From Stenotrophomonas maltophilia (GTDB taxonomy: Bacteria; Pseudomonadota; Gammaproteobacteria; Xanthomonadales; Xanthomonadaceae), in the NCBI RefSeq assembly GCF_006970445.1, contig NZ_CP033877.1, positions 3,294,750 through 3,358,749 of the forward strand: a DNA stretch of 64,000 bases, read 5' to 3'. Made by a program: the position numbers and the translations under genes. Every line of letters starts with the position of its first letter. The first letter of the stretch is position 1. Positions 1 through 64,000 of the stretch are shown piece after piece. The notes below the pieces were generated by a model, which saw only the letters and a program-made list of their open reading frames with translations, was not told the origin of the DNA and searched no databases.

Positions 1-528
1 TTCCGGCAGCAGCTTCAGCACGTCGCGCACCAGCGCTTCCAGGCCGTTGCGCTTCTGCGCGGAGATCGGATGCACGGCGGCGAAGTCGCGGCCTTCGGTC
101 ACCTGCTGCAGGAACGGCAGCAGCGCGCCCTTTTCCTTCAGGCGATCGATCTTGTTGACCACCAGCACCACCGGGATGCCGGCGTCGCGCAGCACGTTGA
201 ACGCCAGGCTGTCCTCTTCATCCCAGCGACCGGCTTCGATCACCAGCAGGCCAGCATCGACGCCTTCCAGCGAGCCGCGCGCGGCACGGTTCATCACCCG
301 GTTCATCGCACGCTTCTGCACCTTGTGCAGGCCGGGGGTGTCGACCAGCACCAGCTGGCCTTCCGGATAGGTGGCGATGCCCAGCAGGCGATGACGCGTG
401 GTCTGCGGACGGTTGGAGACAATGCTGACCTTGGCGCCGACCAGGGCATTGGTCAGGGTCGACTTGCCCACGTTCGGGCGGCCGATGACGGCCACGCTGC
501 CGCAATGATGGGGAGTTTGTTCGCTCAC
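1..528 (-). CDS. era: GTPase Era (partial, C-terminus outside window)
   Basis: Essential Ras-like GTPase that binds 16S rRNA and assists 30S subunit maturation at the inner membrane. Reading from a GTG at 528, the 176 visible residues begin [20 protein letters not shown]. They include the P-loop GRPNVGKS at about residues 16-23, the switch threonines (RPQTTRHR), the G3 box DTPG and the G4 box NKID. The C-terminal KH RNA-binding domain lies beyond position 1. The start GTG overlaps the rnc stop (GTGA), the usual sign of translational coupling in the rnc-era operon. The start is GTG because no ATG lies nearby in frame. Confidence 0.95.
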
Positions 529-1205
529 TTGGAATCCAGTTGTTCTAGGACGGCCGCAGCCGCCTGTTGTTCGGCAAGCCGCCGCGAGGCGCCTTCGCCC
601 TCGGTGCTGGCGGCCGGGTCAGCTACGTTGCAGCGTACCCGGAAGTGTTTGGCGTGGTCGTCACCGGATTCTGACACCAGTTCGTACTGCGGCAACGCCT
701 TCTGTCGGGCCTGCAGCCATTCCTGCAGGCGGGTCTTGGGGTCCTTCTCGGGCCGGCCGGAGGCCGGCAGTGCCTCGATCGACGCGCTGAACCAGGGCAG
801 TACCACCGCCCGGCAGGCCTCGAAGCCGGCATCCAGGTAGATCGCAGCCACCACGGCTTCCACCGCGTCGGCCAGGATCGAATCACGACGATGGCCGCCG
901 GACTTCATTTCGCCCGCGCCCAGGATCAGTCGATCGCCCAGTTCCAGGGTGCGCCCGATCACCGCCAGCGCGCCTTCACGCACCAGCTCGGCGCGGGCAC
1001 GGGTCATCGCGCCTTCGTCAGCCTTGGGCCAGCGTTGGTACAACGCCTCGGCCGCCATCATGTTGACGATGCTGTCGCCCAGGAATTCCAGGCGCTCGTT
1101 GTGTGGCGCACCGGCACTGCGATGCGTCAGCGCCTGCTTCAGCAGCGCCGGGTCGCGGAAGGGATGACCGATCAGGTCACCACGTTGGAAAGGTTTATTC
1201 GGCAC
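525..1205 (-). CDS. rnc: Ribonuclease III
   Basis: Double-strand-specific endoribonuclease that processes rRNA precursors and structured mRNAs. At 226 residues it has the family length. The signature [10 protein letters not shown] at about residues 36-45 carries the metal-binding acidic residues, and a second acidic cluster ([15 protein letters not shown]) follows near residue 113. The C-terminal dsRNA-binding domain begins around residue 153 ([12 protein letters not shown]). The start overlaps the end of the upstream DUF4845 gene by 11 bp, and the stop overlaps the era start. It sits at the distal end of the lepA-lepB-DUF4845-rnc-era cluster. Confidence 0.97.
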
Positions 1206-1578
1206 CGCTTCGGGTCAGGTCCTGGGATGAATCGAATTTGCCAACCACGTCCAGGTTGCCGACCAGCGGACGGCGCACCTCGTAGTTGACCTTGAGGGTC
1301 CAGCCATTGTCGCGACGGTCGAACTTCACGTTGGCCGGCTTCACGTTTTCCGAGTAGTTGATGTACAGGCGCTTGAAGAACAGATCCTGGATCCGGGCCG
1401 GCTCCATGCTGCCCACGCCCGGCTCCTTGGCCAGGCTCTTCATCGCCGAGCGCACCGCGTAATACTCCTGGTACATCGGGAACAGCTTCATGCCGATGTA
1501 AAGGAAAAAGCCAACCACGATCAGGACCGCCAGGAACGAGGTCAGGGTCATGCCACGCTGCGTGTTCATCGTCTTCAT
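1195..1578 (-). CDS. DUF4845 family small membrane protein
   Basis: A 127-residue protein between lepB and rnc, the normal place for DUF4845 proteins in gammaproteobacteria. The N-terminus ([20 protein letters not shown]) is one hydrophobic helix that resembles a pilin-like anchor; the rest should face the periplasm. Its function is not established. The start is ATG 1578 because GGGGAG lies just upstream; an in-frame extension to 1671 has no such support. Position suggests co-expression with signal peptidase and RNase III, but no role can be read from the sequence. Confidence 0.88.
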
Positions 1579-1630
1579 TGCGTTCTCCCCAGATACGCGT
1601 TGGATGTGAAAATACTCAGTTGATGCCCGA

Positions 1631-2425
1631 TCAGTTGATGCTCGAGCCGATCCGCGACGGCTCGAAGCCATCCTTGCAGAACCAGCCCTGGCAGTTCAGC
1701 CAGATCAGGAAGGCCCTGCCGCGCAGGTTTTCTTCCGGCAACAAGCCCCAGAAACGGCCGTCGTCGCTGTTGTCTCGGTTGTCGCCCATCACCAGGTACT
1801 TGCCGGCCGGCACGGTCCACTGGCCCTGGCCACGCGGATAGTCGGTCTCCAGCACGGTGTGGGTGCGGCCCGGCAGGTGCTCGACCAGCAGGTTGGCGCC
1901 CTCGCCCTGGCCCTTGTGGCCGGCATAGATGCCCTTGTTGTCGTACTTCAGCGGTTCGCCGTTGAGGATCACGCCGTCGCCTTCGAAGACCACGGTGTCA
2001 CCCGGCACGCCGATCACGCGCTTGATGAAATTCTCGCCCTTGGCCGGATCGTTGTCGCTGTGGCCCGGGAAATGGAACACCACCACGTCGCCGCGCGACG
2101 GCTCACCGAACGGCACGATCTTGGTGTTGCTGATCGGCAGGCGCAGGCCATAGGAGAACTTGTTGACCAGGATGAAATCGCCGATCAGCAGATTCGGCAT
2201 CATCGAGCTGGACGGGATCTTGTACGGCTCGGCGATGAAACTGCGCACGATCAGCACGATCGCCAGCACCGGGAAGAACGCACGCGAGTAGTCCACCAGC
2301 ACCGGCTCGGAATCGAGCAGGCCCGCGCGCTGGGCGCGACGCTTGGCGAAGTACAGCTTTTCGCCAAGCAGGATCAGGCCCGAGGCCAGGGTCAGTACGA
2401 CCAGGAGGATCTCAAACAGTTTCAT
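1631..2425 (-). CDS. lepB: Signal peptidase I
   Basis: Inner-membrane serine protease that removes signal peptides from exported proteins. The 264-residue sequence has two N-terminal membrane segments (about residues 3-22 and 50-64). The catalytic Ser74 lies in PSSSMMP, the general base Lys135 in NFIKRVIGVPGD, and the late conserved box is GDNRDNSDDGRFWG. AAGGAC precedes ATG 2425. The gene follows lepA by about 54 bp, with a small GC hairpin in the gap, and precedes the DUF4845 gene. Confidence 0.96.
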   Translation of the reverse strand: MKLFEILLVVLTLASGLILLGEKLYFAKRRAQRAGLLDSEPVLVDYSRAFFPVLAIVLIVRSFIAEPYKIPSSSMMPNLLIGDFILVNKFSYGLRLPISNTKIVPFGEPSRGDVVVFHFPGHSDNDPAKGENFIKRVIGVPGDTVVFEGDGVILNGEPLKYDNKGIYAGHKGQGEGANLLVEHLPGRTHTVLETDYPRGQGQWTVPAGKYLVMGDNRDNSDDGRFWGLLPEENLRGRAFLIWLNCQGWFCKDGFEPSRIGSSIN

Positions 2426-2453
2426 TCAGGGTCCTTTGCAACGTCACCAGACG

Positions 2454-2473
2454 ACCGGCCCCGCAGGGCCGGT
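2454..2473. other. GC-rich hairpin between lepA and lepB
   Basis: An 8-bp perfect inverted repeat ACCGGCCC/GGGCCGGT with a 4-base loop lies in the 54-bp lepA-lepB gap. No T-run follows in the direction of transcription, so attenuation or mRNA processing is more likely than full termination. The function is inferred only. Confidence 0.45.
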
Positions 2474-2479
2474 GCGGGC

Positions 2480-4288
2480 TTACTTGTTGTCCATCTGCAG
2501 AACGGCCAGGAACGCTTCCTGCGGGATCTCCACGCGGCCGACCTGCTTCATGCGCTTCTTGCCTTCCTTCTGCTTTTCCAGAAGCTTCTTCTTGCGCGAA
2601 ACGTCGCCACCATAGCACTTGGCCAGCACGTTCTTGCGCATGGCCTTGACCGTGGTACGGGCGATGATCTGCGAGCCGACGGCGGCCTGGATGGCCACGT
2701 CGAACTGCTGCCGTGGGATCAGGTCCTTCATCTTGTCGCACAGCTCGCGGCCGCGACGATCGGCATGGCTGCGGTGCACGATCAGCGACAGTGCGTCGAC
2801 CTTGTCACCGTTGATCAGCACGTCCACGCGCACGAACGGGCCCGCGTCGAAGCGCACGAAGTGGTAGTCCAGCGAGGCATAGCCACGGCTGACCGACTTC
2901 AGCTTGTCGAAGAAGTCCAGCACCACCTCGGCCATCGGCAGCTCGTAGCTGATCTGCACCTGGCTACCCAGGTAGTTGATGCCGATCTGGCTGCCACGCT
3001 TCTCTTCGCACAGCTTGATGATGTTGCCGATGTACTCCTCGGGGGTGAGCACATTGGCGCGGATGATCGGCTCGCGGATTTCTTCCACATGGTTCACCGG
3101 CGGCAGCTTGGCCGGGTTGTCCATGTTGATGATGGTGCCATCGGTCTTCAGCACCTCATACACCACCGTCGGCGCAGTGCTGATCAGGTCCAGGTTGTAC
3201 TCGCGCTCCAGGCGCTCCTGCACGATTTCCATGTGCAGCATGCCGAGGAAGCCGCAACGGAAGCCGAAGCCCATCGCCTCGGAGCTCTCCGGCTCGAAAC
3301 GCAGCGCGGCATCGTTCAGGCGCAGCTTGTCCAGCGCTTCGCGCAGGTCCGGGTAGTCCTCGGCATCGACCGGGAAGAGGCCAGCGAACACGCGCGGCTG
3401 CATTTCCTGGAAGCCCGGCAGCGGCTTCGGCGCCGGATCGCCGGCCAGAGTGAGGGTGTCGCCGACCGGCGCACCATGCACGTCCTTGATGCTGGCAGTG
3501 ACCCAGCCCACTTCACCGGCACGCAGCGCCGGCAGCACCTTGCGCTTGGGAGTGAACACGCCAACGTTGTCGACCTGGTGATTACGGCCGGTCGACATCA
3601 CCTGCAGCTTGTCACCGGCCTTGATCTCGCCCTGCATCACGCGCACCAGCGAGACCACGCCCAGGTAGTTGTCGAACCAGGAGTCGATGATCAGCGCCTG
3701 CAGCTTGTCGGTGTCGCGCGGCACCGGCGGCGGAATGCGATGGACGATCGCTTCCAGCACGTCCTGCACGTTGAGGCCGGTCTTGGCGCTGACCGGCACG
3801 GCGTCGGCGGCGTCGATGCCGATCACGGCCTCGATCTCGGCCTTGGCGCGCTCGATGTCGGCGGTGGGCAGGTCGATCTTGTTGATCACCGGCACCACTT
3901 CCAGGCCCTGCTCCACCGCGGTGTAGCAGTTGGCCACCGACTGCGCTTCCACGCCCTGGGCCGCGTCGACCACCAGCAGCGCGCCTTCGCAGGCGGCCAG
4001 CGAGCGGCTGACTTCATAGGAGAAGTCGACGTGGCCGGGGGTGTCGATGAAGTTCAGGTGGTAGGTCTGCCCGTCCTTGGCCAGGTACGGCAGTGACACC
4101 GATTGCGCCTTGATCGTGATGCCACGCTCGCGCTCGATCGGATTGGAGTCGAGCACCTGCGCTTCCATCTCGCGGGCCTGCAGGCCACCACAGAGCTGGA
4201 TGATGCGGTCGGCCAGCGTGGACTTGCCGTGGTCGACATGGGCGATGATGGAGAAGTTGCGGATGTTCCGCATCGAATCAGAAGACAT
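2480..4288 (-). CDS. lepA: Elongation factor 4 (LepA)
   Basis: Ribosome-associated translational GTPase that acts on stalled or mistranslocated ribosomes and in initiation. The 602-residue protein shows the GTP-binding boxes AHVDHGKS (about residues 16-23), DTPGH and NKID, an EF-G-like domain II, the domain V-type region and the LepA-specific C-terminal region ending LQMDNK. The E. coli protein is 599 residues beginning at MKNIRNFS, so the true start may be the internal ATG at 4273 (MRNIRNFS, 597 residues). Neither start has a strong ribosome site. lepA leads lepB on the same strand. Confidence 0.97.
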
Positions 4289-4388
4289 AGGTGGCGGCGG
4301 CGCGCGGCGTCGTCAGGGTAACGGTCGATTATCGCATGCCCGGCGCCCGGCCGCGAAAACTGCCTCGCCGGACCGGGCCCGGAACGGC

Positions 4389-4414
4389 CGAAGCCCCGCC
4401 GGAGCGGGGCTTCG
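4389..4414 (-). terminator. Terminator-like hairpin after mucD
   Basis: The inverted repeat CGAAGCCCCGC/GCGGGGCTTCG with a 4-base loop lies between mucD and lepA. A second short GC hairpin (about 4424-4441) sits closer to the mucD stop. There is no clear T-run, so some readthrough from the rpoE operon into lepA is plausible. Confidence 0.5.
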
Positions 4415-4452
4415 GGGGAGACGCAGGGCCGCCGAAGCGGCCCCGGCAAGCC

Positions 4453-5988
4453 TTACTGGCCGGCCTTGACCGCCACGAAGGCACTGTTGCCGTTGGCCGT
4501 GCGGACCAGCAGCATCACCACGTCATCCTTCTTGAAGCCGGACAACGCCCGGTTCAGGGCATCCACGCTGCCGACCGCGGTGCGGCCGACCTGCAGGATG
4601 ACCATGCCCGGCGACAGGCCGGCATCGCGCGCCGCCTGGCCCTTGACCCCGGTGATGCGCACGCCTTCGTTGCCGTTGAGCCCGAACTGCTTGCGCTGGG
4701 CAGCATTCAGGTCGCTGACGTCCAGTCCCAGCAGTGCATTGGCGCCGGTCTGCGGGGCCGCTTCAGCACCGCCGGCCGCCGGACCGCGCGCATTGCCCTG
4801 TCCGTCTTCACTCAGCGCGGTCAGCGTGGCACTGAGCTCATGCGGCTTGCCGTCGCGGTACACCACCAGGTTCACCTTGCTGCCCGGCGCCATCGCACCA
4901 ATCAGCGGCGGCAGGTCGGACCAGCTGTTGACCGCGCTGCCGTTGACCGAGCGGATGACATCACCCACCTGCACACCGGCCTTGGCGGCCGCACTGCCGG
5001 CCACGATCTGGTTGACCAGCGCGCCACGGCTGTCCGGCAGGCCCAGGCCCTGCGCCTTCAGCGAATCGATCGGCTCGACCACCGCACCGAGCTGGCCACG
5101 GGTGACCTTGCCGCTCTTCTTGATCTGCTCGACCGCGCTCATCGCCAGGTCGATCGGGATCGCGAAGCTGATGCCCATATAGCCGCCGGAGGCGGAGAAG
5201 ATCTGCGAGTTGATGCCGACCACTTCGCCGCGGGTGTTCAGCAGCGGGCCACCGGAATTGCCCTGGTTGATCGCCACGTCGGTCTGGATGAACGGCACGT
5301 AGCGCTGATCGGCGCCACCGGTACTGCGGCCCAGCGCGCTGACGATGCCGGCCGTGACCGAGTGGTCGAGGCCGAACGGCGAGCCGATCGCGACAACCCA
5401 CTGGCCCGGCTTCAGGGTGTTGGAGTCGCCCACGCGCACGGTCGGCAGGTTCTTGCCGTCGATCTTCAGCAGGGCCACGTCGTACTGCTGGTCACTGCCC
5501 ACCACCTTGGCGGTGAACTCGCGGCTGTCGCCCAGCTTGACCTTCACGTCACTGGCGTCGGCCACCACGTGGTAGTTGGTCAGCACATAGCCATCGGGCG
5601 AGATGATGAAGCCCGAGCCCATGCCGCGGCCCTTGATGCTGGGACCGCCATCCTGCCCACCCGGGCCCTGCCCCGGCATCGGGAAGTCAGGACCGAAGAA
5701 GCGGCGGAAGAACTCCGGCATGTCATCGTCGCCGCCCATCGGGCCGCGCGAGGCCTGGCGGTTGTTGCGGACGATGGTGGTGTCGACGTTGACCACGCCC
5801 GGGCCGACCTGTTCGACCAGGTTGGTGAAGTCGGGCAGGCCACTGACCAGCGGCTGCGCGGGCGCCCGCGGCGCCGCGGCCGGCGCAGGCTGGGTCTGGG
5901 CGGCCGGCGCCGGCGCCTGTGCGCAGGCCATCAGCGGAAGGGTCAGGGCCAGCAGGCCAATGGCCTGCGTGCGGAGTCGGGGAGTCAT
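4453..5988 (-). CDS. mucD: Periplasmic Do/MucD-type serine protease
   Basis: HtrA-family protease/chaperone that degrades misfolded envelope proteins. The 511-residue chain has an export signal ending LPLMAC22, which could be a lipobox with an unusual Met at -2, then a Pro/Ala-rich linker. The trypsin-like domain has His140 (TNYHVV), Asp170 (QYDVALL) and Ser245 (GNSGGP). Two PDZ domains follow, the first around residues 300-390 and the second at the C-terminus. ATG 5988 was chosen over an upstream in-frame start at 6204 because GGAGG precedes it and the signal peptide begins there. It is the third gene after rpoE and rseA, matching algU-mucA-mucD logic. Confidence 0.95.
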   Translation of the reverse strand: MTPRLRTQAIGLLALTLPLMACAQAPAPAAQTQPAPAAAPRAPAQPLVSGLPDFTNLVEQVGPGVVNVDTTIVRNNRQASRGPMGGDDDMPEFFRRFFGPDFPMPGQGPGGQDGGPSIKGRGMGSGFIISPDGYVLTNYHVVADASDVKVKLGDSREFTAKVVGSDQQYDVALLKIDGKNLPTVRVGDSNTLKPGQWVVAIGSPFGLDHSVTAGIVSALGRSTGGADQRYVPFIQTDVAINQGNSGGPLLNTRGEVVGINSQIFSASGGYMGISFAIPIDLAMSAVEQIKKSGKVTRGQLGAVVEPIDSLKAQGLGLPDSRGALVNQIVAGSAAAKAGVQVGDVIRSVNGSAVNSWSDLPPLIGAMAPGSKVNLVVYRDGKPHELSATLTALSEDGQGNARGPAAGGAEAAPQTGANALLGLDVSDLNAAQRKQFGLNGNEGVRITGVKGQAARDAGLSPGMVILQVGRTAVGSVDALNRALSGFKKDDVVMLLVRTANGNSAFVAVKAGQ

Positions 5989-6062
5989 CGGACGGCAACC
6001 TCCGGGTCGGATGGAAAGAGGAATACGGGCCCCGCCGGCGGCGGGGCGTGAAGGCGCCCGGC

Positions 6063-6944
6063 TCAGTCGCGCGGGCGCGGCGGCACCGGCAGGTCGTCCT
6101 GCAGGCGCGGCTCGAACGGGTAGAACGCGGCGCCACCGGCATGGGCCGGGAAGCTGGCATTGAGCGCGCCACCGGCGGCGGGCGCCAGGCTGGAGCGCGG
6201 CCACGGCCGGGCCTGCAGCCCACCGACTTCACCGAACGGCAGGTTGCGGTTGGCATTGGCCGGCACGGTCGGGGTCAACGGTGCCTGCACGGCGGCGATG
6301 GCGCGCTGCGGGGTCTCATCGCGCTGGGCGGCACGCGCGGCCTGCTGGCTGCGCGTGGCACTGGCGCGACGGGCGTCCTGGCGGCGGTTGGCCGCGGCCA
6401 TCGCCACGGCTGGCACACCAGCCACAGCCATCGCGGCAGTGTCCACCGAGGCTTCGGTCACCGCCGCCGGATGGGACGGCGCCGGCGGCAACTCCGCCTG
6501 GCTGGCGATCACCTGCGGTGCCAACGGCTCGCCAGGAGTGCCCTCCTTCAGCTTCTCGCCGCCCATGAACAGGGCGACCGCAGCAACCGATGCGGCCAGG
6601 GCGGCGCCGCCTCCCCAGGCTCGCCAACCACTGCGGCGCACCTGGCGGCGGGGTTCGGCCTGCGGCGTCGGCTCGGCCGCGATGGCGGCCGACACGGCGG
6701 CGCTGAAGCCGGCCGGTGCCAACACCGAGGCCTGCCCTCGCATCACGTCGCCCAGCAGCTGCCAGCGTTCCTGGCAGCCGGCCAGCTCGGGGTCGTGCTC
6801 CATCCGGCGCAGCAGGAAGCGCGCTTCATCGGCGCCCAGCTCAGCATCGACCAGGGCCGACAGCTGCTCGCGATGGCGCTGGTCCAGGCGCTGCCCGGCG
6901 GGCGATTGATGGTTCTGAGATTCGTTGAACGGATTACTGGTCAT
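6063..6944 (-). CDS. rseA: Anti-sigma-E factor (RseA/MucA type)
   Basis: Inner-membrane anti-sigma factor that holds RpoE until envelope stress triggers its proteolysis. The N-terminal about 75 residues (LDQRHREQLSALVDAELG..) match the RseA N-terminal sigma-binding domain. One membrane helix spans about residues 108-128 (ALAASVAAVALFMGG). The periplasmic part is long, Ala/Pro-rich and ends PRPRD. The start overlaps the rpoE stop by 4 bp (ATGA), implying coupled synthesis. The periplasmic region shows little obvious family similarity. Confidence 0.9.
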   Translation of the reverse strand: MTSNPFNESQNHQSPAGQRLDQRHREQLSALVDAELGADEARFLLRRMEHDPELAGCQERWQLLGDVMRGQASVLAPAGFSAAVSAAIAAEPTPQAEPRRQVRRSGWRAWGGGAALAASVAAVALFMGGEKLKEGTPGEPLAPQVIASQAELPPAPSHPAAVTEASVDTAAMAVAGVPAVAMAAANRRQDARRASATRSQQAARAAQRDETPQRAIAAVQAPLTPTVPANANRNLPFGEVGGLQARPWPRSSLAPAAGGALNASFPAHAGGAAFYPFEPRLQDDLPVPPRPRD

Positions 6945-7561
6945 ACGCGGCTCTTCTCACGGGTGGCGCTGCCGATGTCCAACAGCGGCCGGAGTTCGGT
7001 GTCGATCGCCTCGCGCGCCCGGAAGATCCGTGAACGCACGGTGCCGATCGGGCACCCCATCTTCTGCGCGATATCCTCGTAACTCAGGCCTTCCACCTCG
7101 CGCAGGGTGATCGCTGACCGGAGTTCTTCCGGCAGCGCGTTGACGGCCTTCATTACCGTCTGTTCCAGCTCCTGGCGCATCAACTCGCGCTCGGGCGTGT
7201 CGGTGTCCCGCAGGCGGGTACCGCTGTCGAACTGCTCGGCGTCGCCGATGTCGATGTCATCGGTCGGCGGACGTCGATTGTGTGAAGCCAGGTAGTTTTT
7301 GGCGGTATTCACGGCGATTCGATGCAACCAGGTTGAGAACTGGGCATCGCCACGGAAACTTCCGATCGCGCGGTAGGCGCGGATGAAAGTGTCCTGGGCG
7401 ACGTCCTGACATTCGCTCCAGTCGGCGATGTAGCGACCGACCAGGGCCACGACTCGATGCTGGTACTTGCGCACCAGGACATCGAACGCGGCACTCTCGC
7501 CGTGCTGCACGCGCCGGACCAGCTCCAGATCCAGCTCCTGAGGTGTATCAACATCGGCCAT
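6941..7561 (-). CDS. rpoE: RNA polymerase sigma factor RpoE (AlgU-like)
   Basis: ECF sigma factor of the envelope stress response. The 206 residues contain region 2 (FDVLVRKYQHRVVALVGRYI, then CQDVAQDTFIRAYRA) and region 4 (LPEELRSAITLREVEGLSYE with IAQKMGCPIGTVRSRI as helix-turn-helix). ATG 7561 was chosen over an in-frame start at 7798 because sigma region 2 begins directly after it and a sigma-E-type promoter lies between the two. The stop overlaps the anti-sigma start. It heads the rpoE-rseA-mucD operon. Confidence 0.96.
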   Translation of the reverse strand: MADVDTPQELDLELVRRVQHGESAAFDVLVRKYQHRVVALVGRYIADWSECQDVAQDTFIRAYRAIGSFRGDAQFSTWLHRIAVNTAKNYLASHNRRPPTDDIDIGDAEQFDSGTRLRDTDTPERELMRQELEQTVMKAVNALPEELRSAITLREVEGLSYEDIAQKMGCPIGTVRSRIFRAREAIDTELRPLLDIGSATREKSRV

Positions 7562-7601
7562 GAGGGGCCGCACTCCTGTCAGCCCAACCGACGTCGGGCA
7601 A

Positions 7602-7628
7602 TGAGACTGCCAATCCCGGGAAAAGTTC
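7602..7628 (-). promoter_or_regulatory. Putative sigma-E (RpoE) autoregulatory promoter
   Basis: On the minus strand GAACTT (7628-7623) is followed after 16 bases by TCTCA (7606-7602), close to the E. coli sigma-E pattern GGAACTT-N15-GTCTRA. Transcription would start about 35 bases before the rpoE ATG. This fits self-activation of the operon but has not been tested here. Confidence 0.72.
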
Positions 7629-7796
7629 AGTCGCCGATCACCCGGCGCCGCACCAGCTTTTAACCACCGTTCCGTTAGCGTCCCGGTCCACGGCCATGGA
7701 TCCGGGGGCGCCACTCCCCTGCTATTGGGATTTGACGCGGGGGAAACAACCTCTGGATCATAGCCGCTTCTCCATACACAACCGGATGGAACGTCC

Positions 7797-9860
7797 ATGC
7801 TCTCAGGCTTCGATGGTCTCCGCTTCAGCCACTGGCACCCCGAGATCCGCGACGACGGCGTGGTGGTTCTCTCCCTGGATCGTCAGGACAGCAGCGTCAA
7901 CGCAATGTCGCAGGACGTGCTGCTGGAACTGGGCGACCTGCTTGAGCGCATCGCCCTGGACCCGCCCAAGGGCGTGGTGGTCCAGTCGCTGAAGAAGGCC
8001 GGCTTCATTGCCGGTGCCGACCTGAAGGAGTTCCAGGAATTCGACCGTCGCGGCACCGTCAACGACGCGATCCGTCGCGGCCAGGCCACCTACCAGAAGC
8101 TGGCCGAGCTGCCCTGCCCCACCGTGGCGGCGATCCACGGCCACTGCCTGGGCGGCGGCACCGAGCTGGCATTGGCCTGCCGCTACCGCGTGGCCTCCAA
8201 TGACAGCAGCACCCGCATCGGCCTGCCGGAGACCCAGCTGGGCATCTTCCCGGGCTGGGGTGGCAGCGCGCGCCTGCCGCAGCTGGTCGGTGCACCGGCG
8301 GCGATGGACATGATGCTGACCGGCCGCACCCTGTCGGCCTCGGCCGCGCGCGGCATCGGCCTGGTCGACAAGGTGGTGGCACCGGCGGTGGTGCTCGATA
8401 CCGCCGTGGCGCTGGCGCTGTCCGGCACCACGCGCCCGTTCAAGCAGCGCGCGACGGCCTGGGCCACCAACACCTGGCTGGCACGCACGCTGCTGGCGCC
8501 GCAGATGGTCAAGCAGGTCGCGCGCAAGGCCAAGAAAGACCAGTACCCGGCACCGTACGCGCTGATCAGCACCTGGCAACGCAGCGGCGGCAAGCCGATG
8601 CAGGCCCGCCTGGACGCTGAGCGACGTGCCGTGGTGAAGCTGGCCAGTACACCGACCGCGCGCAACCTGATCCGCATCTTCTTCCTCACCGAGCGCCTGA
8701 AGGGCCTGGGCGGCGGTGATTCCGGCATCCGCCACGTGCACGTGGTCGGCGCCGGCGTGATGGGCGGCGACATCGCCGCGTGGGCCGCTTACAAGGGCTT
8801 CGAGGTGACCCTGCAGGACCGCGAGCAGCGCTTCATCGACCCGGCCATGGAACGCGCGCAGGCGCTGTTCGCCAAGAAGGTGCGCGACGAGAGCAAGCGT
8901 CCCGCCGTGGCCGCGCGCCTGCGTGCCGACCTGGAAGGCAACGGCGTGGCCGAGGCCGACCTGGTGATCGAAGCGATCATCGAGAACCCGGAAGCCAAGC
9001 GTGCGCTGTACCAGACGCTGGAACCGAAGATGAAACTGGACGCGCTGCTGACCACCAATACCTCGTCGATTCCGTTGGTGGAACTGCGCGACCATATCCA
9101 GCGCCCGGCACAGTTCGCCGGCCTGCACTACTTCAATCCGGTCGCGCAGATGCCGTTGGTGGAGATCATCCATCACGATGGCATGGCGCCGGAAACCGAG
9201 CGTCGCCTGGCCGCGTTCTGCAAGGCGCTGGGCAAGTTCCCGGTGCCGGTGGCCGGCAGCCCTGGATTCCTGGTCAACCGCGTGCTGTTCCCGTACATGC
9301 TGGAAGCCGCCACCGCGTATGCCGAAGGCATCCCGGGCCCGGTGATCGACAAGGCCGCAGTGAAGTTCGGCATGCCGATGGGCCCGATCGAACTGATCGA
9401 TACCGTCGGACTGGATGTGGCCGCCGGCGTCGGCCGCGAACTGGCGCCATTCCTGGGCCTGCAGATTCCCGCCGCGCTGCAGACGGTGGAACCGGACAAG
9501 CGTGGCAAGAAGGACGGCCAGGGCATCTACGCCTGGGAGAACGGCAAGCCGAAGAAGCCGGACGTGGCCAGCGATTACCAGGCCCCGGGCGATCTGGAGG
9601 ACCGCCTGATCCTGCCGCTGTTGAACGAGGCGGTGGCCTGCCTGCACGAAGGTGTGGTGGCCGACGCGGACCTGCTGGATGCCGGCGTGATCTTCGGCAC
9701 CGGTTTCGCCCCGTTCCGCGGCGGTCCGATCCAGCACATCCGTGCGGTCGGTGCCGACGCGATCGTCGAGCGGCTGAAGGCGCTGCAGCAGCGCCATGGC
9801 GATCGTTTCGCACCGGGCCCGGGCTGGGACAATCCCGCCCTGCGCGAACCGGTGGTTTGA
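7797..9860 (+). CDS. FadJ-like enoyl-CoA hydratase/3-hydroxyacyl-CoA dehydrogenase
   Basis: Bifunctional fatty-acid beta-oxidation enzyme of 687 residues. The N-terminal crotonase domain (about 1-190) has the oxyanion-hole region and likely catalytic glutamates near residues 122 (GGGTELALACR) and 144 (GLPETQLGIFPG). The NAD-binding Rossmann motif VVGAGVMGG begins near residue 316, and the dehydrogenase His near 444 is in HYFNPVAQMP. The C-terminal dehydrogenase half is duplicated as in FadB/FadJ. No thiolase (fadA/fadI) gene is adjacent, so the partner must lie elsewhere. It is transcribed divergently from rpoE across a 235-bp gap. Confidence 0.92.
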   Translation: MLSGFDGLRFSHWHPEIRDDGVVVLSLDRQDSSVNAMSQDVLLELGDLLERIALDPPKGVVVQSLKKAGFIAGADLKEFQEFDRRGTVNDAIRRGQATYQKLAELPCPTVAAIHGHCLGGGTELALACRYRVASNDSSTRIGLPETQLGIFPGWGGSARLPQLVGAPAAMDMMLTGRTLSASAARGIGLVDKVVAPAVVLDTAVALALSGTTRPFKQRATAWATNTWLARTLLAPQMVKQVARKAKKDQYPAPYALISTWQRSGGKPMQARLDAERRAVVKLASTPTARNLIRIFFLTERLKGLGGGDSGIRHVHVVGAGVMGGDIAAWAAYKGFEVTLQDREQRFIDPAMERAQALFAKKVRDESKRPAVAARLRADLEGNGVAEADLVIEAIIENPEAKRALYQTLEPKMKLDALLTTNTSSIPLVELRDHIQRPAQFAGLHYFNPVAQMPLVEIIHHDGMAPETERRLAAFCKALGKFPVPVAGSPGFLVNRVLFPYMLEAATAYAEGIPGPVIDKAAVKFGMPMGPIELIDTVGLDVAAGVGRELAPFLGLQIPAALQTVEPDKRGKKDGQGIYAWENGKPKKPDVASDYQAPGDLEDRLILPLLNEAVACLHEGVVADADLLDAGVIFGTGFAPFRGGPIQHIRAVGADAIVERLKALQQRHGDRFAPGPGWDNPALREPVV

Positions 9861-9867
9861 GTTCATC

Positions 9868-9888
9868 GGCCGGGCCTGCGGCCCGGCA
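9868..9888 (+). other. Small GC hairpin after the FadJ-like gene
   Basis: GGCCGGGCC-TGC-GGCCCGGC hairpin 8 bp after the stop codon, with no T-run. It may act as an mRNA 3' stabiliser ahead of the true terminator. Confidence 0.4.
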
Positions 9889-9894
9889 CCCGCG

Positions 9895-9917
9895 GTAGTG
9901 CCGGCCGCTGGCCGGCA
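9895..9917 (+). repeat. SMAG (GTAG) REP element
   Basis: GTAG header followed by TGCCGGCC-GCT-GGCCGGCA. This is the most common palindrome type in the window and matches the SMAG repeats described for S. maltophilia. Confidence 0.88.
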
Positions 9918-9925
9918 ACCTCAGA

Positions 9926-9959
9926 AGCCAGAGCCAAAGTGGCTCTGGCTTTTCTGTTT
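9926..9959 (+). terminator. Rho-independent terminator of the FadJ-like gene
   Basis: Perfect 10-bp stem AGCCAGAGCC/GGCTCTGGCT with a 5-base loop, followed by TTTCTGTTT. Confidence 0.82.
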
Positions 9960-9966
9960 GTTGGGC

Positions 9967-10062
9967 GGGGCGGTGTCGGGTTGCGGGGACGCCGTAAACC
10001 CGTCCTTGGGGGCTTGGCCGCGGCATCCATGCCGCGGACACCCCGCAACCCGACACCGCCCC
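9967..10062 (+). repeat. Large hairpin element, copy 1
   Basis: A perfect 22-bp outer stem (9967-9988 with 10041-10062) encloses a loop holding ACGCCGTAAACCCGTCC, GGGGCTTGG and an inner 8-bp stem CCGCGGCA/TGCCGCGG (10018-10037). The 3' flank has CTGACAGTTTCCCGG. It lies in the 619-bp gap between the FadJ-like gene and pirin, which otherwise holds only repeats. A short open frame across it on the minus strand (DAAAKPP...GLRRPR) is a translation of the conserved loop, not a likely gene. Confidence 0.85.
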
Positions 10063-10106
10063 ACCCCTGACAGTTTCCCGGTGACGGTGGGTGAACTGCG
10101 ATGGCT

Positions 10107-10130
10107 GTAGGTGTCGACCTTGGTCGACAC
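10107..10130 (+). repeat. GTAG-type palindrome
   Basis: GTAG followed by GTGTCGACC-TT-GGTCGACAC; a second stem class of the GTAG repeats. Confidence 0.75.
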
Positions 10131-10148
10131 CAGGAGCGAAGCGACCGG

Positions 10149-10190
10149 CGTTTGATTTTGATTTTGATTTTCTTTTTTTCTTCTTCGTGG
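10149..10190 (+). repeat. AT-rich hexanucleotide microsatellite
   Basis: Three tandem GATTTT units followed by a C/T-only tract. It is strikingly AT-rich for this genome and lies between hairpin elements 1 and 2. Confidence 0.7.
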
Positions 10191-10218
10191 CTGGACGCAC
10201 ACGGAAACTGTCAGAGGT

Positions 10219-10316
10219 CGGGCGGGTGGGTTGCGCAGGACCGTTGGCGCCATGGATGGCGCCATCGAGCCCCCATGGATGGGTTTACGGCGTGTCCTGC
10301 GCAACCCACCCGCCCG
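10219..10316 (-). repeat. Large hairpin element, copy 2 (inverted)
   Basis: A perfect 23-bp outer stem (10219-10241 with 10294-10316) has a sequence unlike copy 1. The loop, read on the minus strand, holds ACGCCGTAAACCCATCC and GGGGCTCG. The inner stem TGGCGCCAT/ATGGCGCCA spans 10245-10264. CTGACAGTTTCCG follows the stem on the minus strand. Confidence 0.85.
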
Positions 10317-10479
10317 GCCAAGCACGACTTTTGATCTTGCTTCCGCCTTCAGCGACCAAGCAACCAGCCACGAGGGGCTGCGCCGTTGGCTGGAACAACC
10401 TGTTACCCATACGGGGCATGTGCCCGTCACAGCTGCATGCGATGCTGACCACCTGATCCCTGCCAGCGAGAACGCCCGC

Positions 10480-11343
10480 ATGACCACCATCATCGCACCG
10501 CGCGTGCACGACATCGGCGGCCTCGAAGTCCGTCGCGCCGTCCCTACCCTGCAGGCGCGCAGCATCGGTTCGTTCGTGTTCGTCGACCAGATGGGCCCGG
10601 CACTCATGCACCCCGGCACCGCCATCGACGTGCGCCCGCATCCGCATATCGGCCTGGCCACAGTCACCTACCTGTGGTCGGGCGCCATCGGCCACCGCGA
10701 CACGCTGGGCTCGGATCAGGTGATCCGTCCCGGTGACGTCAACTGGATGACCGCCGGCCGCGGTATCGCCCATTCCGAGCGCACGCCGCAGCCGGACCGC
10801 GATCACGACAACCCGATCCACGGCATGCAGACCTGGGTGGCACTGCCGAAATCGCATGAGGAAATCGAACCGGCGTTCTACCACCATGCCGCGGCCACCC
10901 TGCCCGAGCAGCGCCGCAATGGTGTCTGGCTGCGAGTGATCGCCGGCCGCGCCTATGGCGAGGAATCGCCGGTGAAGGTGTTCGCCGACACCCTCAACGT
11001 AGCGATCGATCTCGACCCGGATGCGGAGATCGATATCGACAATGGCCACCGCGAGCGCGCGTTGTACATCCTCGAAGGCGACGCGCAGTTGGACGGCGTT
11101 GACATCCCCGCCCAGCATCTGGTGATCCCCGAAGCCGGTGCGATAGGTCGCCTGCGTGCGAAGACGCCGGTGAAGGCGATGCTGTTCGGCGGCGAGCCGC
11201 TGGATGGCCCGCGTCATCTGTGGTGGAACTTCGTCTCCAGTTCGAAGGAGCGCATCGAGCAGGCCAAGCACGATTGGGAAGCCGGCCGCTTCGGCACCAT
11301 TCCGGGCGACGACAAGGAATTCATCCCCCTTCCGCAGTACTGA
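10480..11343 (+). CDS. Pirin family protein (first of two)
   Basis: Bicupin of 287 residues; pirins bind a metal, and some act as quercetin 2,3-dioxygenases or redox-linked co-regulators. Metal-ligand-type histidines are seen in RPHPHIGLATVTYLW, GHRDTLGS and AHSERT, with the pirin signature WMTAGRGIAHSE. ATG 10480 was chosen because pirin similarity begins there; the in-frame extension upstream to 10231 translates hairpin element 2. Substrate is unknown. A second, divergent pirin lies at 12968-13819. Confidence 0.9.
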   Translation: MTTIIAPRVHDIGGLEVRRAVPTLQARSIGSFVFVDQMGPALMHPGTAIDVRPHPHIGLATVTYLWSGAIGHRDTLGSDQVIRPGDVNWMTAGRGIAHSERTPQPDRDHDNPIHGMQTWVALPKSHEEIEPAFYHHAAATLPEQRRNGVWLRVIAGRAYGEESPVKVFADTLNVAIDLDPDAEIDIDNGHRERALYILEGDAQLDGVDIPAQHLVIPEAGAIGRLRAKTPVKAMLFGGEPLDGPRHLWWNFVSSSKERIEQAKHDWEAGRFGTIPGDDKEFIPLPQY

Positions 11344-11421
11344 ACATCGCGTGTTGCACACATCCGAAGGTGTATCCCTGCACCCGGCGTTGACGCTACA
11401 GTCACCCGCTGATCATTGAAA

Positions 11422-11437
11422 TGTGACATAAATCACA
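11422..11437. promoter_or_regulatory. Consensus CRP/Clp-type operator upstream of aqpZ
   Basis: TGTGACATAAATCACA matches TGTGA-N6-TCACA exactly and is flanked by AAA and CTT as in strong CRP sites. The centre is about 35 bp before the aqpZ ATG. In Xanthomonadaceae the CRP homologue Clp, which answers to cyclic di-GMP in Xanthomonas, recognises the same sequence. This position could overlap the start site, so repression is as possible as activation. Confidence 0.75.
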
Positions 11438-11464
11438 CTTTCGACCGTCAAAGGAGTGCAACAC

Positions 11465-12184
11465 ATGAGCATGGGTAAACGCTTGTCCGCCGAGTTCCTC
11501 GGCACGTTCTGGCTGGTTCTGGGTGGCTGTGGCAGTGCGGTGCTGGCCGCCAAGTTCGGTGGTGACGGCAATCCGCTGGGTATCGGTTTCCTCGGCGTAG
11601 CGCTCGCCTTTGGCCTGACCGTGGTGACCGGCGCCTATGCGTTCGGCCATATCTCCGGCGCGCACTTCAATCCGGCGGTCAGCGTCGGACTGTGGGCCGG
11701 TGGTCGTTTCCCGACCAAGGACCTGGTGCCCTACATCATCGCCCAGGTCGCCGGCGGCCTGCTGGCCGGCTTCATCCTGCTGCAGATCGCCTCCGGCGCC
11801 AGCGGCTTCGCCATCGATGGCAGCCAGGCCGGTGCGTTCGCCAGCAATGGCTATGGCGCGCTGTCGCCCGGCGGCTACAGCGTGGCGGCCGCCTTCCTGT
11901 GCGAAGTGGTGCTGACCGCGGTGTTCCTGATCGTGATCATGGGTTCCACCCACGGCAAGGCACCGGCCGGTTTCGCCCCACTGGCGATCGGCCTGTCGCT
12001 GACCCTGATCCACCTGATCAGCATTCCGGTCACCAACACCTCGGTGAACCCGGCCCGCTCCACCGCCGTGGCCTTCTTTGCTGGCAGCGGCGCAGTCAGC
12101 CAGCTGTGGCTGTTCTGGGTCGCCCCCCTGCTGGGCGGCGCGATCGGCGGCCTGATCTACAAGTGGATCGGCAACGACCGCTGA
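11465..12184 (+). CDS. aqpZ: Aquaporin Z
   Basis: Inner-membrane water channel of 239 residues with six membrane helices. The two pore NPA motifs are in HFNPAVS (about residue 67) and SVNPARS (about residue 194), the latter with the selectivity-filter Arg that follows NPA. ATG 11465 has AGGAG eight bases upstream. An upstream in-frame GTG at 11456 overlaps that ribosome site and is less likely. A CRP/Clp-type operator sits just ahead. Confidence 0.95.
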
Positions 12185-12196
12185 TCCACGCGGCAC

Positions 12197-12225
12197 CCAT
12201 TGCGGTCGACCCTCGGCCGCAATGG
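12197..12225 (+). terminator. Terminator-like hairpin after aqpZ
   Basis: CCATTGCGG/CCGCAATGG inverted repeat, interrupted near the loop, beginning 12 bp after the aqpZ stop. The following T content is weak. Confidence 0.5.
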
Positions 12226-12380
12226 TTACGCTTGTAACCGCGAATTGTGCGATTGCTCACGTTCCGTTAAGGTTGAGTTGACCATCCGTGCACATGCCGG
12301 ATGGGGCGGCATCCGGGGATGGGATGCCATGCCGCTGGCCCTGCTGGCGGTGCCAAACAACTCATCACCTTGGGGGATGC

Positions 12381-12839
12381 ATGAAGTTCGTGCCTGTCAT
12401 GTTGTCGAGCCTGCTGTTCGCTGCGGCCCAGGCCGCCGCACAGGCACCGTCCGAATGTCCTTCGCTGCCGGCCAGCAGCGGGCTGCAGTGGCAGCAGCAG
12501 GTGCAGGCCGATTTCCTGGTCTGCCGCGCAAGCACCAGTGACGGTCGAGAAGTACTGAGCCTGATGCTCAGCGCGCGTGATCCGGCCATTCCGCTGAGCC
12601 GCTCGCTGCGCCAGGAAAAAGGCAGCTTCGGCGGCGAATCGCTGTACTGGTACCAGCCCGACCTGGGCGGCCAGCAACCGCCGGGTTATGCCGAGCGCCG
12701 CATCAGCGTGGTCAAGATCGACAAAGGGCGTTACGCGCAGATTTCGCTGTATCCGGACAGCGCGCAGGAACTGGGCTCGTTGCAACAGCTGGCGCAGGGC
12801 ATGAGCCTGACCCCGTCGGCCGTGGCTGCCGGGCGCTGA
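12381..12839 (+). CDS. Secreted protein of unknown function
   Basis: A 152-residue protein with a clear Sec signal peptide (MKFVPVMLSSLLFAAAQAAAQA). The mature part has two cysteines (SECPSLP and LVCRAS) that could pair. TGGGGGATGC just before ATG 12381 serves as ribosome site. I do not recognise a family. It stands alone between aqpZ and the convergent second pirin. Confidence 0.8.
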   Translation: MKFVPVMLSSLLFAAAQAAAQAPSECPSLPASSGLQWQQQVQADFLVCRASTSDGREVLSLMLSARDPAIPLSRSLRQEKGSFGGESLYWYQPDLGGQQPPGYAERRISVVKIDKGRYAQISLYPDSAQELGSLQQLAQGMSLTPSAVAAGR

Positions 12840-12846
12840 AGGTGAC

Positions 12847-12872
12847 GGGGATGACTGCCTGGCAGCATCCCC
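12847..12872 (+). terminator. Hairpin after the secreted orphan
   Basis: GGGGATG-A-CTGCC-T-GGCAG-CATCCCC long stem 8 bp after the stop. No T-run; probable mRNA end or stabiliser. Confidence 0.5.
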
Positions 12873-12893
12873 GCAGCGCGACCCGATCCGACG

Positions 12894-12916
12894 GTAGTGC
12901 CGGCCGCTGGCCGGCA
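12894..12916 (+). repeat. SMAG (GTAG) REP element
   Basis: GTAG plus TGCCGGCC-GCT-GGCCGGCA. A decayed inverted partner (TGCCGACC-AAC-GGCCGGCA) lies at about 12943-12961. Confidence 0.85.
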
Positions 12917-12967
12917 CCCCGATCCGCCTTTATCCGAGGCTGTTGCCGACCAACGGCCGGCACCCCC

Positions 12968-13819
12968 TCAGAACTTGCCTTCCTGGAAATCGACGAAGGC
13001 CTGCATCAGTTCCTGCCGCGTGTTCATCACGAACGGGCCGTGCCGCATCACCGGCTCGCGCAGCGGACGGCCGGCCACCAGGATCAGGCGCGCGCCTTCG
13101 CTGCCGGCCGAAACATGCAGCTGTTCGCCACCGCCCAGCACCGCCAGTTCCTGGCGCGCGACATCGCGCGCAGCATCCTGCTCACCCACCGTCAACGCAC
13201 CTTCGAAGACATAGGCGAAGGCGTTGTGGCCTTCCGGCAGCGCGTAGGTCCAGGCCCGGTCGGGCGCCAGCGTGATCTCGAGGTAGAGCGGCTCGGTGGC
13301 CGGCTGCACGATCGGGCCGCGGGTGCCGTCGACCGTGCCGGCGATCACCTTCACTTCCACGCCGGCGTCCGGCTGCACCACGGGAATGCGCTCGGGCGCG
13401 AACTCCTGGTACTTCGGCTCGGTCATCTTCTCCTTCGCCGGCAGGTTCACCCACAGCTGGAAGCCGCGCATCTGCCCGCTTTCCTGCTCGGGCATCTCCG
13501 AGTGCACCAGGCCGCGGCCCGCGGTCATCCACTGCACGCTGCCCGGGGTCAGCAGGCCTTCGTTGCCATGGTTGTCGCGATGCCGCATGCGTCCGTCGAG
13601 CATGTAGGTGACGGTCTCGAAACCGCGGTGCGGATGCTCCGGGAACCCGGCGATGTAGTCCTCGGCGCGGTCGGTGCCGAATTCATCGAGCAGCAGGAAC
13701 GGATCCAGGTCCGGCAGCGTGGGGCCGCCGATGACGCGGGTCAGGCGCACGCCGGCACCGTCGGAGGTGGGCATGCCACGGATGGTCCGCAGCACGCGGA
13801 CCGGTTCGGGAAAGCTCAT
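12968..13819 (-). CDS. Pirin family protein (second)
   Basis: Bicupin pirin of 283 residues, closer to YhhW/quercetinase-type pirins than the first copy. Metal-ligand-type histidines are in EHPHRGFETVTYML, RHRDNHG and LVHSEMPE. The start is ATG 13819 because AGGAG precedes it; the longer in-frame form to 13891 lacks support. It faces cstA divergently across 215 bp, with no recognisable operator seen in that gap. Confidence 0.92.
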   Translation of the reverse strand: MSFPEPVRVLRTIRGMPTSDGAGVRLTRVIGGPTLPDLDPFLLLDEFGTDRAEDYIAGFPEHPHRGFETVTYMLDGRMRHRDNHGNEGLLTPGSVQWMTAGRGLVHSEMPEQESGQMRGFQLWVNLPAKEKMTEPKYQEFAPERIPVVQPDAGVEVKVIAGTVDGTRGPIVQPATEPLYLEITLAPDRAWTYALPEGHNAFAYVFEGALTVGEQDAARDVARQELAVLGGGEQLHVSAGSEGARLILVAGRPLREPVMRHGPFVMNTRQELMQAFVDFQEGKF

Positions 13820-14034
13820 GGCGACTCCTGTTGGATGGATGCCAGTGAAGATGGACGCCACATGGCCGTACGCCAATGGATGGCACCGCAACCGATTGTT
13901 CCATCCCTGATGTTCGTTGCACGTCAGCGCAACCGCCGTACGACCAAAGTACTAACGCCGATTCGTCCTGTGCCAATTGACCCTGTCGAGGGCACGCGGG
14001 ACTCTTTGTCTGTCTTTCCGGGAGAGAGCACCTC

Positions 14035-16116
14035 ATGAAAGGGTTTTCCAAACTGGGCTGGGCGGTACTCGCCCTGCTCGGCGCGTTCTGTCTGGGCACC
14101 GTGGCGCTGCGCCGCGGCGAACACATCAATGCCCTGTGGATCGTCGTCGCGGCGGTGTCGCTGTACCTCGTCGCCTATCGCTTCTACAGCCTGTTCATCG
14201 CCAACAAGGTGATGCAGCTCGATCCGACCCGGGCCACCCCGGCGGTGATCAACAACGATGGCCTGGATTACGTGCCGACCAACAAGCACGTGTTGTTCGG
14301 CCACCACTTCGCCGCCATCGCGGGCGCCGGCCCGCTGGTCGGCCCGGTCCTGGCTGCGCAGATGGGCTACCTGCCCGGACTGCTGTGGCTGGTGGTGGGC
14401 GTGGTGCTGGCTGGAGCGGTGCAGGACTTCATGGTCCTGTTCCTGTCCAGTCGCCGCAATGGTCGCTCGCTGGGCGATCTCGTGCGCGAGGAGATGGGCC
14501 AGGTGCCCGGCACCATCGCGCTGTTCGGTGCGTTCCTGATCATGATCATCATCCTGGCGGTGCTGGCGATGGTGGTGGTCAAGGCACTGGCCGAAAGCCC
14601 GTGGGGCATGTTCACGGTGATCGCGACGATGCCCATCGCGATCCTGATGGGCGTGTACATGCGCTACATCCGCCCCGGCAAGATCGGCGAGATCTCGGTG
14701 GTCGGCCTGATCCTGCTGCTGGCCGCGATCTGGTACGGCGGCAAGGTCGCCGCCGACCCGGTATGGGGCCCGGCGTTCACCTTCACCGGCACCCAGATCA
14801 CCTGGATGCTGATCGGCTATGGCTTCGTCGCTTCGGTGCTGCCGGTGTGGCTGCTGCTGGCCCCGCGTGACTACCTGTCGACCTTCCTCAAGATCGGCAC
14901 CATCATCGCGCTGGCCATCGGCATCCTGGTGGTGATGCCGGAGCTGAAGATGCCGGCGCTGACCCAGTTCGCCGCCAGCGGTGATGGCCCGGTGTGGAAG
15001 GGCGGCATGTTCCCGTTCCTGTTCATCACCATCGCCTGCGGTGCGGTGTCGGGTTTCCACGCGCTGATTTCCTCCGGCACCACGCCGAAGCTGCTGGCCA
15101 ATGAAGCGCACATGCGCTACATCGGCTACGGCGGCATGCTGATGGAATCGTTCGTGGCAGTGATGGCGCTGGTGGCGGCCTCGATCATCGATCCGGGCAT
15201 CTACTTCGCGATGAACAGCCCGGCTGCCGTGATCGGTGCCGATGCGGCTTCGGCCGCGCACTACATCACCAACACCTGGGGCTTCACCATCACGCCCGAG
15301 CAGCTGACCGCGACCGCGGCGGCGATTGGCGAGCCGACCATCCTGCACCGCGCCGGTGGTGCGCCGACACTGGCAGTGGGCATCGCGCAGATCCTGCACC
15401 AGGCCATCCCCAGCAGCAGCGACGCGATGATGGCGTTCTGGTACCACTTCGCGATCCTGTTCGAAGCACTGTTCATCCTGACCGCAGTGGACGCCGGCAC
15501 CCGTGCCGGGCGCTTCATGCTGCAGGACCTGCTGGGCAATTTCGTGCCGGCCCTGAAGAAGACCGAGTCGTGGACCGCCAACATCATCGGCACCGCCGGC
15601 TGCGTGGCACTGTGGGGCTACCTGCTCTACACCGGCGTGGTCGATCCGTTCGGTGGTATCCAGACGCTGTGGCCGCTGTTCGGCATCTCCAACCAGATGC
15701 TGGCCGGTATCGCGCTGATGCTGGGCACGGTGGTACTGTTCAAGATGAAGCGTGACCGCTATGCGTGGGTTACCGCAGTACCGGCAGTGTGGCTGCTGAT
15801 CTGCACCACCTACGCCGGCTTCATCAAGATCTTCGACAGCAACCCGGCGCAGGGCTTCCTGGCACAGGCACACAAGTTCCAGGCCGCGCTCGCCAGCGAC
15901 ACGATCACCGCACCGGCCAAATCGGTGGCGCAGATGAAGCAGATCGTGGTCAACGCCTACGTCAACACTGGCCTGACCGCGCTGTTCCTGCTGGTGGTGG
16001 GCGCAGTGCTGGTGTATTCGATCAAGACCATCCTCGCGGCCCGCCGCAATCCGCAGCGCACTGACCGCGAAACCCCGTACGTGGCGCTCAAGCCGCATGA
16101 AATGGTGGATCTGTGA
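14035..16116 (+). CDS. cstA: Carbon starvation protein CstA (pyruvate/peptide transporter family)
   Basis: A 693-residue polytopic inner-membrane protein with many hydrophobic helices. CstA/BtsT proteins import pyruvate or peptides under carbon limitation. The CstA-characteristic [20 protein letters not shown] is near residue 90, and [15 protein letters not shown] is in the middle. GGGAGAG precedes ATG 14035. The stop overlaps the start of the YbdD-like gene (TGATG), the conserved cstA-ybdD pairing. Confidence 0.95.
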
Positions 16117-16340
16117 TGAGCACGCAACTGGTTCCCGCCGGCCAGTACCAGGCGCACCGCCGCATCTGGCGGCGCCTGGTGCAGACCGCACGACTGTGCT
16201 GTGGCATTCCTGATTACGACAACTACGTCCGGCACATGCTGGAAAAGCATCCGGACCAGGAGCCGATGGACTACAAGACGTTCTTCCGCGAACGACAGGA
16301 AGCGCGTTACGGCGGACGCAACGGTGGCCGTTGCTGTTGA
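16116..16340 (+). CDS. YbdD/YjiX family small protein
   Basis: A 74-residue cytosolic protein of the YbdD/YjiX (DUF466) family that regularly follows CstA-type transporters. Family features visible are [19 protein letters not shown] and a C-terminal [11 protein letters not shown] tail. ATG 16116 shares one base with the cstA stop. A one-codon-earlier GTG at 16113 is also possible. A role as accessory to the transporter is inferred from the pairing. Confidence 0.9.
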
Positions 16341-16437
16341 GCGGTGAGGTGGGTGCCGGGCTCACAGCCCGGCGCCCGCAGAGTCAACTGCAACTGCAAC
16401 GGCCAAAGCGTCGGCTCTGGTTTTCCGTGAATTTGGC

Positions 16438-16510
16438 GGGGTGGTGTCGGATGGCGGGGACGCCGTAAACCCGTCCTTGGGGGCTTGGCCGCGGCATCCG
16501 ACACCACCCC
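16438..16510 (+). repeat. Large hairpin element, copy 3 (short form)
   Basis: A perfect 16-bp outer stem GGGGTGGTGTCGGATG/CATCCGACACCACCCC (16438-16453 with 16495-16510) encloses the conserved loop ACGCCGTAAACCCGTCC...GGGGCTTGG. The inner hairpin has lost its second arm, so the left stem pairs straight into CATCC. CTTCGACAGATTTCCGG follows. The 403-bp gap from 16341 to 16743 contains this element and the hairpins listed next. Confidence 0.83.
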
Positions 16511-16550
16511 ACCTTCGACAGATTTCCGGTGACGGCAAGAAGCATCAGGG

Positions 16551-16592
16551 GGCAGATCCGTTTCCGCAGGGAAACGGATCTGTCCTTTCTTT
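16551..16592 (+). terminator. Strong hairpin with T-rich tail (GATCCGTTT family)
   Basis: CAGATCCGTTTCC pairs perfectly with GGAAACGGATCTG across a 4-base loop, followed by TCCTTTCTTTG. The core is shared with the hairpin at 25235-25280. Confidence 0.68.
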
Positions 16593-16650
16593 GTTCATGG
16601 ATACCCATGAAGTGCATCCACGCATGACGTGGATCTATCCGGTGGCAGGC

Positions 16651-16678
16651 AAAAAGAAAGCCGAGCGTGGGCCCGGCT
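16651..16678 (-). terminator. Rho-independent terminator of the DUF819 gene
   Basis: On the minus strand AGCCGGGC-CCAC-GCTCGGCT is followed by TTTCTTTTT, about 65 bp after the DUF819 stop. Confidence 0.8.
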
Positions 16679-16743
16679 CTGCACGGGGAAGGCGTGTCCA
16701 CGGCAATTGCCGTGAACACGCAACATGATCGTCAGCTCAGGAC

Positions 16744-17994
16744 TCAGGCCCCGGCCATCCACTTCAGGATCAAGCCGGTGGCGTAGGCCAGGCCGGTGCC
16801 GGTGGCATAGCCCACCGTGCCCAGCAACACACCTACCGGGGCCAGCGTCGGATGGAACGCCGCTGCCACCACGGGGGCCGAGGCGGCCGCGCCGATGTTG
16901 CCCTGCGAACCGATCGCGAAGAAGAACAGCGGCGCGCGCAGCAGCTTGGCTACCACCCACAGCACCAGCACGTGCGTGGCCATCCAGATCGCGCCGAGCA
17001 GGAACAGCCACGGCCGATCCAGCAGCGACAGCAGGTTCATCTGCATGCCGATGCACGCGATCAGGAAGTACAGGAACACCGTGCCCAGCCGCGAAGCGCC
17101 TGCGGCTTCCAGCCGGCGTGCACGGGTGAAACTCAGGCCCAGGCCCATCGCCGTGGACAGCAGGATCACCCAGACGAACTGGCTATCGAGACTGAACTGG
17201 CTGGCCCAGCTGACATTGGCCTTGAACCAGCCCGACAGCGGCGCGGCGATGGCGTGGGCCAGGCCGACGCCACCCAGTGCCACGCCAACGATCACCATCA
17301 GGTCGGTCATGCTGGGAATGCGCGCGTTCTGAGCCTCGTAGGCACTGATGCGCGCCTTCATCTCGTCGATCGCGCGGGTATCGGCACCATTGCGGGTATC
17401 GATCTGCTGCGCGCGGTTGGCCAGGAACAGCAGGATCGCCATCCACAGGCTGGCGCAGGCCACGTCGACCACCGCGAACTGTCCAAAGGTGGTGGCGTCG
17501 GTGCCGAACACCTCGCGCATGGCAACCATGTTGGCGCCGCCACCGATCCAGCTGCCGGCCAGAGCGGCCATGCCGGCCCAGGTATCACCGGCCACCGTTT
17601 CCGGATGGATCAGCTTCATCAGCTGGAACGAGACGATGGCGCCGAGCATGATGCCGGCGGTACCGGCGCAGAACACGATCAGCAGTTTCGGGCCGAGCTT
17701 GGCGATGCCCTTCAGATCGATCGACAGCGTCAGCAGGACCAGCGCGGCCGGCAGCAGCACGTCGCGCGCGACGGGGTTGTACAGCGAGGTGTTGTGGCCA
17801 TCGATGACACCGGCGGTGTTGTAGATGGCGGGGATGAAGTAGCACAGCAGCAGTGCCGGCACCCAGGCGAAGATCTTCTTCAGCAGTGGGGTCGGGCCAC
17901 TGGCGGCCCAGAAGATCAGGGCCAGGGTGGCGGCAATCAGGCCCAGTCCAACGATGTCGTTGCTGATCAGGGCAGTAGCGGGTTCGGTCGGCAT
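16744..17994 (-). CDS. DUF819 family membrane protein
   Basis: A 416-residue polytopic inner-membrane protein of the DUF819 (YjcL-like) family, with about ten to twelve hydrophobic helices and glycine-rich stretches such as [18 protein letters not shown] and [19 protein letters not shown]. The substrate is not established. ATG 17994 was chosen since AGAGGAT precedes it; the frame continues upstream to 18153 without support. A terminator follows. It is divergent from the VOC gene. Confidence 0.85.
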
Positions 17995-18151
17995 GGGATC
18001 CTCTGTCGATCGAAAGAGCGGGAAAAAAAAGCGCCGCATAAAGCGGCGCAGGTCGAGATTAACACTGTCTTCACGCCGGGTCATGCTGCGCTGCTTGCCG
18101 CGTTCCCCTGCATTGACGACTATTGCTGCATCGCCGTTGTGGAGCAGGCCC

Positions 18152-18541
18152 ATGCAGCTTGGTGCGTTCTCTGTCAGCTTGTCCGTAAAGGATCTGGCCG
18201 CCTCCCGTGCGTTCTACGAAGCCCTCGGGTTCTCGGTCACCGGTGGCGATCCCACGCAGAACTGGCAGGTGATGCGTAGCAACGGCACGGTGATCGGGCT
18301 GTTCCAGGGCATGTTCGAAGGCAACCTGCTGACCTTCAACCCCGGCTGGGACCAGCACAAGCAGGAACTGCCCCACTTCCAGGATGTGCGTGAACTGCAG
18401 GCGGAACTGGATGCCAAGGGCATCGAACTGGCGGTACGGACCGATCCCGATGGCCAGGGGACCGGCTACCTGCAGCTGGCCGATCCCGACGGCAACGTGA
18501 TCCTGATCGACCAGCACGTGGCGCGACCGACTGGCACCTAG
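18152..18541 (+). CDS. VOC family (glyoxalase-like) protein
   Basis: A 129-residue single vicinal-oxygen-chelate domain with beta-alpha-beta-beta-beta modules: [21 protein letters not shown] at the start and [16 protein letters not shown] at the end. The fold covers dioxygenases, glyoxalases and resistance proteins, so the substrate cannot be named. GGAGCAGG lies ahead of ATG 18152. An in-frame upstream extension overlaps the DUF819 gene and is not supported. Confidence 0.85.
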
Positions 18542-18552
18542 TGCCGTGGGGT

Positions 18553-18575
18553 TGCCGGCCAGCGGCCGGCACTAC
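18553..18575 (-). repeat. SMAG (GTAG) REP element
   Basis: Inverted copy: TGCCGGCC-AGC-GGCCGGCA then CTAC. It lies between the convergent VOC and histidine kinase genes and may serve as a shared 3' end. Confidence 0.85.
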
Positions 18576-19882
18576 CGCGATGTGGGGCGCGAAGCGCCGA
18601 AGTCCAGGGTGACGCGTGTGCCGCGCGGTTCACAAGGCTGCAGCTGGAGGGTCCAGCCCAGGTGTTCGCACAGCCGCGCGATCAGGTCCAGGCCGATGCC
18701 GCCGCCACGATCGGCGCGCTCCCCCCGCGCCATGCGGGCGTGGATCGCTGCGATCTCCTCCGGGCTCATGCCATGTCCCGGGTCCTGCAGGGTCAGCACC
18801 GCAGACGAACTCAGCTGCAGCTCGATATGGCCGCGACCGCTGTTCTCGATGGCATTGCGCAGCAGGTTGCCGATCGCTGCCTGCACCACCGCCAGCGGCG
18901 CGACGATGTCCACCGGTGCGGCCTGGATGCCGATGCTCAGGTCCTTGTCGCCCAGCAAATGGCGATGGTCGTCAACGATCTCCGGCAGCAGCTGGTCCAA
19001 TGCGATGCGCTCGGCACGCGCGGCCAGGCGCGCCGGATCGCGCGCCAGCACCAGCAGCAGCTCGATCAGCTGCTCCACGCTCTGTGCCGTGCGCAGGACC
19101 CGCTGCACCTGCTGGCGGGCACGCTCGGGCAGGCCCGGTTGCTCCAGCGCCAGCTCGGCTGCACCGGTCATCACCGCGATCGGCGTGCGCAGCTCGTGGC
19201 TGGCGGTACTGATGAAGACCCGCTCGCGCTCGACGAACTGCTCGTTGCGGTCCAGGTAGTCGTTCAACGCATCGGCGATGGTGTGCAGCTCGGAACTGCC
19301 GCGTGGATCGACCTCGATGCGCTGGCCCTGGACGCCCGGCCGCAACGCGCCGATGTGCTGGGCCAGCAGGCTCAACGGGCGCACCATGCGCTCCATGCCG
19401 AAGGACGCCATCAGCACGGTGACGAAGATCATGATCACCCCGGCCAGCATCACCCAACGCGTGGCGAACTGCTCCAGGTCATGGAAGTCGGAGATGTCCA
19501 GCGCCAGCGCGACGCGCCCCATGGAACGGGTCTCGCGCACCATCACCGCCGTCTCCCGCCCCTTGATCATCACTCCGTCGTGCAATCCCGGATGCAGCGT
19601 ACGCAGGCTCTCAGGCAGGTTGACTGCATCGAAGCGGTACAGACTGAGCGTGTCCGAATCCTGCCAGCGATAGTGCGGTTCATGCTCGACGTGCTCGACG
19701 ATGCTGTCCAGCTCGGAATTGAGCAGCGCACGCCAGGCCGCGTGTTCGGCGTGCTCGTGCACATAGTTGCCAACGCTGAACACGGCGATCGACAGCAGGG
19801 CCAGGTAGCCCAGCAGCCACCACACCACGCGCCGGTACAACGGCCCCGGCTTACGCGCCTTCATCATCATCCTTGCCAGCAT
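18572..19882 (-). CDS. ColS-like sensor histidine kinase
   Basis: A 436-residue inner-membrane sensor. Two membrane helices (about 18-39 and 143-163) flank a short periplasmic domain rich in His and Glu, with two ExxE patterns (EHAE 43-46, EHVE 63-66). ColS kinases of pseudomonads use an ExxE site to sense Zn/Fe. HAMP follows, then the H-box STASHELRTPIAV, an N-box (NLLRNAIENS) and G-boxes (DPGHGMS, GGGIGLDL). It overlaps the response regulator by 32 bp; the start may instead be one of the ATG triplet at 19870-19862, behind AAGG. Assignment as ColS is inferred from motif and neighbours. Confidence 0.85.
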   Translation of the reverse strand: MLARMMMKARKPGPLYRRVVWWLLGYLALLSIAVFSVGNYVHEHAEHAAWRALLNSELDSIVEHVEHEPHYRWQDSDTLSLYRFDAVNLPESLRTLHPGLHDGVMIKGRETAVMVRETRSMGRVALALDISDFHDLEQFATRWVMLAGVIMIFVTVLMASFGMERMVRPLSLLAQHIGALRPGVQGQRIEVDPRGSSELHTIADALNDYLDRNEQFVERERVFISTASHELRTPIAVMTGAAELALEQPGLPERARQQVQRVLRTAQSVEQLIELLLVLARDPARLAARAERIALDQLLPEIVDDHRHLLGDKDLSIGIQAAPVDIVAPLAVVQAAIGNLLRNAIENSGRGHIELQLSSSAVLTLQDPGHGMSPEEIAAIHARMARGERADRGGGIGLDLIARLCEHLGWTLQLQPCEPRGTRVTLDFGASRPTSR

Positions 19883-20564
19883 CCGTGGCCGTGGTCACCG
19901 CCAGGCGATAGCCTACCCGTGGCAGGGTATGGATCAGTTTCTCGGCGAAGGGGCCGTCAACGCTGCGGCGCAGTTCGTAGACATGCGAGCGCAGCAGGTC
20001 GCCGTCCGGCGGCTCGTCGCCCCACAGCGCGAACTCCAGCTGCTGGCGGGTCACCGCCCCCGGGCTGGCACGCATCAGCACTTCCAGCAGCTTGCGGCAG
20101 GCCGGGTACAGATGCAGCACCTGGCTGCCGCGCTGGGCCTCCAGGGTTGCAAGGTCCAGCACCAGGTCGCCCACCTGCAGGCGCTTGCGCGGATTGCGGC
20201 CCTGCGCGCGCAGCAGCAGCGCCTCCAGCCGCACTTCCAGCTCGGGCAGGGCGAACGGCTTGGTCAGGTAGTCGTCGGCGCCGGCGCGGAAGCCGGCGAT
20301 CTTGTCCGGCAGCTCATCTCGCGCGGTCAGCATGATCACCGGCACCTCCGACGCGTGCTCGGCGCGCAGGCGACGCAGCACCTCCGGGCCCTCCATGCGC
20401 GGCAGCATCCAGTCCAGGATCACTGCATCGTAGGGGTGGCTGCCGGCCAGGTGCAGGCCGGTGATGCCATCCGGGGCCACGTCGAGCACGTGCCCGCGCG
20501 ACTCGAAATAGTCGAACAGGTTGGCCACCAGCTGGCGGTTGTCCTCGATCACCAACAGACGCAT
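19851..20564 (-). CDS. OmpR-family response regulator (ColR-like)
   Basis: A 237-residue two-domain regulator. The receiver domain begins MRLLVIEDNRQLVANLFDYF with phospho-acceptor Asp in VILDWMLP and Lys in LTKPFALPELE. The OmpR/PhoB winged helix is C-terminal (YPACRKLLEVLMRASPGAV, RSHVYELRRSVD, LPRVGYRL). The start is MRLLVIED at 20564; an in-frame extension to 20609 has no ribosome site either. Neighbouring eptA and PAP2 genes, divergently transcribed, are typical ColR targets, hence the call. Confidence 0.9.
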   Translation of the reverse strand: MRLLVIEDNRQLVANLFDYFESRGHVLDVAPDGITGLHLAGSHPYDAVILDWMLPRMEGPEVLRRLRAEHASEVPVIMLTARDELPDKIAGFRAGADDYLTKPFALPELEVRLEALLLRAQGRNPRKRLQVGDLVLDLATLEAQRGSQVLHLYPACRKLLEVLMRASPGAVTRQQLEFALWGDEPPDGDLLRSHVYELRRSVDGPFAEKLIHTLPRVGYRLAVTTATDAGKDDDEGA

Positions 20565-20695
20565 GCACGAAACATCCACGGAAGTTCGTACCATGGTAGC
20601 GCCGCACATGTCGGAATGCGGTCGCCCCGGCGCCGCTCTGACGCTTTTCCTACCCCTGCCACGTCAGAGTGGCCGTTTTGCTCCCGGAGCCTGCC

Positions 20696-22399
20696 GTGCC
20701 CGTAGCCCTGCCCCGCCGTTGGCGCCTGCCCCTGTTGTGGCTGCTGATCATTGCTGCGCTGGCAGCGGGGATCGGCCTTCGGCAGCCACAGCCGCCGGAC
20801 GAGCCGCGCTTCGTGCTGGCGGCGCGGACCATGGTCGAAAGCGGGGAATGGCTGCTGCCGCACCGCGGCGTGGAGTTGTACGCGGAGAAGCCGCCGGTCT
20901 TCATGTGGCTGCAGGCGGCGGCCTATGAGATCGTCGGCAGCTGGCAGTGGTCGTTCCTGCTGCCGTCGCTGCTGGGCGCCCTGCTCAGCCTGTGGCTGGT
21001 CTCGGACCTGGCACGCCGGCTGTGGTCCCCCCGGCATTCCCTGTACGCGCTGGCGGCGCTGTTCTGCACCCTGCAGTTTGGCCTGATGGCCAAGCGCGCG
21101 CAGATCGACATGGTGCTGGTCGGCATGACCACGGTGGCCCTGTGGGGACTGATGCGCCACCTGTGCGAGCGCCGCAACCTGCCCGCATTGTGGCTGGCGG
21201 GTTTCGCCGCGGGCCTCGGCACGGTGACCAAGGGCGTGGGTTTCCTGCCACTGCTGATGGTGCTGCCCTGGTTCGGCTGGTGGCTGTACCAGCGCCGTCG
21301 CGGGCACCGCGTGGAGGGCCCGCATCCGGCAACGCTGCTGTGGCTGATCCCGGCCTTCCTGCTGGGCGTGGCGGTGTGGCTTGCCCCGCTGGGCTGGGCA
21401 CTGCTGCATGAGCCCAGTGCGGCACTGCAGTCCTATGCCCACGAACTGCTGTTCAAGCAGACCGGCACGCGCTACGCCAATGCCTGGCACCACCGCCAAC
21501 CGGTCTGGTACTACCTGCAGGTGATCCTGACCCTGTGGCTGCCGGGCAGCCTGCTGCTGCCGATGCTGTTCAAGCCGTGGTGGCGCCGCATCCGCCGTGG
21601 CGACCGCCGGCAGTGGCTGCTGCTGGGCTGGGCGCTGCTGGTGCTGGTGTTCTTCAGTGCCAGCCCCGGCAAGCGCGAGGTCTATGTGCTGCCGATGCTG
21701 CCGGCGATGGCACTGGCGGTGGCCCCGTTGTTGCCGGGCCTGCTGCGCCGCCTGTGCGTGCGCCGCTACCTGTTCGGCTACAGCGTGGTGCTGATGCTGG
21801 CCACCGGCGTACTCGGCGTGATGCTGATGACCGAGCACCCGTGGGCGTTGGCGCAACTGGATCGGCGGGCGATGCCCGATACGCTGCTGCCGGTGCTGGG
21901 GGATGGCCTGCTGACCTTTGCCATTGCCCTGGCCACGTTGATCGTGTGGCTGCGGGTGCGCCGCGCTGCAACGCTGGTGCTGCTGACCCACGGCATGCTG
22001 TGGATGCTCTACGGCCTGGTGCTGATCCCCGCGCTGGATCCGTTCGCGTCGGCATCGGCGGTGATGCGCCGGGTGGGCGCGCGGATCGGACCGGACGCTG
22101 AACTTGCGCTGGTCGCCTGGCGCGAACAGAACCTGCTGCAGGCCGACCGGCCGGTGCGCGAGTTCGGCTTCAAGCGCCCCTGGGCCGAGCAGTGGCATGA
22201 CGCCGGCCCGTGGTTGGCCGAGGCACCAGCGAAGCGCTGGCTGCTGGTGCTGGACGATGCGATGAGCCCGTGCGTGGACCCGACCAAGGTGATCGACATC
22301 GGCATTGCCAACAGGAATCGTTGGCAACTGCTTCCCGGTACGGCCTGGGACCCGCAATGCCATGCCGAACGGGCCGGCTCGACCGCGGAAGAAGACTGA
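20696..22399 (+). CDS. PMT/ArnT-like membrane glycosyltransferase
   Basis: A 567-residue polytopic enzyme of the dolichyl-phosphate-mannose/lipid A aminoarabinose transferase superfamily. After the first helix the periplasmic loop carries the acidic motif QPPDEPRF, which in this superfamily coordinates metal and the lipid-phosphate sugar donor. Helices fill residues about 80-400, and a soluble tail follows. GTG 20696 is chosen because CGGAG lies six bases upstream; an in-frame GTG at 20669 is the alternative. The sugar and acceptor are unknown, but the setting beside PAP2 and EptA suggests lipid A or another envelope glycolipid. Confidence 0.82.
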   Translation: MPVALPRRWRLPLLWLLIIAALAAGIGLRQPQPPDEPRFVLAARTMVESGEWLLPHRGVELYAEKPPVFMWLQAAAYEIVGSWQWSFLLPSLLGALLSLWLVSDLARRLWSPRHSLYALAALFCTLQFGLMAKRAQIDMVLVGMTTVALWGLMRHLCERRNLPALWLAGFAAGLGTVTKGVGFLPLLMVLPWFGWWLYQRRRGHRVEGPHPATLLWLIPAFLLGVAVWLAPLGWALLHEPSAALQSYAHELLFKQTGTRYANAWHHRQPVWYYLQVILTLWLPGSLLLPMLFKPWWRRIRRGDRRQWLLLGWALLVLVFFSASPGKREVYVLPMLPAMALAVAPLLPGLLRRLCVRRYLFGYSVVLMLATGVLGVMLMTEHPWALAQLDRRAMPDTLLPVLGDGLLTFAIALATLIVWLRVRRAATLVLLTHGMLWMLYGLVLIPALDPFASASAVMRRVGARIGPDAELALVAWREQNLLQADRPVREFGFKRPWAEQWHDAGPWLAEAPAKRWLLVLDDAMSPCVDPTKVIDIGIANRNRWQLLPGTAWDPQCHAERAGSTAEED

Positions 22400-22408
22400 A
22401 CGTTGGCA

Positions 22409-22436
22409 CGCGCCGGGGAATCATTAACCCGGCGCG
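22409..22436 (+). terminator. Hairpin after the glycosyltransferase gene
   Basis: CGCGCCGGG/CCCGGCGCG perfect 9-bp stem with a 10-base AT-rich loop, 9 bp after the stop, no T-run. It could attenuate transcription into the PAP2-eptA pair. Confidence 0.5.
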
Positions 22437-22476
22437 AACGAGCGTCCGACCCTTCTCCGACATCCAGGTGACGAGC

Positions 22477-22530
22477 ATGACTGCGGATTCCCGAACCGCC
22501 CCTTCCCAGCATGCCCGTTCGTCCCCTTGA
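22477..22530 (+). CDS. Possible 17-residue leader peptide overlapping the PAP2 start
   Basis: ATG at 22477, behind AGGTGACG, opens a frame of 17 codons (MTADSRTAPSQHARSSP) that ends with TGA at 22528-22530, inside the start of the PAP2 gene in another frame. The PAP2 ATG at 22511 has no good ribosome site of its own, so re-initiation from this leader is conceivable. It could equally be chance. Confidence 0.3.
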   Translation: MTADSRTAPSQHARSSP

Positions 22531-23278
22531 TTCGGTAGCGCCGCTTGCGACATCGCCACTGGCGTCAAAATTTGCCGTAACTCACCTTTGGCTACCTGTC
22601 GCAATCGGTCTGCCCGTGTTCACGCTGCTGATGGGTTTCGGCGGCGACCAGTGGGTGGCCGATCACCTGTTCCGACTTGAGGGCGGCCATTGGGCGTTGC
22701 AGGACGCCTGGATCACCCGCTCGGTGGTGCACAAGGCCGGCAAATGGCTGAGCACGGCAGCAGCGCTGGTGGCGATCCTGCTGTGCTTCCACCACTGGCG
22801 CAAGGGACGCGATCGCACCCTGCGATGGGCGCTGCTTTATGTCGTAATTGCCATGGCGCTGGGCACCGGCGTGATCTCCCTGCTGAAGGCACTGGTGCCG
22901 ATGGAATGCCCGTGGGATCTGCTGCGCTACGGCGGCCACGAGCCCTTCATCGGGTTGCTCACGCTGCGCCCTGATGGCATGGCGCCGCGTGCCTGCTTCC
23001 CGGCCGGCCACGCCAGCGCGGGCTATGCCTGGCTATGCCTTTACTATTTCGCCTTGCTGTGGCGCCCTTCATGGCGCTGGGCCGGGTTGTGGATCGGTCT
23101 TGCCACCGGCCTGGTGTTCGGTATCAGCCAGCAGCTTCGGGGCGCGCATTTCCTTTCGCATGACATTGCCACTGCATTGATATGTTGGCTGCTTTCGCTC
23201 GGCCTGTATCTGATCGTCAAACGCGTCCTGACACGCCGTCAGCCGGACCGTCCCAACCGCCAGGAGGCAAACGCATGA
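22511..23278 (+). CDS. PAP2 family phosphatase (envelope lipid type)
   Basis: A 255-residue membrane phosphatase with five to six helices. The PAP2 catalytic motifs are KALVPMECPWD (first motif, atypical), CFPAGHASAGYAW (second) and RGAHFLSHD (third, with the nucleophile-relay His and Asp). Such enzymes dephosphorylate undecaprenyl pyrophosphate, phosphatidylglycerophosphate or lipid A. The last 4 bp overlap the eptA start (ATGA), so the two are almost certainly co-translated. This arrangement is seen near ColRS in other gammaproteobacteria. Confidence 0.9.
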   Translation: MPVRPLDSVAPLATSPLASKFAVTHLWLPVAIGLPVFTLLMGFGGDQWVADHLFRLEGGHWALQDAWITRSVVHKAGKWLSTAAALVAILLCFHHWRKGRDRTLRWALLYVVIAMALGTGVISLLKALVPMECPWDLLRYGGHEPFIGLLTLRPDGMAPRACFPAGHASAGYAWLCLYYFALLWRPSWRWAGLWIGLATGLVFGISQQLRGAHFLSHDIATALICWLLSLGLYLIVKRVLTRRQPDRPNRQEANA

Positions 23279-24924
23279 GTGCATCGGTCCAACGCCCCGC
23301 CCGCCTCCCCGCGTTGGCGAGTCTTCGCCGCTGGCGGCCGCAGCTGTCCACCGAAGCACTGATCGCACTGACCAGCCTGTTCTTCGCGGTGGCCGGCAAC
23401 GGCCTGTTCTGGCACAGCGCGATGGCCAGCCATCCGGGCAGCCTGCGCTATGCGCTTTCGCTGCTGCTGTTGCTGCTGGGTGCGCACGGCGTGCTGCTGG
23501 GCATCCTGGTCTGGCGCTGGAACGCCAAGGTGGTGATCAGCCTGTTGCTGCTGGTGACCGCATTCGCCGCGCACTACATGAGCCGCTACCACATCTACCT
23601 GGATGCGGACATGCTGCGCAACGTGCTGGCGACCGACCCCAAGGAAAGCCGCGAGCTGATGACCGTGTCGCTGCTGTGGCCGGTGCTGTTGCTGGCAGTG
23701 CTGCCGATGGTGGTGCTGTGGCGCGTGCAGCTGCGTCGTCGCAGTTGGGGCCGCAGCCTGCTGTGGCGATTGGGCTTCCTGGTGGTGGCGGCGGTGACCG
23801 CCGTCGGCGGCGCGTTGATCTCGTTCCAGGATGTCTCGGCACTGATGCGCAACCAGCGCGAAGTGCGCTACCTGGCTACGCCTGCCAATGTGCTGCTGGG
23901 CATGCCGCGTGCATTGCGTGGCGACAACCCGGTGCAGCGCGCACCGAAGTTGCCGATCGGCACCGATGCCAAGGCCACCCCGCGAGCACCGGCCAGCAAG
24001 CCGCGGCTGCTGGTGATCGTCATGGGCGAGACCGTGCGCGCGCAGAACTGGGGCCTCAACGGTGGCCGCAACACCACCCCGGAACTGGCGCAGGCCAGCG
24101 TGATCAATTTCCCGGACATGCATTCGTGCGGCACCAGCACCGAGGTTTCACTGCCGTGCCTGTTCTCGCCGTGGGGTCGCCACGACTACGACGAAAAGAA
24201 GATCCGTGCCCACCAGTCGCTGCTGCACGTCCTGAACCGCGCCGGTATCGCGCCGTTGTGGCGTGACAACCAGTCCGGCTGCAAGGGCGTGTGCGAGGGC
24301 CTGGACTTCCAGTCGCTGTCCGACGCCACCACCCCGGGCCTGTGCGCCGATGGCCGCTGCATGGACGAGATCCTGCTGCAGGACCTGGCCACCCAGGTAC
24401 GGGCCAAGCCCGGCGACCGGGTGGTGGTGCTGCACCAGCTGGGCAACCACGGGCCGGCCTACTTCGAGCGCTATCCGCCCGCATTCCGCCGCTTCACTCC
24501 GACCTGCGACACCCGTGACATCGGCCGTTGCTCGCGCGAAGAGATCACCAACAGCTACGACAATGCCGTGCTGTACACCGATCACTTCCTGACCAAGACC
24601 ATCGGCACGCTGCAGGGCATGCAGGACTACGACACGGCGATGATCTACCTGTCCGACCACGGCGAGTCGCTGGGCGAGAAGGGCCTGTTCCTGCACGGCG
24701 TGCCCTACGCCATCGCCCCGGCCGAGCAGACCCGGGTACCGATGACGATGTGGTTCTCGCAGGGCTTCGCCAGCAGCCGCGGGTTGGACCTGCAGTGCGT
24801 GCGCAAGCGGTCGGCGGCGTATACCGACCATGACAACCTGTTCCCGTCGGTGCTGGGCCTGATGCAGGTGAAGACCTCGCTGTACGAGCGCGACCGGGAC
24901 GTGTTCGCCAGCTGCGAAGGTTGA
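23275..24924 (+). CDS. eptA: Lipid A phosphoethanolamine transferase EptA
   Basis: Inner-membrane enzyme that adds phosphoethanolamine to lipid A phosphates and lowers binding of cationic peptides such as polymyxin. The 549 residues comprise five N-terminal helices and a periplasmic sulfatase-like domain. Metal and catalytic residues are seen in VMGETVRAQNW, SCGTSTEVSLPC (nucleophile Thr287 or Thr289) and YLSDHGESLGEKG. Paired cysteines are those of the family. AGGAGG precedes ATG 23275. It is coupled to the PAP2 gene and lies near a ColRS-like system that may regulate it. Confidence 0.94.
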   Translation: MSASVQRPARLPALASLRRWRPQLSTEALIALTSLFFAVAGNGLFWHSAMASHPGSLRYALSLLLLLLGAHGVLLGILVWRWNAKVVISLLLLVTAFAAHYMSRYHIYLDADMLRNVLATDPKESRELMTVSLLWPVLLLAVLPMVVLWRVQLRRRSWGRSLLWRLGFLVVAAVTAVGGALISFQDVSALMRNQREVRYLATPANVLLGMPRALRGDNPVQRAPKLPIGTDAKATPRAPASKPRLLVIVMGETVRAQNWGLNGGRNTTPELAQASVINFPDMHSCGTSTEVSLPCLFSPWGRHDYDEKKIRAHQSLLHVLNRAGIAPLWRDNQSGCKGVCEGLDFQSLSDATTPGLCADGRCMDEILLQDLATQVRAKPGDRVVVLHQLGNHGPAYFERYPPAFRRFTPTCDTRDIGRCSREEITNSYDNAVLYTDHFLTKTIGTLQGMQDYDTAMIYLSDHGESLGEKGLFLHGVPYAIAPAEQTRVPMTMWFSQGFASSRGLDLQCVRKRSAAYTDHDNLFPSVLGLMQVKTSLYERDRDVFASCEG

Positions 24925-25018
24925 GGGTTGTTCGGCAGGGCTTGCAGCCCTGCACCTGCAGAGGCAACTGCAACCGCAACGGCCGAAGCAACAGCAACAG
25001 CATGCATTCCGTGGGATG

Positions 25019-25198
25019 GCGGGGTGGGTCCGGTGGCGGGAGACGCCGTAAACCCCGCTCCGCGGTCCGGCCCAGCCGCTGGCGGCTGTGCGTTCGGGCG
25101 CTTGCGAAGCAGTGCTTCGCAAGCAAAGCGCCCTCACCCATGGGGGCTTGGCCGCGGCATCCATGGCGCTCACGCCCCCGCAACCGGACCCACCCCGC
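25019..25198 (+). repeat. Large hairpin element, copy 4 (long loop)
   Basis: The outer stem pairs 25019-25040 with 25175-25198 (about 22 bp, one mismatch). The loop starts ACGCCGTAAACCCCG and ends GGGGCTTGGCCGCGGCATCC as in copies 1 and 3. In between is an extra block of about 90 bases holding a hairpin CTTGCGAAGCA/CTTCGCAAG. CTTCGACAGTTTTCCG follows. The 683-bp gap 24925-25607 holds copies 4 and 5, a hairpin and a GTAG repeat, and no supported gene. Confidence 0.8.
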
Positions 25199-25234
25199 CT
25201 TCGACAGTTTTCCGCGATCGGTTGGAACGACCTT

Positions 25235-25280
25235 GGGGTCGGATCCGTTTTCCGGAGGAAAACGGATCCGACCCCATTTT
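25235..25280 (+). terminator. Perfect 19-bp hairpin with T-tail (GATCCGTTT family)
   Basis: 25235-25253 pairs without mismatch with 25257-25275 across a 3-base loop, followed by ATTTT. It is strong enough to stop transcription from eptA, though 310 bp downstream. The core GATCCGTTTTCC resembles 16551-16592. Confidence 0.7.
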
Positions 25281-25301
25281 GATTGTCGATACCTGACAGG
25301 T

Positions 25302-25325
25302 GTGTCGACCAAGGTCGACACCTAC
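25302..25325 (-). repeat. GTAG-type palindrome
   Basis: GTGTCGACC-AA-GGTCGACAC then CTAC; the inverted form of the 10107-10130 copy. Confidence 0.75.
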
Positions 25326-25350
25326 CGACAGCACACGGAATCTGTCAGAG

Positions 25351-25450
25351 GTGGGGCGGTGTCGGAGTGCGGGGTGTCAGCCGCATGGATGCGGCTGCCA
25401 AGCCTACAGGGACGTACTTGCGGCGTCCCCGCACTCCGACACCGCCCCAC
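25351..25450 (-). repeat. Large hairpin element, copy 5 (inverted)
   Basis: Perfect 24-bp outer stem (25351-25374 with 25427-25450). Read on the minus strand the loop holds ACGCCGCAAGTACGTCC and a perfect inner stem CAGCCGCAT/ATGCGGCTG (25378-25397). CTCTGACAGATTCCGTG follows on the minus strand. Confidence 0.83.
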
Positions 25451-25607
25451 CAAACCACGGATAGTCCGCTGTTGCTGTTGCTTCGGCCTTTGCCGTTGCC
25501 TGAAGGCCTCTGCGGGTGCCGGGCGCCGCCCGGCCGACTTCCGCCACTTGCGGTGGCGGCGACTGCCCACTAGCCTTCGGCCGTCGTTCACCACCCAAGG
25601 ATCGCCC

Positions 25608-27572
25608 GTGAAACACCGTCATCTCCTGCTGGCCTCGGCAATCGCCGTCGCCACGCTGGCCCTGGCCGCCTGCAAGAAGGAAGCTGCCCCAGGCACCGAT
25701 ACCGCCAGCAGCAGCGCTCCGGCCGGCGAAACCGCCGACCAGTTCGTGGCCCGCATCAATGCCGAGTTCAAGGCCGCCTACCCGGAGATGACCTCGGCGC
25801 AGTGGCTGTCCTCCACCTACATCAACGGTGATTCGGAACGCATCGCGGCCAAGGCCAACGAGCGCTCGCTGACCCAGCTCAACAGCTGGATCGAACAGGC
25901 GGCCAAGTTCGACGGCAAGCCGATGAGCGAGGACAGCAAGCGCGCGATCCACCTGCTGAAGCTGATGTCGTCGATGCCGGCGCCGCGCGACCCGGCCAAG
26001 CTGGCCGAGCTGACCCAGATCGCCACTCGCATGGAAGGCAGCTACGGCGCCGGCAAGTACTGCACCGACGCCAACGATCCGAACTCCTGCCGCCAGCTGG
26101 GCGAGCTGGAGCAGGTGCTGGCACGCAGCCGCGATTACGACAAGCAGCTCGACGCCTGGCAGGGCTGGCACAGCACCACCAAGAGCATGCGCGGCGACTA
26201 CCAGAAGTTCGTCGGCCTGGTGAACGAAGGCGCCAAGGGCATGGGCTTCACCGATGCCGGCCAGATGTGGCGCAGCGGCTACGACATGCCGCCGGAACAG
26301 ATCGGCCCGGAAACCGATCGCCTGTGGGAACAGGTCAAGCCGATGTACGAGCAGCTGCACTGCTACGCGCGCGGCAAGCTGGACAAGACCTACGGCAAGG
26401 ACAAGGCCGAAGTGGGCAACGGCCTGATCGCCGCGCACCTGCTGGGCAACATGTGGCAGCAGGACTGGTCGAACCTGTGGGACCAGCTGGAACCGTACCC
26501 GGGTGCCGGCAGCCTGGACATCACCGCTGCGCTGGAAAAGCAGTACCAGACCAACCTGAGCGCGGCGCTGGCCAAGGCCGGCAAGGATGCCAACGTGGCA
26601 GCGCAGTACAAGGCGCAGCGCGAGGCCGAACTGCGTACCGCCAAGCAGATGACCGAACGCGCACAGGACTTCTACGTGTCGCTGGGCATGCCGTCGCTGC
26701 CGCAGTCGTACTGGGAACGCACCCAGTTCATCAAGCCTGACGACCGCGACGTGGTCTGCCACGCCAGCGCCTGGGACATGAACATGGAAGGCGACGTGCG
26801 CACCAAGATGTGCATCAAGCCGAACGAAGAGAACTTCACCACCATCTACCACGAGCTGGGCCACATCTATTACGACCTGGCCTACAACCCGCTGCCCCCG
26901 CTGTTCCAGGGCGGTGCCAACGATGGTTTCCATGAAGCGATCGGCGACACCATCGTGCTGGCGATGACGCCCAAGTACCTCAGCTCGATCGGCCTGGTCG
27001 ATGCGCCGACCGAGAGCCGCGAAGCGGTCATCAACAACCAGATGCGCATGGCGCTGTCGGGCGTGTCGTTCCTGCCGTTCGGGCTGATGATCGACCGCTG
27101 GCGCTGGGGCGTGTTCGATGGCTCGATCACCGCCGACAACTACAACAAGGCGTGGTGGGACCTGAAGGCCAAGTACCAGGGCGTGGCGCCCGCCAGCACC
27201 CGTGGCGAGGAGTTCTTCGATCCGGGCGCGAAGTACCATGTGCCGGGCAACACCCCGTACACCCGCTACTTCCTGGCGCGCATCCTGCAGTTCCAGTTCT
27301 ACAAGGGCCTGTGCGATGCGGCCGGCTACAAGGGCCCGCTGCATGAGTGCACCTTCTACGGCAACAAGGAAGCCGGCCAGAAATACTGGGCGATGCTGAG
27401 CAAGGGTGCCAGCCAGCCGTGGCAGGCCACGCTGAAGGAGCTGACCGGTACCGACAAGCTCGATGCCGGCCCGATGATCGAGTACTTCACCCCGGTCAAC
27501 GAGTGGCTGAAGCAGCAGAACGAAGGCCAGATGTGCGGCTGGCAGGCCAACGCGGCCCCGGCGGCGAAATGA
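25608..27572 (+). CDS. Peptidase M2 family (ACE-like) dipeptidyl carboxypeptidase lipoprotein
   Basis: Zinc metallopeptidase related to angiotensin-converting enzyme. The 654 residues start with a lipoprotein signal (LALAAC at about 17-22), so it is probably anchored in the envelope and trims peptides in the periplasm. The zinc site is HELGH (415-419) with the third ligand Glu443 in FHEAIGD. The M2-typical QMRMALSGVSFLPFGL and RYFLARILQFQFY are present. GTG 25608 is the start because AAGGA lies seven bases upstream and the signal peptide begins there. It is an isolated gene followed by a terminator. Confidence 0.93.
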   Translation: MKHRHLLLASAIAVATLALAACKKEAAPGTDTASSSAPAGETADQFVARINAEFKAAYPEMTSAQWLSSTYINGDSERIAAKANERSLTQLNSWIEQAAKFDGKPMSEDSKRAIHLLKLMSSMPAPRDPAKLAELTQIATRMEGSYGAGKYCTDANDPNSCRQLGELEQVLARSRDYDKQLDAWQGWHSTTKSMRGDYQKFVGLVNEGAKGMGFTDAGQMWRSGYDMPPEQIGPETDRLWEQVKPMYEQLHCYARGKLDKTYGKDKAEVGNGLIAAHLLGNMWQQDWSNLWDQLEPYPGAGSLDITAALEKQYQTNLSAALAKAGKDANVAAQYKAQREAELRTAKQMTERAQDFYVSLGMPSLPQSYWERTQFIKPDDRDVVCHASAWDMNMEGDVRTKMCIKPNEENFTTIYHELGHIYYDLAYNPLPPLFQGGANDGFHEAIGDTIVLAMTPKYLSSIGLVDAPTESREAVINNQMRMALSGVSFLPFGLMIDRWRWGVFDGSITADNYNKAWWDLKAKYQGVAPASTRGEEFFDPGAKYHVPGNTPYTRYFLARILQFQFYKGLCDAAGYKGPLHECTFYGNKEAGQKYWAMLSKGASQPWQATLKELTGTDKLDAGPMIEYFTPVNEWLKQQNEGQMCGWQANAAPAAK

Positions 27573-27574
27573 GA

Positions 27575-27610
27575 AAAGGGGCGGGCCCGCGAGGATCCGC
27601 CCCTTTCTGG
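27575..27610 (+). terminator. Rho-independent terminator of the M2 peptidase gene
   Basis: AAAGGGGCGG pairs with CCGCCCCTTT around a 12-base loop, starting 2 bp after the stop. Confidence 0.75.
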
Positions 27611-27681
27611 TAGTGCCGGCCGCTGGCCGGCAACTACGCGATGAAGACCCAACGGGCAGCCGGCCAGCGGCCGGCTCTGCC
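27610..27681. repeat. SMAG REP pair, facing each other
   Basis: GTAG-headed TGCCGGCC/GGCCGGCA at 27610-27632 and a variant inverted unit GCAGCCGGCC/GGCCGGCTCTGC at 27657-27681, together able to form a larger hairpin between two convergent genes. Confidence 0.8.
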
Positions 27682-27691
27682 GAAATGCCTG

Positions 27692-28084
27692 TCAGCTGTT
27701 CTTCTTCGCGGCCATCGCAGCGGCCAGCTCGGCCTTGAATTCCTCGAAGGTCTGGCCCTTCTCCTGCGCTTCGGCCTGTGCGGCATCGCGCAGCGCATCG
27801 GAGTACATCAGGCGCACCGGCGTGCCGTTGCGCTCGTGCAGTTCACCGGCCTGCATGATCAGCGCCAGCACCTGCGCAGCGCTCTCGCTGTGGCCAGCGA
27901 TGCGGCCGTCCATGCCCAGCACCCATTCGCCGTCGCGGCGCACGACACCCGCCAGCAGGGTGCGCTGTGCATCGCGCAGTTCCGCATGCGGCTCCACCGG
28001 CGAGGCCTGGGCAGCGGCCTTGTTGGCGGCCTGCTTTTCCTGGCGACGGCGCTGGTCGCGGCGGGTCTTGGAACTGGTGGACAT
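27692..28084 (-). CDS. Hypothetical protein, charged N-terminus
   Basis: A 130-residue cytosolic protein. The N-terminal 35 residues are strongly basic and Ala-rich (TRRDQRRRQEKQAANKAAAQ). The remainder, with LLAGVVRRDGEWVLGMDGRIAGHS and FEEFKAELAAAMAAKKNS, is probably mostly helical at the end. I do not recognise a family. ATG 28084 is chosen over the in-frame 28147 start because the latter lies in basic low-complexity sequence without a ribosome site. Confidence 0.75.
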   Translation of the reverse strand: MSTSSKTRRDQRRRQEKQAANKAAAQASPVEPHAELRDAQRTLLAGVVRRDGEWVLGMDGRIAGHSESAAQVLALIMQAGELHERNGTPVRLMYSDALRDAAQAEAQEKGQTFEEFKAELAAAMAAKKNS

Positions 28085-28153
28085 GGTGCGGTACCGCTGC
28101 GAAGGGGGGCGCAAGGATAGCGCACCCCGCCCGCCACACCGCTTCACACCCCC

Positions 28154-29050
28154 TCAGTCCAGCACTTTCCCGTGCCGCCAGTAGCCCATGAAGGTGATCG
28201 CACGGCGGTCCAGCCCGCAATCGCGCACCAGGTGGCGGCGGATCGCCATCACCGCCCCCGCTTCGCCCGCCACCCAGGCATACAGCGGCCCGGCCACGCG
28301 GGTATCGGCCTGCTCCCAGAGGATCTGCGTATCGACGTCGATCTCTTCCAGCGCATCGCCGGCAGCCACGCTCGAGGTCGCTGCCAGCCGTTCCTGGACT
28401 GCCTGCAGCAAGGGCTGCCCGTACGCCGCCTGCCCGCGCGGCAACCAGACCAGCTCGGCCGTGGGCGGCGCCTTCAGGGGAACCGCATCACCGGCCTGCG
28501 CCACTTCCAGCAGGGCCAGCGTGCGCGGCGGATCCACCATGGCCGCCAGTTCCTCCAGGATCCCGGCCACTGCCGGCAGCGCGGTCTCGTCAGCCACCAG
28601 CAGCACCTGGCCAACACCGGTCGGCGGCTTCCATTCCCAGCCCTCGCTGCTGCCGGCGCAATCGGCATCCGGGGCCAGCAGCACCACGCGGTCGCCCGGC
28701 CGGGCATGCATGGCCCAGCGCGAAGCGGGGCCGGTCACGCCGTGAATGACGAAATCGACATCGACCTCGCCCTGCTCCGCACGCAGCTGGCGGATGGTAT
28801 AGGTGCGCATCGGCGGGCGCTGATCGTCCGGCAGGGCCCGATAGCGTGGGTACCAGTCGTCACCGCTGGGGACCTGCGGCACCTCCTGGCCGGGCAAGGG
28901 GAAGAACACCTTGATGCGCTGGTCCGGGCCTTCGGTTTTCATCCGCGCCACGTCGGCACCGGTGAACACCATGCGGTCCAGGGAAGGGGAAAGAACGCGG
29001 CGCTCCTTCAGCGCCACCTCGAACAGGCGGTAGGTCTGCTGCGCAGCCAT
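28154..29050 (-). CDS. Siderophore-interacting protein (ferric-siderophore reductase type)
   Basis: Cytosolic FAD-binding protein of the SIP/ViuB family that reduces ferric siderophores to release iron. The 298 residues show the FAD-binding barrel with MRTYTIRQLR and FVIHGVTGPASRWAMHARPGD, then the SIP domain with LLVADETALPAVAGILEEL and the C-terminal GYWRHGKVLD typical of the family. GAGGTT precedes ATG 29050. No siderophore synthesis or uptake gene is adjacent. Confidence 0.92.
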   Translation of the reverse strand: MAAQQTYRLFEVALKERRVLSPSLDRMVFTGADVARMKTEGPDQRIKVFFPLPGQEVPQVPSGDDWYPRYRALPDDQRPPMRTYTIRQLRAEQGEVDVDFVIHGVTGPASRWAMHARPGDRVVLLAPDADCAGSSEGWEWKPPTGVGQVLLVADETALPAVAGILEELAAMVDPPRTLALLEVAQAGDAVPLKAPPTAELVWLPRGQAAYGQPLLQAVQERLAATSSVAAGDALEEIDVDTQILWEQADTRVAGPLYAWVAGEAGAVMAIRRHLVRDCGLDRRAITFMGYWRHGKVLD

Positions 29051-29191
29051 GGGGGAACCTCATGCAACGACATCGGATTGGCTGGCTGTCGTGCACCCAC
29101 GCACCGGCTGGCTGGAGTGCCCAGCCTAGTCCGGTGATTTCCCGTCGCAAGCGTTGCGGGCGCCACGGCCCGCCCTACCCCTGCGCGCTGC

Positions 29192-30442
29192 TCAGTGACC
29201 CGTGCAGGCCGCCTGCGCCGCGCGTTCGCGCTGGTGTTCCCAGTACCAGAACACGAAGCCGGCGCCGAAGAACGCCGCCTGGCCCAGGGCCAGGTGCAGC
29301 GGGCTGGCGCTCAGCAGCGGCGACACCACGCCGGCCACTACGGTGCTGATCATCAGCTGCACGAAGGCCTGCAGCGACGAGGCCAGGCCGCGCTGGTGCG
29401 GGTACATGTCCAGCACCGCCAGCGCCAGGATCGGGAAGATCAGCGCCATGCCCATGCCGCCCAGGAAGATCGGCAGCACTGCCCACGGCAGCACGAACTG
29501 CGGCGACAGCGCCACGTAGCCGACGTTCAGCAGCACCGACAACGCGCACAGGCCGAACCCAATGGACACCTGGCGGGTGGGCGTGGTGTGCCCAGCCATG
29601 CGCCCGGACAGGAACGAGCCGGTGGTCATGCCACCGATGGTGGGAATGAACAGCCACGCAAAGCCGCCCTCGCCCAGGTGCAGGTGCTGCATCACGAACA
29701 CCGGCGCCGAGGAGATGTACAGGAAGATGCCACCGAAACCGATGCTGCCGGCCAGCGCCAGGCGCAGGAAACGCGGGTTGAAGCCGATGCGCACGTAATC
29801 ACGCATCAACGTTCGCGGCGACAACGGCACGCGTGCTTCGACCGGATGGGTCTCCGGCAGGTAGCGCGCAGTGGCCGCCAGCAGGACCAGGCCGAACACC
29901 ACCAGGAACCAGAAGATCAGCGGCCAGCCGGCGCCACTGAGCAGGATCCAGCCACCGATGATCGGCGCGATGGCCGGGGCGATACCGAACAGCATCGACA
30001 CCTGGCTCATCAGCCGCTGCGCGTCGTGGCCGTGGTACAGGTCGCGGATCACCGCGCGGCCGACGATCATGCCGACACCCGCCGACAGGCCCTGCAGCGC
30101 ACGGAACGCCAGCAGCGTGGTCAGGTCGGTGGACAGCGCGCAGCCAACCGAAGCGCCCACGAACACCACCAGGCCACCGAGGATCACCCACTTGCGGCCC
30201 CAGGCGTCGGACAGCGGCCCGTGCGCCAGGCTCATCAGGCCGTAGAACAGCAGGTACACGCTGATGGTCTGCTGCACCGCCACCTCGTCCACCGCCAGGC
30301 GCTGGGCCAGCTGCGGGAAGGCCGGGAAGATGGTGTCGATCGAGAACGGGCCGAACATGGCCAGGCCGGCAAGCAGCAGGGCCATGCGGCGGGTGGAGGG
30401 AGCAACAGCGGCGGTCATGGGGAAGGCGTCCGGCAAGGCCAT
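29192..30442 (-). CDS. Bcr/CflA family multidrug exporter (MFS)
   Basis: Proton-driven 12-helix major facilitator transporter of the drug-exporter-1 type, about 416 residues. The MFS loop motif is seen as LAHGPLSDAWGRKWVILGG between helices 2 and 3, and the Bcr/CflA N-terminus FGPFSIDTIFPAFPQLAQ is clear. The start is uncertain: GTG 30451, ATG 30442 and ATG 30418 are all in frame, none with a good ribosome site. Substrates cannot be inferred. Confidence 0.88.
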   Translation of the reverse strand: MALPDAFPMTAAVAPSTRRMALLLAGLAMFGPFSIDTIFPAFPQLAQRLAVDEVAVQQTISVYLLFYGLMSLAHGPLSDAWGRKWVILGGLVVFVGASVGCALSTDLTTLLAFRALQGLSAGVGMIVGRAVIRDLYHGHDAQRLMSQVSMLFGIAPAIAPIIGGWILLSGAGWPLIFWFLVVFGLVLLAATARYLPETHPVEARVPLSPRTLMRDYVRIGFNPRFLRLALAGSIGFGGIFLYISSAPVFVMQHLHLGEGGFAWLFIPTIGGMTTGSFLSGRMAGHTTPTRQVSIGFGLCALSVLLNVGYVALSPQFVLPWAVLPIFLGGMGMALIFPILALAVLDMYPHQRGLASSLQAFVQLMISTVVAGVVSPLLSASPLHLALGQAAFFGAGFVFWYWEHQRERAAQAACTGH

Positions 30443-30631
30443 GCGTGGCACGCACGGCGGGCGCCGGTCCCCTTGCAGCAGGGACGGCGCCAGATGAATT
30501 CGGGTATCCGCCCATCATAGGTGGGGAATGCGCCCGATGCCATGCAGCGGTGCACAAAACGCACGGCCGGGCCATCGGCCATTCAGGCGCGGCGGGCGGG
30601 CCCGGAGTCGGCCGGCGCGCCCGCAACGGGC

Positions 30632-30637
30632 TATAAT
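30632..30637 (+). promoter_or_regulatory. -10 element ahead of the glycine riboswitch
   Basis: Perfect TATAAT, a rare hexamer in this GC-rich sequence, about 10 bases before the first riboswitch helix. No clear -35 box is seen at the usual distance. Confidence 0.6.
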
Positions 30638-30647
30638 CGGCGGGCAA

Positions 30648-30816
30648 CACGGTGGGAGAAGCGGAACACCGCTGCCGAAGGCGCAACGCCCGTAATCGCT
30701 CAGGCCCGATACCACCCGTAACAGAACTCTGGAGAGACCGGTTCGATCCGGCGCCGAAGGGGCACGAAGCCGCGGTTTTCCGCGCTTCCAAACTCTCAGG
30801 CAAAAGGACAGAGGGG
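30648..30816 (+). ncRNA. Tandem glycine riboswitch (gcvT-type) of gcvP
   Basis: Two consecutive glycine aptamers. The first (30648 to about 30724) has GGTGGGAGAA, GCCGAAGGCGCAA and GCTCAGGCCC. The second (about 30725-30816) has CTCTGGAGAGACC, GCCGAAGGGGCA and CTCTCAGGCAAAAGGACAGA. These are the hallmark conserved segments of the class. Such switches turn on glycine cleavage when glycine is abundant. The next gene is gcvP; gcvT and gcvH are not here. Confidence 0.93.
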
Positions 30817-30883
30817 CGCCCCGCAGACCGCCGACCGGCGGCTTGTGCCCGTGCGTGTGCCCTTTCCTGACGGATCCTTCGCC

Positions 30884-33751
<2,868 letters not shown>

Positions 33752-33772
33752 TTCCTCACTGCATCGGTAAAG

Positions 33773-33800
33773 AAAACGGCCCGCGCAAGCGGGCCGTTTT
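33773..33800 (+). terminator. Rho-independent terminator of gcvP
   Basis: Perfect 12-bp stem AAAACGGCCCGC/GCGGGCCGTTTT with GCAA tetraloop, 21 bp after the stop. Confidence 0.92.
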
Positions 33801-33809
33801 CATGAGGGC

Positions 33810-33829
33810 GTGTGGACCAAGGTCCACAC
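33810..33829. repeat. GTAG-family palindrome lacking its header
   Basis: GTGTGGACC-AA-GGTCCACAC; the stem class matches the GTGTCGACC units but the CTAC end is absent. Confidence 0.55.
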
Positions 33830-33843
33830 CCACCCACATCCGA

Positions 33844-34254
33844 TCACGGGTCCGGCATCTGCCCCAGGCTCAACTGCCACGATACGCCGAAGCGGTCCTG
33901 CACCCAGCCGTAGCGGTTGCTGAAGTCATAGTCGCCCACCGGCATCAACCAATGGCCGCCCTCGCCCAGCACGCGTGCGGCACGTTCGAACTGCTCGGCG
34001 CCGGAACACTCGACGAACAGCGAGATCGACGGTGAGAAGGTGAAATCGTGCACGTCCAGGCTGTCGAAGCACAGGTAGTGGGTGCCACCGAGCAGGAAGA
34101 TGGCCTGGCGGACCTGCCCGGGCACGCCGGCGCCGGCGCCCTCGGGGTGGCGTTGCAGGGCCAGCAGGCGGAAATCGGCAAAGGCTTCGGCGTACAGGGC
34201 CAGCGCGGCCTCGGCCTGGCCGGTGAACATCAGGAAGGGACGGCTGCGCAGCAT
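33844..34254 (-). CDS. PhnB/YjdN-like VOC family protein
   Basis: A 136-residue VOC-fold protein of the 3-demethylubiquinone-9 3-methyltransferase (PhnB-like) group. Typical are FLMFTGQAEAALALYAEAF at the N-terminus and WLMPVGDYDFSNRYGWVQDRFGVSWQL near the end. The biochemical role of these proteins is unclear. ATG 34254 is preceded by AGGAG; the longer in-frame form from 34290 has no support. Confidence 0.85.
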   Translation of the reverse strand: MLRSRPFLMFTGQAEAALALYAEAFADFRLLALQRHPEGAGAGVPGQVRQAIFLLGGTHYLCFDSLDVHDFTFSPSISLFVECSGAEQFERAARVLGEGGHWLMPVGDYDFSNRYGWVQDRFGVSWQLSLGQMPDP

Positions 34255-34327
34255 GCGGTACTCCTGTTCGACGGGCCGATGACGGCCCACCGGATCAGGA
34301 TGGCACGGCGGATGTGCAGCCCCCGTG

Positions 34328-34350
34328 GTAGTGCCGGCCGCTGGCCGGCA
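34328..34350 (+). repeat. SMAG (GTAG) REP element
   Basis: GTAG plus TGCCGGCC-GCT-GGCCGGCA, ending 7 bp from the permease stop. Confidence 0.85.
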
Positions 34351-34357
34351 GCTTCAG

Positions 34358-35725
34358 TCAGGCCTCGCGCATGCGCCGTGCGATGGCGCTGCCGGCGGCG
34401 ATCGTAGCGGTCAGCGCCACCATCGACAGGAACTGCAGGCGGGTATGCGATTCACTCAGCAGCAGGCCGAAGATCAACGCCAGGATCGCCAGTGCGCAGC
34501 AGGTCAGCCACGGGAAACCGGCCATGCGGAACGGCAGGCGGGTGCCCAGGCGATCCGCGCGCCGGCGCAGCACCAGCTGCGAGACCAGCGACAGCGTCCA
34601 CACCAGCAGGCAGGTGGAACCGACGATGTTCAGCAGCACCGGCAGCACCCGATCCGGGAACAGCAGCTCCATCACCGTGGCAGCGAAGCCGAACAGTACG
34701 CTGGCCAGTACGGCGACCACCGGCACCTGGCGAGGGTCGGTCCAGCCGAGCACGGCCGGGGCTTCGCGGCGCTGCGCCAGCGAATACATCATGCGCGAGG
34801 CGCCGTAGAGGTTGGCGTTGAGCGCCGACAGCAACGCGATCACCGCGATCAGGGTGATGGCGGTACCGGCGCCCGGAATGCGCGCAATGTCCAGCACAGC
34901 CGCGAACGGCGACTTCAGTGCCTCGCTGGTCCAGGGCACCACGGCGATGATCACGCTCAGCGAGCCGATGTAGAACACCAGGATGCGCCAGGCCACAGTG
35001 CGGATGGCACGGGCGATGCTGCGCTCCGGATCTTCGGTCTCGGCCGCCGCAACGGCCACGATCTCGGTGCCGCCGAAGGCAAAAACGACAACCAGCAGCG
35101 CCGCACCGATCCCGGCCAGGCCCTTCGGTGCGAAGCCACCATGTTCGGTGAAGTTGCTCAGGCCCGGCGAGGTCACCTGCGGCAGCCACCCCATCAGCAG
35201 CGCCACGCCGATGGCGATGAAGGCCAGGATTGCCGCCACCTTGAGGATGGCGAACCAGAATTCGAACTCGCCGAAATTCTTCACCCCGAGCAGGTTGATC
35301 GCGGTGAAGAACAGCATGAACGCCAACGCTGCCATCGGTACCGGCACCGCCGGCCAGACCGTCGCCAGCAGCCCGGCCGCGCCCACCGCCTCGGCAGCGA
35401 TCACGATCACCAGCTGCACCCACCACAACCAGCCGACCGTGGCGCCGGCGGTGGCGCCCATGGCATCGGCGGCGTACACCGAGAACGCGCCGCTGGTCGG
35501 TTTGGCCGCCGCCATCTCGCCCAGTGCGTTCATCACGATGATCACCAGCGCGCCGGCCACCAGATACGACACCAGTACCGCCGGACCGGCTGCCTGCACA
35601 CCCACGCCCGAGCCCAGGAACAGGCCGGCGCCGATGGCGCTGCCCAGGCCCATCATGATCAGCTGGCGGGGCTTGAGCGAATGTCCGAGGCGGGACGGCG
35701 AAGCGGTCGGAATCGAGTTGGGCAT
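34358..35725 (-). CDS. Amino-acid permease (APC superfamily)
   Basis: A 455-residue inner-membrane transporter with about 12 helices of the AAT group. The APC signature near helix 1 is MMGLGSAIGAGLFLGSGVGV, and FAFGGTEIVAVAAAETEDPERSI is the conserved loop region near helix 6. Relatives carry aromatic amino acids, GABA, proline, D-Ala/D-Ser or Asn; the sequence alone does not decide. ATG 35725 was preferred over an in-frame extension to 35959 that would overlap the AraC gene. Confidence 0.9.
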   Translation of the reverse strand: MPNSIPTASPSRLGHSLKPRQLIMMGLGSAIGAGLFLGSGVGVQAAGPAVLVSYLVAGALVIIVMNALGEMAAAKPTSGAFSVYAADAMGATAGATVGWLWWVQLVIVIAAEAVGAAGLLATVWPAVPVPMAALAFMLFFTAINLLGVKNFGEFEFWFAILKVAAILAFIAIGVALLMGWLPQVTSPGLSNFTEHGGFAPKGLAGIGAALLVVVFAFGGTEIVAVAAAETEDPERSIARAIRTVAWRILVFYIGSLSVIIAVVPWTSEALKSPFAAVLDIARIPGAGTAITLIAVIALLSALNANLYGASRMMYSLAQRREAPAVLGWTDPRQVPVVAVLASVLFGFAATVMELLFPDRVLPVLLNIVGSTCLLVWTLSLVSQLVLRRRADRLGTRLPFRMAGFPWLTCCALAILALIFGLLLSESHTRLQFLSMVALTATIAAGSAIARRMREA

Positions 35726-35807
35726 CGGCAGGGCTGGCGGCGGGCTACAGGGGCGACACCTTACCCTGTCCCATGCCCGCGGGGATAGGCACAGCGCAGC
35801 AGGCGGC

Positions 35808-36530
35808 TCAGGCCAGCGCCGGCTCGCCGACACTGCCGCCAATGCGGGCGCGGTAGGCGCGCGGCGAGAAACCGGTTTCAGCCTTGAACTTGCGGGTGAA
35901 GGCGCTCTGGTCGCTGAAACCGCAGGCCTGGCCGATGCAGGCGATGCTGTCGTCGCCATGCAGCAGGTGCATGGCCATCTGGATCCGCAGCCGGGTCAGC
36001 ACCTGCTGCGGGGTCATCTGGAACACCTTGCGGAAACTGCGTTCCAGCTTGGACAGCGAGAAGCCGGTGATGTCCAGCAGGGTCTGCATGCGCACGTTCT
36101 CGGCGTAGTGCGCGTTGAGGTGGGCCAGGGCCAGCCGCAGCTGCTCGTACTGGGCGCCCAGGCTGTCCTTCTGGCCAAGATCGCGGGAAATGCCGATCAG
36201 TCCCTCGATGGCCCCATCGACCACCAACGGGCGCTTGCAGGTCAGGCACCAGCCCGGTTCGCGGTTGGCGAACAGGTGCAGCTCCATCAGGTTCTCGATC
36301 ACCTCGCCGGACAGCACGCGGGCGTCCTGATCGACATAGTCCGCACTGAGGCCGGTCGGGTAGATCTCGGCCGCGGTACGCCCGATCACGTCCTTGCGCG
36401 CGCGCAGGCCCAGCCGCCGCAGCATGGTCTGGTTGACGTGGGTGTAACGCCCCTGAAGATCCTTGATGAAGAACAGCACATCCGGGATGGCGTCGAACAG
36501 GGCTTCGATGTCGGCGGGCTCGACTCGCAT
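35808..36530 (-). CDS. AraC-family regulator with N-terminal PAS domain
   Basis: A 240-residue transcription factor. The first about 120 residues form a PAS domain (IEALFDAIPDVLFFIKDLQGRY, TAAEIYPTGLSADYVDQD). The C-terminal two-HTH AraC domain includes FSLSKLERSFRKVFQMTP and ACGFSDQSAFTRKFKAETGF. The PAS region suggests it senses a small ligand or redox state. It sits directly upstream of the permease on the same strand (82 bp apart), so regulation of that gene is possible but unproven. Confidence 0.88.
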   Translation of the reverse strand: MRVEPADIEALFDAIPDVLFFIKDLQGRYTHVNQTMLRRLGLRARKDVIGRTAAEIYPTGLSADYVDQDARVLSGEVIENLMELHLFANREPGWCLTCKRPLVVDGAIEGLIGISRDLGQKDSLGAQYEQLRLALAHLNAHYAENVRMQTLLDITGFSLSKLERSFRKVFQMTPQQVLTRLRIQMAMHLLHGDDSIACIGQACGFSDQSAFTRKFKAETGFSPRAYRARIGGSVGEPALA

Positions 36531-36637
36531 GGGGCAAGCATAGCCGAGGCGCCCTTGCCGGTGCGATCACCCTTGCGGGACTTGCGCTTAACGCCGCCAG
36601 GCCCACCGTGGGGACCCGCCCCACCGGAGAACCGGCC

Positions 36638-36877
36638 ATGCCCCGTGGTGACAAGTCCGCCTATACCGAAAAGCAGAAGCGCCAGGCCGAGCACATCGAG
36701 GACAGCGAGCGCGAGCGCGGTGCCAGCGAAAGCACCGCCGAGCGCATCGCGTGGGCGACCGTGAACAAGCAGGACGGTGGCGGCAAGCGCAGTGGCAGTG
36801 GGCGCAAAGAAGCGAAAACAGTGACGAAGAAGGCATTCACGAAGAAGGCCAGCTCCCCTGCCACGCGCGGCGCCTGA
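36638..36877 (+). CDS. Small basic protein, 'plasmid stabilisation'-type annotation
   Basis: A 79-residue hydrophilic protein starting MPRGDKSAYTEKQKRQAEHI, with the conserved AERIAWATVNKQDGGGKRSGSGR block and a Lys/Ala-rich tail. Similar short proteins are often annotated as plasmid stabilisation proteins, but their function is not established. CGGAG lies before ATG 36638; an upstream in-frame start at 36608 is less likely. Confidence 0.75.
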   Translation: MPRGDKSAYTEKQKRQAEHIEDSERERGASESTAERIAWATVNKQDGGGKRSGSGRKEAKTVTKKAFTKKASSPATRGA

Positions 36878-36886
36878 GAAAAGAAA

Positions 36887-36967
36887 GTGACCCGTACCGA
36901 AGCAGCCAGGAAGACCGCACACAAGACTGCAGCGAAACAAGCAGCACGCACACACTTGAGGAAATGA
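36887..36967 (+). CDS. Possible 26-residue Lys/Ala-rich peptide
   Basis: GTG 36887 opens a 26-codon frame (TRTEAARKTAHKTAAKQAAR core) 9 bp after the preceding stop, behind GAAAG. Its composition resembles the tail of the upstream protein, so it may be a detached remnant of a longer basic C-terminus. Coding is unproven. Nothing else recognisable lies between here and 37183. Confidence 0.3.
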   Translation: MTRTEAARKTAHKTAAKQAARTHLRK

Positions 36968-37183
36968 CTCAGCGGGCTCCTGTCGCTCTGCCCACTGGCT
37001 TTGATCGTACCGGCACCACCATTGCCTACCCCCTGCGCAGCGCAGAAGCCTGCCAACATTGCGCATGCGCAGGGTCTCCGGCCGACTGCACAGCGGCTAC
37101 AGCAGCCCCACCGATACGAGCAGCACTATCACCGCCAGATCACTGCAATGAGAAATCAACGGCCTCGTCACCCAACCCGTTAA

Positions 37184-37399
37184 TCAGGGCAGGCTACGCA
37201 GATACTTGATGACCTGAACCAGGCGGCCGATACCCCACACAAGTGCGCCACAGAAGGACAGTGCGAAGCCGACTGAAAGCAGCCAGCGGCGCCCATCATC
37301 GAGGCCGAAAATGCTGGCGAGGAGCAACGGAAATCCGATGCCCATGAGCACCAGCCCAGCCTTTAGATACGCGTTGACGAACCCGAAGTTCCTTCGCAC
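37184..37399 (-). CDS. Small two-helix membrane protein
   Basis: A 71-residue protein with two hydrophobic helices (about 11-32 and 39-61) separated by GLDDGRRW, and a basic N-terminus. GTG 37399 is preceded by AGGAG at seven bases, a convincing start. No family recognised. It lies downstream of the chemoreceptor gene on the opposite side of that gene's 3' end and shares its strand. Confidence 0.75.
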   Translation of the reverse strand: MRRNFGFVNAYLKAGLVLMGIGFPLLLASIFGLDDGRRWLLSVGFALSFCGALVWGIGRLVQVIKYLRSLP

Positions 37400-37483
37400 G
37401 TCCGTTCTCCTTGTGGATCGCTTGCTGTTCCGACGCGGCCGCGCAGGCGGCCGCGTTGATCAGAACACAGCACGTCGCTCGGC

Positions 37484-39607
37484 TCAAGCGACGCGACGCG
37501 CCTCGGGGACACCGCTACTGCCTTCCACCTTGAACACCGACACCGACGTGGTGAGTGCATGCGCCTGTTCTTCCAGCGCGCGACTGGCCGCGGTGGCTTC
37601 TTCCACCAGCGCGGCGTTCTGCTGGGTCACCTGGTCCATCTGCACCACCACCTGGTTGACCTGCTCGATGCCGGCGGCCTGTTCCTTGCTGGCCGCTGCG
37701 ATGTCGCTCATCAGCTGGGTGGTGCGCGAGCTGGCCTGGGCCACGCGCGCGATCGCAGCTTCGGATTCAACGGTCACTGCCAGGCCACTCTTCACCTTGG
37801 CAGCGGCGTCTTCGATCAGCTCCTTGATCTCCTTGGCGGCGACGCCGGCGCGCTGCGCGAGCGTGCGCACTTCGCTGGCGACCACGGCAAAACCGCGGCC
37901 CTGCTCGCCTGCGCGTGCGGCTTCCACCGCCGCGTTCAGCGCCAGGATGTTGGTCTGGAACGCGATGCCGTCGATCACCGTGGAGATCTCCGAGATGCGT
38001 GCCGACGACTGATCGATCTCACCCATGACCGACGCCATCTGTGCCATCGCCTGCTCGGTCTCGCGCACCGCAGCGCCAGCCGCATGCGCTTCGCTGTCGG
38101 CCTGACGCGCCAGCTCGGCGTTCTGGCGCACGGTGGAGGTCAGTTCCTCCATCGATGCGGCGGCTTCTTCCAGGTTGGCCGCCTGCTGCTCGGTGCGGCG
38201 CGACAGGTCGTTGTTACCGGCCGCCAGTTCCTGCGCCGCGTTGTTGATGCTGTCGGCAGCCACCTGGATGCCCTGCACGATGCCGGTCAGCTGCGCGGTG
38301 GTGGTGTTCGCGTCGTCGCGCATACGGGCGAACACGCCGTCGTACTCGCCGTCCATACGTGCAGTCAGATCACCGTGCGAGATCGCGCGCAGCACGTCGG
38401 AAACATCGGCGATGCTGGCCTGCGAACTGGCCATCATGCCGTTGAGGTGCTCGACCATCGCCTTGAACTGGTACTGGAACGCTGCGGCATCGCCACGCAT
38501 GCTGAAATCACCGGCGCGCGCGGCACGGGCCAGTTCATCGATCTGCGCGTTGATCGCCATCAGGCTCTGCTTCACCGCGGCCAGGGTACGGGTCAGCGTG
38601 CCCTTCTCGCCCGGGTAGTCCGGCAGGTCGCGGCTGAGGTCACCGATGGCGTAGCGCTGCATCACCTCGGCCATCAGCAGTTCCACTTCCACGTGCGATT
38701 CGACCAGGCTGTTGGTCGCCTGCACCATGCGGCCGAAATCACCGGGGAAGGCACTGGCGTCCATGCGATAGCGGATTGCGCCGGCCTCATGCTGCTCGGC
38801 CATCTGCAGCTGTGCGCCGATCGCCGCCTGCACGCTCTGCCGGACGCTGGCCATCGCCTCGCCCAGCTGGGTCAGTTCGTCACGGCCGCCAAGGCGGAAC
38901 TCCTGGTCCAGCTGGCCCTTGGACAGGCGTTCGGCCAGGTTCACCGCGCGGGCCAGCGGACCGGTCAGGCTGCGGCCGATCATCACCGAGGCACCGATGC
39001 CCACCAGCAGCGCGACGCCGCCCAGCACCAGCAACTGCAGCAGGCTGCGCTCACCCAGGCGGATCGCCTCGGCGGCCGCGTCGCGGCTTTCCTTCTCTTC
39101 GAAGTCCACGCCATCGGACAGCGCCTTGTTCCAGCCATTGGCCGCTTCCTGCACCGGGCCCAGGGTCAGCGCCACGGCGCCCGGGTAGTCGCCCTGCTCC
39201 ATCAGTTCGCTGGTCTGCTTGTTGAGCGGGCGCGCGATGGCACGCTTGGCTGCGATGGTTTCCGCAATGGCCTTGCCCTCGGCGTCGCTGGGCAGCGCCT
39301 GGTAGGCGGTCCAACTGGCCTCATAGCGCTTGACCAGATCGGCGATGCGCTTCTCGTCGCTGCCGCGGTCTTCGCCCTGGCGGATCAGCATCTCGCGCCG
39401 CACCACCATCATCTGGTTGTTGGCATCGAGCATCTGCGACAGCAGGCGCACCTTGGCCACGCTGACGTCGACCACCTGCTGCATCGCGCGCTTCTGCACG
39501 ACACTGGCGGTGGCGCCGGTGGCCACTACGGCGGCGACCAGCAGCAGCAACAGGCCAAAGCCCAGCCCAAGACGCCAGGCAACCCTGACGTTCCTCAAGT
39601 AGTTCAT
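37484..39607 (-). CDS. Methyl-accepting chemotaxis protein
   Basis: A 707-residue chemoreceptor. A first helix (about 13-33) and a second (about 190-210) flank a four-helix-bundle periplasmic domain of the MCP type. HAMP follows, a PAS-like or HAMP-repeat segment lies in the middle, then the cytoplasmic signalling hairpin with tip [20 protein letters not shown]. Two glutamine/glutamate-rich methylation regions flank the tip. ATG 39607 (MNYLRNVRV) is preferred over TTG 39619. No che genes are adjacent, and the ligand is unknown. Confidence 0.92.
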
Positions 39608-39727
39608 GGGGGTATCCAAAACGGGGGGATGTGGCCTTATCGGCCGCGAGACCCAGCATCTTGATAGCGAATGGCGATGCGGGCTGGGGTGGGTTCAGAC
39701 AGGTGACGAATTTCGCCAGGGAGTGCA

Positions 39728-40327
39728 GTGGCATTCAGCTTTATCTGCGTCTGTCTCTCAGGCATGCTTCCCAACTTCCTGAATATGGATGTTTCCATGA
39801 ACTTCATGCCTCTTGCACCGTGGCCACTGACCAAGCAGACCAATGGCTTGATTGCCACCGACAAGGCCTCCCTTGCCAAGCTTTGGAATGACATCGATGA
39901 GGCAACGGAACCGGGGCTTTCCGGCTCCATCGGCTGCTACATTTTTTCGATCCGCGCCGGCAAGGGTTCCCTGCCATGGTATGTGGGAATGGCAGAGAAG
40001 CAGTCGTTTCGAAAGGAGTGCTTCACTCCGCACAAAATAAATCACTACAACAATGCGATCGCGAGCCGGCGGGGAACACCTGAAATCACGTTGATTCCCA
40101 AGTACACCAAAGGTGAAAAGCTGGTCAATCCGACCGGGAACACGCACCGTGATATCCAACAGCTGGAGGCGATGCTCATTGGCAACTGCCTTACCCGAAA
40201 TCGCGGCCTTCTCAATCTTCGCGACACCAAGCTTCTGAGGGAAATGATCGTCCCTGGGCTTCTCAACTCGCCTTCCGGAAATCCCGGTAGCAGTGTCAGA
40301 TCATTCAAAAGATTGATTGGCGTCTGA
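39728..40327 (+). CDS. GIY-YIG-like orphan protein
   Basis: A 199-residue protein, less GC-rich than its neighbours. The segment GCYIFSIR...PWYVG (near residues 69-87) resembles the two GIY-YIG nuclease sequence blocks. SFRKECF places an Arg where the family has its catalytic Arg, and QLEAMLIGNCLTRNRGLLN matches the LExxLI...LN region holding the catalytic Glu. A nuclease role is therefore possible, but the GIY is GCY and activity is unproven. GTG 39728 has GGGAG just upstream; ATG 39797 is an alternative. Confidence 0.65.
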   Translation: MAFSFICVCLSGMLPNFLNMDVSMNFMPLAPWPLTKQTNGLIATDKASLAKLWNDIDEATEPGLSGSIGCYIFSIRAGKGSLPWYVGMAEKQSFRKECFTPHKINHYNNAIASRRGTPEITLIPKYTKGEKLVNPTGNTHRDIQQLEAMLIGNCLTRNRGLLNLRDTKLLREMIVPGLLNSPSGNPGSSVRSFKRLIGV

Positions 40328-40440
40328 CCACAGCGTTACAGCCTGTGCATGAGCGATGTTCATCACGCCATCAACCTGCTTTCACGGACCGGCGGCGAGG
40401 ACATCAGGCAAGGTGAGGGCGCTAGCCACTGGAGCCATGT

Positions 40441-41397
40441 ATGCCGGCATTCCGCCCTTCCTTGCTTGTGCTGTTGCTGTTTGCATCCCCCGCGTTCGCC
40501 CAGGCTACACCGTCCGACCTACCCGCACCGATCGCTGAGAAAGCCGGGCCGGATGTGGCCCCGCGCTCCGCCCTGCACGCCCAGGTGCTGCTGGATCGCG
40601 CGAATTTCTCCCCTGGCCAGATCGATGGCGAGGTGGGCAGCAACCAGCGACGCGCGGTGTCGGGTTTTCAGGCGGTGCAAGGGCTGACCGTGACCGGCGA
40701 ACTGGATGACGCTACCTGGAAGGCTCTGCAGGCCGATACGATCGCGCCGCTGGCCAGCTATACCCTGACTGCTGAGGATGTTGCCGGTCCGTTCCAGGCC
40801 ACACCGAAAGGGCCCGCCGCCCAGGCCAAGCTGAAATCGCTGGGCTACGGAAGTGTGGAGGAAGCCCTGGGCGAGCGCTTCCATGCCTCGCCAGAGTTGC
40901 TGAAGGTACTCAATCCGGGCGTAGATCTGAGCAAGGCAGGCGGCCGCATCCAGGTACCCAACATCGCACCGGCCGCATTGCCGAAGGCGGCGAAGATCGT
41001 GGTCGACAAATCCGACTCCACCCTGCAGTTGCTGGATGCGCAGGGCAAGGTGATCGCACAGGTGCCGGTCTCGTCCGGCAGCCAGCACGATCCGCTGCCG
41101 ATCGGCGAATGGAAGATTCTGGGCGTGTACCGCGACCCGCCGTTCCACTACAACCCGAAGCTGTTCTGGGATGCCCGCAAGGGCGAAAAGAAGGCCACCC
41201 TGCCACCGGGCCCGAACAATCCGGTCGGGCGGGTCTGGATCGACCTGTCCAAGCCGCATTACGGCCTGCATGGCACGCCTGAACCCGGCCACGTGGGCAA
41301 GACCGAATCGCATGGCTGCGTGCGCATGACCAACTGGGACGCGCTGCGCGTGGCCGATGCCGTGGATACCTCCGTCCCCGTGGTGATGCAGGAGTGA
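40441..41397 (+). CDS. L,D-transpeptidase (YkuD) with peptidoglycan-binding domain
   Basis: Periplasmic enzyme that forms 3-3 cross-links or attaches proteins to peptidoglycan. The 318 residues have a signal peptide (LLVLLLFASPAFA), a peptidoglycan-binding domain 1 around residues 42-100 (LLDRANFSPGQIDGEVGSNQ), and a YkuD domain from about 190. The catalytic signature is HGTPEPGHVGKTESHGCVRM with Cys293. The ATG lies 4 bp before the next gene's start region's partner: its stop is 4 bases from the M23 gene, so the two form an operon for cell-wall remodelling. Confidence 0.94.
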   Translation: MPAFRPSLLVLLLFASPAFAQATPSDLPAPIAEKAGPDVAPRSALHAQVLLDRANFSPGQIDGEVGSNQRRAVSGFQAVQGLTVTGELDDATWKALQADTIAPLASYTLTAEDVAGPFQATPKGPAAQAKLKSLGYGSVEEALGERFHASPELLKVLNPGVDLSKAGGRIQVPNIAPAALPKAAKIVVDKSDSTLQLLDAQGKVIAQVPVSSGSQHDPLPIGEWKILGVYRDPPFHYNPKLFWDARKGEKKATLPPGPNNPVGRVWIDLSKPHYGLHGTPEPGHVGKTESHGCVRMTNWDALRVADAVDTSVPVVMQE

Positions 41398-41401
41398 GCC
41401 G

Positions 41402-42055
41402 ATGCGTCTTTCGCAACTGATCGTGCTGGGTGTTCTGCTGGGGCTGGGTGCAGGTTGGTGGCTGCACCGCGGTGTGGGTGAGCCGGTGGCCGCCTCGCTG
41501 CCGGCAGCGCCATCGACGGTAGCCACTGCGCCGGCGAAGGAATCTGTAGCACCACCCGCAACCGCGCCTCCCGTCATCGCCGCGCCGTCAGCCTCGCAGG
41601 CTGCGGCTGCACCGCCCGGCCTGCTGCTGCCGGTGCAGGGCATCCAGGCCTCTCAGCTGCGCGATACCTTCACCGATGCACGCAGCCAGGGCCGCGTGCA
41701 CGATGCCATCGACATCATGGCCGATGCAGGTACGCCGGTACTCGCAGTGGCTGATGGCACGGTGGAGAAGCTGTTCGACAGCGAGCGCGGTGGCCTGACG
41801 ATCTACCAGTTCGAGCCCAGTGGACGCTGGTGCTACTACTACGCGCATCTGCAGCGCTATGCCGATGGCCTGGCCGAGAAGCAGGTCATCAAGCGCGGGG
41901 AGGTGATCGGTTACGTGGGCAGCACCGGCAACGCCAGTGCCGACGCGCCGCATCTGCATTTCGAGGTGCATGTGCTGGGGCCGGAAAAACAGTGGTGGAA
42001 GGGAGAGTCGATCAATCCCTATCCCTTGCTGCATCCACGGTACGCGGGAGACTAG
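41402..42055 (+). CDS. M23 family (LytM-like) peptidase
   Basis: A 217-residue envelope protein with one N-terminal hydrophobic anchor, an Ala/Pro-rich linker and a C-terminal LytM domain. Zinc ligands are seen in RVHDAIDI (His and Asp, near residue 100) and PHLHFEVH (near residue 183). Such enzymes cut peptidoglycan cross-bridges or act as inactive regulators of amidases; the metal site here looks intact. It follows the L,D-transpeptidase gene by 4 bases. Confidence 0.92.
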   Translation: MRLSQLIVLGVLLGLGAGWWLHRGVGEPVAASLPAAPSTVATAPAKESVAPPATAPPVIAAPSASQAAAAPPGLLLPVQGIQASQLRDTFTDARSQGRVHDAIDIMADAGTPVLAVADGTVEKLFDSERGGLTIYQFEPSGRWCYYYAHLQRYADGLAEKQVIKRGEVIGYVGSTGNASADAPHLHFEVHVLGPEKQWWKGESINPYPLLHPRYAGD

Positions 42056-42211
42056 CTGCGACGTTGCCTCATGCCTGGACGCCCTGTTTCCCGCTGGAAT
42101 CGGGTTCAGCATTCACCAGCCCTACGTGGCCTGGACAGCCCAGAATGCAGCAAAGAGAAGATTCTGGCATGTTTGCACGGCTGGATAACCAGCAATATGG
42201 AGATGGAAATC

Positions 42212-43825
42212 ATGGACTCGCATGCCTGCCAACAAGGGCCAAAACGCCTCTCGAACTTCTGGCTTGCTCTTACCCTATTGATAGCTCCGCTCGGTGCCCA
42301 GGCGCAGATCCAGACGAACGCCAAATCTTCTTCCCCAATCATCGTTGCAGACTTTTCCAGCATGACCAATGGGCCACTGGCGGGAACCCAGATGGATGCC
42401 CCAATGTCCACGTTTACCGTCAATGGTCAACGGCTATGGATAAAGTCCGAGTGGAACTACCAAGCCGGAGGAATCAAGCATTCACTTCATCAAGGTTCGC
42501 TGGATGCGCCCTATGCTTCACTGAAATGGTCGAAGAACAGCTGTAACAGGGGAACAAACAACTTCTGCGTCAATGGCCCTGGCACTGCATTCACTGCATT
42601 CAACACCAGCGACACCATCGATGTGTGGTTTGTGAACGCCTATCAAGCAAATGAACAGGGAGAAATCCTTGCGTTCGTACATGAGGAGCGCGTAGGCGGA
42701 TCCGGCGGTGTGGCAGGAAACCAAGAGGGGAAGACCAGAATAGGACTCGCATGGTCGAGTAATGGCGGAGAAAGCTGGACCTATCTGGGGCGAATACTCA
42801 GCGCTCATGGCGAGCCGCAACCGCACAACATACAGGGTCTTCCATACGTCACACGCGATGGTTACATCTACGTCTACTTCACCGACACGTCAGGCATAGC
42901 CATCGCACGCGCGCCAATCGCCGACGTCATTGCCGAGGCACGACAGGGCAACGCAGGTGCACAGTTGTGGAAGAAGTACTATGCAGGTGCATTCACTGAA
43001 CCTGGACTGGGTGGAAATTCGAGCAGGATTGCTCCGTGGGGCATCACGCATTCGCAAGCAACCTACAGCACCCACACCGGGAAGTACTACATGGCGTTGA
43101 CGTTCATGACCTGGGGCGGCCGAAACACCAACGTTGATCTCTACGAATCGCATGATGCAATCAACTGGAGCCCCTCACTCAGCATTGCCGACGAAACCGC
43201 ATCCAATTCTCACCCGGTCAGCGGCTACCAATACTGCTCGATTGCGGACGCGGCAGGGCGCACCAACGCCATCTCCGGCCAGCACATATACATCTACTGC
43301 CTAAAGGACCCGGGCGTTGTGCCTCGGAACTTCGCTATCTACCGCTGGAAAGTCAATCTGGGCGTGTCCAAGGATACGTTTCGGCAATCGACCGATTTCT
43401 CATCATCGCAGGGGCCGTACTGGTGGTACCAGAAGGGAAGCGATGCAGGCATATTCGATCTGAACTGGATTAGTTCGTATTGGGGAAGCAGCACGGACTG
43501 GCCGCGTATCTGGCGGGATAGCATGCACCCGGCTCCGGTGGAGATTCCCGTATTGAAATGGGTCGCGCCCAAGGCGGGGACCGTGAGAATCGAAGGCACA
43601 TTGCGCGACGCGGACATCACCTGCGGGGATGGGGTCAACGCATCGGTCGTACACAATGGCGAGCAGATCTATTCAACGGCCATCGACAACGGAGACACCG
43701 TCGGCAAGTCATTGAACATCGTTCGGCATGTCATTCCCGGCGACGGTATATTCTTCATGGTGGGAGCCAGAGCGAATCACTTCTGCGACAGCAGCCGTTG
43801 GGATCCATCTATTACTTACGAATAG
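42212..43825 (+). CDS. Secreted sialidase-fold-like protein with C-terminal carbohydrate-binding-type module
   Basis: A 537-residue exported protein with a Sec signal (WLALTLLIAPLGAQA). The central part is rich in beta strands and contains one clear Asp-box (SSNGGESWTYLG, near residue 182), typical of sialidase-type propellers. The last about 90 residues (AGTVRIEGTLRDADITCGDGV...SRWDPSITY) look like a jelly-roll carbohydrate-binding module. Base composition is visibly lower in GC than its neighbours, suggesting acquisition. Start: ATG 42212 has GGAG nine bases upstream; 42197 and 42203 are in-frame alternatives. No enzyme activity can be assigned. Confidence 0.7.
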   Translation: MDSHACQQGPKRLSNFWLALTLLIAPLGAQAQIQTNAKSSSPIIVADFSSMTNGPLAGTQMDAPMSTFTVNGQRLWIKSEWNYQAGGIKHSLHQGSLDAPYASLKWSKNSCNRGTNNFCVNGPGTAFTAFNTSDTIDVWFVNAYQANEQGEILAFVHEERVGGSGGVAGNQEGKTRIGLAWSSNGGESWTYLGRILSAHGEPQPHNIQGLPYVTRDGYIYVYFTDTSGIAIARAPIADVIAEARQGNAGAQLWKKYYAGAFTEPGLGGNSSRIAPWGITHSQATYSTHTGKYYMALTFMTWGGRNTNVDLYESHDAINWSPSLSIADETASNSHPVSGYQYCSIADAAGRTNAISGQHIYIYCLKDPGVVPRNFAIYRWKVNLGVSKDTFRQSTDFSSSQGPYWWYQKGSDAGIFDLNWISSYWGSSTDWPRIWRDSMHPAPVEIPVLKWVAPKAGTVRIEGTLRDADITCGDGVNASVVHNGEQIYSTAIDNGDTVGKSLNIVRHVIPGDGIFFMVGARANHFCDSSRWDPSITYE

Positions 43826-43936
43826 AGTTGAGACAGGTCTTCGAGTCAATTTTCGACTCTACATAGGACTCTACTTAGGCAGATGAATTCGGCCGACCAG
43901 CTCCACTTGCTCGGTGAGTCTCCAATCTTGACATTG

Positions 43937-44581
43937 TCACGATTGAACACAGGTGTTGCGGCGCTGCCAGCGCCGCAACGCCAGAGTGAAGACAGCCAGC
44001 GCGGCCCCTGGAATCAGCAGGAACAGTGCCGCCATCTTCCAGAAGAAGAACGGCCACAGCCAGATGTAATCCAGGTCGGTCAGCTTCAGCAGGTCCAGCG
44101 GTGGCTGCAGCTCGATGTCTGCCGCGTGCCCGGCCAGGGCCGGGTCCACCTCCAGCACGGTTACCCGTAGCCATGAGCGGCCGCGTGGCAATGCGTCGCC
44201 GCGGCCGTAGCCAAAGTAGAACGCCGTGAGGCCGCTGGACTCAACCGAAGCCAGCGCGCGATTGATGCCCTCCCCGGCCACTCCCGAACGCTCCCCTGCA
44301 CGGAAGTCTCCCTGATCGGTCGGAGTTTCGATGCGCAGCAGCACCTCGGGGTCAGCCTCCGTACCGTCCGCGGCATAGCGCAGGCGCAACCGCAGTTGGT
44401 CATCGATGAGGCGGTAGACGGTGATCTGGGCGGTTGCGCCAGGACTCAGCACCAGCGGCACCGTCTGCGTGCGCGAAGCCAGGGTATTGGCAGCCGCACC
44501 CAGCACCAGTACCAGGCAGGCGATGCCCCACAGGCTCCACAGCACCCACAGGGTGATCCGCACGACCGTCTCGCCCTTCAC
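43937..44581 (-). CDS. Membrane protein of unknown function (two helices, periplasmic domain)
   Basis: A 214-residue protein with an N-terminal helix (about 8-29), a soluble central domain of about 140 residues, and a C-terminal helix (about 174-204) ending in basic residues. The central domain is beta-rich (LVLSPGATAQITVYRLIDDQ). GTG 44581 is preceded by AGGA at seven bases; a longer in-frame form to 44683 would run through the purA terminator. Family not recognised. The 111 bp to the convergent gene at 43825 hold only a weak GAGTC/GACTC hairpin. Confidence 0.75.
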   Translation of the reverse strand: MKGETVVRITLWVLWSLWGIACLVLVLGAAANTLASRTQTVPLVLSPGATAQITVYRLIDDQLRLRLRYAADGTEADPEVLLRIETPTDQGDFRAGERSGVAGEGINRALASVESSGLTAFYFGYGRGDALPRGRSWLRVTVLEVDPALAGHAADIELQPPLDLLKLTDLDYIWLWPFFFWKMAALFLLIPGAALAVFTLALRRWQRRNTCVQS

Positions 44582-44636
44582 GCTGACATCCTGGTCATCG
44601 CGTCGCTTCCCCGCTGGCCCTGGCGACACAGTAACG

Positions 44637-44663
44637 AAAAAGCCCCGCTTGCGCGGGGCTTTT
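44637..44663 (-). terminator. Terminator of purA
   Basis: Perfect 11-bp stem AAAAGCCCCGC/GCGGGGCTTTT around TTGC, followed on the minus strand by TTCG, 44 bp after the purA stop. Confidence 0.9.
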
Positions 44664-44707
44664 CCTTCAGCAGTACCAGGCATGGCCCAGCGCTACCGGT
44701 CACTCAC

Positions 44708-46207
<1,500 letters not shown>

Positions 46208-46234
46208 TCACCGGCCGGTCAGCCGCCCCGCCCG

Positions 46235-46281
46235 GTCGTGCCGGCCGCTGGCCGGCAATGCCAACCAAGGTTGGCATCTAC
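46235..46281. repeat. Two adjacent GTAG-family palindromes
   Basis: TGCCGGCC/GGCCGGCA with a GTCG head (46235-46257) directly joined to ATGCCAACC-AA-GGTTGGCAT-CTAC (46258-46281, inverted). Confidence 0.78.
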
Positions 46282-46324
46282 CAGAGCCGGGCCACGCATG
46301 TACCGGCCAGTCAGGCGCCTCCCG

Positions 46325-46379
46325 GTAGTGCCGGCCGCTGGCCGGCAATCCCAGCTCGCCGGGCAGCGGCCGGCACTAC
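46325..46379. repeat. SMAG REP pair, facing each other
   Basis: GTAG unit at 46325-46347 and inverted CTAC-ended unit at 46358-46379, 4 bp from the DUF2065 stop. Confidence 0.85.
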
Positions 46380-46383
46380 CCTT

Positions 46384-46569
46384 CTAGTGGCGCACCCACC
46401 ACAGCAGGCTCAGGCCGGCCAGCAGCACCAGTCCGCCGAAGCTGCGCAGGGCTGGGCTGGGCAGGTCCAGCAGGCGTTCGGCCATGCGCTTCCAGGCGAA
46501 CGGCGCGACGAACAGGAACAGGCCTTCCAGCACCGCGACCAGGCAGACGGCGGCGAACAGATCTTTCAT
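46384..46569 (-). CDS. DUF2065 family small membrane protein (YjeT-like)
   Basis: A 61-residue protein with two hydrophobic helices (about 4-21 and 41-58), starting MKDLFAAVCLVAVLEGLFLF and containing the conserved PFAWKRMAERLLDLP. It sits between hflC and purA as in many gammaproteobacteria. Function unknown. Confidence 0.9.
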   Translation of the reverse strand: MKDLFAAVCLVAVLEGLFLFVAPFAWKRMAERLLDLPSPALRSFGGLVLLAGLSLLWWVRH

Positions 46570-46582
46570 GGGGGGGACTCCG

Positions 46583-46620
46583 GAAAAAGCACGGGGCCCG
46601 GCGTCTGGCCGGGCCCCGTG
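46583..46620 (-). terminator. Terminator after hflC
   Basis: Perfect 13-bp stem CACGGGGCCCGGC/GCCGGGCCCCGTG with a 5-base loop, followed on the minus strand by CTTTTTCC. Confidence 0.85.
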
Positions 46621-46638
46621 GGGTAGTGCCCTGCGACC

Positions 46639-47502
46639 TCAGCGGTCGTTCTTCAGGTACTGCAGGAACGGGTCGTTCTTGTCGAGCACGATCACGCCGT
46701 TGCCGTCGGTCATGGAGCCTCGGTAGGCCTCCAGGCTGCGGTAGAACGCATAGAACGACGGGTCGGCAGAGCCGGCCTTGCCGTAGATGCGGGCCGCATC
46801 GGCATCGCCTTCACCGCGCAGGCGCTGTGCATCACGCTCAGCCTCGGCGATCAGCACGGTGCTGTCACGGTCGGCCTGGGCACGGATGGTCAGCGACTGC
46901 TCCTCGCCCTCCGCACGCAGCTTGGCGGCTTCCTGCTTGCGCTGGGCGCGCATGCGCTCGTACACGTCGTTGATCACCTGGCTGTCGGTCGGCAGGTCCA
47001 CCTGCTTGATGCGCAGGTCGATCATCTGCATGCCGAGGCCAGCCACCGCTTCGTTGATCCCCTTCAGCTGCTCGGCGATCAGCTCGCTGCGGTCGCCGGA
47101 GACCAGCTGCTGCAAGGTGCGCGAGTTGATCTGGTTGCGCAGCGAGTCGGTGATGATCGGTGCCAGGCGGGCGTTGGCGATGCGCGGATCGCCGCCGGTG
47201 GCACGGAAGTAGTCACCCACGTTGGAGATGTAGCCGATGGCGAAGAAGTCGACGCTGACGTCTTTCTGCTCGGCGGTGAAGTAGCGCGCCGGCGCGGTGT
47301 CGAGCACCTGGAAGCGGCGGTCGAAGACCTTCACCGTTTCCACCACCGGCACCTTGAAGTGCAGGCCCGGCTTGATGTCCGAACGCACCACCTTGCCCAG
47401 GTTCAGCACCATGGCGGTCTGGTCCTCACGGACCACGTACACCGAGCCGAGCAGGCCCAGTACCACCGCCACGATCACGGCGATCCAGATAGGACTCTTC
47501 AT
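46639..47502 (-). CDS. hflC: Protease modulator HflC
   Basis: SPFH/prohibitin-type membrane protein that assembles with HflK around FtsH and limits its proteolysis of membrane substrates. The 287 residues have an N-terminal anchor (MKSPIWIAVIVAVVLGLLGSVYVV) and an SPFH domain, with the helical stretch MRAQRKQEAAKLRAEGEEQS and a C-terminal DPFLQYLKNDR. The start overlaps the hflK stop by 4 bp (ATGA), behind GAGGAG. Confidence 0.96.
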   Translation of the reverse strand: MKSPIWIAVIVAVVLGLLGSVYVVREDQTAMVLNLGKVVRSDIKPGLHFKVPVVETVKVFDRRFQVLDTAPARYFTAEQKDVSVDFFAIGYISNVGDYFRATGGDPRIANARLAPIITDSLRNQINSRTLQQLVSGDRSELIAEQLKGINEAVAGLGMQMIDLRIKQVDLPTDSQVINDVYERMRAQRKQEAAKLRAEGEEQSLTIRAQADRDSTVLIAEAERDAQRLRGEGDADAARIYGKAGSADPSFYAFYRSLEAYRGSMTDGNGVIVLDKNDPFLQYLKNDR

Positions 47503-48632
47503 CGGCTGCCCTCCTCACGGCCGCTCGGTCGCCCGGTCGGGCGGCCCACCGGCCGGCCCGGATCACGGGAAGCTTCCACCGCTGCACCCGGCAGCGACGG
47601 CATCACCACGTCCGGGTTCGCCACTGCGGCCGGGGCCGACGTGGTGGGACGGGTGTCGCCGGTCATCGGCACGTAGATCAGCTGGCGGCCATCGCCACCG
47701 ATCACCTTGCGGTTCTCGCTCAGCACCTGCTGCACGGTCTCCAGCCACAGGCGCTTGCGGGTCACTTCCGGGGCGTCCTTGTACTGGGCCTGCAACAGGC
47801 TGAAGCGCTGCGCGTCACCCTCGGCCTTGGACACCACGGCCTGCTTGTAGCCTTCGGCAGTGGTGCGGGCGCGCGAGGCCTGGCCTCGGGCTTCCGGCAC
47901 GACCTTGGCGGCATAGGCCTGGGCTTCGTTGATCAGGCGTTCCTTGACCTGCTGGGCACCGTTGACCTCGTCGAAGGCCGGCTTCACTTCCTCCGGCGGA
48001 CGGGCGTCCTGCAGGGTCAGGCCGGTCACGGTCAGGCCGGTCTTGAACGCCTTCAGCAGCGCCTGCAGGCGCTCCTCGGCAGCCACGGCCAGCGGGCCAC
48101 GGTTGTTCAGTACCGCGTTGAGGTCGGCACGGCCGACTTCCTCGCGCACCGCGCTCTGCGCCGACTGCTCCAGCACCTGGTTGGCATCGACCGTGCCGAA
48201 CAGATACTGCTGCGGGTCGTCGATGCGGTACTGGACGTTCAGCGAGACGTTGACGATGTTCTCGTCGCGGGTCAGCACCGGCACCTGGATCGAGAAGGTC
48301 TTGATCTCGGTGGCGTTGACCTTGGTGACCGATTCGATCGGCCACGGCAGCTTGAAGTTCGGGCCGGGCTGCAGGATGCGCGAGAACTGGCCGAAGCGCA
48401 GCACCACGCCACGCTGCTGTTCGCCGATCAGCTGGAAGCTGGAGAACAGCACCAGCAGCACGACAGCCGCCACCACCCAACGCATGATGCCGCCGTCGAA
48501 CAGGTCCTTCAGTGGCCCAGGCAGTCCGCCCCAGCCACCACCATTGCCACCGCCGCGCGACCCGAACGGCCCGCGTCGATTGTCCTCGGGGCCTTGTCCG
48601 CCCTTGTTGCCGCCGGGTGTATTCCAGGCCAT
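47499..48632 (-). CDS. hflK: FtsH protease activity modulator HflK
   Basis: Partner of HflC in the periplasm-facing cage around FtsH. The 377-residue protein has a Gly/Arg-rich cytosolic N-terminus (GNKGGQGPEDNRRGPFGSRG), one membrane helix (about 51-69) and an SPFH domain beginning GEQQRGVVLRFGQFSRILQPG. The C-terminal tail is Pro/Gly/Arg-rich. It is translationally coupled to hflC and divergent from the reductase gene. Confidence 0.95.
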   Translation of the reverse strand: MAWNTPGGNKGGQGPEDNRRGPFGSRGGGNGGGWGGLPGPLKDLFDGGIMRWVVAAVVLLVLFSSFQLIGEQQRGVVLRFGQFSRILQPGPNFKLPWPIESVTKVNATEIKTFSIQVPVLTRDENIVNVSLNVQYRIDDPQQYLFGTVDANQVLEQSAQSAVREEVGRADLNAVLNNRGPLAVAAEERLQALLKAFKTGLTVTGLTLQDARPPEEVKPAFDEVNGAQQVKERLINEAQAYAAKVVPEARGQASRARTTAEGYKQAVVSKAEGDAQRFSLLQAQYKDAPEVTRKRLWLETVQQVLSENRKVIGGDGRQLIYVPMTGDTRPTTSAPAAVANPDVVMPSLPGAAVEASRDPGRPVGRPTGRPSGREEGSR

Positions 48633-48785
48633 GCACGCTCCATCAAGATTTGGGCTGCGGCGCGGGCCCTTCCCGCGGCGCCAGCCGTGAAACCATTACC
48701 GATCATACAAGATGGGGCGGATCGGCAGGATCGAAAGGGGGACAACGGGGTAAGGTGGCGTTTTCCTCGAAGTCAGGCAACGCCG

Positions 48786-49781
48786 ATGGCCCCCACCACC
48801 CCGTTCACCGCCTTCCGCATCGAAAATGACGACGCTGGCTACCGCAGCGGCCTGGCCCAGCTCGGTGTCGACGACCTCAACCCCGGCCAGGTGCTGATCC
48901 GCGCCCATTGGTCCTCGGTCAACTACAAGGATGCCCTGGCCGGCACCGGCAAAGGCAAGATCCTGCGCCGCTTCCCGCTGGTGGGGGGTATCGACGTGGC
49001 CGGCACCGTGGTCGCCAGCACCGACCCGGACTGGCGTGAAGGTGACGCCGTGCTGGCCACCGGCTGCGGCCTGAGCGAGACCCGCGACGGCGGCTACAGC
49101 CAGTATGTGCGGCTGGAATCGCGTGCGGTGATCGCCCAGCCGGCCGGGCTGAGCCCGCGCGAGGCGATGGTATTGGGCACCGCCGGCTTCACTGCGGCCC
49201 TGGCCCTGCTGCGCATGCAGGACAACCGGCAGGCCCCGGAACTCGGCCCGCTGGCGGTCACCGGTGCCAGTGGTGGTGTCGGCGCGCTGGCGCTGTCGAT
49301 CTTCAGCCGGGCCGGCTATACCGTGCACGCGATCAGCGGCAAGCCCGACCAGACCGATTTCCTGCGCGCCATCGGCGCCACCGAGGTGCTGCCGCGCGAG
49401 ACACTGAGCGACACCGGCCCGCTGCAGTCCGCACGTTTCGGCGGGGGCCTGGACAATGCCGGCGGCGCCATGCTCGCCAGCCTGCTGGCGCAGACCGTGC
49501 CCTACGGCAGCGTGGTCAGCGCCGGCCTGGCGGCCAGCCCGACGCTGGACATGACGGTGATGCCCTTCATCCTGCGCGGTGTGTCGCTGCTCGGCGTGTC
49601 TTCGGCCAATGCACCGCGCCCGCTGCGCGAAGAGGTGTGGTCGCGCCTGGGCGGCGAATGGAAGCCACAGCATCTGGACCGCATCTGTACCGCCGAGGTC
49701 GGCCTTGATGGCCTGCCGGCAGTGTTCGAGCGGATGCTGGCGGGCGGATCGCTGGGCCGCACCGTGGTGCGGATCGACTGA
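48786..49781 (+). CDS. AcuI/YhdH-type acrylyl-CoA reductase (MDR superfamily)
   Basis: NADPH-dependent zinc-free medium-chain reductase of 331 residues. N-terminal catalytic domain VLIRAHWSSVNYKDALAGTGKGKI and GGIDVAGTVVAS, nucleotide-binding motif TGASGGVGALALSIF near residue 155, and the YhdH-type GLDNAGGAMLASLLAQ. AcuI proteins reduce acryloyl-CoA, a toxic intermediate. ATG 48786 is the start because similarity begins there; the frame runs further upstream through the hflK promoter region without support. Confidence 0.88.
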   Translation: MAPTTPFTAFRIENDDAGYRSGLAQLGVDDLNPGQVLIRAHWSSVNYKDALAGTGKGKILRRFPLVGGIDVAGTVVASTDPDWREGDAVLATGCGLSETRDGGYSQYVRLESRAVIAQPAGLSPREAMVLGTAGFTAALALLRMQDNRQAPELGPLAVTGASGGVGALALSIFSRAGYTVHAISGKPDQTDFLRAIGATEVLPRETLSDTGPLQSARFGGGLDNAGGAMLASLLAQTVPYGSVVSAGLAASPTLDMTVMPFILRGVSLLGVSSANAPRPLREEVWSRLGGEWKPQHLDRICTAEVGLDGLPAVFERMLAGGSLGRTVVRID

Positions 49782-49869
49782 ACGTCGCAGGCAGGCGACG
49801 GACGGCAGATGCGCCCCTCCCGCCGGTAATGAGCCCGCACTACACTGCGGGCATTACATGGGGAACAAC

Positions 49870-50241
49870 ATGGCACGCATTCTGATCGTCGACGACTCAC
49901 CGTCGCAGCTGTTGGGGATACAGCGCATCGTCGAGAAGCTCGGGCACCAGATCCTGACCGCCACCGATGGTGCCGCCGGGGTCGAAACCGCCAAAGCCGA
50001 GCTGCCCGACCTGGTCCTGATGGACGTGGTGATGCCCAATCTCAACGGCTTCCAGGCCACCCGCACCCTGGCCCGCGACGAGGCGACCCGGCATATCCCG
50101 GTGATCCTGGTGACCACCAAGGACCAGGACACCGACCGCATGTGGGGCATGCGCCAGGGCGCCAAGGCTTACATCACCAAGCCGTTCTCGGAAGACGAAC
50201 TGTCCGAGGTGCTGGAGCGCGTGTTCGCCGGCCAGGGCTGA
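49870..50241 (+). CDS. pilH: PilH-like single-domain response regulator
   Basis: CheY-like receiver of 123 residues. It begins MARILIVDDSPSQLLGIQRI, with the phospho-acceptor in DLVLMDVVMPNLNGFQATR, the Thr in ILVTTKDQDTDRMWGMRQGA and the Lys in YITKPFSEDEL. MDVVMP-LNGFQATR and VTTKDQ-TD closely resemble PilH of the type IV pilus chemosensory pathway, which controls twitching. No pilG/I/J partner is adjacent, so the symbol is likely but not certain. GGGGAA precedes ATG 49870; ATG 49858 is an alternative. Confidence 0.8.
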   Translation: MARILIVDDSPSQLLGIQRIVEKLGHQILTATDGAAGVETAKAELPDLVLMDVVMPNLNGFQATRTLARDEATRHIPVILVTTKDQDTDRMWGMRQGAKAYITKPFSEDELSEVLERVFAGQG

Positions 50242-50251
50242 GACGCGCGCG

Positions 50252-50327
50252 GTAGTGCCGGCCGCTGGCCGGCAACCACGCATCACCGTCCCGGGTAATG
50301 ACATTGCCGGCCAGCGGCCGGCACTAC
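50252..50327. repeat. SMAG REP pair between convergent genes
   Basis: GTAG unit 50252-50274 and inverted CTAC-ended unit 50305-50327, both with the perfect TGCCGGCC/GGCCGGCA stem. They fill the gap between pilH and cbpA and may end both transcripts. Confidence 0.88.
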
Positions 50328-50339
50328 CGCAAGGCGTGC

Positions 50340-51233
50340 TCAGATTGACTCGCCGAAGGCCTTGGCCAGGTTGCGGTAGGCCTTCTTCTGCGCTTCGTCG
50401 GTCGCGGCCGGAGCCACGATCTCGATTTCGACGATCTGGTCGCCCTCCGGATTGCCCGGCAGGCCACGACCGCGCAGGCGCAGCTTGCGACCGGCATCGG
50501 AGTCGGCCGGGATCTTCAACTCCACCGCACCGCCCAGGGTCGGCACGCTGATGCTGGTGCCCAGGGCGGCCTGCCACGGGGTCACCGGCAACGTATAGAG
50601 GATGTTGCGGCCATCGACCTCGAATTGCGGGTGTGCGGCGTACTCCACTTCCAGCAGCAGGTTGCCGCCATGGTTGCCCTGCCCTGCCAGGCGGATCACC
50701 TGGCCCGGACGGATGCCCTTGGGCACGCGCACGTCCAGCTGCTTGCCGTTGACGGTGATGCGCAGGCTGTCGCCGCTGTAGGCCGCTTCCAGCGGTACCG
50801 ACAGCTTGGCGCGGGTGTCGCGGTTGGGTGCGTGCCCCTGGCTGCTGAAGCCCGGGCCAGGACCTGCACCGCCACCGCCACGCTGGCGCGCGAACAGGCT
50901 TTCGAAGAAGTCGCTGAAGCCGCCATTGGGGCCACCACCGCCGAACACTTCCTCGAAATTGAAACCACCAGCGCCGCCGTAGTTCGGCGGCACGTTGAAC
51001 TCCTCGCCCGGGCGATAGCCCTGCGCGCGCAGCTGGTCGTAGGCCGCACGCTTTTCCGGATCGCGCAGCGCCTCGTAGGCCTCGTTGACCGCCTTGAACT
51101 TGTCTTCGGCCCCGGCCTCCTTGCTGACGTCCGGGTGGTACTTGCGTGCCAGCCGGCGGTAGGCGGTCTTGATCTCCGCCTCGCCCGCGCTCGGTTCCAC
51201 CCCCAGGGTGGCGTAGTAATCCTTGAATTCCAT
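50340..51233 (-). CDS. cbpA: Curved-DNA-binding DnaJ-class co-chaperone
   Basis: DnaJ-like protein of 297 residues without a zinc domain. The J-domain (1-70) has HPD at 33-35 for DnaK stimulation. A Gly-rich, Phe-containing linker (FNFEEVFGGGGPNGGFSDFFESLF) follows, then two beta-rich C-terminal substrate domains (DTRAKLSVPLEAAYSGD.., HPQFEVDGRNILYTLPVTPWQAALG). No CxxCxGxG motifs are present, separating it from DnaJ. CbpM is not adjacent. Confidence 0.92.
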   Translation of the reverse strand: MEFKDYYATLGVEPSAGEAEIKTAYRRLARKYHPDVSKEAGAEDKFKAVNEAYEALRDPEKRAAYDQLRAQGYRPGEEFNVPPNYGGAGGFNFEEVFGGGGPNGGFSDFFESLFARQRGGGGAGPGPGFSSQGHAPNRDTRAKLSVPLEAAYSGDSLRITVNGKQLDVRVPKGIRPGQVIRLAGQGNHGGNLLLEVEYAAHPQFEVDGRNILYTLPVTPWQAALGTSISVPTLGGAVELKIPADSDAGRKLRLRGRGLPGNPEGDQIVEIEIVAPAATDEAQKKAYRNLAKAFGESI

Positions 51234-51494
51234 CCAGCTACCTCGATCTGCTTCGGCCGCGCCGGTGGCGCCGCCCCGGGTTCATTCTACGCGCCGGCGA
51301 TGCTACGCCGCCCCTCGTGCGGCCCCGGTGAGGCCGACTGATCCTGCGCAATGCGGCTGCCATCCCGATACCCCAGGCTGTGGCTGGAAGCCCGCGCCGC
51401 AAAGCCTGAAGATGGGGCCTGCACACCGGTTTTCCAATGTCTTGACGCCCCTGTCCCATCCGGCCCACTAGCCTGCCCCAGCAAGGAGTTCCCC

Positions 51495-51977
51495 ATGACC
51501 ATCCATGTCGGCGACCGCATTCCGGAAGTGACCCTCAAGCGCATCCGCGAGGGCATCGAAACGCTCGATACGCATTCGCTGTTCGACGCGCGCAAGGTGG
51601 TGCTGTTCGCCGTACCCGGCGCGTTCACCCCGACCTGTTCGGCGCGCCACCTGCCCGGCTACGTCGAGAAGTTCCAGGCCTTCCGCCAGCGCGGCATCGA
51701 TGTCTACTGCATGGCCGTCAACGACCCGTTCGTGATGAAGGCCTGGGCTGCCGACCAGAGCGTGCCCGACGGCCTGCTGATGCTGTCCGACGGCAATGCC
51801 GAACTGACCCGCGCGCTCGGCCTGGAGCTCGACGCCAGCGCCTCGGGCATGGGCATCCGCTCACGCCGGTTCGCGCTGTACGTGGTGGATGGCGTGGTGC
51901 GTGCGGCCTGGATCGAGCAGCCGGGCCAGTTCGAGGTGTCTTCGGCCGAGTACGTGCTGGAGCACCTGCCTACCTGA
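51495..51977 (+). CDS. Peroxiredoxin (Prx5/redoxin type)
   Basis: Thiol peroxidase of 160 residues that reduces hydroperoxides. The peroxidatic Cys48 is in PGAFTPTCSARHLPGY, and the family-wide Arg is in GIRSRRFALYVVDG. No second conserved cysteine next to it suggests a 1-Cys or glutathione-linked mechanism. AAGGAG precedes ATG 51495, so the longer in-frame form from 51351 is rejected. Next to a ferritin-like gene, it fits an oxidative-stress context. Confidence 0.92.
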   Translation: MTIHVGDRIPEVTLKRIREGIETLDTHSLFDARKVVLFAVPGAFTPTCSARHLPGYVEKFQAFRQRGIDVYCMAVNDPFVMKAWAADQSVPDGLLMLSDGNAELTRALGLELDASASGMGIRSRRFALYVVDGVVRAAWIEQPGQFEVSSAEYVLEHLPT

Positions 51978-52006
51978 TTCCCCACCGCAAGAGGAAACGG
52001 CCAGCC

Positions 52007-52582
52007 ATGTCCAGCAAGCCAGCCAAAACCGCAAAGCCCGCCGCAAACGTGCCCGGCATCAGTGACCGCAAGACCCTGCGCGAACGCGCCCGGCGCAACA
52101 TCGAAGACGGAGCCATCACCGACAGCTACAGCGCCGACCGCAAGGTGGTGATCAAGCTGCTCAACGACGCACTGGCCACCGAATACGTGTGCGTGCTGCG
52201 CTACTACCGGCACTACTTCATGGCCAAGGGCATGCTGGCCGACGCGGTCAAGGCCGAGTTCCTCGAGCATGCACAGCAGGAGCAGGCGCATGCCGGCAAG
52301 CTGGCCGAGCGCATCGTCCAGCTTGGCGGCGAGCCGGATCTCAACCCGGATACGCTGACCGCGCGCTCGCATGCCGAATACAAGGAAGGCGGCGACCTGC
52401 GCGACATGGTCCGCGAGAACTTGGTGGCCGAACGGATTGCCATCGACAGCTACCGCGAGATGATCAACTTCATCGGCGACCGCGACACCACTACCAAGCG
52501 CATCCTCGAGGAGATCCTGGCGCAGGAAGAGGAACACGCCGACGAGTTTGCCGACCTGCTGGACGGGTGGATCGGGGAATGA
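52007..52582 (+). CDS. Ferritin-like/bacterioferritin-related protein
   Basis: A 191-residue four-helix di-iron carboxylate protein. Candidate iron ligands are E in ALATEYVCVLRYYRHYF, ExxH-like EHAQQEQAHAGK, E in LVAERIAIDSYREM, and EEEHADEF. The basic Lys/Ala N-terminus (SSKPAKTAKPAA) could bind DNA as in Dps-like proteins, which is an inference. AGAGGA precedes ATG 52007. It follows the peroxiredoxin by 29 bp, probably one operon that stores iron and removes peroxide. Confidence 0.85.
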   Translation: MSSKPAKTAKPAANVPGISDRKTLRERARRNIEDGAITDSYSADRKVVIKLLNDALATEYVCVLRYYRHYFMAKGMLADAVKAEFLEHAQQEQAHAGKLAERIVQLGGEPDLNPDTLTARSHAEYKEGGDLRDMVRENLVAERIAIDSYREMINFIGDRDTTTKRILEEILAQEEEHADEFADLLDGWIGE

Positions 52583-52586
52583 TCCG

Positions 52587-52699
52587 GTAGATGCCCACCT
52601 TGGTGGGCGCTTCGCCGCGTGCCAACCAAGGTTGGCACCTACCAGAGCACGAAGGTGTCATTGGCGCTGGACCGAGTGCCGACCAAGGTCGGCATCTAC
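52587..52699. repeat. Cluster of three GTAG-type palindromes
   Basis: Units at 52587-52608 (ATGCCCACC stem, +), 52619-52642 (GTGCCAACC stem, -) and 52677-52699 (TGCCGACC stem, -). The last runs into the 3' end of pbpC. Confidence 0.8.
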
Positions 52700-55077
52700 C
52701 TGAGGACGTTGAAGCGCACCTGCGTCCATGCGCCATCTGCCGCCAGCGCGGTCAGGGTGTGTGCACCCGGATCGGCGAACTCGCGCTGCATCAACTGCGC
52801 ACCGTGGGTCTGTGCGATCCAGCGTCCATCCAGCAACCAGTCCACCGCCTGCTCGCTGCCCAGCGCGCGCAGCTGCAGGCGCACGCCATGTTCCGAATTC
52901 GGCGCGCGCGCCAGCGTGGCGCCATCATTGAGTCCGTCCACGTGCAGCGCGACGCTGGCCTCCCGCCCGTCGTCGCGACAGTCCGGCGACAGCGCCGGCA
53001 GTTGCGAGGCCTCGCGCGTGGCCTTGGGTAGCCACGGTGACAACAACGCCGGCCAACGCGCGATCTCACGAGCGACTTCCTCATGCGGCAGACGGCAATC
53101 AGCGGATACACGCAGTCCGGTCCGCGCATCGGCCAGGTACCGCTGCCGGCCCGGCTGCCAGCGCCGCGCCTCGCGTTCGGGGAAGGTCGGCGGTGCCGCG
53201 CCCTCCAGCAGGTAGGCCGACATCCGCCGCTGGCACAGTGCCGCGGGCAGCCCTTCGGCACGTTCGCCGGTGGGCCAGCACACATCCTCCTGGCTGACAC
53301 TGGCCGGCATTGGCGCAGCAGCGGAATCGCCACGCTGGCGCGGCAGGCTGTCCACCACTTCGAACATCAGCGGCAGTGCGGTGACCGCACCATACTGGCC
53401 CGGTAACGGCGTGCCGTCTGGCCGGCCCACCCACACGCCCACGGTGTAGTGGCGGGTACTGCCGATGGCCCACGCATCGCGGTACCCGTAACTGGTGCCG
53501 GTCTTCCACGCCACGCGCGGGCGGCCACCGACATCGAACGTACCGACGCTGTATCCCGGGCGCGGGTTCGATTCCAGCATCTCGCGCACGATCCAGCTGG
53601 CACCCGGCGAGGCCAGGCGCCGCTCGATCATCGGCTCGTCGTCGGTGTAACGCACGCGGCCGGCGATGCCGTTGCGGTTGAGCGCAGCGAACGCGCCGAC
53701 CAGGTCTTCCAACCGCGCGCCGGTGCCGCCCAGGATCAGCGACAGGTTGGGCGTGCTGCCCGGCGGGAAGCGCAGCTGGATGCCGGAGTGCGACAGGCGT
53801 GCGGCGAAGCGCCCGGCGCCGACCCGCTGCAGCAGGTCCACCGAGGGCACGTTGAGCGACAGCCGCAATGCGCTGGAGGCACCAATCGGCCCATTGAAGG
53901 CCATGTCGAAGTTGCCGGGGCGATAGCTGCCGAAACTCTGCGGCGCATCGACCAGCAGGCTTTCCGAATGGATCAGGCCATCGTCCAGCGCCATCGCATA
54001 CAGGAACGGCTTGAGCGTGGAGCCCGGCGACCGCCAGGCCTGCACCATGTCCACGTGGCCAAGGCGCTGACGGTCGCCGAACGCCAGCGTGCCGACATAG
54101 GCGCGTGCCTGCAGGGTCTGGTTGTCGACCACCAGCAGCGCTGCCGAGGTGCGCTCGGGCAGCGTCGAGAAATAGCTGGCCACGCGTTCTTCCAGCGTGC
54201 GCTGCAGGCCGATGTCGATGCTGCTCTGGATGCGTGCCTGGCCCGGATGCGCCGAGTGCAGGCGCTGCGCCAGCAGTGCCGCGTGCAGCGGCGGCCGCAG
54301 CGAGCGCGCCACCACGTTCTCGATGCGCGCATCCTCCACTTCCTCCGGCGTCCACGCGCCCAGTTCGGCCATGCGTGACAGCACCTTGTCACGCGCCTTC
54401 TGCGCGGCTTCCGGATGGCGGTCCGGGCGCAGCCGGCTCGGCGCCTGTGGCAGCACCGCCAGCAGCGCGGCTTCGGCATGCGACAACTGCGCCGCCGGCT
54501 TGCCAAGATAGGCCCAGCTGGCCGCTTCCACCCCCTCGATGGTGCCGCCGTAGGGCGCGCGCTCCAGATACAGCGCCAGGATCTGCTGCTTGCTCAGATG
54601 CACTTCCAGCTGCACCGCGCGCAGCATCTGCTTGAGCTTGCCCCAGGGCGTGCGTGTATGCGGATCGAGGATGCGGGCGACCTGCATGGTCAGGGTCGAG
54701 CCACCGGAAACAATGCGGCCGCCGCGCAGCAGCTGCCCGCTGGCACGCAGGATCGCCAGCGGGTTGATGCCCGGATGGCGCCAGAACCAGCGGTCTTCGT
54801 AGGTCAGCAACGCCTGCAGGTACAGCGGCGAGACGCTGTCGATGGAAGCCGGATAGCGCCACACGCCCTCGGCATCGGCGAACGCACGCAACGGCGTACC
54901 GTCGGCAGCCACCACCAGGGTGCTGGTATCACGCTGCTTCGGCAGCGGCGGCGGGAAGGCGAAATCCAGCACCAGCAGCAGCGCCAGCGTGGCCGCCGCA
55001 CCCCAGCGCAGCCATGGCCACAGCGGCCGCAGCCGGCGGCGCAGGGCCGCCAGCCGGGTCGTCATCGTGTTCTTCAT
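52696..55077 (-). CDS. pbpC: Penicillin-binding protein 1C
   Basis: Class A bifunctional peptidoglycan synthase of 793 residues. One N-terminal membrane helix (about 19-37), a glycosyltransferase-51 domain (TYEDRWFWRHPGINPLAI with the catalytic Glu; SGGSTLTMQVAR), and a transpeptidase domain with the active Ser353 in SPGSTLKP and KTGTSYGYRD. The C-terminal PBP1C-specific domain follows. It is transcribed just after the alpha-2-macroglobulin gene (49-bp gap), the conserved pairing in which the macroglobulin is thought to protect the periplasm while PBP1C repairs the wall. Confidence 0.96.
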   Translation of the reverse strand: MKNTMTTRLAALRRRLRPLWPWLRWGAAATLALLLVLDFAFPPPLPKQRDTSTLVVAADGTPLRAFADAEGVWRYPASIDSVSPLYLQALLTYEDRWFWRHPGINPLAILRASGQLLRGGRIVSGGSTLTMQVARILDPHTRTPWGKLKQMLRAVQLEVHLSKQQILALYLERAPYGGTIEGVEAASWAYLGKPAAQLSHAEAALLAVLPQAPSRLRPDRHPEAAQKARDKVLSRMAELGAWTPEEVEDARIENVVARSLRPPLHAALLAQRLHSAHPGQARIQSSIDIGLQRTLEERVASYFSTLPERTSAALLVVDNQTLQARAYVGTLAFGDRQRLGHVDMVQAWRSPGSTLKPFLYAMALDDGLIHSESLLVDAPQSFGSYRPGNFDMAFNGPIGASSALRLSLNVPSVDLLQRVGAGRFAARLSHSGIQLRFPPGSTPNLSLILGGTGARLEDLVGAFAALNRNGIAGRVRYTDDEPMIERRLASPGASWIVREMLESNPRPGYSVGTFDVGGRPRVAWKTGTSYGYRDAWAIGSTRHYTVGVWVGRPDGTPLPGQYGAVTALPLMFEVVDSLPRQRGDSAAAPMPASVSQEDVCWPTGERAEGLPAALCQRRMSAYLLEGAAPPTFPEREARRWQPGRQRYLADARTGLRVSADCRLPHEEVAREIARWPALLSPWLPKATREASQLPALSPDCRDDGREASVALHVDGLNDGATLARAPNSEHGVRLQLRALGSEQAVDWLLDGRWIAQTHGAQLMQREFADPGAHTLTALAADGAWTQVRFNVLR

Positions 55078-55126
55078 TGCGGGTTGCCAGCAGGACGGGC
55101 CGCGCCGTCGCGGCCCGTCCGCGCGG

Positions 55127-58100
55127 TCACGGCTGTACCACCGTGATCGTGGTCGGGTTGCTGCGGCCGACGCCGCGCAGCTGCGGCCGGTACATGTCCT
55201 CCACCAGCGGCGGCGGCACCGAGTAGGTTCCCGGCGTCACCGCGCGCACCAGGTAGAACACGTTGGCCTTGCTGCCACGCGAGAGCTTCAGCGCGGCCAC
55301 GTAGCGGTCGTCGCGGAACTCCTCGTGCTTGGTATCGGCGGCTTCACCACGATCGCTGATGGTGATGCCATCGACCACCACGTCGGCCCACTGCTTGGCA
55401 TCGCCCAGGTTGAAGTTCTCGATCTCCAGGCCCGCCGGCAGCAGATCGGTCAGCAGTGCATCGGGCATCGTGGTGTCGGCGGTAACGGTGACACGCACGA
55501 TCAGTGCTTCGCCTTCCTTCAGCGGGCGCGGCGACCACGGCTTGCCATCGGTGCCGTAGTAGCTGCGCTCAATGCCCAGCACGCTGTTGTCCGGCGCCGG
55601 TGCGCTGCGCGGAATACCGGCCACGTCGATGCTGGCGAACATCGGCGGCTGCCCCTGCGGGGTGAAGCGCACGCCGCTGGCCAGCTCACTGGCGCTGAAG
55701 TTGCGGCCGAACAGCTTGCGCTCGCCGATGGCTTCGGTGTTGCCACCGATCACCAGCTCACCGGCCACCAGCGCCTTCTGGTTGGCAGCAAGCGCCTTGC
55801 CGAGGCGGGCAATCGCCACCTGTTCCTGCGTGCTCAGCCACATCCAGCCGGCATTGCGGCGCGCATCCAGGCCACGGCCAAGATCGACCGCACGCGCATC
55901 CCAGGCCGGCTTGGCCAGCTTGTTTTCGTGGGTCAGCGCGATCATCAGCGCGTCATCACGGATCGCACTGCCGTAGTCGCCGAAGTAGGACGGGCGTTCG
56001 CTGCTGGACTTGGCGAAGGCTGCGGCCAGCGCGGCCTGGCCACGCTTGGCATCACCCTGCAGCGACAGCGCCACGCCCAGATGGACCAGCGACAGGCCGC
56101 CGACCGCCTTGCTGCGCTCGTTGTCGTACAGCGTGCGCAGGGTGCCCAGCGGCGCACGGTTGACCCGGGCCAGCACGTAGCCCGAATACGCCTGGTTGGC
56201 GAACTTCAGCTTCTCGCGGTCGTCCTGGCCGTAGAACTGGTTGCCGCCGGACAGCAGATCCTCGCTGAGACGGTTGAGCGCCTTCTGCAGCACATTGTCG
56301 GGCACCGCGAAACCGGCGTCCTTGGCATCGAGCAGGAACTCGGTGATGTACGGGGTCAGCCACGGGTTCACGTAGCCGTCGTCACCCCACATCGAGAAGT
56401 TGCCGTTGGCCACCTGCATCGACGCCAGGCGACCGAACGCACCTTCCATGCGCTCGCGGCGGGTCTTGGCATCCAGGCCGTCGGCACCGAGCATCGACGA
56501 TGTCGCCTGGTCCAGGATCAGCGCGGCGTAGCCCTTGCTGGTGGTCTGCTCGGCACAGCCGTACGGGTAGTTCAGCGCGCCCTGCAGCGCACTGGCGAAC
56601 GGGATCGGCGGCAGCGGGCTGACCAGCAGGCGGGCATTCACCGACTCGGACATCAGGCCATCGGTCAGGCTGTTGTCGAGGCTGACCGCGGCCAGCGGAT
56701 CGAGCGTGCGCACCTGCGAACGCAGCACCTGCGGCCACGCCGCACGCACTGGCAGGTCGTAGCGGCGATCGGCCTTGAAGCCGTTGCCATCCACCCGCAC
56801 GCGCACCTTGGCCACGCTGTGGCCTTCGCGTGCCGACAAGGGGAAGCTCAGCGTGGTCTTGGCATCGGCATTCAACTGCACGCTGCGGCTGCCCTCGCCC
56901 AGGTTCAACGGGCCTTCGCTTTCCACCTTCACGTTGAACTGGCCCGGCTTACCGGTGAAGTTCTGCACGTCCAGGGTCACGGTGCTGCGGTCGCCCGGGG
57001 CCAGCACGCGCGGCATGCTGGCTTCGGCCAGGATCGGCGCGCGCACGATGGTTTCCACATCGCGCTTGCCATACTGGTCATCGCTGTAGACCAGCGCCGA
57101 CACGCGCAGGGTGCCATTGAAGTCCGGCACCTTCAGGCGGATGCGGGCATTGCCCTTGGCATCCAGCTGCACCGGGCCGGAGAACAGGTCCACGGTCTGC
57201 ACGCGTGCGGTCGGACGCTTGGCCTGCGGCAACGCCTGCAGCGCCATGTCGCCACCGAACTTCAGCTTGCCGGCACCGCCATCGAAGCTCTCGATCACCC
57301 GGCTGTAGATATCGTAGGCATCGATGCCGAGGCGACGCTGGGCGAAGAAGTGCGCACCGGCGTCGGGCACCGGGAAGCGGGTGATGTTGAGGATGCCCAC
57401 GTCCACCGCCGAAACGGTGACGTGCGCGGTCTTGCCGGCCAGCTGCGGCGCACTGACGGTTACCGGTAGGTCCTGCTCCGGCCGCATCTGCTTGGGCGCG
57501 ACCAGGCCGACGGCCACGGTGCGGCCCTTGCGGTCCATCGGCACATGCACCACGCCCACGGCACGGGCCGGAGTGATCTTGCTCGGCGCACTGCCGCCAC
57601 GGAACACCAGCGCGGTGATGTAGACGTCGTGGCGTTCCCAGTCGGCGGTGACCGGAATCTTGAAGGTCGAGCCCGGCTTGGCCTCGATGTCCTGCACGTA
57701 CAGCATGCGGTCGGTCTCGACCATCAGGATGCCCTTGCCGGCGTGCGGCGGGGTCACCGTCACCTCCAGGGTGTCACCGGCCTTGTAGCCGGTCTTGTCC
57801 AGGCCCAGCTTGACCTTGTCCGGGCGTGCATCCAGGCCACGGTTGTCATCGCCCCAGCTCCAGCCGGCGCGGAACGGGTAACGGCTGGTCAGGCCGGTGG
57901 ACGGATCGAACACGTCCACCCGGTACTCGCCCCACTCCACCGGGAAATCAAAGGCGACCGCGCTGCTGCCGGCATCGACGGTGCGGGTTTCCTTGTTCTC
58001 GAAACGGCGGGTGAAGTCGTAGTCCCAGCGGTTGTCGTTGAAGGTCCAGTGGTAGTCGCGCAGCTCGCGCACCAGGGTGATCTTCAGGCCCTTGGCCGGC

Positions 58101-60034
58101 TGCGGCGCACCGGCGGCATCCACACGCATCAGCTCGAAGCGCGCGTTGCCGTTGGAATCGGCACCATCGTCAGGGTTGAACAACGGGCGTACACCCACCA
58201 GCGCGTTGGCCGGCCACATCACCCGCTTCAGGGTACGGGTGACCGTGCGGCCGCCGGTTTCATACAGGCTGCCGGACAGCACCACGGCGATCGGTGCCTT
58301 GGCCTTGGCTGCCTCTTCCGGCAACGCCACATCCTCACGCAGCTGGCCATTGGCCGGCAGCGTGGTATCGATCACGTCCTTGGCCTCGCGCGGCAGCTGC
58401 AGGGTCGGGTCACCGAAGAAATAGCCCGGCAGGCCTTCCACCGGCTTCTGTTCGGCAGCCACCGCCATACGTGCGGTGAAGCGGTTGCCATCGGCCGGTG
58501 CCCCGTACAGATAGGCACCATTGGCCTGCAGGCGCAGGTCCTCACCCGGCTTCAGCGTCTTCTGCGCGCTGTCCAGGTCCAGCTTCATGCGCTCGGGCAG
58601 GAACTCCTCGATGCGCAGGGTCATGCCCTGGATCGCTTCCTTGCTGGCCGGGTCGGTGCGGAACTCAACCTGCCAACGCCCGGTCGGCGCCTCGGCGGGG
58701 ATGACCTGCTCGAAATTGATGTAGCCCTGGTCACCCGGCTGCAGCCGGGTCTCGCGGAAAGTCTTGCCATCGGGCTGCTTCAGGCGCAGGAACACCGGCT
58801 GGGCCTTGACCGGCTTGCCGTCGTTGTCACGCAGCAGCGCGGACAGGCGCACGGTCTCGCCCGGCCGGTACAGGTCGCGCCCGGACCAGGCATAGACGTC
58901 GAACCAGGCATTGTCACGGCCGGCCACGGCGAATTCGCTCAGGTCCAGCGCCGGCTGGTTGAACGGCAGGAAGCTGGTGTCCTTGCCACTGCTGGCGACC
59001 AGCACGTGGGTAGCATCCAGGGTGTAGTTCAGCAGTGCGTTGCCATTGCCGTCGGTGCTGCCCTTGAGCACCACCTCGCCCTTGGCATCCAGGACGCGCA
59101 GGTCGATGCCCTTCAGCGGCGCGCCGTCCTTCAGGCCGGCGGTGTGCACGAACAGCTTGTCCTTGTAGGCACGGGTATGCAGGCCGATGTCGCTGACCGA
59201 GAAGAACGCGGTATCGAACTCGCCTTCGTAGTCACCGGTACGCTTGAGCAGGGCGAAGTACAGGCCCGGCTCCTGCAGTTCCTTGATGTCCTGGGTCGGC
59301 AGGTAGGTCAGCACCCGCTCGTTCTTCTTGCCCCCCAGGATGAAACGGTTGACGTAGACCGGCTCGGCCAGCTTGTTGATCGGGCTGCGCTCGTAGTCGC
59401 TGCTCAGCTCCCAGCTGCCACGGCGGCCGCCGCGCTGGTACTGGCTGAAGAAGGTCGGCAGGTCCTTCTCGCGCACGCGCAGGAACTCGACGTCGACCTC
59501 CGGCACGTTCACTGAGACCACCGGCAGGCCACGGCTGTCCTTGGCCGGCAGCACGCTGCCCTGCGAGGCGAAGCCAACCACCGGCTTCAGCTCGCCGCTG
59601 AACACCTTCTGCTTCAGTTCCTTGCCCAGCCGGCTGCCATCGGCGGCCAGCAGGTCCGGCGAGACCACCAGGCTGAACTCCTTGCCGGCCTCGACGAACG
59701 GGTAGCGCAGGGTCAGGCCGTCATCGGACAGCGTCCAGCTGCTGTCGTCGGTGCCGACCTTCTCCTCGAAGCGCACCAGCTTGTCGAAATCCTGGGTGCC
59801 GACCAGCGGGCGCGAGAACTCCAGCGCCAGCGACAGGCCGTCATTCTTCTGGTCCGGGTAAGCGCGCAGCAGGGTGAATTCCTTCACCTGCTCGGCTTTG
59901 GTGGTGATCGCCTCACCACTGGCCTTGGGCAGCTGCCCGCTGTCGTTGCGGCAGCCGGCCAGGCCCAGCAACAGGCCTCCTGCCAGTACAGCCGCCGCCC
60001 ATCCCCACCGCTTCCGCCGTGCCGGACCGCTCAT
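55127..60034 (-). CDS. Bacterial alpha-2-macroglobulin lipoprotein
   Basis: A 1635-residue periplasmic protease trap of the YfhM/ECAM type. It starts with a lipoprotein signal (LLLGLAGC), so it is likely outer- or inner-membrane anchored. It has tandem macroglobulin (MG) domains, the bait-type middle region, and the thioester motif CAEQ at 1160-1163 in YPYGCAEQTTS, which would trap proteases covalently. The TED domain and the receptor-binding-like end follow. Upstream of pbpC in the same transcript. Confidence 0.95.
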   Translation of the reverse strand: MSGPARRKRWGWAAAVLAGGLLLGLAGCRNDSGQLPKASGEAITTKAEQVKEFTLLRAYPDQKNDGLSLALEFSRPLVGTQDFDKLVRFEEKVGTDDSSWTLSDDGLTLRYPFVEAGKEFSLVVSPDLLAADGSRLGKELKQKVFSGELKPVVGFASQGSVLPAKDSRGLPVVSVNVPEVDVEFLRVREKDLPTFFSQYQRGGRRGSWELSSDYERSPINKLAEPVYVNRFILGGKKNERVLTYLPTQDIKELQEPGLYFALLKRTGDYEGEFDTAFFSVSDIGLHTRAYKDKLFVHTAGLKDGAPLKGIDLRVLDAKGEVVLKGSTDGNGNALLNYTLDATHVLVASSGKDTSFLPFNQPALDLSEFAVAGRDNAWFDVYAWSGRDLYRPGETVRLSALLRDNDGKPVKAQPVFLRLKQPDGKTFRETRLQPGDQGYINFEQVIPAEAPTGRWQVEFRTDPASKEAIQGMTLRIEEFLPERMKLDLDSAQKTLKPGEDLRLQANGAYLYGAPADGNRFTARMAVAAEQKPVEGLPGYFFGDPTLQLPREAKDVIDTTLPANGQLREDVALPEEAAKAKAPIAVVLSGSLYETGGRTVTRTLKRVMWPANALVGVRPLFNPDDGADSNGNARFELMRVDAAGAPQPAKGLKITLVRELRDYHWTFNDNRWDYDFTRRFENKETRTVDAGSSAVAFDFPVEWGEYRVDVFDPSTGLTSRYPFRAGWSWGDDNRGLDARPDKVKLGLDKTGYKAGDTLEVTVTPPHAGKGILMVETDRMLYVQDIEAKPGSTFKIPVTADWERHDVYITALVFRGGSAPSKITPARAVGVVHVPMDRKGRTVAVGLVAPKQMRPEQDLPVTVSAPQLAGKTAHVTVSAVDVGILNITRFPVPDAGAHFFAQRRLGIDAYDIYSRVIESFDGGAGKLKFGGDMALQALPQAKRPTARVQTVDLFSGPVQLDAKGNARIRLKVPDFNGTLRVSALVYSDDQYGKRDVETIVRAPILAEASMPRVLAPGDRSTVTLDVQNFTGKPGQFNVKVESEGPLNLGEGSRSVQLNADAKTTLSFPLSAREGHSVAKVRVRVDGNGFKADRRYDLPVRAAWPQVLRSQVRTLDPLAAVSLDNSLTDGLMSESVNARLLVSPLPPIPFASALQGALNYPYGCAEQTTSKGYAALILDQATSSMLGADGLDAKTRRERMEGAFGRLASMQVANGNFSMWGDDGYVNPWLTPYITEFLLDAKDAGFAVPDNVLQKALNRLSEDLLSGGNQFYGQDDREKLKFANQAYSGYVLARVNRAPLGTLRTLYDNERSKAVGGLSLVHLGVALSLQGDAKRGQAALAAAFAKSSSERPSYFGDYGSAIRDDALMIALTHENKLAKPAWDARAVDLGRGLDARRNAGWMWLSTQEQVAIARLGKALAANQKALVAGELVIGGNTEAIGERKLFGRNFSASELASGVRFTPQGQPPMFASIDVAGIPRSAPAPDNSVLGIERSYYGTDGKPWSPRPLKEGEALIVRVTVTADTTMPDALLTDLLPAGLEIENFNLGDAKQWADVVVDGITISDRGEAADTKHEEFRDDRYVAALKLSRGSKANVFYLVRAVTPGTYSVPPPLVEDMYRPQLRGVGRSNPTTITVVQP

Positions 60035-60128
60035 GTCGTCACTCCTTGATCGAGGCGGCCATTATAGGCAGGCCGCGTCAAGGTGTTGACGCCCCGGCGG
60101 TCGGAATCCCGGTCCCGCCCGGGACCTG

Positions 60129-60181
60129 GTAGCCGCCAACCTTGGTTGGCGCCACCCATGCCAACCAAGGTTGGCATCTAC
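60129..60181. repeat. GTAG-type palindrome pair upstream of the A2M gene
   Basis: GTAG-headed CGCCAACC/GGTTGGCG at 60129-60151 and inverted ATGCCAACC/GGTTGGCAT-CTAC at 60158-60181, between the divergently oriented A2M 5' end and the prpD stop. Confidence 0.8.
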
Positions 60182-60191
60182 CAGAGCGGCC

Positions 60192-61652
60192 TCACCCCGG
60201 CAGGTACAGGTCCACGTAGTCGGTCACCGGCATCGCCGCCAGCGCCACCGGGTCCAGCGATGCCGCCAGGATGCGCTGCTGCTGGGCGGTCGGGAAACGG
60301 TGGGCCAGGTGCCGGCGGAACTTGTCCATCAGCAGCGGAATGCCTTCCTCGCGGCGTCGGGCGTGGCCGAGCGGGTACTCCACCAACACTTCCGGCAGTT
60401 CGGTGCCATCAGCGAAGCGCACGCTCAGGCCGTTGGCGATGCTGCGCTTGTCCGGGTCCAGGTAGTCGGCGCTGAGCCGTGGATCTTCATGGCAGGCCAT
60501 CTTCGCGCGCAGGGCGTCGATGCGTGGATCCGCCGCCACGTCGTCCTCATAGTCCTCGGCCACCAGCCGCCCATGCAGCAGCGCGATGGCGACCATGTAC
60601 TGCACGCAGTGGTCGCGGTCGGCCGGGTTGTGCAGCGGCCCCTGCTTGTCGATGATGCGGATGCAGGCTTCCTGGGTGCGGATCGCGATGTGCGCGATGT
60701 CCTCGACCCGCCGCCCCGTCGCACGCAGCTGCTGGTGCAGCACGATCGCTGCCTCCACTGCGGTCTGCCCGTGGAACTCGGCCGGGTAGCTGATCTTGAA
60801 CAGCACGTTCTCCATCACGTAGCTGCCCAGCGGTCGCCCCAGCGTCAACCTCTGGCCATGCATGGACACCGCCTCGAAACCCCAGGTCGGCGCGCTCAGC
60901 ACGCTGGGATAGCCCATCTCGCCGCTGGCCGCCATCAGCGCCAGGCGCACGCCACGGCTGGTCGCGTCGCCGGCCGCCCAGCTCTTGCGCGAGCCGGTGT
61001 TGGGCGCGTGCCGGTAGGTGCGCAGCGACTGGCCATCGACCCAGGCCAGCGACAGCGCATTGAGCATGCGTTCGCGATCCAGCCCGAGCAACTGCGAAAC
61101 CACTGCAGTGGTGGCCACCTTGACCAGCACCACATGATCCAGCCCGACCCGGTTGAAGGAATTCTGCAGGGCCAGCACGCCCTGGATCTCGTGCGCCTTG
61201 ATCATCGCCAGCAACACGTCGTGCATGGTCGGCGGCGGGCGGCGCAGGGCCGGGGCGTTGCGGCCCAGCCAATCGCAGACGGCGAGGATGCCGCCCAGGT
61301 TGTCCGACGGGTGACCCCACTCGGCGGCCAGCCAGGTGTCGTTGAAATCCAGCCAGCGCACCATCGCACCGAGGTTGAAGGCGGCCTGCACCGGGTCCAG
61401 CACGTAGTGCGTGCCCGGAACGCGCGCGCCATTGACCACACTGATGCCCGGCACCAGGGGACCAAGCAGTTTGCTGCAGGCCGGGAAGGACAGCGCTTCC
61501 AGGCCGCAGCCCAGGGTGTCGAGCAGGCAGCGGTGCGCGGTCTGGAATGCAAGCGGTGAGTCGATGCGTGCGTCGTGCACGTAGTCGACGATGTCCACCA
61601 GCAGCGCATCCCACGCTGCACGTTCGTTGGCTGGGGTGGAGTTGTCGGACAT
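60192..61652 (-). CDS. prpD: 2-Methylcitrate dehydratase (PrpD/MmgE family)
   Basis: Dehydrates 2-methylcitrate in the methylcitrate cycle of propionate use. The 486-residue protein shows family blocks CLLDTLGCGLEAL, RWLDFNDTWLAAEWGHPSDN (likely active-site residues Asp, His) and KSWAAGDATSRGVRLALMA. GAGGAG precedes ATG 61652. With PrpF and AcnD in the same cluster, PrpD may serve an auxiliary role since AcnD can also act on methylcitrate. The cluster's prpB/prpC genes lie outside the window. Confidence 0.95.
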   Translation of the reverse strand: MSDNSTPANERAAWDALLVDIVDYVHDARIDSPLAFQTAHRCLLDTLGCGLEALSFPACSKLLGPLVPGISVVNGARVPGTHYVLDPVQAAFNLGAMVRWLDFNDTWLAAEWGHPSDNLGGILAVCDWLGRNAPALRRPPPTMHDVLLAMIKAHEIQGVLALQNSFNRVGLDHVVLVKVATTAVVSQLLGLDRERMLNALSLAWVDGQSLRTYRHAPNTGSRKSWAAGDATSRGVRLALMAASGEMGYPSVLSAPTWGFEAVSMHGQRLTLGRPLGSYVMENVLFKISYPAEFHGQTAVEAAIVLHQQLRATGRRVEDIAHIAIRTQEACIRIIDKQGPLHNPADRDHCVQYMVAIALLHGRLVAEDYEDDVAADPRIDALRAKMACHEDPRLSADYLDPDKRSIANGLSVRFADGTELPEVLVEYPLGHARRREEGIPLLMDKFRRHLAHRFPTAQQQRILAASLDPVALAAMPVTDYVDLYLPG

Positions 61653-61692
61653 CGTCGATCTCCTCGTTGCGGTGCACGGTTGCCCGTGCACC

Positions 61693-61765
61693 ATGCCAAC
61701 CAGGGTTGGCATCTACCAAAGCAAACGGTCTCTACGGCCCGGTAGTCGCCAACCCTGGTTGGCGT
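61693..61765. repeat. GTAG-type palindrome pair between prpF and prpD
   Basis: ATGCCAACC/GGTTGGCAT-CTAC at 61693-61716 (inverted) and GTAG-TCGCCAACC/GGTTGGCG at 61742-61765. They may uncouple prpD mRNA from prpF mRNA. Confidence 0.8.
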
Positions 61766-61776
61766 TTACCAACGCA

Positions 61777-62955
61777 TCACTCGGCCGGCACCCGCACCTT
61801 GCCTTCCATCAGCACACGGGCACTGCGGCTCATGATGGCCTTGGTCACCGTCCACTGGCCGTCAACGAGACCGGCCTGCGCACCCACGCGCAACGTGCCG
61901 GAGGGATGACCGAAGGTCACCGCCTCCCGCTCGCCACCACCCGCCGCACGATTGACCAGGGTGCCTGGAATCGCTGCTGCGGTGCCGATCGCCACGGCGG
62001 CAGTCCCCATCATCGCGTGGTGCAGCTTGCCCATCGACAGCGCACGCGCATGCAGGTCGATCGCCGACGCCGGAATGGCCTTGCCGCTGGACGAAACGTA
62101 GTCCTGCGCCGGCGCCACGAAGGCCACCTTCGGCGTGTGCTGGCGGGTCGCCGCATCTTCCAGGCTCTTGATCAGCCCCATGCGCAAGGCGCCGTAGGCG
62201 CGGATGGCCTCGAACTTCTGCAGCGCAGCCTTGTCTTCGTTGATCGCCGGCTGCAGCTCGGTGCCGCTGTAGCCCAGGTCGACGGCGTTGAGGAAGATGG
62301 TCGGGATGCCGGCGGTGATCATCGTCACCTCGAAGCTACCCACGCCGGGCACTTCCAGGGTATCGACCAGATTGCCGGTCGGGAACATCGCGCCCGCATC
62401 GCCGTCATCGGACGGATCGATGAATTCCAGCTGGATCTCGGCGGCCGGGAAGGTCACGCCATCCAGCTCGAAATCGCCGATCTCCTGTACTTCGCCATCG
62501 CGCATCGGCACGTGCGCGATGATGGTCTTGCCGATGTTGGCCTGCCAGATGCGCACGGTGCACAGGCCATCGCGCGGAACACGGGCCGGATCGATCAGAC
62601 CGTTGGCGATCGCGAACGGACCGACTGCGGTGCTGAGGTTGCCGCAGTTGCCACTCCAGTCGACGAAGGCGGTGTCGATCGAGACCTGGCCGTACAGATA
62701 GTCGACATCGTGGTCCGGCACTGAGGCGGTGGAGATGATCACGCACTTGCTGGTGCTGGACGTTGCACCGCCCATGCCGTCGGTCTGCTTGCCGTACGGA
62801 TCAGGCGAGCCGATCACGCGCATCAGCAGCGCATCGCGTGCGGCGCCCGGCACCTGTGCGGCTTCGGGCAGGTCCTGCAGGCGGAAGAACACGCCCTTGC
62901 TGGTGCCACCGCGCATGTAGGTGGCCGGAATACGGAGTTGCGGGAGGAAGGTCAT
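61777..62955 (-). CDS. prpF: AcnD-accessory isomerase PrpF
   Basis: PrpF-family protein (392 residues) needed in cells that use AcnD; proposed to isomerise trans-aconitate-type products. The N-terminus RIPATYMRGGTSKGVFFR and GMGGATSSTSKCVIIS are diagnostic, and the family's two-domain diaminopimelate-epimerase fold is expected. AGGA precedes ATG 62955. Only 3 bp separate it from the upstream parE stop, so prpF translation probably depends on a transcript that also carries the toxin gene. Confidence 0.95.
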   Translation of the reverse strand: MTFLPQLRIPATYMRGGTSKGVFFRLQDLPEAAQVPGAARDALLMRVIGSPDPYGKQTDGMGGATSSTSKCVIISTASVPDHDVDYLYGQVSIDTAFVDWSGNCGNLSTAVGPFAIANGLIDPARVPRDGLCTVRIWQANIGKTIIAHVPMRDGEVQEIGDFELDGVTFPAAEIQLEFIDPSDDGDAGAMFPTGNLVDTLEVPGVGSFEVTMITAGIPTIFLNAVDLGYSGTELQPAINEDKAALQKFEAIRAYGALRMGLIKSLEDAATRQHTPKVAFVAPAQDYVSSSGKAIPASAIDLHARALSMGKLHHAMMGTAAVAIGTAAAIPGTLVNRAAGGGEREAVTFGHPSGTLRVGAQAGLVDGQWTVTKAIMSRSARVLMEGKVRVPAE

Positions 62956-62958
62956 GGA

Positions 62959-63321
62959 TCAGTATCCTGGATGCGACGAACCAATATCGGGGTTGAGCTC
63001 CTCGTCTTCGAACAGTGCTTCCATGCCCCGCGAAGCATTCCAGATGCGCACGATGGAAACGTGCGCAGGTAGCTCCACGTAGTAGACCAGGTAGCCGTTG
63101 AAGCGACGAACCGGATGAAAACGCAACGGCGCTGGCAGCGAGGGCAACAGACCCGCATGCAGTGCGGAACCAGCAACCGGGTGCACCTCGATCAGCTTTA
63201 CAACGGATTCCACCGCATCGATGAAGCCGATTTCCAGCACTTCTCCGCCTTGATCTGCATACCAGCCTGCTGCCTGGTCAAGATCTCGAACCGCTGCGGG
63301 GGACCAGTGCGAGGGCTTCAC
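62959..63321 (-). CDS. parE: ParE/RelE-type toxin
   Basis: A 120-residue toxin-fold protein of the type II RelE/ParE superfamily. Typical elements are WSPAAVRDLDQAAGWYADQ at the start, the central RFHPVRRFNGYLVYYVEL and HVSIVRIWNASRG. ParE toxins poison DNA gyrase, while RelE toxins cut mRNA; the helical N-terminus and family suggest ParE. GTG 63321 overlaps the antitoxin stop (GTGA), as normal in TA operons. Confidence 0.9.
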   Translation of the reverse strand: MKPSHWSPAAVRDLDQAAGWYADQGGEVLEIGFIDAVESVVKLIEVHPVAGSALHAGLLPSLPAPLRFHPVRRFNGYLVYYVELPAHVSIVRIWNASRGMEALFEDEELNPDIGSSHPGY

Positions 63322-63560
63322 TTGCGGTTCCGTGCACGCTCACGCAGCTTGTCGAAGTGATCCGGCGGCAGAGGCGCCGAAGGTCCCGACGCCAGCCCTT
63401 CGGCAATCAGCTGCTTGAGCAGTTCTTCGGCCTTGCTGCGCTGGCGCTGGCGGATCAGATCACGCACATAATCCGACGTGCTGGAGTAGCCGCCTTCGCG
63501 CACTTCCTCGTCCACGAACTGCTTGAGCGGGTCGGTCAGCGAAATGTTCATGGTGGCCAT
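63318..63560 (-). CDS. parD: ParD-type antitoxin
   Basis: An 80-residue ribbon-helix-helix antitoxin: MNISLTDPLKQFVDEEVREG and YSSTSDYVRDLIRQRQRSKAEELLKQL. The N-terminal part binds DNA and the flexible C-terminus blocks the toxin. GGAGA precedes ATG 63560; the longer in-frame frame to 63650 runs through the intergenic hairpin. Likely autorepressed together with ParE through the palindrome at 63572-63588. Confidence 0.9.
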   Translation of the reverse strand: MATMNISLTDPLKQFVDEEVREGGYSSTSDYVRDLIRQRQRSKAEELLKQLIAEGLASGPSAPLPPDHFDKLRERARNRK

Positions 63561-63571
63561 GAGACTCTCCA

Positions 63572-63588
63572 TTGGCAGTTTTTGCCAA
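63572..63588. promoter_or_regulatory. Putative ParD operator
   Basis: TTGGCA-GTTTT-TGCCAA perfect 6-bp inverted repeat starting 12 bp upstream of the parD ATG. The place and symmetry fit an antitoxin autoregulatory site. Confidence 0.6.
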
Positions 63589-63620
63589 GTCAGTGTGCGC
63601 CCCACCCTCGAGTCGGACAA

Positions 63621-63648
63621 GCCCGCCCCCGGGCCTCCGGGGGCAGGC
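63621..63648 (-). terminator. GC-rich hairpin between acnD and parD
   Basis: 12-bp stem with one mismatch (GCCTGCCCCCGG on the minus strand) and 4-base loop, 14 bp after the acnD stop. Followed by CTTGTCC rather than a clear T-run; probable partial terminator. Confidence 0.55.
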
Positions 63649-63661
63649 ATTCAGCCGGCTA

Positions 63662-64000
63662 TCACGCCACCCTGGCGCCTTCCAGGAAGTCCTGGGCGAA
63701 GCGCTGCAGCACGCCGCCGGCTTCGTAGATCGCCACTTCCTCATCGCTGTCCAGGCGGCAGGTAACCGGCACCGTGACGTCCTGGCCGTCGCGGCGATGG
63801 ATGACCAGGGTCAGCTCGGCACGCGGGGTGCGCTCACCGATCACGTCGAAGGTCTCGGTGCCATCGATACCCAGGGTCAGGCGGGTGGTGCCCGGCTTGA
63901 ACTCCAGCGGCAGCACGCCCATGCCGATCAGGTTGGTACGGTGAATCCGCTCGAAGCCTTCGGCCACGATCGCCTCCACACCAGCCAGGCGCACGCCCTT
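63662..64000 (-). CDS. acnD: Fe-S aconitate/2-methylaconitate hydratase AcnD (partial, C-terminal end)
   Basis: Only the last 112 residues are inside the window. KGVRLAGVEAIVAEGFERIHRTNLIGMGVLPLEF-type sequence is the swivelling domain of the aconitase A family. Next to prpF and prpD the likely member is AcnD, which dehydrates 2-methylcitrate in an iron-sulphur-dependent way; aconitase A cannot be excluded from this fragment alone. The N-terminal catalytic domains lie beyond 64000. Confidence 0.88.
   Translation of the reverse strand, partial: KGVRLAGVEAIVAEGFERIHRTNLIGMGVLPLEFKPGTTRLTLGIDGTETFDVIGERTPRAELTLVIHRRDGQDVTVPVTCRLDSDEEVAIYEAGGVLQRFAQDFLEGARVA

Follow-up and report, generated by a model that had tools for sequence, protein, structure and literature searches.

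The five large hairpins within the window (the whole 64,000-nucleotide stretch of Stenotrophomonas maltophilia contig NZ_CP033877.1 that was analysed) are a small sample of a repeat family with more than 100 copies in the genome and relatives across numerous other gammaproteobacteria. One strand, here called the GGA strand, folds into a clover-like structure built around a three-way junction, which is closed by a variable outer stem (median length 27 bp) and carries two hairpins; both hairpins end in CANGGANG hexaloops in each of 223 intact elements (446/446 loops). From the motif and spacing of these loops, we judge with a probability of about 0.6 that the family is a dispersed, head-to-head-paired RNA repeat, predicted to bind CsrA/RsmA by its two loops.

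Window copies and genomic distribution

The initial annotation described five hairpins whose arms are self-complementary though their sequences differ between copies, and all five proved to be real and structured by sequence, inverted-repeat search and folding (Table 1). The arms of c1, c2, c3 and c5 were 26, 26, 25 and 25 nt long with 1, 1, 3 and 0 mismatches (inverted-repeat search; c4 was absent among the 25 inverted-repeat pairs listed), and folding of the same four copies gave z values from -5.0 to -10.2, with 0/200 shuffles equally stable in each test; the c4 fold was computed without shuffles. Stem sequences vary between the window copies while pairing is kept. For c1, c3 and c4 the initial annotation had read the strand opposite to the functional GGA strand; c2 and c5 lie in the reverse orientation to these three. 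Where a single inner stem had been described, intact copies have a pair of inner hairpins. The box noticed behind each 3' arm is also real: CYTYGACAGNTTTCCG is the reverse complement of the 5'-side foot on the other strand (foot consensus GGAAACTGTC, exact in 6/17 aligned own copies, with [AT]CTGTC in 12/17). The motif of cassette I was found in 13 distinct contexts among the own-genome loci examined. Unlike in an intrinsic terminator, no T-run directly follows the 3' arm in the window copies (by eye).

Table 1. Repeat copies and associated features in the window (strand is that of the GGA sequence; R1 is a search model)
Feature	Position	Strand	Description	Evidence
c1	9962..10076	minus	left partner of head-to-head pair; loops ATGGAT and AAGGAC	R1 124.3 bits; fold
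c2	10205..10321	plus	right partner of c1; both loops ATGGAT	R1 137.7 bits; TwoAYGGAY 27.6 bits, below cut-off
c1/c2 spacer	10077..10204	none	128 bp; GTAG-type palindrome and T-rich tract	sequence; pair gaps
c3	16433..16524	minus	single, degenerate; hairpin 1 gone, hairpin 2 kept with AAGGAC loop	R1 69.5 bits
c4	~25016..25210	minus	long variant; pairs with c5 as left partner; ATGGAT loop of hairpin 1 kept	R1 26.3 bits, partial; sequence and fold
cassette I in c4	25057..25137	minus	~80 nt, itself structured; takes the place of hairpin 2 apical loop	
c5	25339..25453	plus	right partner of c4; loops ATGGAT and AGGGAC	R1 119.6 bits; fold

The own genome gave at least 149 matches (at least 143 of them with E<=1.5e-5), and related copies were detected in 49/61 genomes of the genus, the other 12 having none, and in 69/369 genomes of the class; elements were present in 32/119 genomes of the taxonomic family. 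The copies lie mostly close to gene 3' ends. The pairs c1/c2 and c4/c5 are head-to-head, as were all 53 cases of close neighbours (<1.5 kb) in the own genome. Two "-+" neighbours lay further apart (848 and 1000 bp); the idea that they are transposon remnants was rejected, the interval resembling ordinary coding sequence in the ORF listing. At 5/11 loci the orthologous site (85-87% identity) was without the element, and between orthologues the arm sequences change while complementarity persists; from this comparison, cores have likely been exchanged between copies by conversion or recombination. Phage or plasmid carriage was set aside, since viral contigs searched with an exact pattern and plasmids searched with two queries gave no match; E. 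coli genomes searched with one Yersinia query gave none either. Occurrences of the consensus strings in the literature, as judged from titles and the starts of abstracts, all look unrelated.

Loop constancy, covariation and strand asymmetry

Constancy of the loops was assessed with a finder that used no loop letters, which returned 235 elements, of which 223 passed the outer-stem filter. Each of these had ANGGAN in both loops, that is, two hairpins with AYGGAY-type loops on one junction, the arrangement that marks TwoAYGGAY; position 2 of loop 2 was T, G, A or C. The A and GGA are thus constant, and adjacent loop positions vary. The GGA-to-GGA gap was 20 nt in 150/150 elements outside the choice of the fixed-spacing pattern. 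The junction bulge was TTTAC, TTCAC or CTTGC in 216/223 elements, and GGCGT was also conserved. In the wider model alignment, where 65/97 rows came from loci picked by a GGA pattern, GGA was missing from loop 1 in 1/97 rows and 5 more loops started with C. Of 19 rows that were low-scoring, long or truncated, only 1 kept both loops. Recovery is biased by the use of GGA copies to build the search models and one pattern.

Among 46 family sequences, 19/24 pairs had changed on both sides, and pairing stood at 93.5%, compared with 32-48% when slid; among 96 distinct wider sequences, in an alignment that had been fitted to the model, the figure was 22/24 pairs. Of the five measures of covariation, one (how many further pair types occur) was matched by 26/500 shuffles. 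The covariation with a fixed loop that had first been read from five copies therefore holds for the family, and the two outcomes named in advance as speaking against it, absence of covariation and a set of unrelated terminators, are contradicted by these results.

Mismatches within the outer stems of the 223 elements, read on the GGA strand, were G·T in 169 cases and A·C in 19 (with 154 further mismatches that were neither), and G·T was in excess in 106 elements as against 10 with an A·C excess. Control hairpins tagged with GTAG (370, including chance hairpins) had 73 G·T, 56 A·C and 423 other mismatches; when the elements were counted by the control's rule the values were 72 and 10 (Fisher p 1.6e-6 against control). 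Because G·T far exceeds A·C on this strand, unlike in the GTAG controls, selection acts on the folded GGA strand, in line with the earlier suggestion of a folded strand under selection, and the accompanying suggestion of an RNA, or of a site for a loop-specific protein, was likewise supported. Two SMAG types had 5 GT and 2 AC (62 sites) and 11 GT and 9 AC (53 sites). The proposed distinction from SMAG was upheld. Within the inner hairpins G-U occurred seldom (5 and 2 cells, some elements being counted twice), a point against the reading as a CsrA/RsmA-binding RNA, as are the 154 other outer-stem mismatches.

It also weighs against that reading that a folded single DNA strand could likewise tolerate G·T over A·C.

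Relation to Rfam families and to REP-like repeats

Comparison with Rfam models places the family as a divergent, sub-threshold branch of TwoAYGGAY (RF01731). Direct membership was rejected, since no RF01731 match above the gathering cut-off (43 bits) was found in the window and 0/15 matches in the own genome reached it (best 42.8); many microRNA matches in the Rfam search were taken as generic hairpin matches. Three of 12 RF01731 loci (L337, L341 and L342) were above the cut-off and also matched model R2 at 40.8-50.3 bits, and these are intermediates; of the other RF01731 loci, 5 matched R2 at 21-29 bits, 3 were below 20 and L336 gave no match. TwoAYGGAY resembles the family in having two hairpins with AYGGAY-type loops, a long variable closing stem and multiple copies, and its close neighbours are mostly head-to-head as here (4/5 "-+", with one "++" in genome G264). 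Hairpin 2, however, is short with a TTYAC-type bulge here, and long with a ACACGACGU- or ACAGGACGU-like loop in several above-cut-off TwoAYGGAY matches. A second Rfam family, Ysr224 (RF02770, cut-off 70 bits), overlaps the Yersinia members: loci L237 and L241 matched the core at 50.2 and 60.1 bits and Ysr224 at 88.3 and 110 bits at the same place, and they alone among 20 loci exceeded the Ysr224 cut-off, the Stenotrophomonas copies giving only 27.7-36.8 bits. Ysr224 is modelled in Rfam on the complementary (TCC) strand with a different fold that lacks the two GGA hairpins, so transcripts may exist on that strand, which speaks against a GGA-strand RNA. The initial annotation's statement that no description was known is thus only partly right, as sub-threshold matches to both families and the bridging sequences tie these repeats to Rfam.

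REP/BIME and TIR repeats, as described in passages of PMC3733652, are like this family dispersed intergenic palindromes, often head-to-head and mostly near gene 3' ends; they differ from the elements here, which measure ~100 nt, contain two inner hairpins and pair strand-asymmetrically, with no linked Y1 gene found. Mobilisation by a RAYT-type (or TIRYT) transposase, as first proposed, was not supported: neither the own-genome Y1 genes nor 59 scanned Y1 loci (31 + 28, a part of the Y1 places found; model R1) were linked to an element, 0/59 having one within 1.5 kb, and five weak model matches (at L120, L122 and L150) were palindromes of GTAG or similar type that lack the core. Of the first interpretation as a whole, the RNA or protein-site and covariation parts are supported and the RAYT part is not. 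The GTAG that marks the foot of REPs was present on the GGA strand in 0/17 aligned, flanked own copies; CTAC in 4/17 places GTAG on the other strand there. At many Stenotrophomonas Y1 loci the inverted repeats are of the GGGGTCAGATCCC.. or AAAAGGGGACGGAGG.. kind, not this element; on that ground, identity with the TIR families described for the S. maltophilia TIRYT ORFs 1152 and 4509 (a TIR with GGGGWSAS beside a Y1 gene) was rejected.

It is unlikely, though deserving of some weight, that the repeat is mobile as single-stranded DNA, the folded GGA strand being moved in trans by an HUH or other enzyme with the loops as recognition sites. The many copies and their patchy distribution, the BIME-like pairs and the orthologous sites without an element would all fit, G·T-tolerant single-stranded DNA could give the same asymmetry, and the 3/61 genus genomes without a Y1 gene (G132, G134 and G153) are all without the element, which tells against the rejection of RAYT. 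Against such mobility stand the lack of an element near the scanned Y1 loci, the 5/24 element-bearing genomes of the wider family with no Y1 gene at E<=1e-3, the negative viral (exact) and plasmid (two-query) searches, and the small strand asymmetry of the GTAG-tagged hairpins.

Predicted binding of CsrA/RsmA

Apical CANGGANG hexaloops are targets of CsrA/RsmE, and the sites in flaA are 21 nt apart, near the 18-nt optimum, as reported in passages of PMC4894983; motif matches had also led to the proposal that TwoAYGGAY is an RNA bound by CsrA (PMC4333381). Two near-identical sites matching the CsrA/RsmA motif in each intact copy suggest a family of scattered sites at which the regulator may dock, or a sponge for it. 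Read-through transcription of the GGA strand would yield an RNA folding into the outer stem and three-way junction, with its two hexaloops ~20 nt apart; one CsrA/RsmA dimer could then bridge both loops, and read-through RNAs with the repeat would offer the regulator docking sites in many places, or act as its sponge. Since the head-to-head pairs lie near gene 3' ends, a transcript arriving from either side would meet one GGA-sense copy. RNAs that titrate CsrA/RsmA (CsrB/RsmZ type, and the flaA leader as presented in passages of PMC4894983) share with these repeats the hexaloops and the two sites ~20 nt apart; in those RNAs the sites are stacked in one sRNA or leader, whereas here 100+ copies lie near gene ends and binding is predicted.

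Some results weigh against CsrA/RsmA binding. The gene on the 3' side (median 94 bp off) was antisense to the GGA RNA in 57/81 cases by crude ORF calls, and beyond the loops the core (GAGCC..TTYACGGCGT) shows more conservation than CsrA binding calls for. In favour of binding, CsrA was present in 57/58 complete carriers and 223/256 complete non-carriers (p 0.009, kinship ignored), an association weakened by its presence in 313/369 genomes of the class anyway.

The conserved bulge and GGCGT would suit a structured RNA whose partner is not CsrA, such as an element for processing or mRNA stability located at 3' ends of genes, with GGA loops that serve another protein or RNA-RNA contacts, and the structure and strand evidence fits it too; we nevertheless think this rather improbable, as CANGGANG loops with GGAs 20 nt apart form the CsrA arrangement seen in passages of PMC4894983, with A and GGA kept while neighbouring loop positions vary. 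It is very improbable that the copies are palindromes of a cruciform or terminator-like sort, or neutral inverted repeats whose arms stay perfect because one is copied onto the other, for although the position near gene ends and the arms that stay complementary through sequence change would fit, the one-strand preference for G·T over A·C is at odds with a constraint that is equal for the two strands, the loops and junction are fixed, and T-runs right after the arms are missing in the window copies (by eye).

A broader proposal may be made tentatively, at somewhat less than even odds: the element may have spread through bacterial chromosomes as ready-made binding modules for CsrA/RsmA (>100 copies here, a large share of them paired to face both directions close to gene ends) that together could titrate the regulator and bring many transcripts under it, with cores swapped by recombination and loop cassettes added, and with TwoAYGGAY and Ysr224 as parts of one widespread system. 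The binding site of a global regulator would then have become a repeat scattered over the genome, whose copy number per genome would help to set the level of free CsrA/RsmA and the transcripts it touches; two orphan Rfam families would in addition gain a suggested function, and the question of their strand would be settled.

Structure of the element and its copies in the window

The five hairpins claimed by the initial annotation were all present, by sequence and by inverted-repeat search, and the four compared with shuffles were far more stable than these. R1, a covariance model trained on 17 own-genome copies oriented on the strand with AYGGAY loops (the GGA strand), gave at least 149 matches in this genome (a single contig of 4.55 Mb), at least 143 of them with E<=1.5e-5, when 150 of 4621 candidates were scored. 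In the window it also hit these hairpins on their complementary strand four times, at 25–43 bits, which we take as cross-matches; the four remaining matches were each below 18 bits. The sole above-cut-off Rfam match in the window was a glycine riboswitch aptamer.

Coordinates of the hairpin copies (c1–c5) and of neighboring features; positions are those of the window unless marked
Feature	Position	Strand	R1 (bits)	Remark
c1	9962-10076	-	124.3	head-to-head with c2
c2	10205-10321	+	137.7	
c3	16433-16524	-	69.5	single, degenerate
Hairpin GGGGCAGATCCG..	~16549-16586			self-complementary
c4	25016-25210	-	26.3	with cassette I; head-to-head with c5
Hairpin GGGGTCGGATCCG..	25234-25276			self-complementary
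c5	25339-25453	+	119.6	
Glycine riboswitch aptamer	30719-30821	+		
Locus L016	4342806-4343141 (genome)			Y1 transposase with AAAAGGGGACGGAGGGGATTAAGTCG inverted repeats

On the GGA strand the element begins with a foot (in own copies the consensus is GGAAACTGTC) and runs through the outer stem, hairpin 1 (loop ANGGAY), the junction AGCC and hairpin 2 (loop ANGGAN) to the second arm of the outer stem. A finder that demanded pairing and, in hairpin 2, a GC..GC frame, and set no loop letters, returned 235 elements, of which 223 were left after an outer-stem filter. Their outer stem had a median of 27 bp (5th–95th percentile 20–33; 26 in own copies), and hairpin 2 held a five-base bulge, TTTAC, TTCAC or CTTGC in 216/223, and then GGCGT.

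ANGGAN stood in both hexaloops of 223/223 elements, with T, G, A or C at position 2 of loop 2, and CANGGANG, including the closing pair, in 446/446 loops, a constancy to be read with a recovery bias, the loci having been chosen by models or a pattern built from GGA copies. In a wider model alignment of 97 rows (65 from pattern-chosen loci and 32 from model-chosen ones) loop 1 was without GGA in one and started with C in five more. GGA-to-GGA spacing was 20 nt in 152 elements and 21 nt in 71, the latter figure matching the 71 of 73 pattern-derived elements that stood at 21 nt because the pattern fixed the spacing; all 150 elements free of that pattern had 20 nt. Among 19 rows that were low-scoring, long or truncated (18 copies, c4 twice), one kept both CANGGANG motifs and the rest one: loop 2 was lost in copies with cassette I, loop 1 in copies with cassette II, and hairpin 1 from c3.

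In many own copies cassette I (~80 nt), entering after CANGG, stands where the loop of hairpin 2 would be; it was carried by c4 and by fetched loci L356–L360 and L362–L365, and its motif occurred in 13 own contexts and three elsewhere among the loci in hand. Cassette II (L367, L369, L370; motif in five own contexts) lies within the hairpin 1 loop, with entry after CATGG, and adds hairpins with AGGA-type loops that are possible extra GGA sites.

Covariation and strand asymmetry

Covariation of the stems around these fixed loops, as initially proposed, was borne out. In 46 family sequences both sides changed at 19/24 core pairs, and pairing held in 93.5% of cells versus 32–48% with slid partners; four of five covariation measures were reached by none of 500 shuffles, and the fifth, further pair types, by 26. 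For 96 distinct wider sequences, in an alignment fitted to the model and so biased toward it, both sides changed at 22/24 pairs and no shuffle reached any measure.

Outer-stem mismatches read on the GGA strand of the 223 elements numbered 169 for G·T and 19 for A·C, with 154 of other kinds; G·T was in excess in 106 elements and A·C in 10. When each distinct inner 12-bp stem was represented once (n=182), the counts were 143 versus 17. A cruciform, or any constraint on both strands, would be expected to leave equal counts, because a G·T mismatch becomes A·C when the opposite strand is read. Control hairpins from the same loci (370, GTAG-tagged, chance ones included) had 73 G·T versus 56 A·C, whereas the elements scored by the control's rule had 72 versus 10 (Fisher p 1.6e-6); two SMAG types, consensus-scored, gave 5 versus 2 and 11 versus 9. 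Selection thus acts on the folded GGA strand, in agreement with the earlier suggestion of selection on folded DNA or RNA. The asymmetry is most simply read as RNA; it might also come from folded single-stranded DNA or from mutation biased between strands.

Arrangement, mobility and distribution

All 53 neighbors less than 1.5 kb apart, among the matches listed for the own genome, stood head-to-head with feet face to face, 51 of them with gaps of 56–249 bp and two wide ones with seemingly ordinary genes in between; among the same matches, close pairs held 102 of 149 copies. In fetched loci, neighbors under 500 bp had this orientation in 30/30 own, 9/11 family and 7/8 class cases. L075 and L082 held BIME-like arrays, in which alternating copies were separated by short gaps. 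By crude ORF calls for 81 of 88 own elements, 41/81 had convergent genes on either side; the 5-prime neighbor gene ran in the direction of the GGA RNA in 57/81, the 3-prime one (median distance 94 bp) in 24/81.

The site orthologous to c1/c2 was sought in 41 genomes of the genus; 30 fetched loci, including the own, were read. Of 19 loci with 90–100% flank identity, the finder placed both copies in 8, one in 6 and none in 5, some of these being truncated at contig ends. Among those without a copy by the finder, by eye, L302 had a deletion between the two CATGGA loops, L313 an insertion-sequence-like stretch inside the hairpin 2 loop of the c1 orthologue, and L309 a fused copy with cassette I. 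Of 11 loci at 85–87% identity, five were without an element in the stretch displayed, L320 and L329 each had a single copy with another stem (by eye), and four were not judgeable. Across 11 species the right-hand copy (L301–L319) had one core type in six and another in four, all ten with a common outer stem, the last species differing in core and stem; two core types on one outer stem make core exchange between copies likely. In the left copy the outer stem varies in its inner part from one orthologue to the next, with complementarity kept. None of these loci showed a clean insertion flanked by a target duplication.

Handling by a RAYT-type transposase, also proposed initially, found no support: the element was at 0/59 scanned loci of Y1 transposases (the type including RAYT/TIRYT), a subset of the Y1 places present, and none of five weak R1 matches inspected there was the element. 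Of 24 family carriers searched (from 31 other carriers), five were Y1-free at E<=1e-3; as a counterpoint, three genus genomes without Y1 were likewise without the element. For S. maltophilia, PMC3733652 describes two TIR families linked to Y1 transposases, one of them self-complementary as well as closely spaced; compared by description, that account fits GGGGTCAGATCC hairpins beside Y1 genes and not the element. The window hairpins GGGGTCGGATCCG.. and GGGGCAGATCCG.. resemble the GGGGTCAGATCCC.. repeats that related genomes have next to Y1 transposases. SMAG-like repeats were present in the same genome (inverted-repeat search against the consensus excerpted from PMC2613905).

The element was found in 49/61 genus genomes at E<=1e-10 (12 with none), in 32/119 family genomes and, by the core model R2, in 69/369 genomes and 60/271 genera of the class; a phylum draw gave 31/398 genomes, 31/31 within the own class. 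A pattern scan of named genomes gave at least 116 stretches, the matches listed including Stenotrophomonas, Idiomarina, Serratia, Erwinia, Yersinia, Saccharospirillum, Steroidobacteraceae and six loci of Desulfopila sp. IMCC35006, which we take to belong to Desulfobacterota. There were zero exact matches in viral contigs, and zero matches in plasmids (two queries) or E. coli genomes (one query).

Known RNA families and CsrA/RsmA

Own copies fell just below the cut-off of TwoAYGGAY (RF01731), with 15 matches, the best 42.8 of 43 bits, against none in 14 control genomes; no match was above it in this genome in a stricter class-wide search, in which 15/369 genomes had one. Of twelve fetched RF01731 loci, three passed the RF01731 cut-off and matched R2 at 40.8–50.3 bits, five matched R2 at 21–29 bits, three below 20, and L336 had no match. 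Ysr224 (RF02770) was above cut-off at two Yersinia loci of the element, its model having the other strand and another fold; none of 18 other loci of that search exceeded either cut-off. A 2022 review (PMC9029176) names Ysr224 as temperature-responsive and as one of the 20 most prevalent sRNAs; TwoAYGGAY is listed as a probable RNA (Weinberg 2010, PMC2864571), and CsrA binding by it was proposed from motif matches (PMC4333381). The literature search, with the Rocco 2010 SMAG paper left aside, found no account of the repeat nature, pairing or Stenotrophomonas copies.

CsrA/RsmE targets are described in the available part of PMC4894983 as CANGGANG apical hexaloops, with an optimum of ~18 nt between two GGA motifs for one dimer and 21 nt in flaA; the loops and 20-nt spacing of the element agree with this arrangement. 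CsrA is common in any case; it was found in 57/58 complete carriers (the exception being G369) versus 223/256 complete non-carriers (p 0.009, kinship ignored), and over all genomes in 64/69 carriers versus 249/300 non-carriers (p 0.04, kinship ignored). Judged from sequence, the element is somewhat more probably than otherwise (roughly 0.58) a dispersed CsrA/RsmA-binding RNA repeat, of which we infer that the GGA strand would be transcribed, would bind CsrA/RsmA and may thereby have a regulatory effect.
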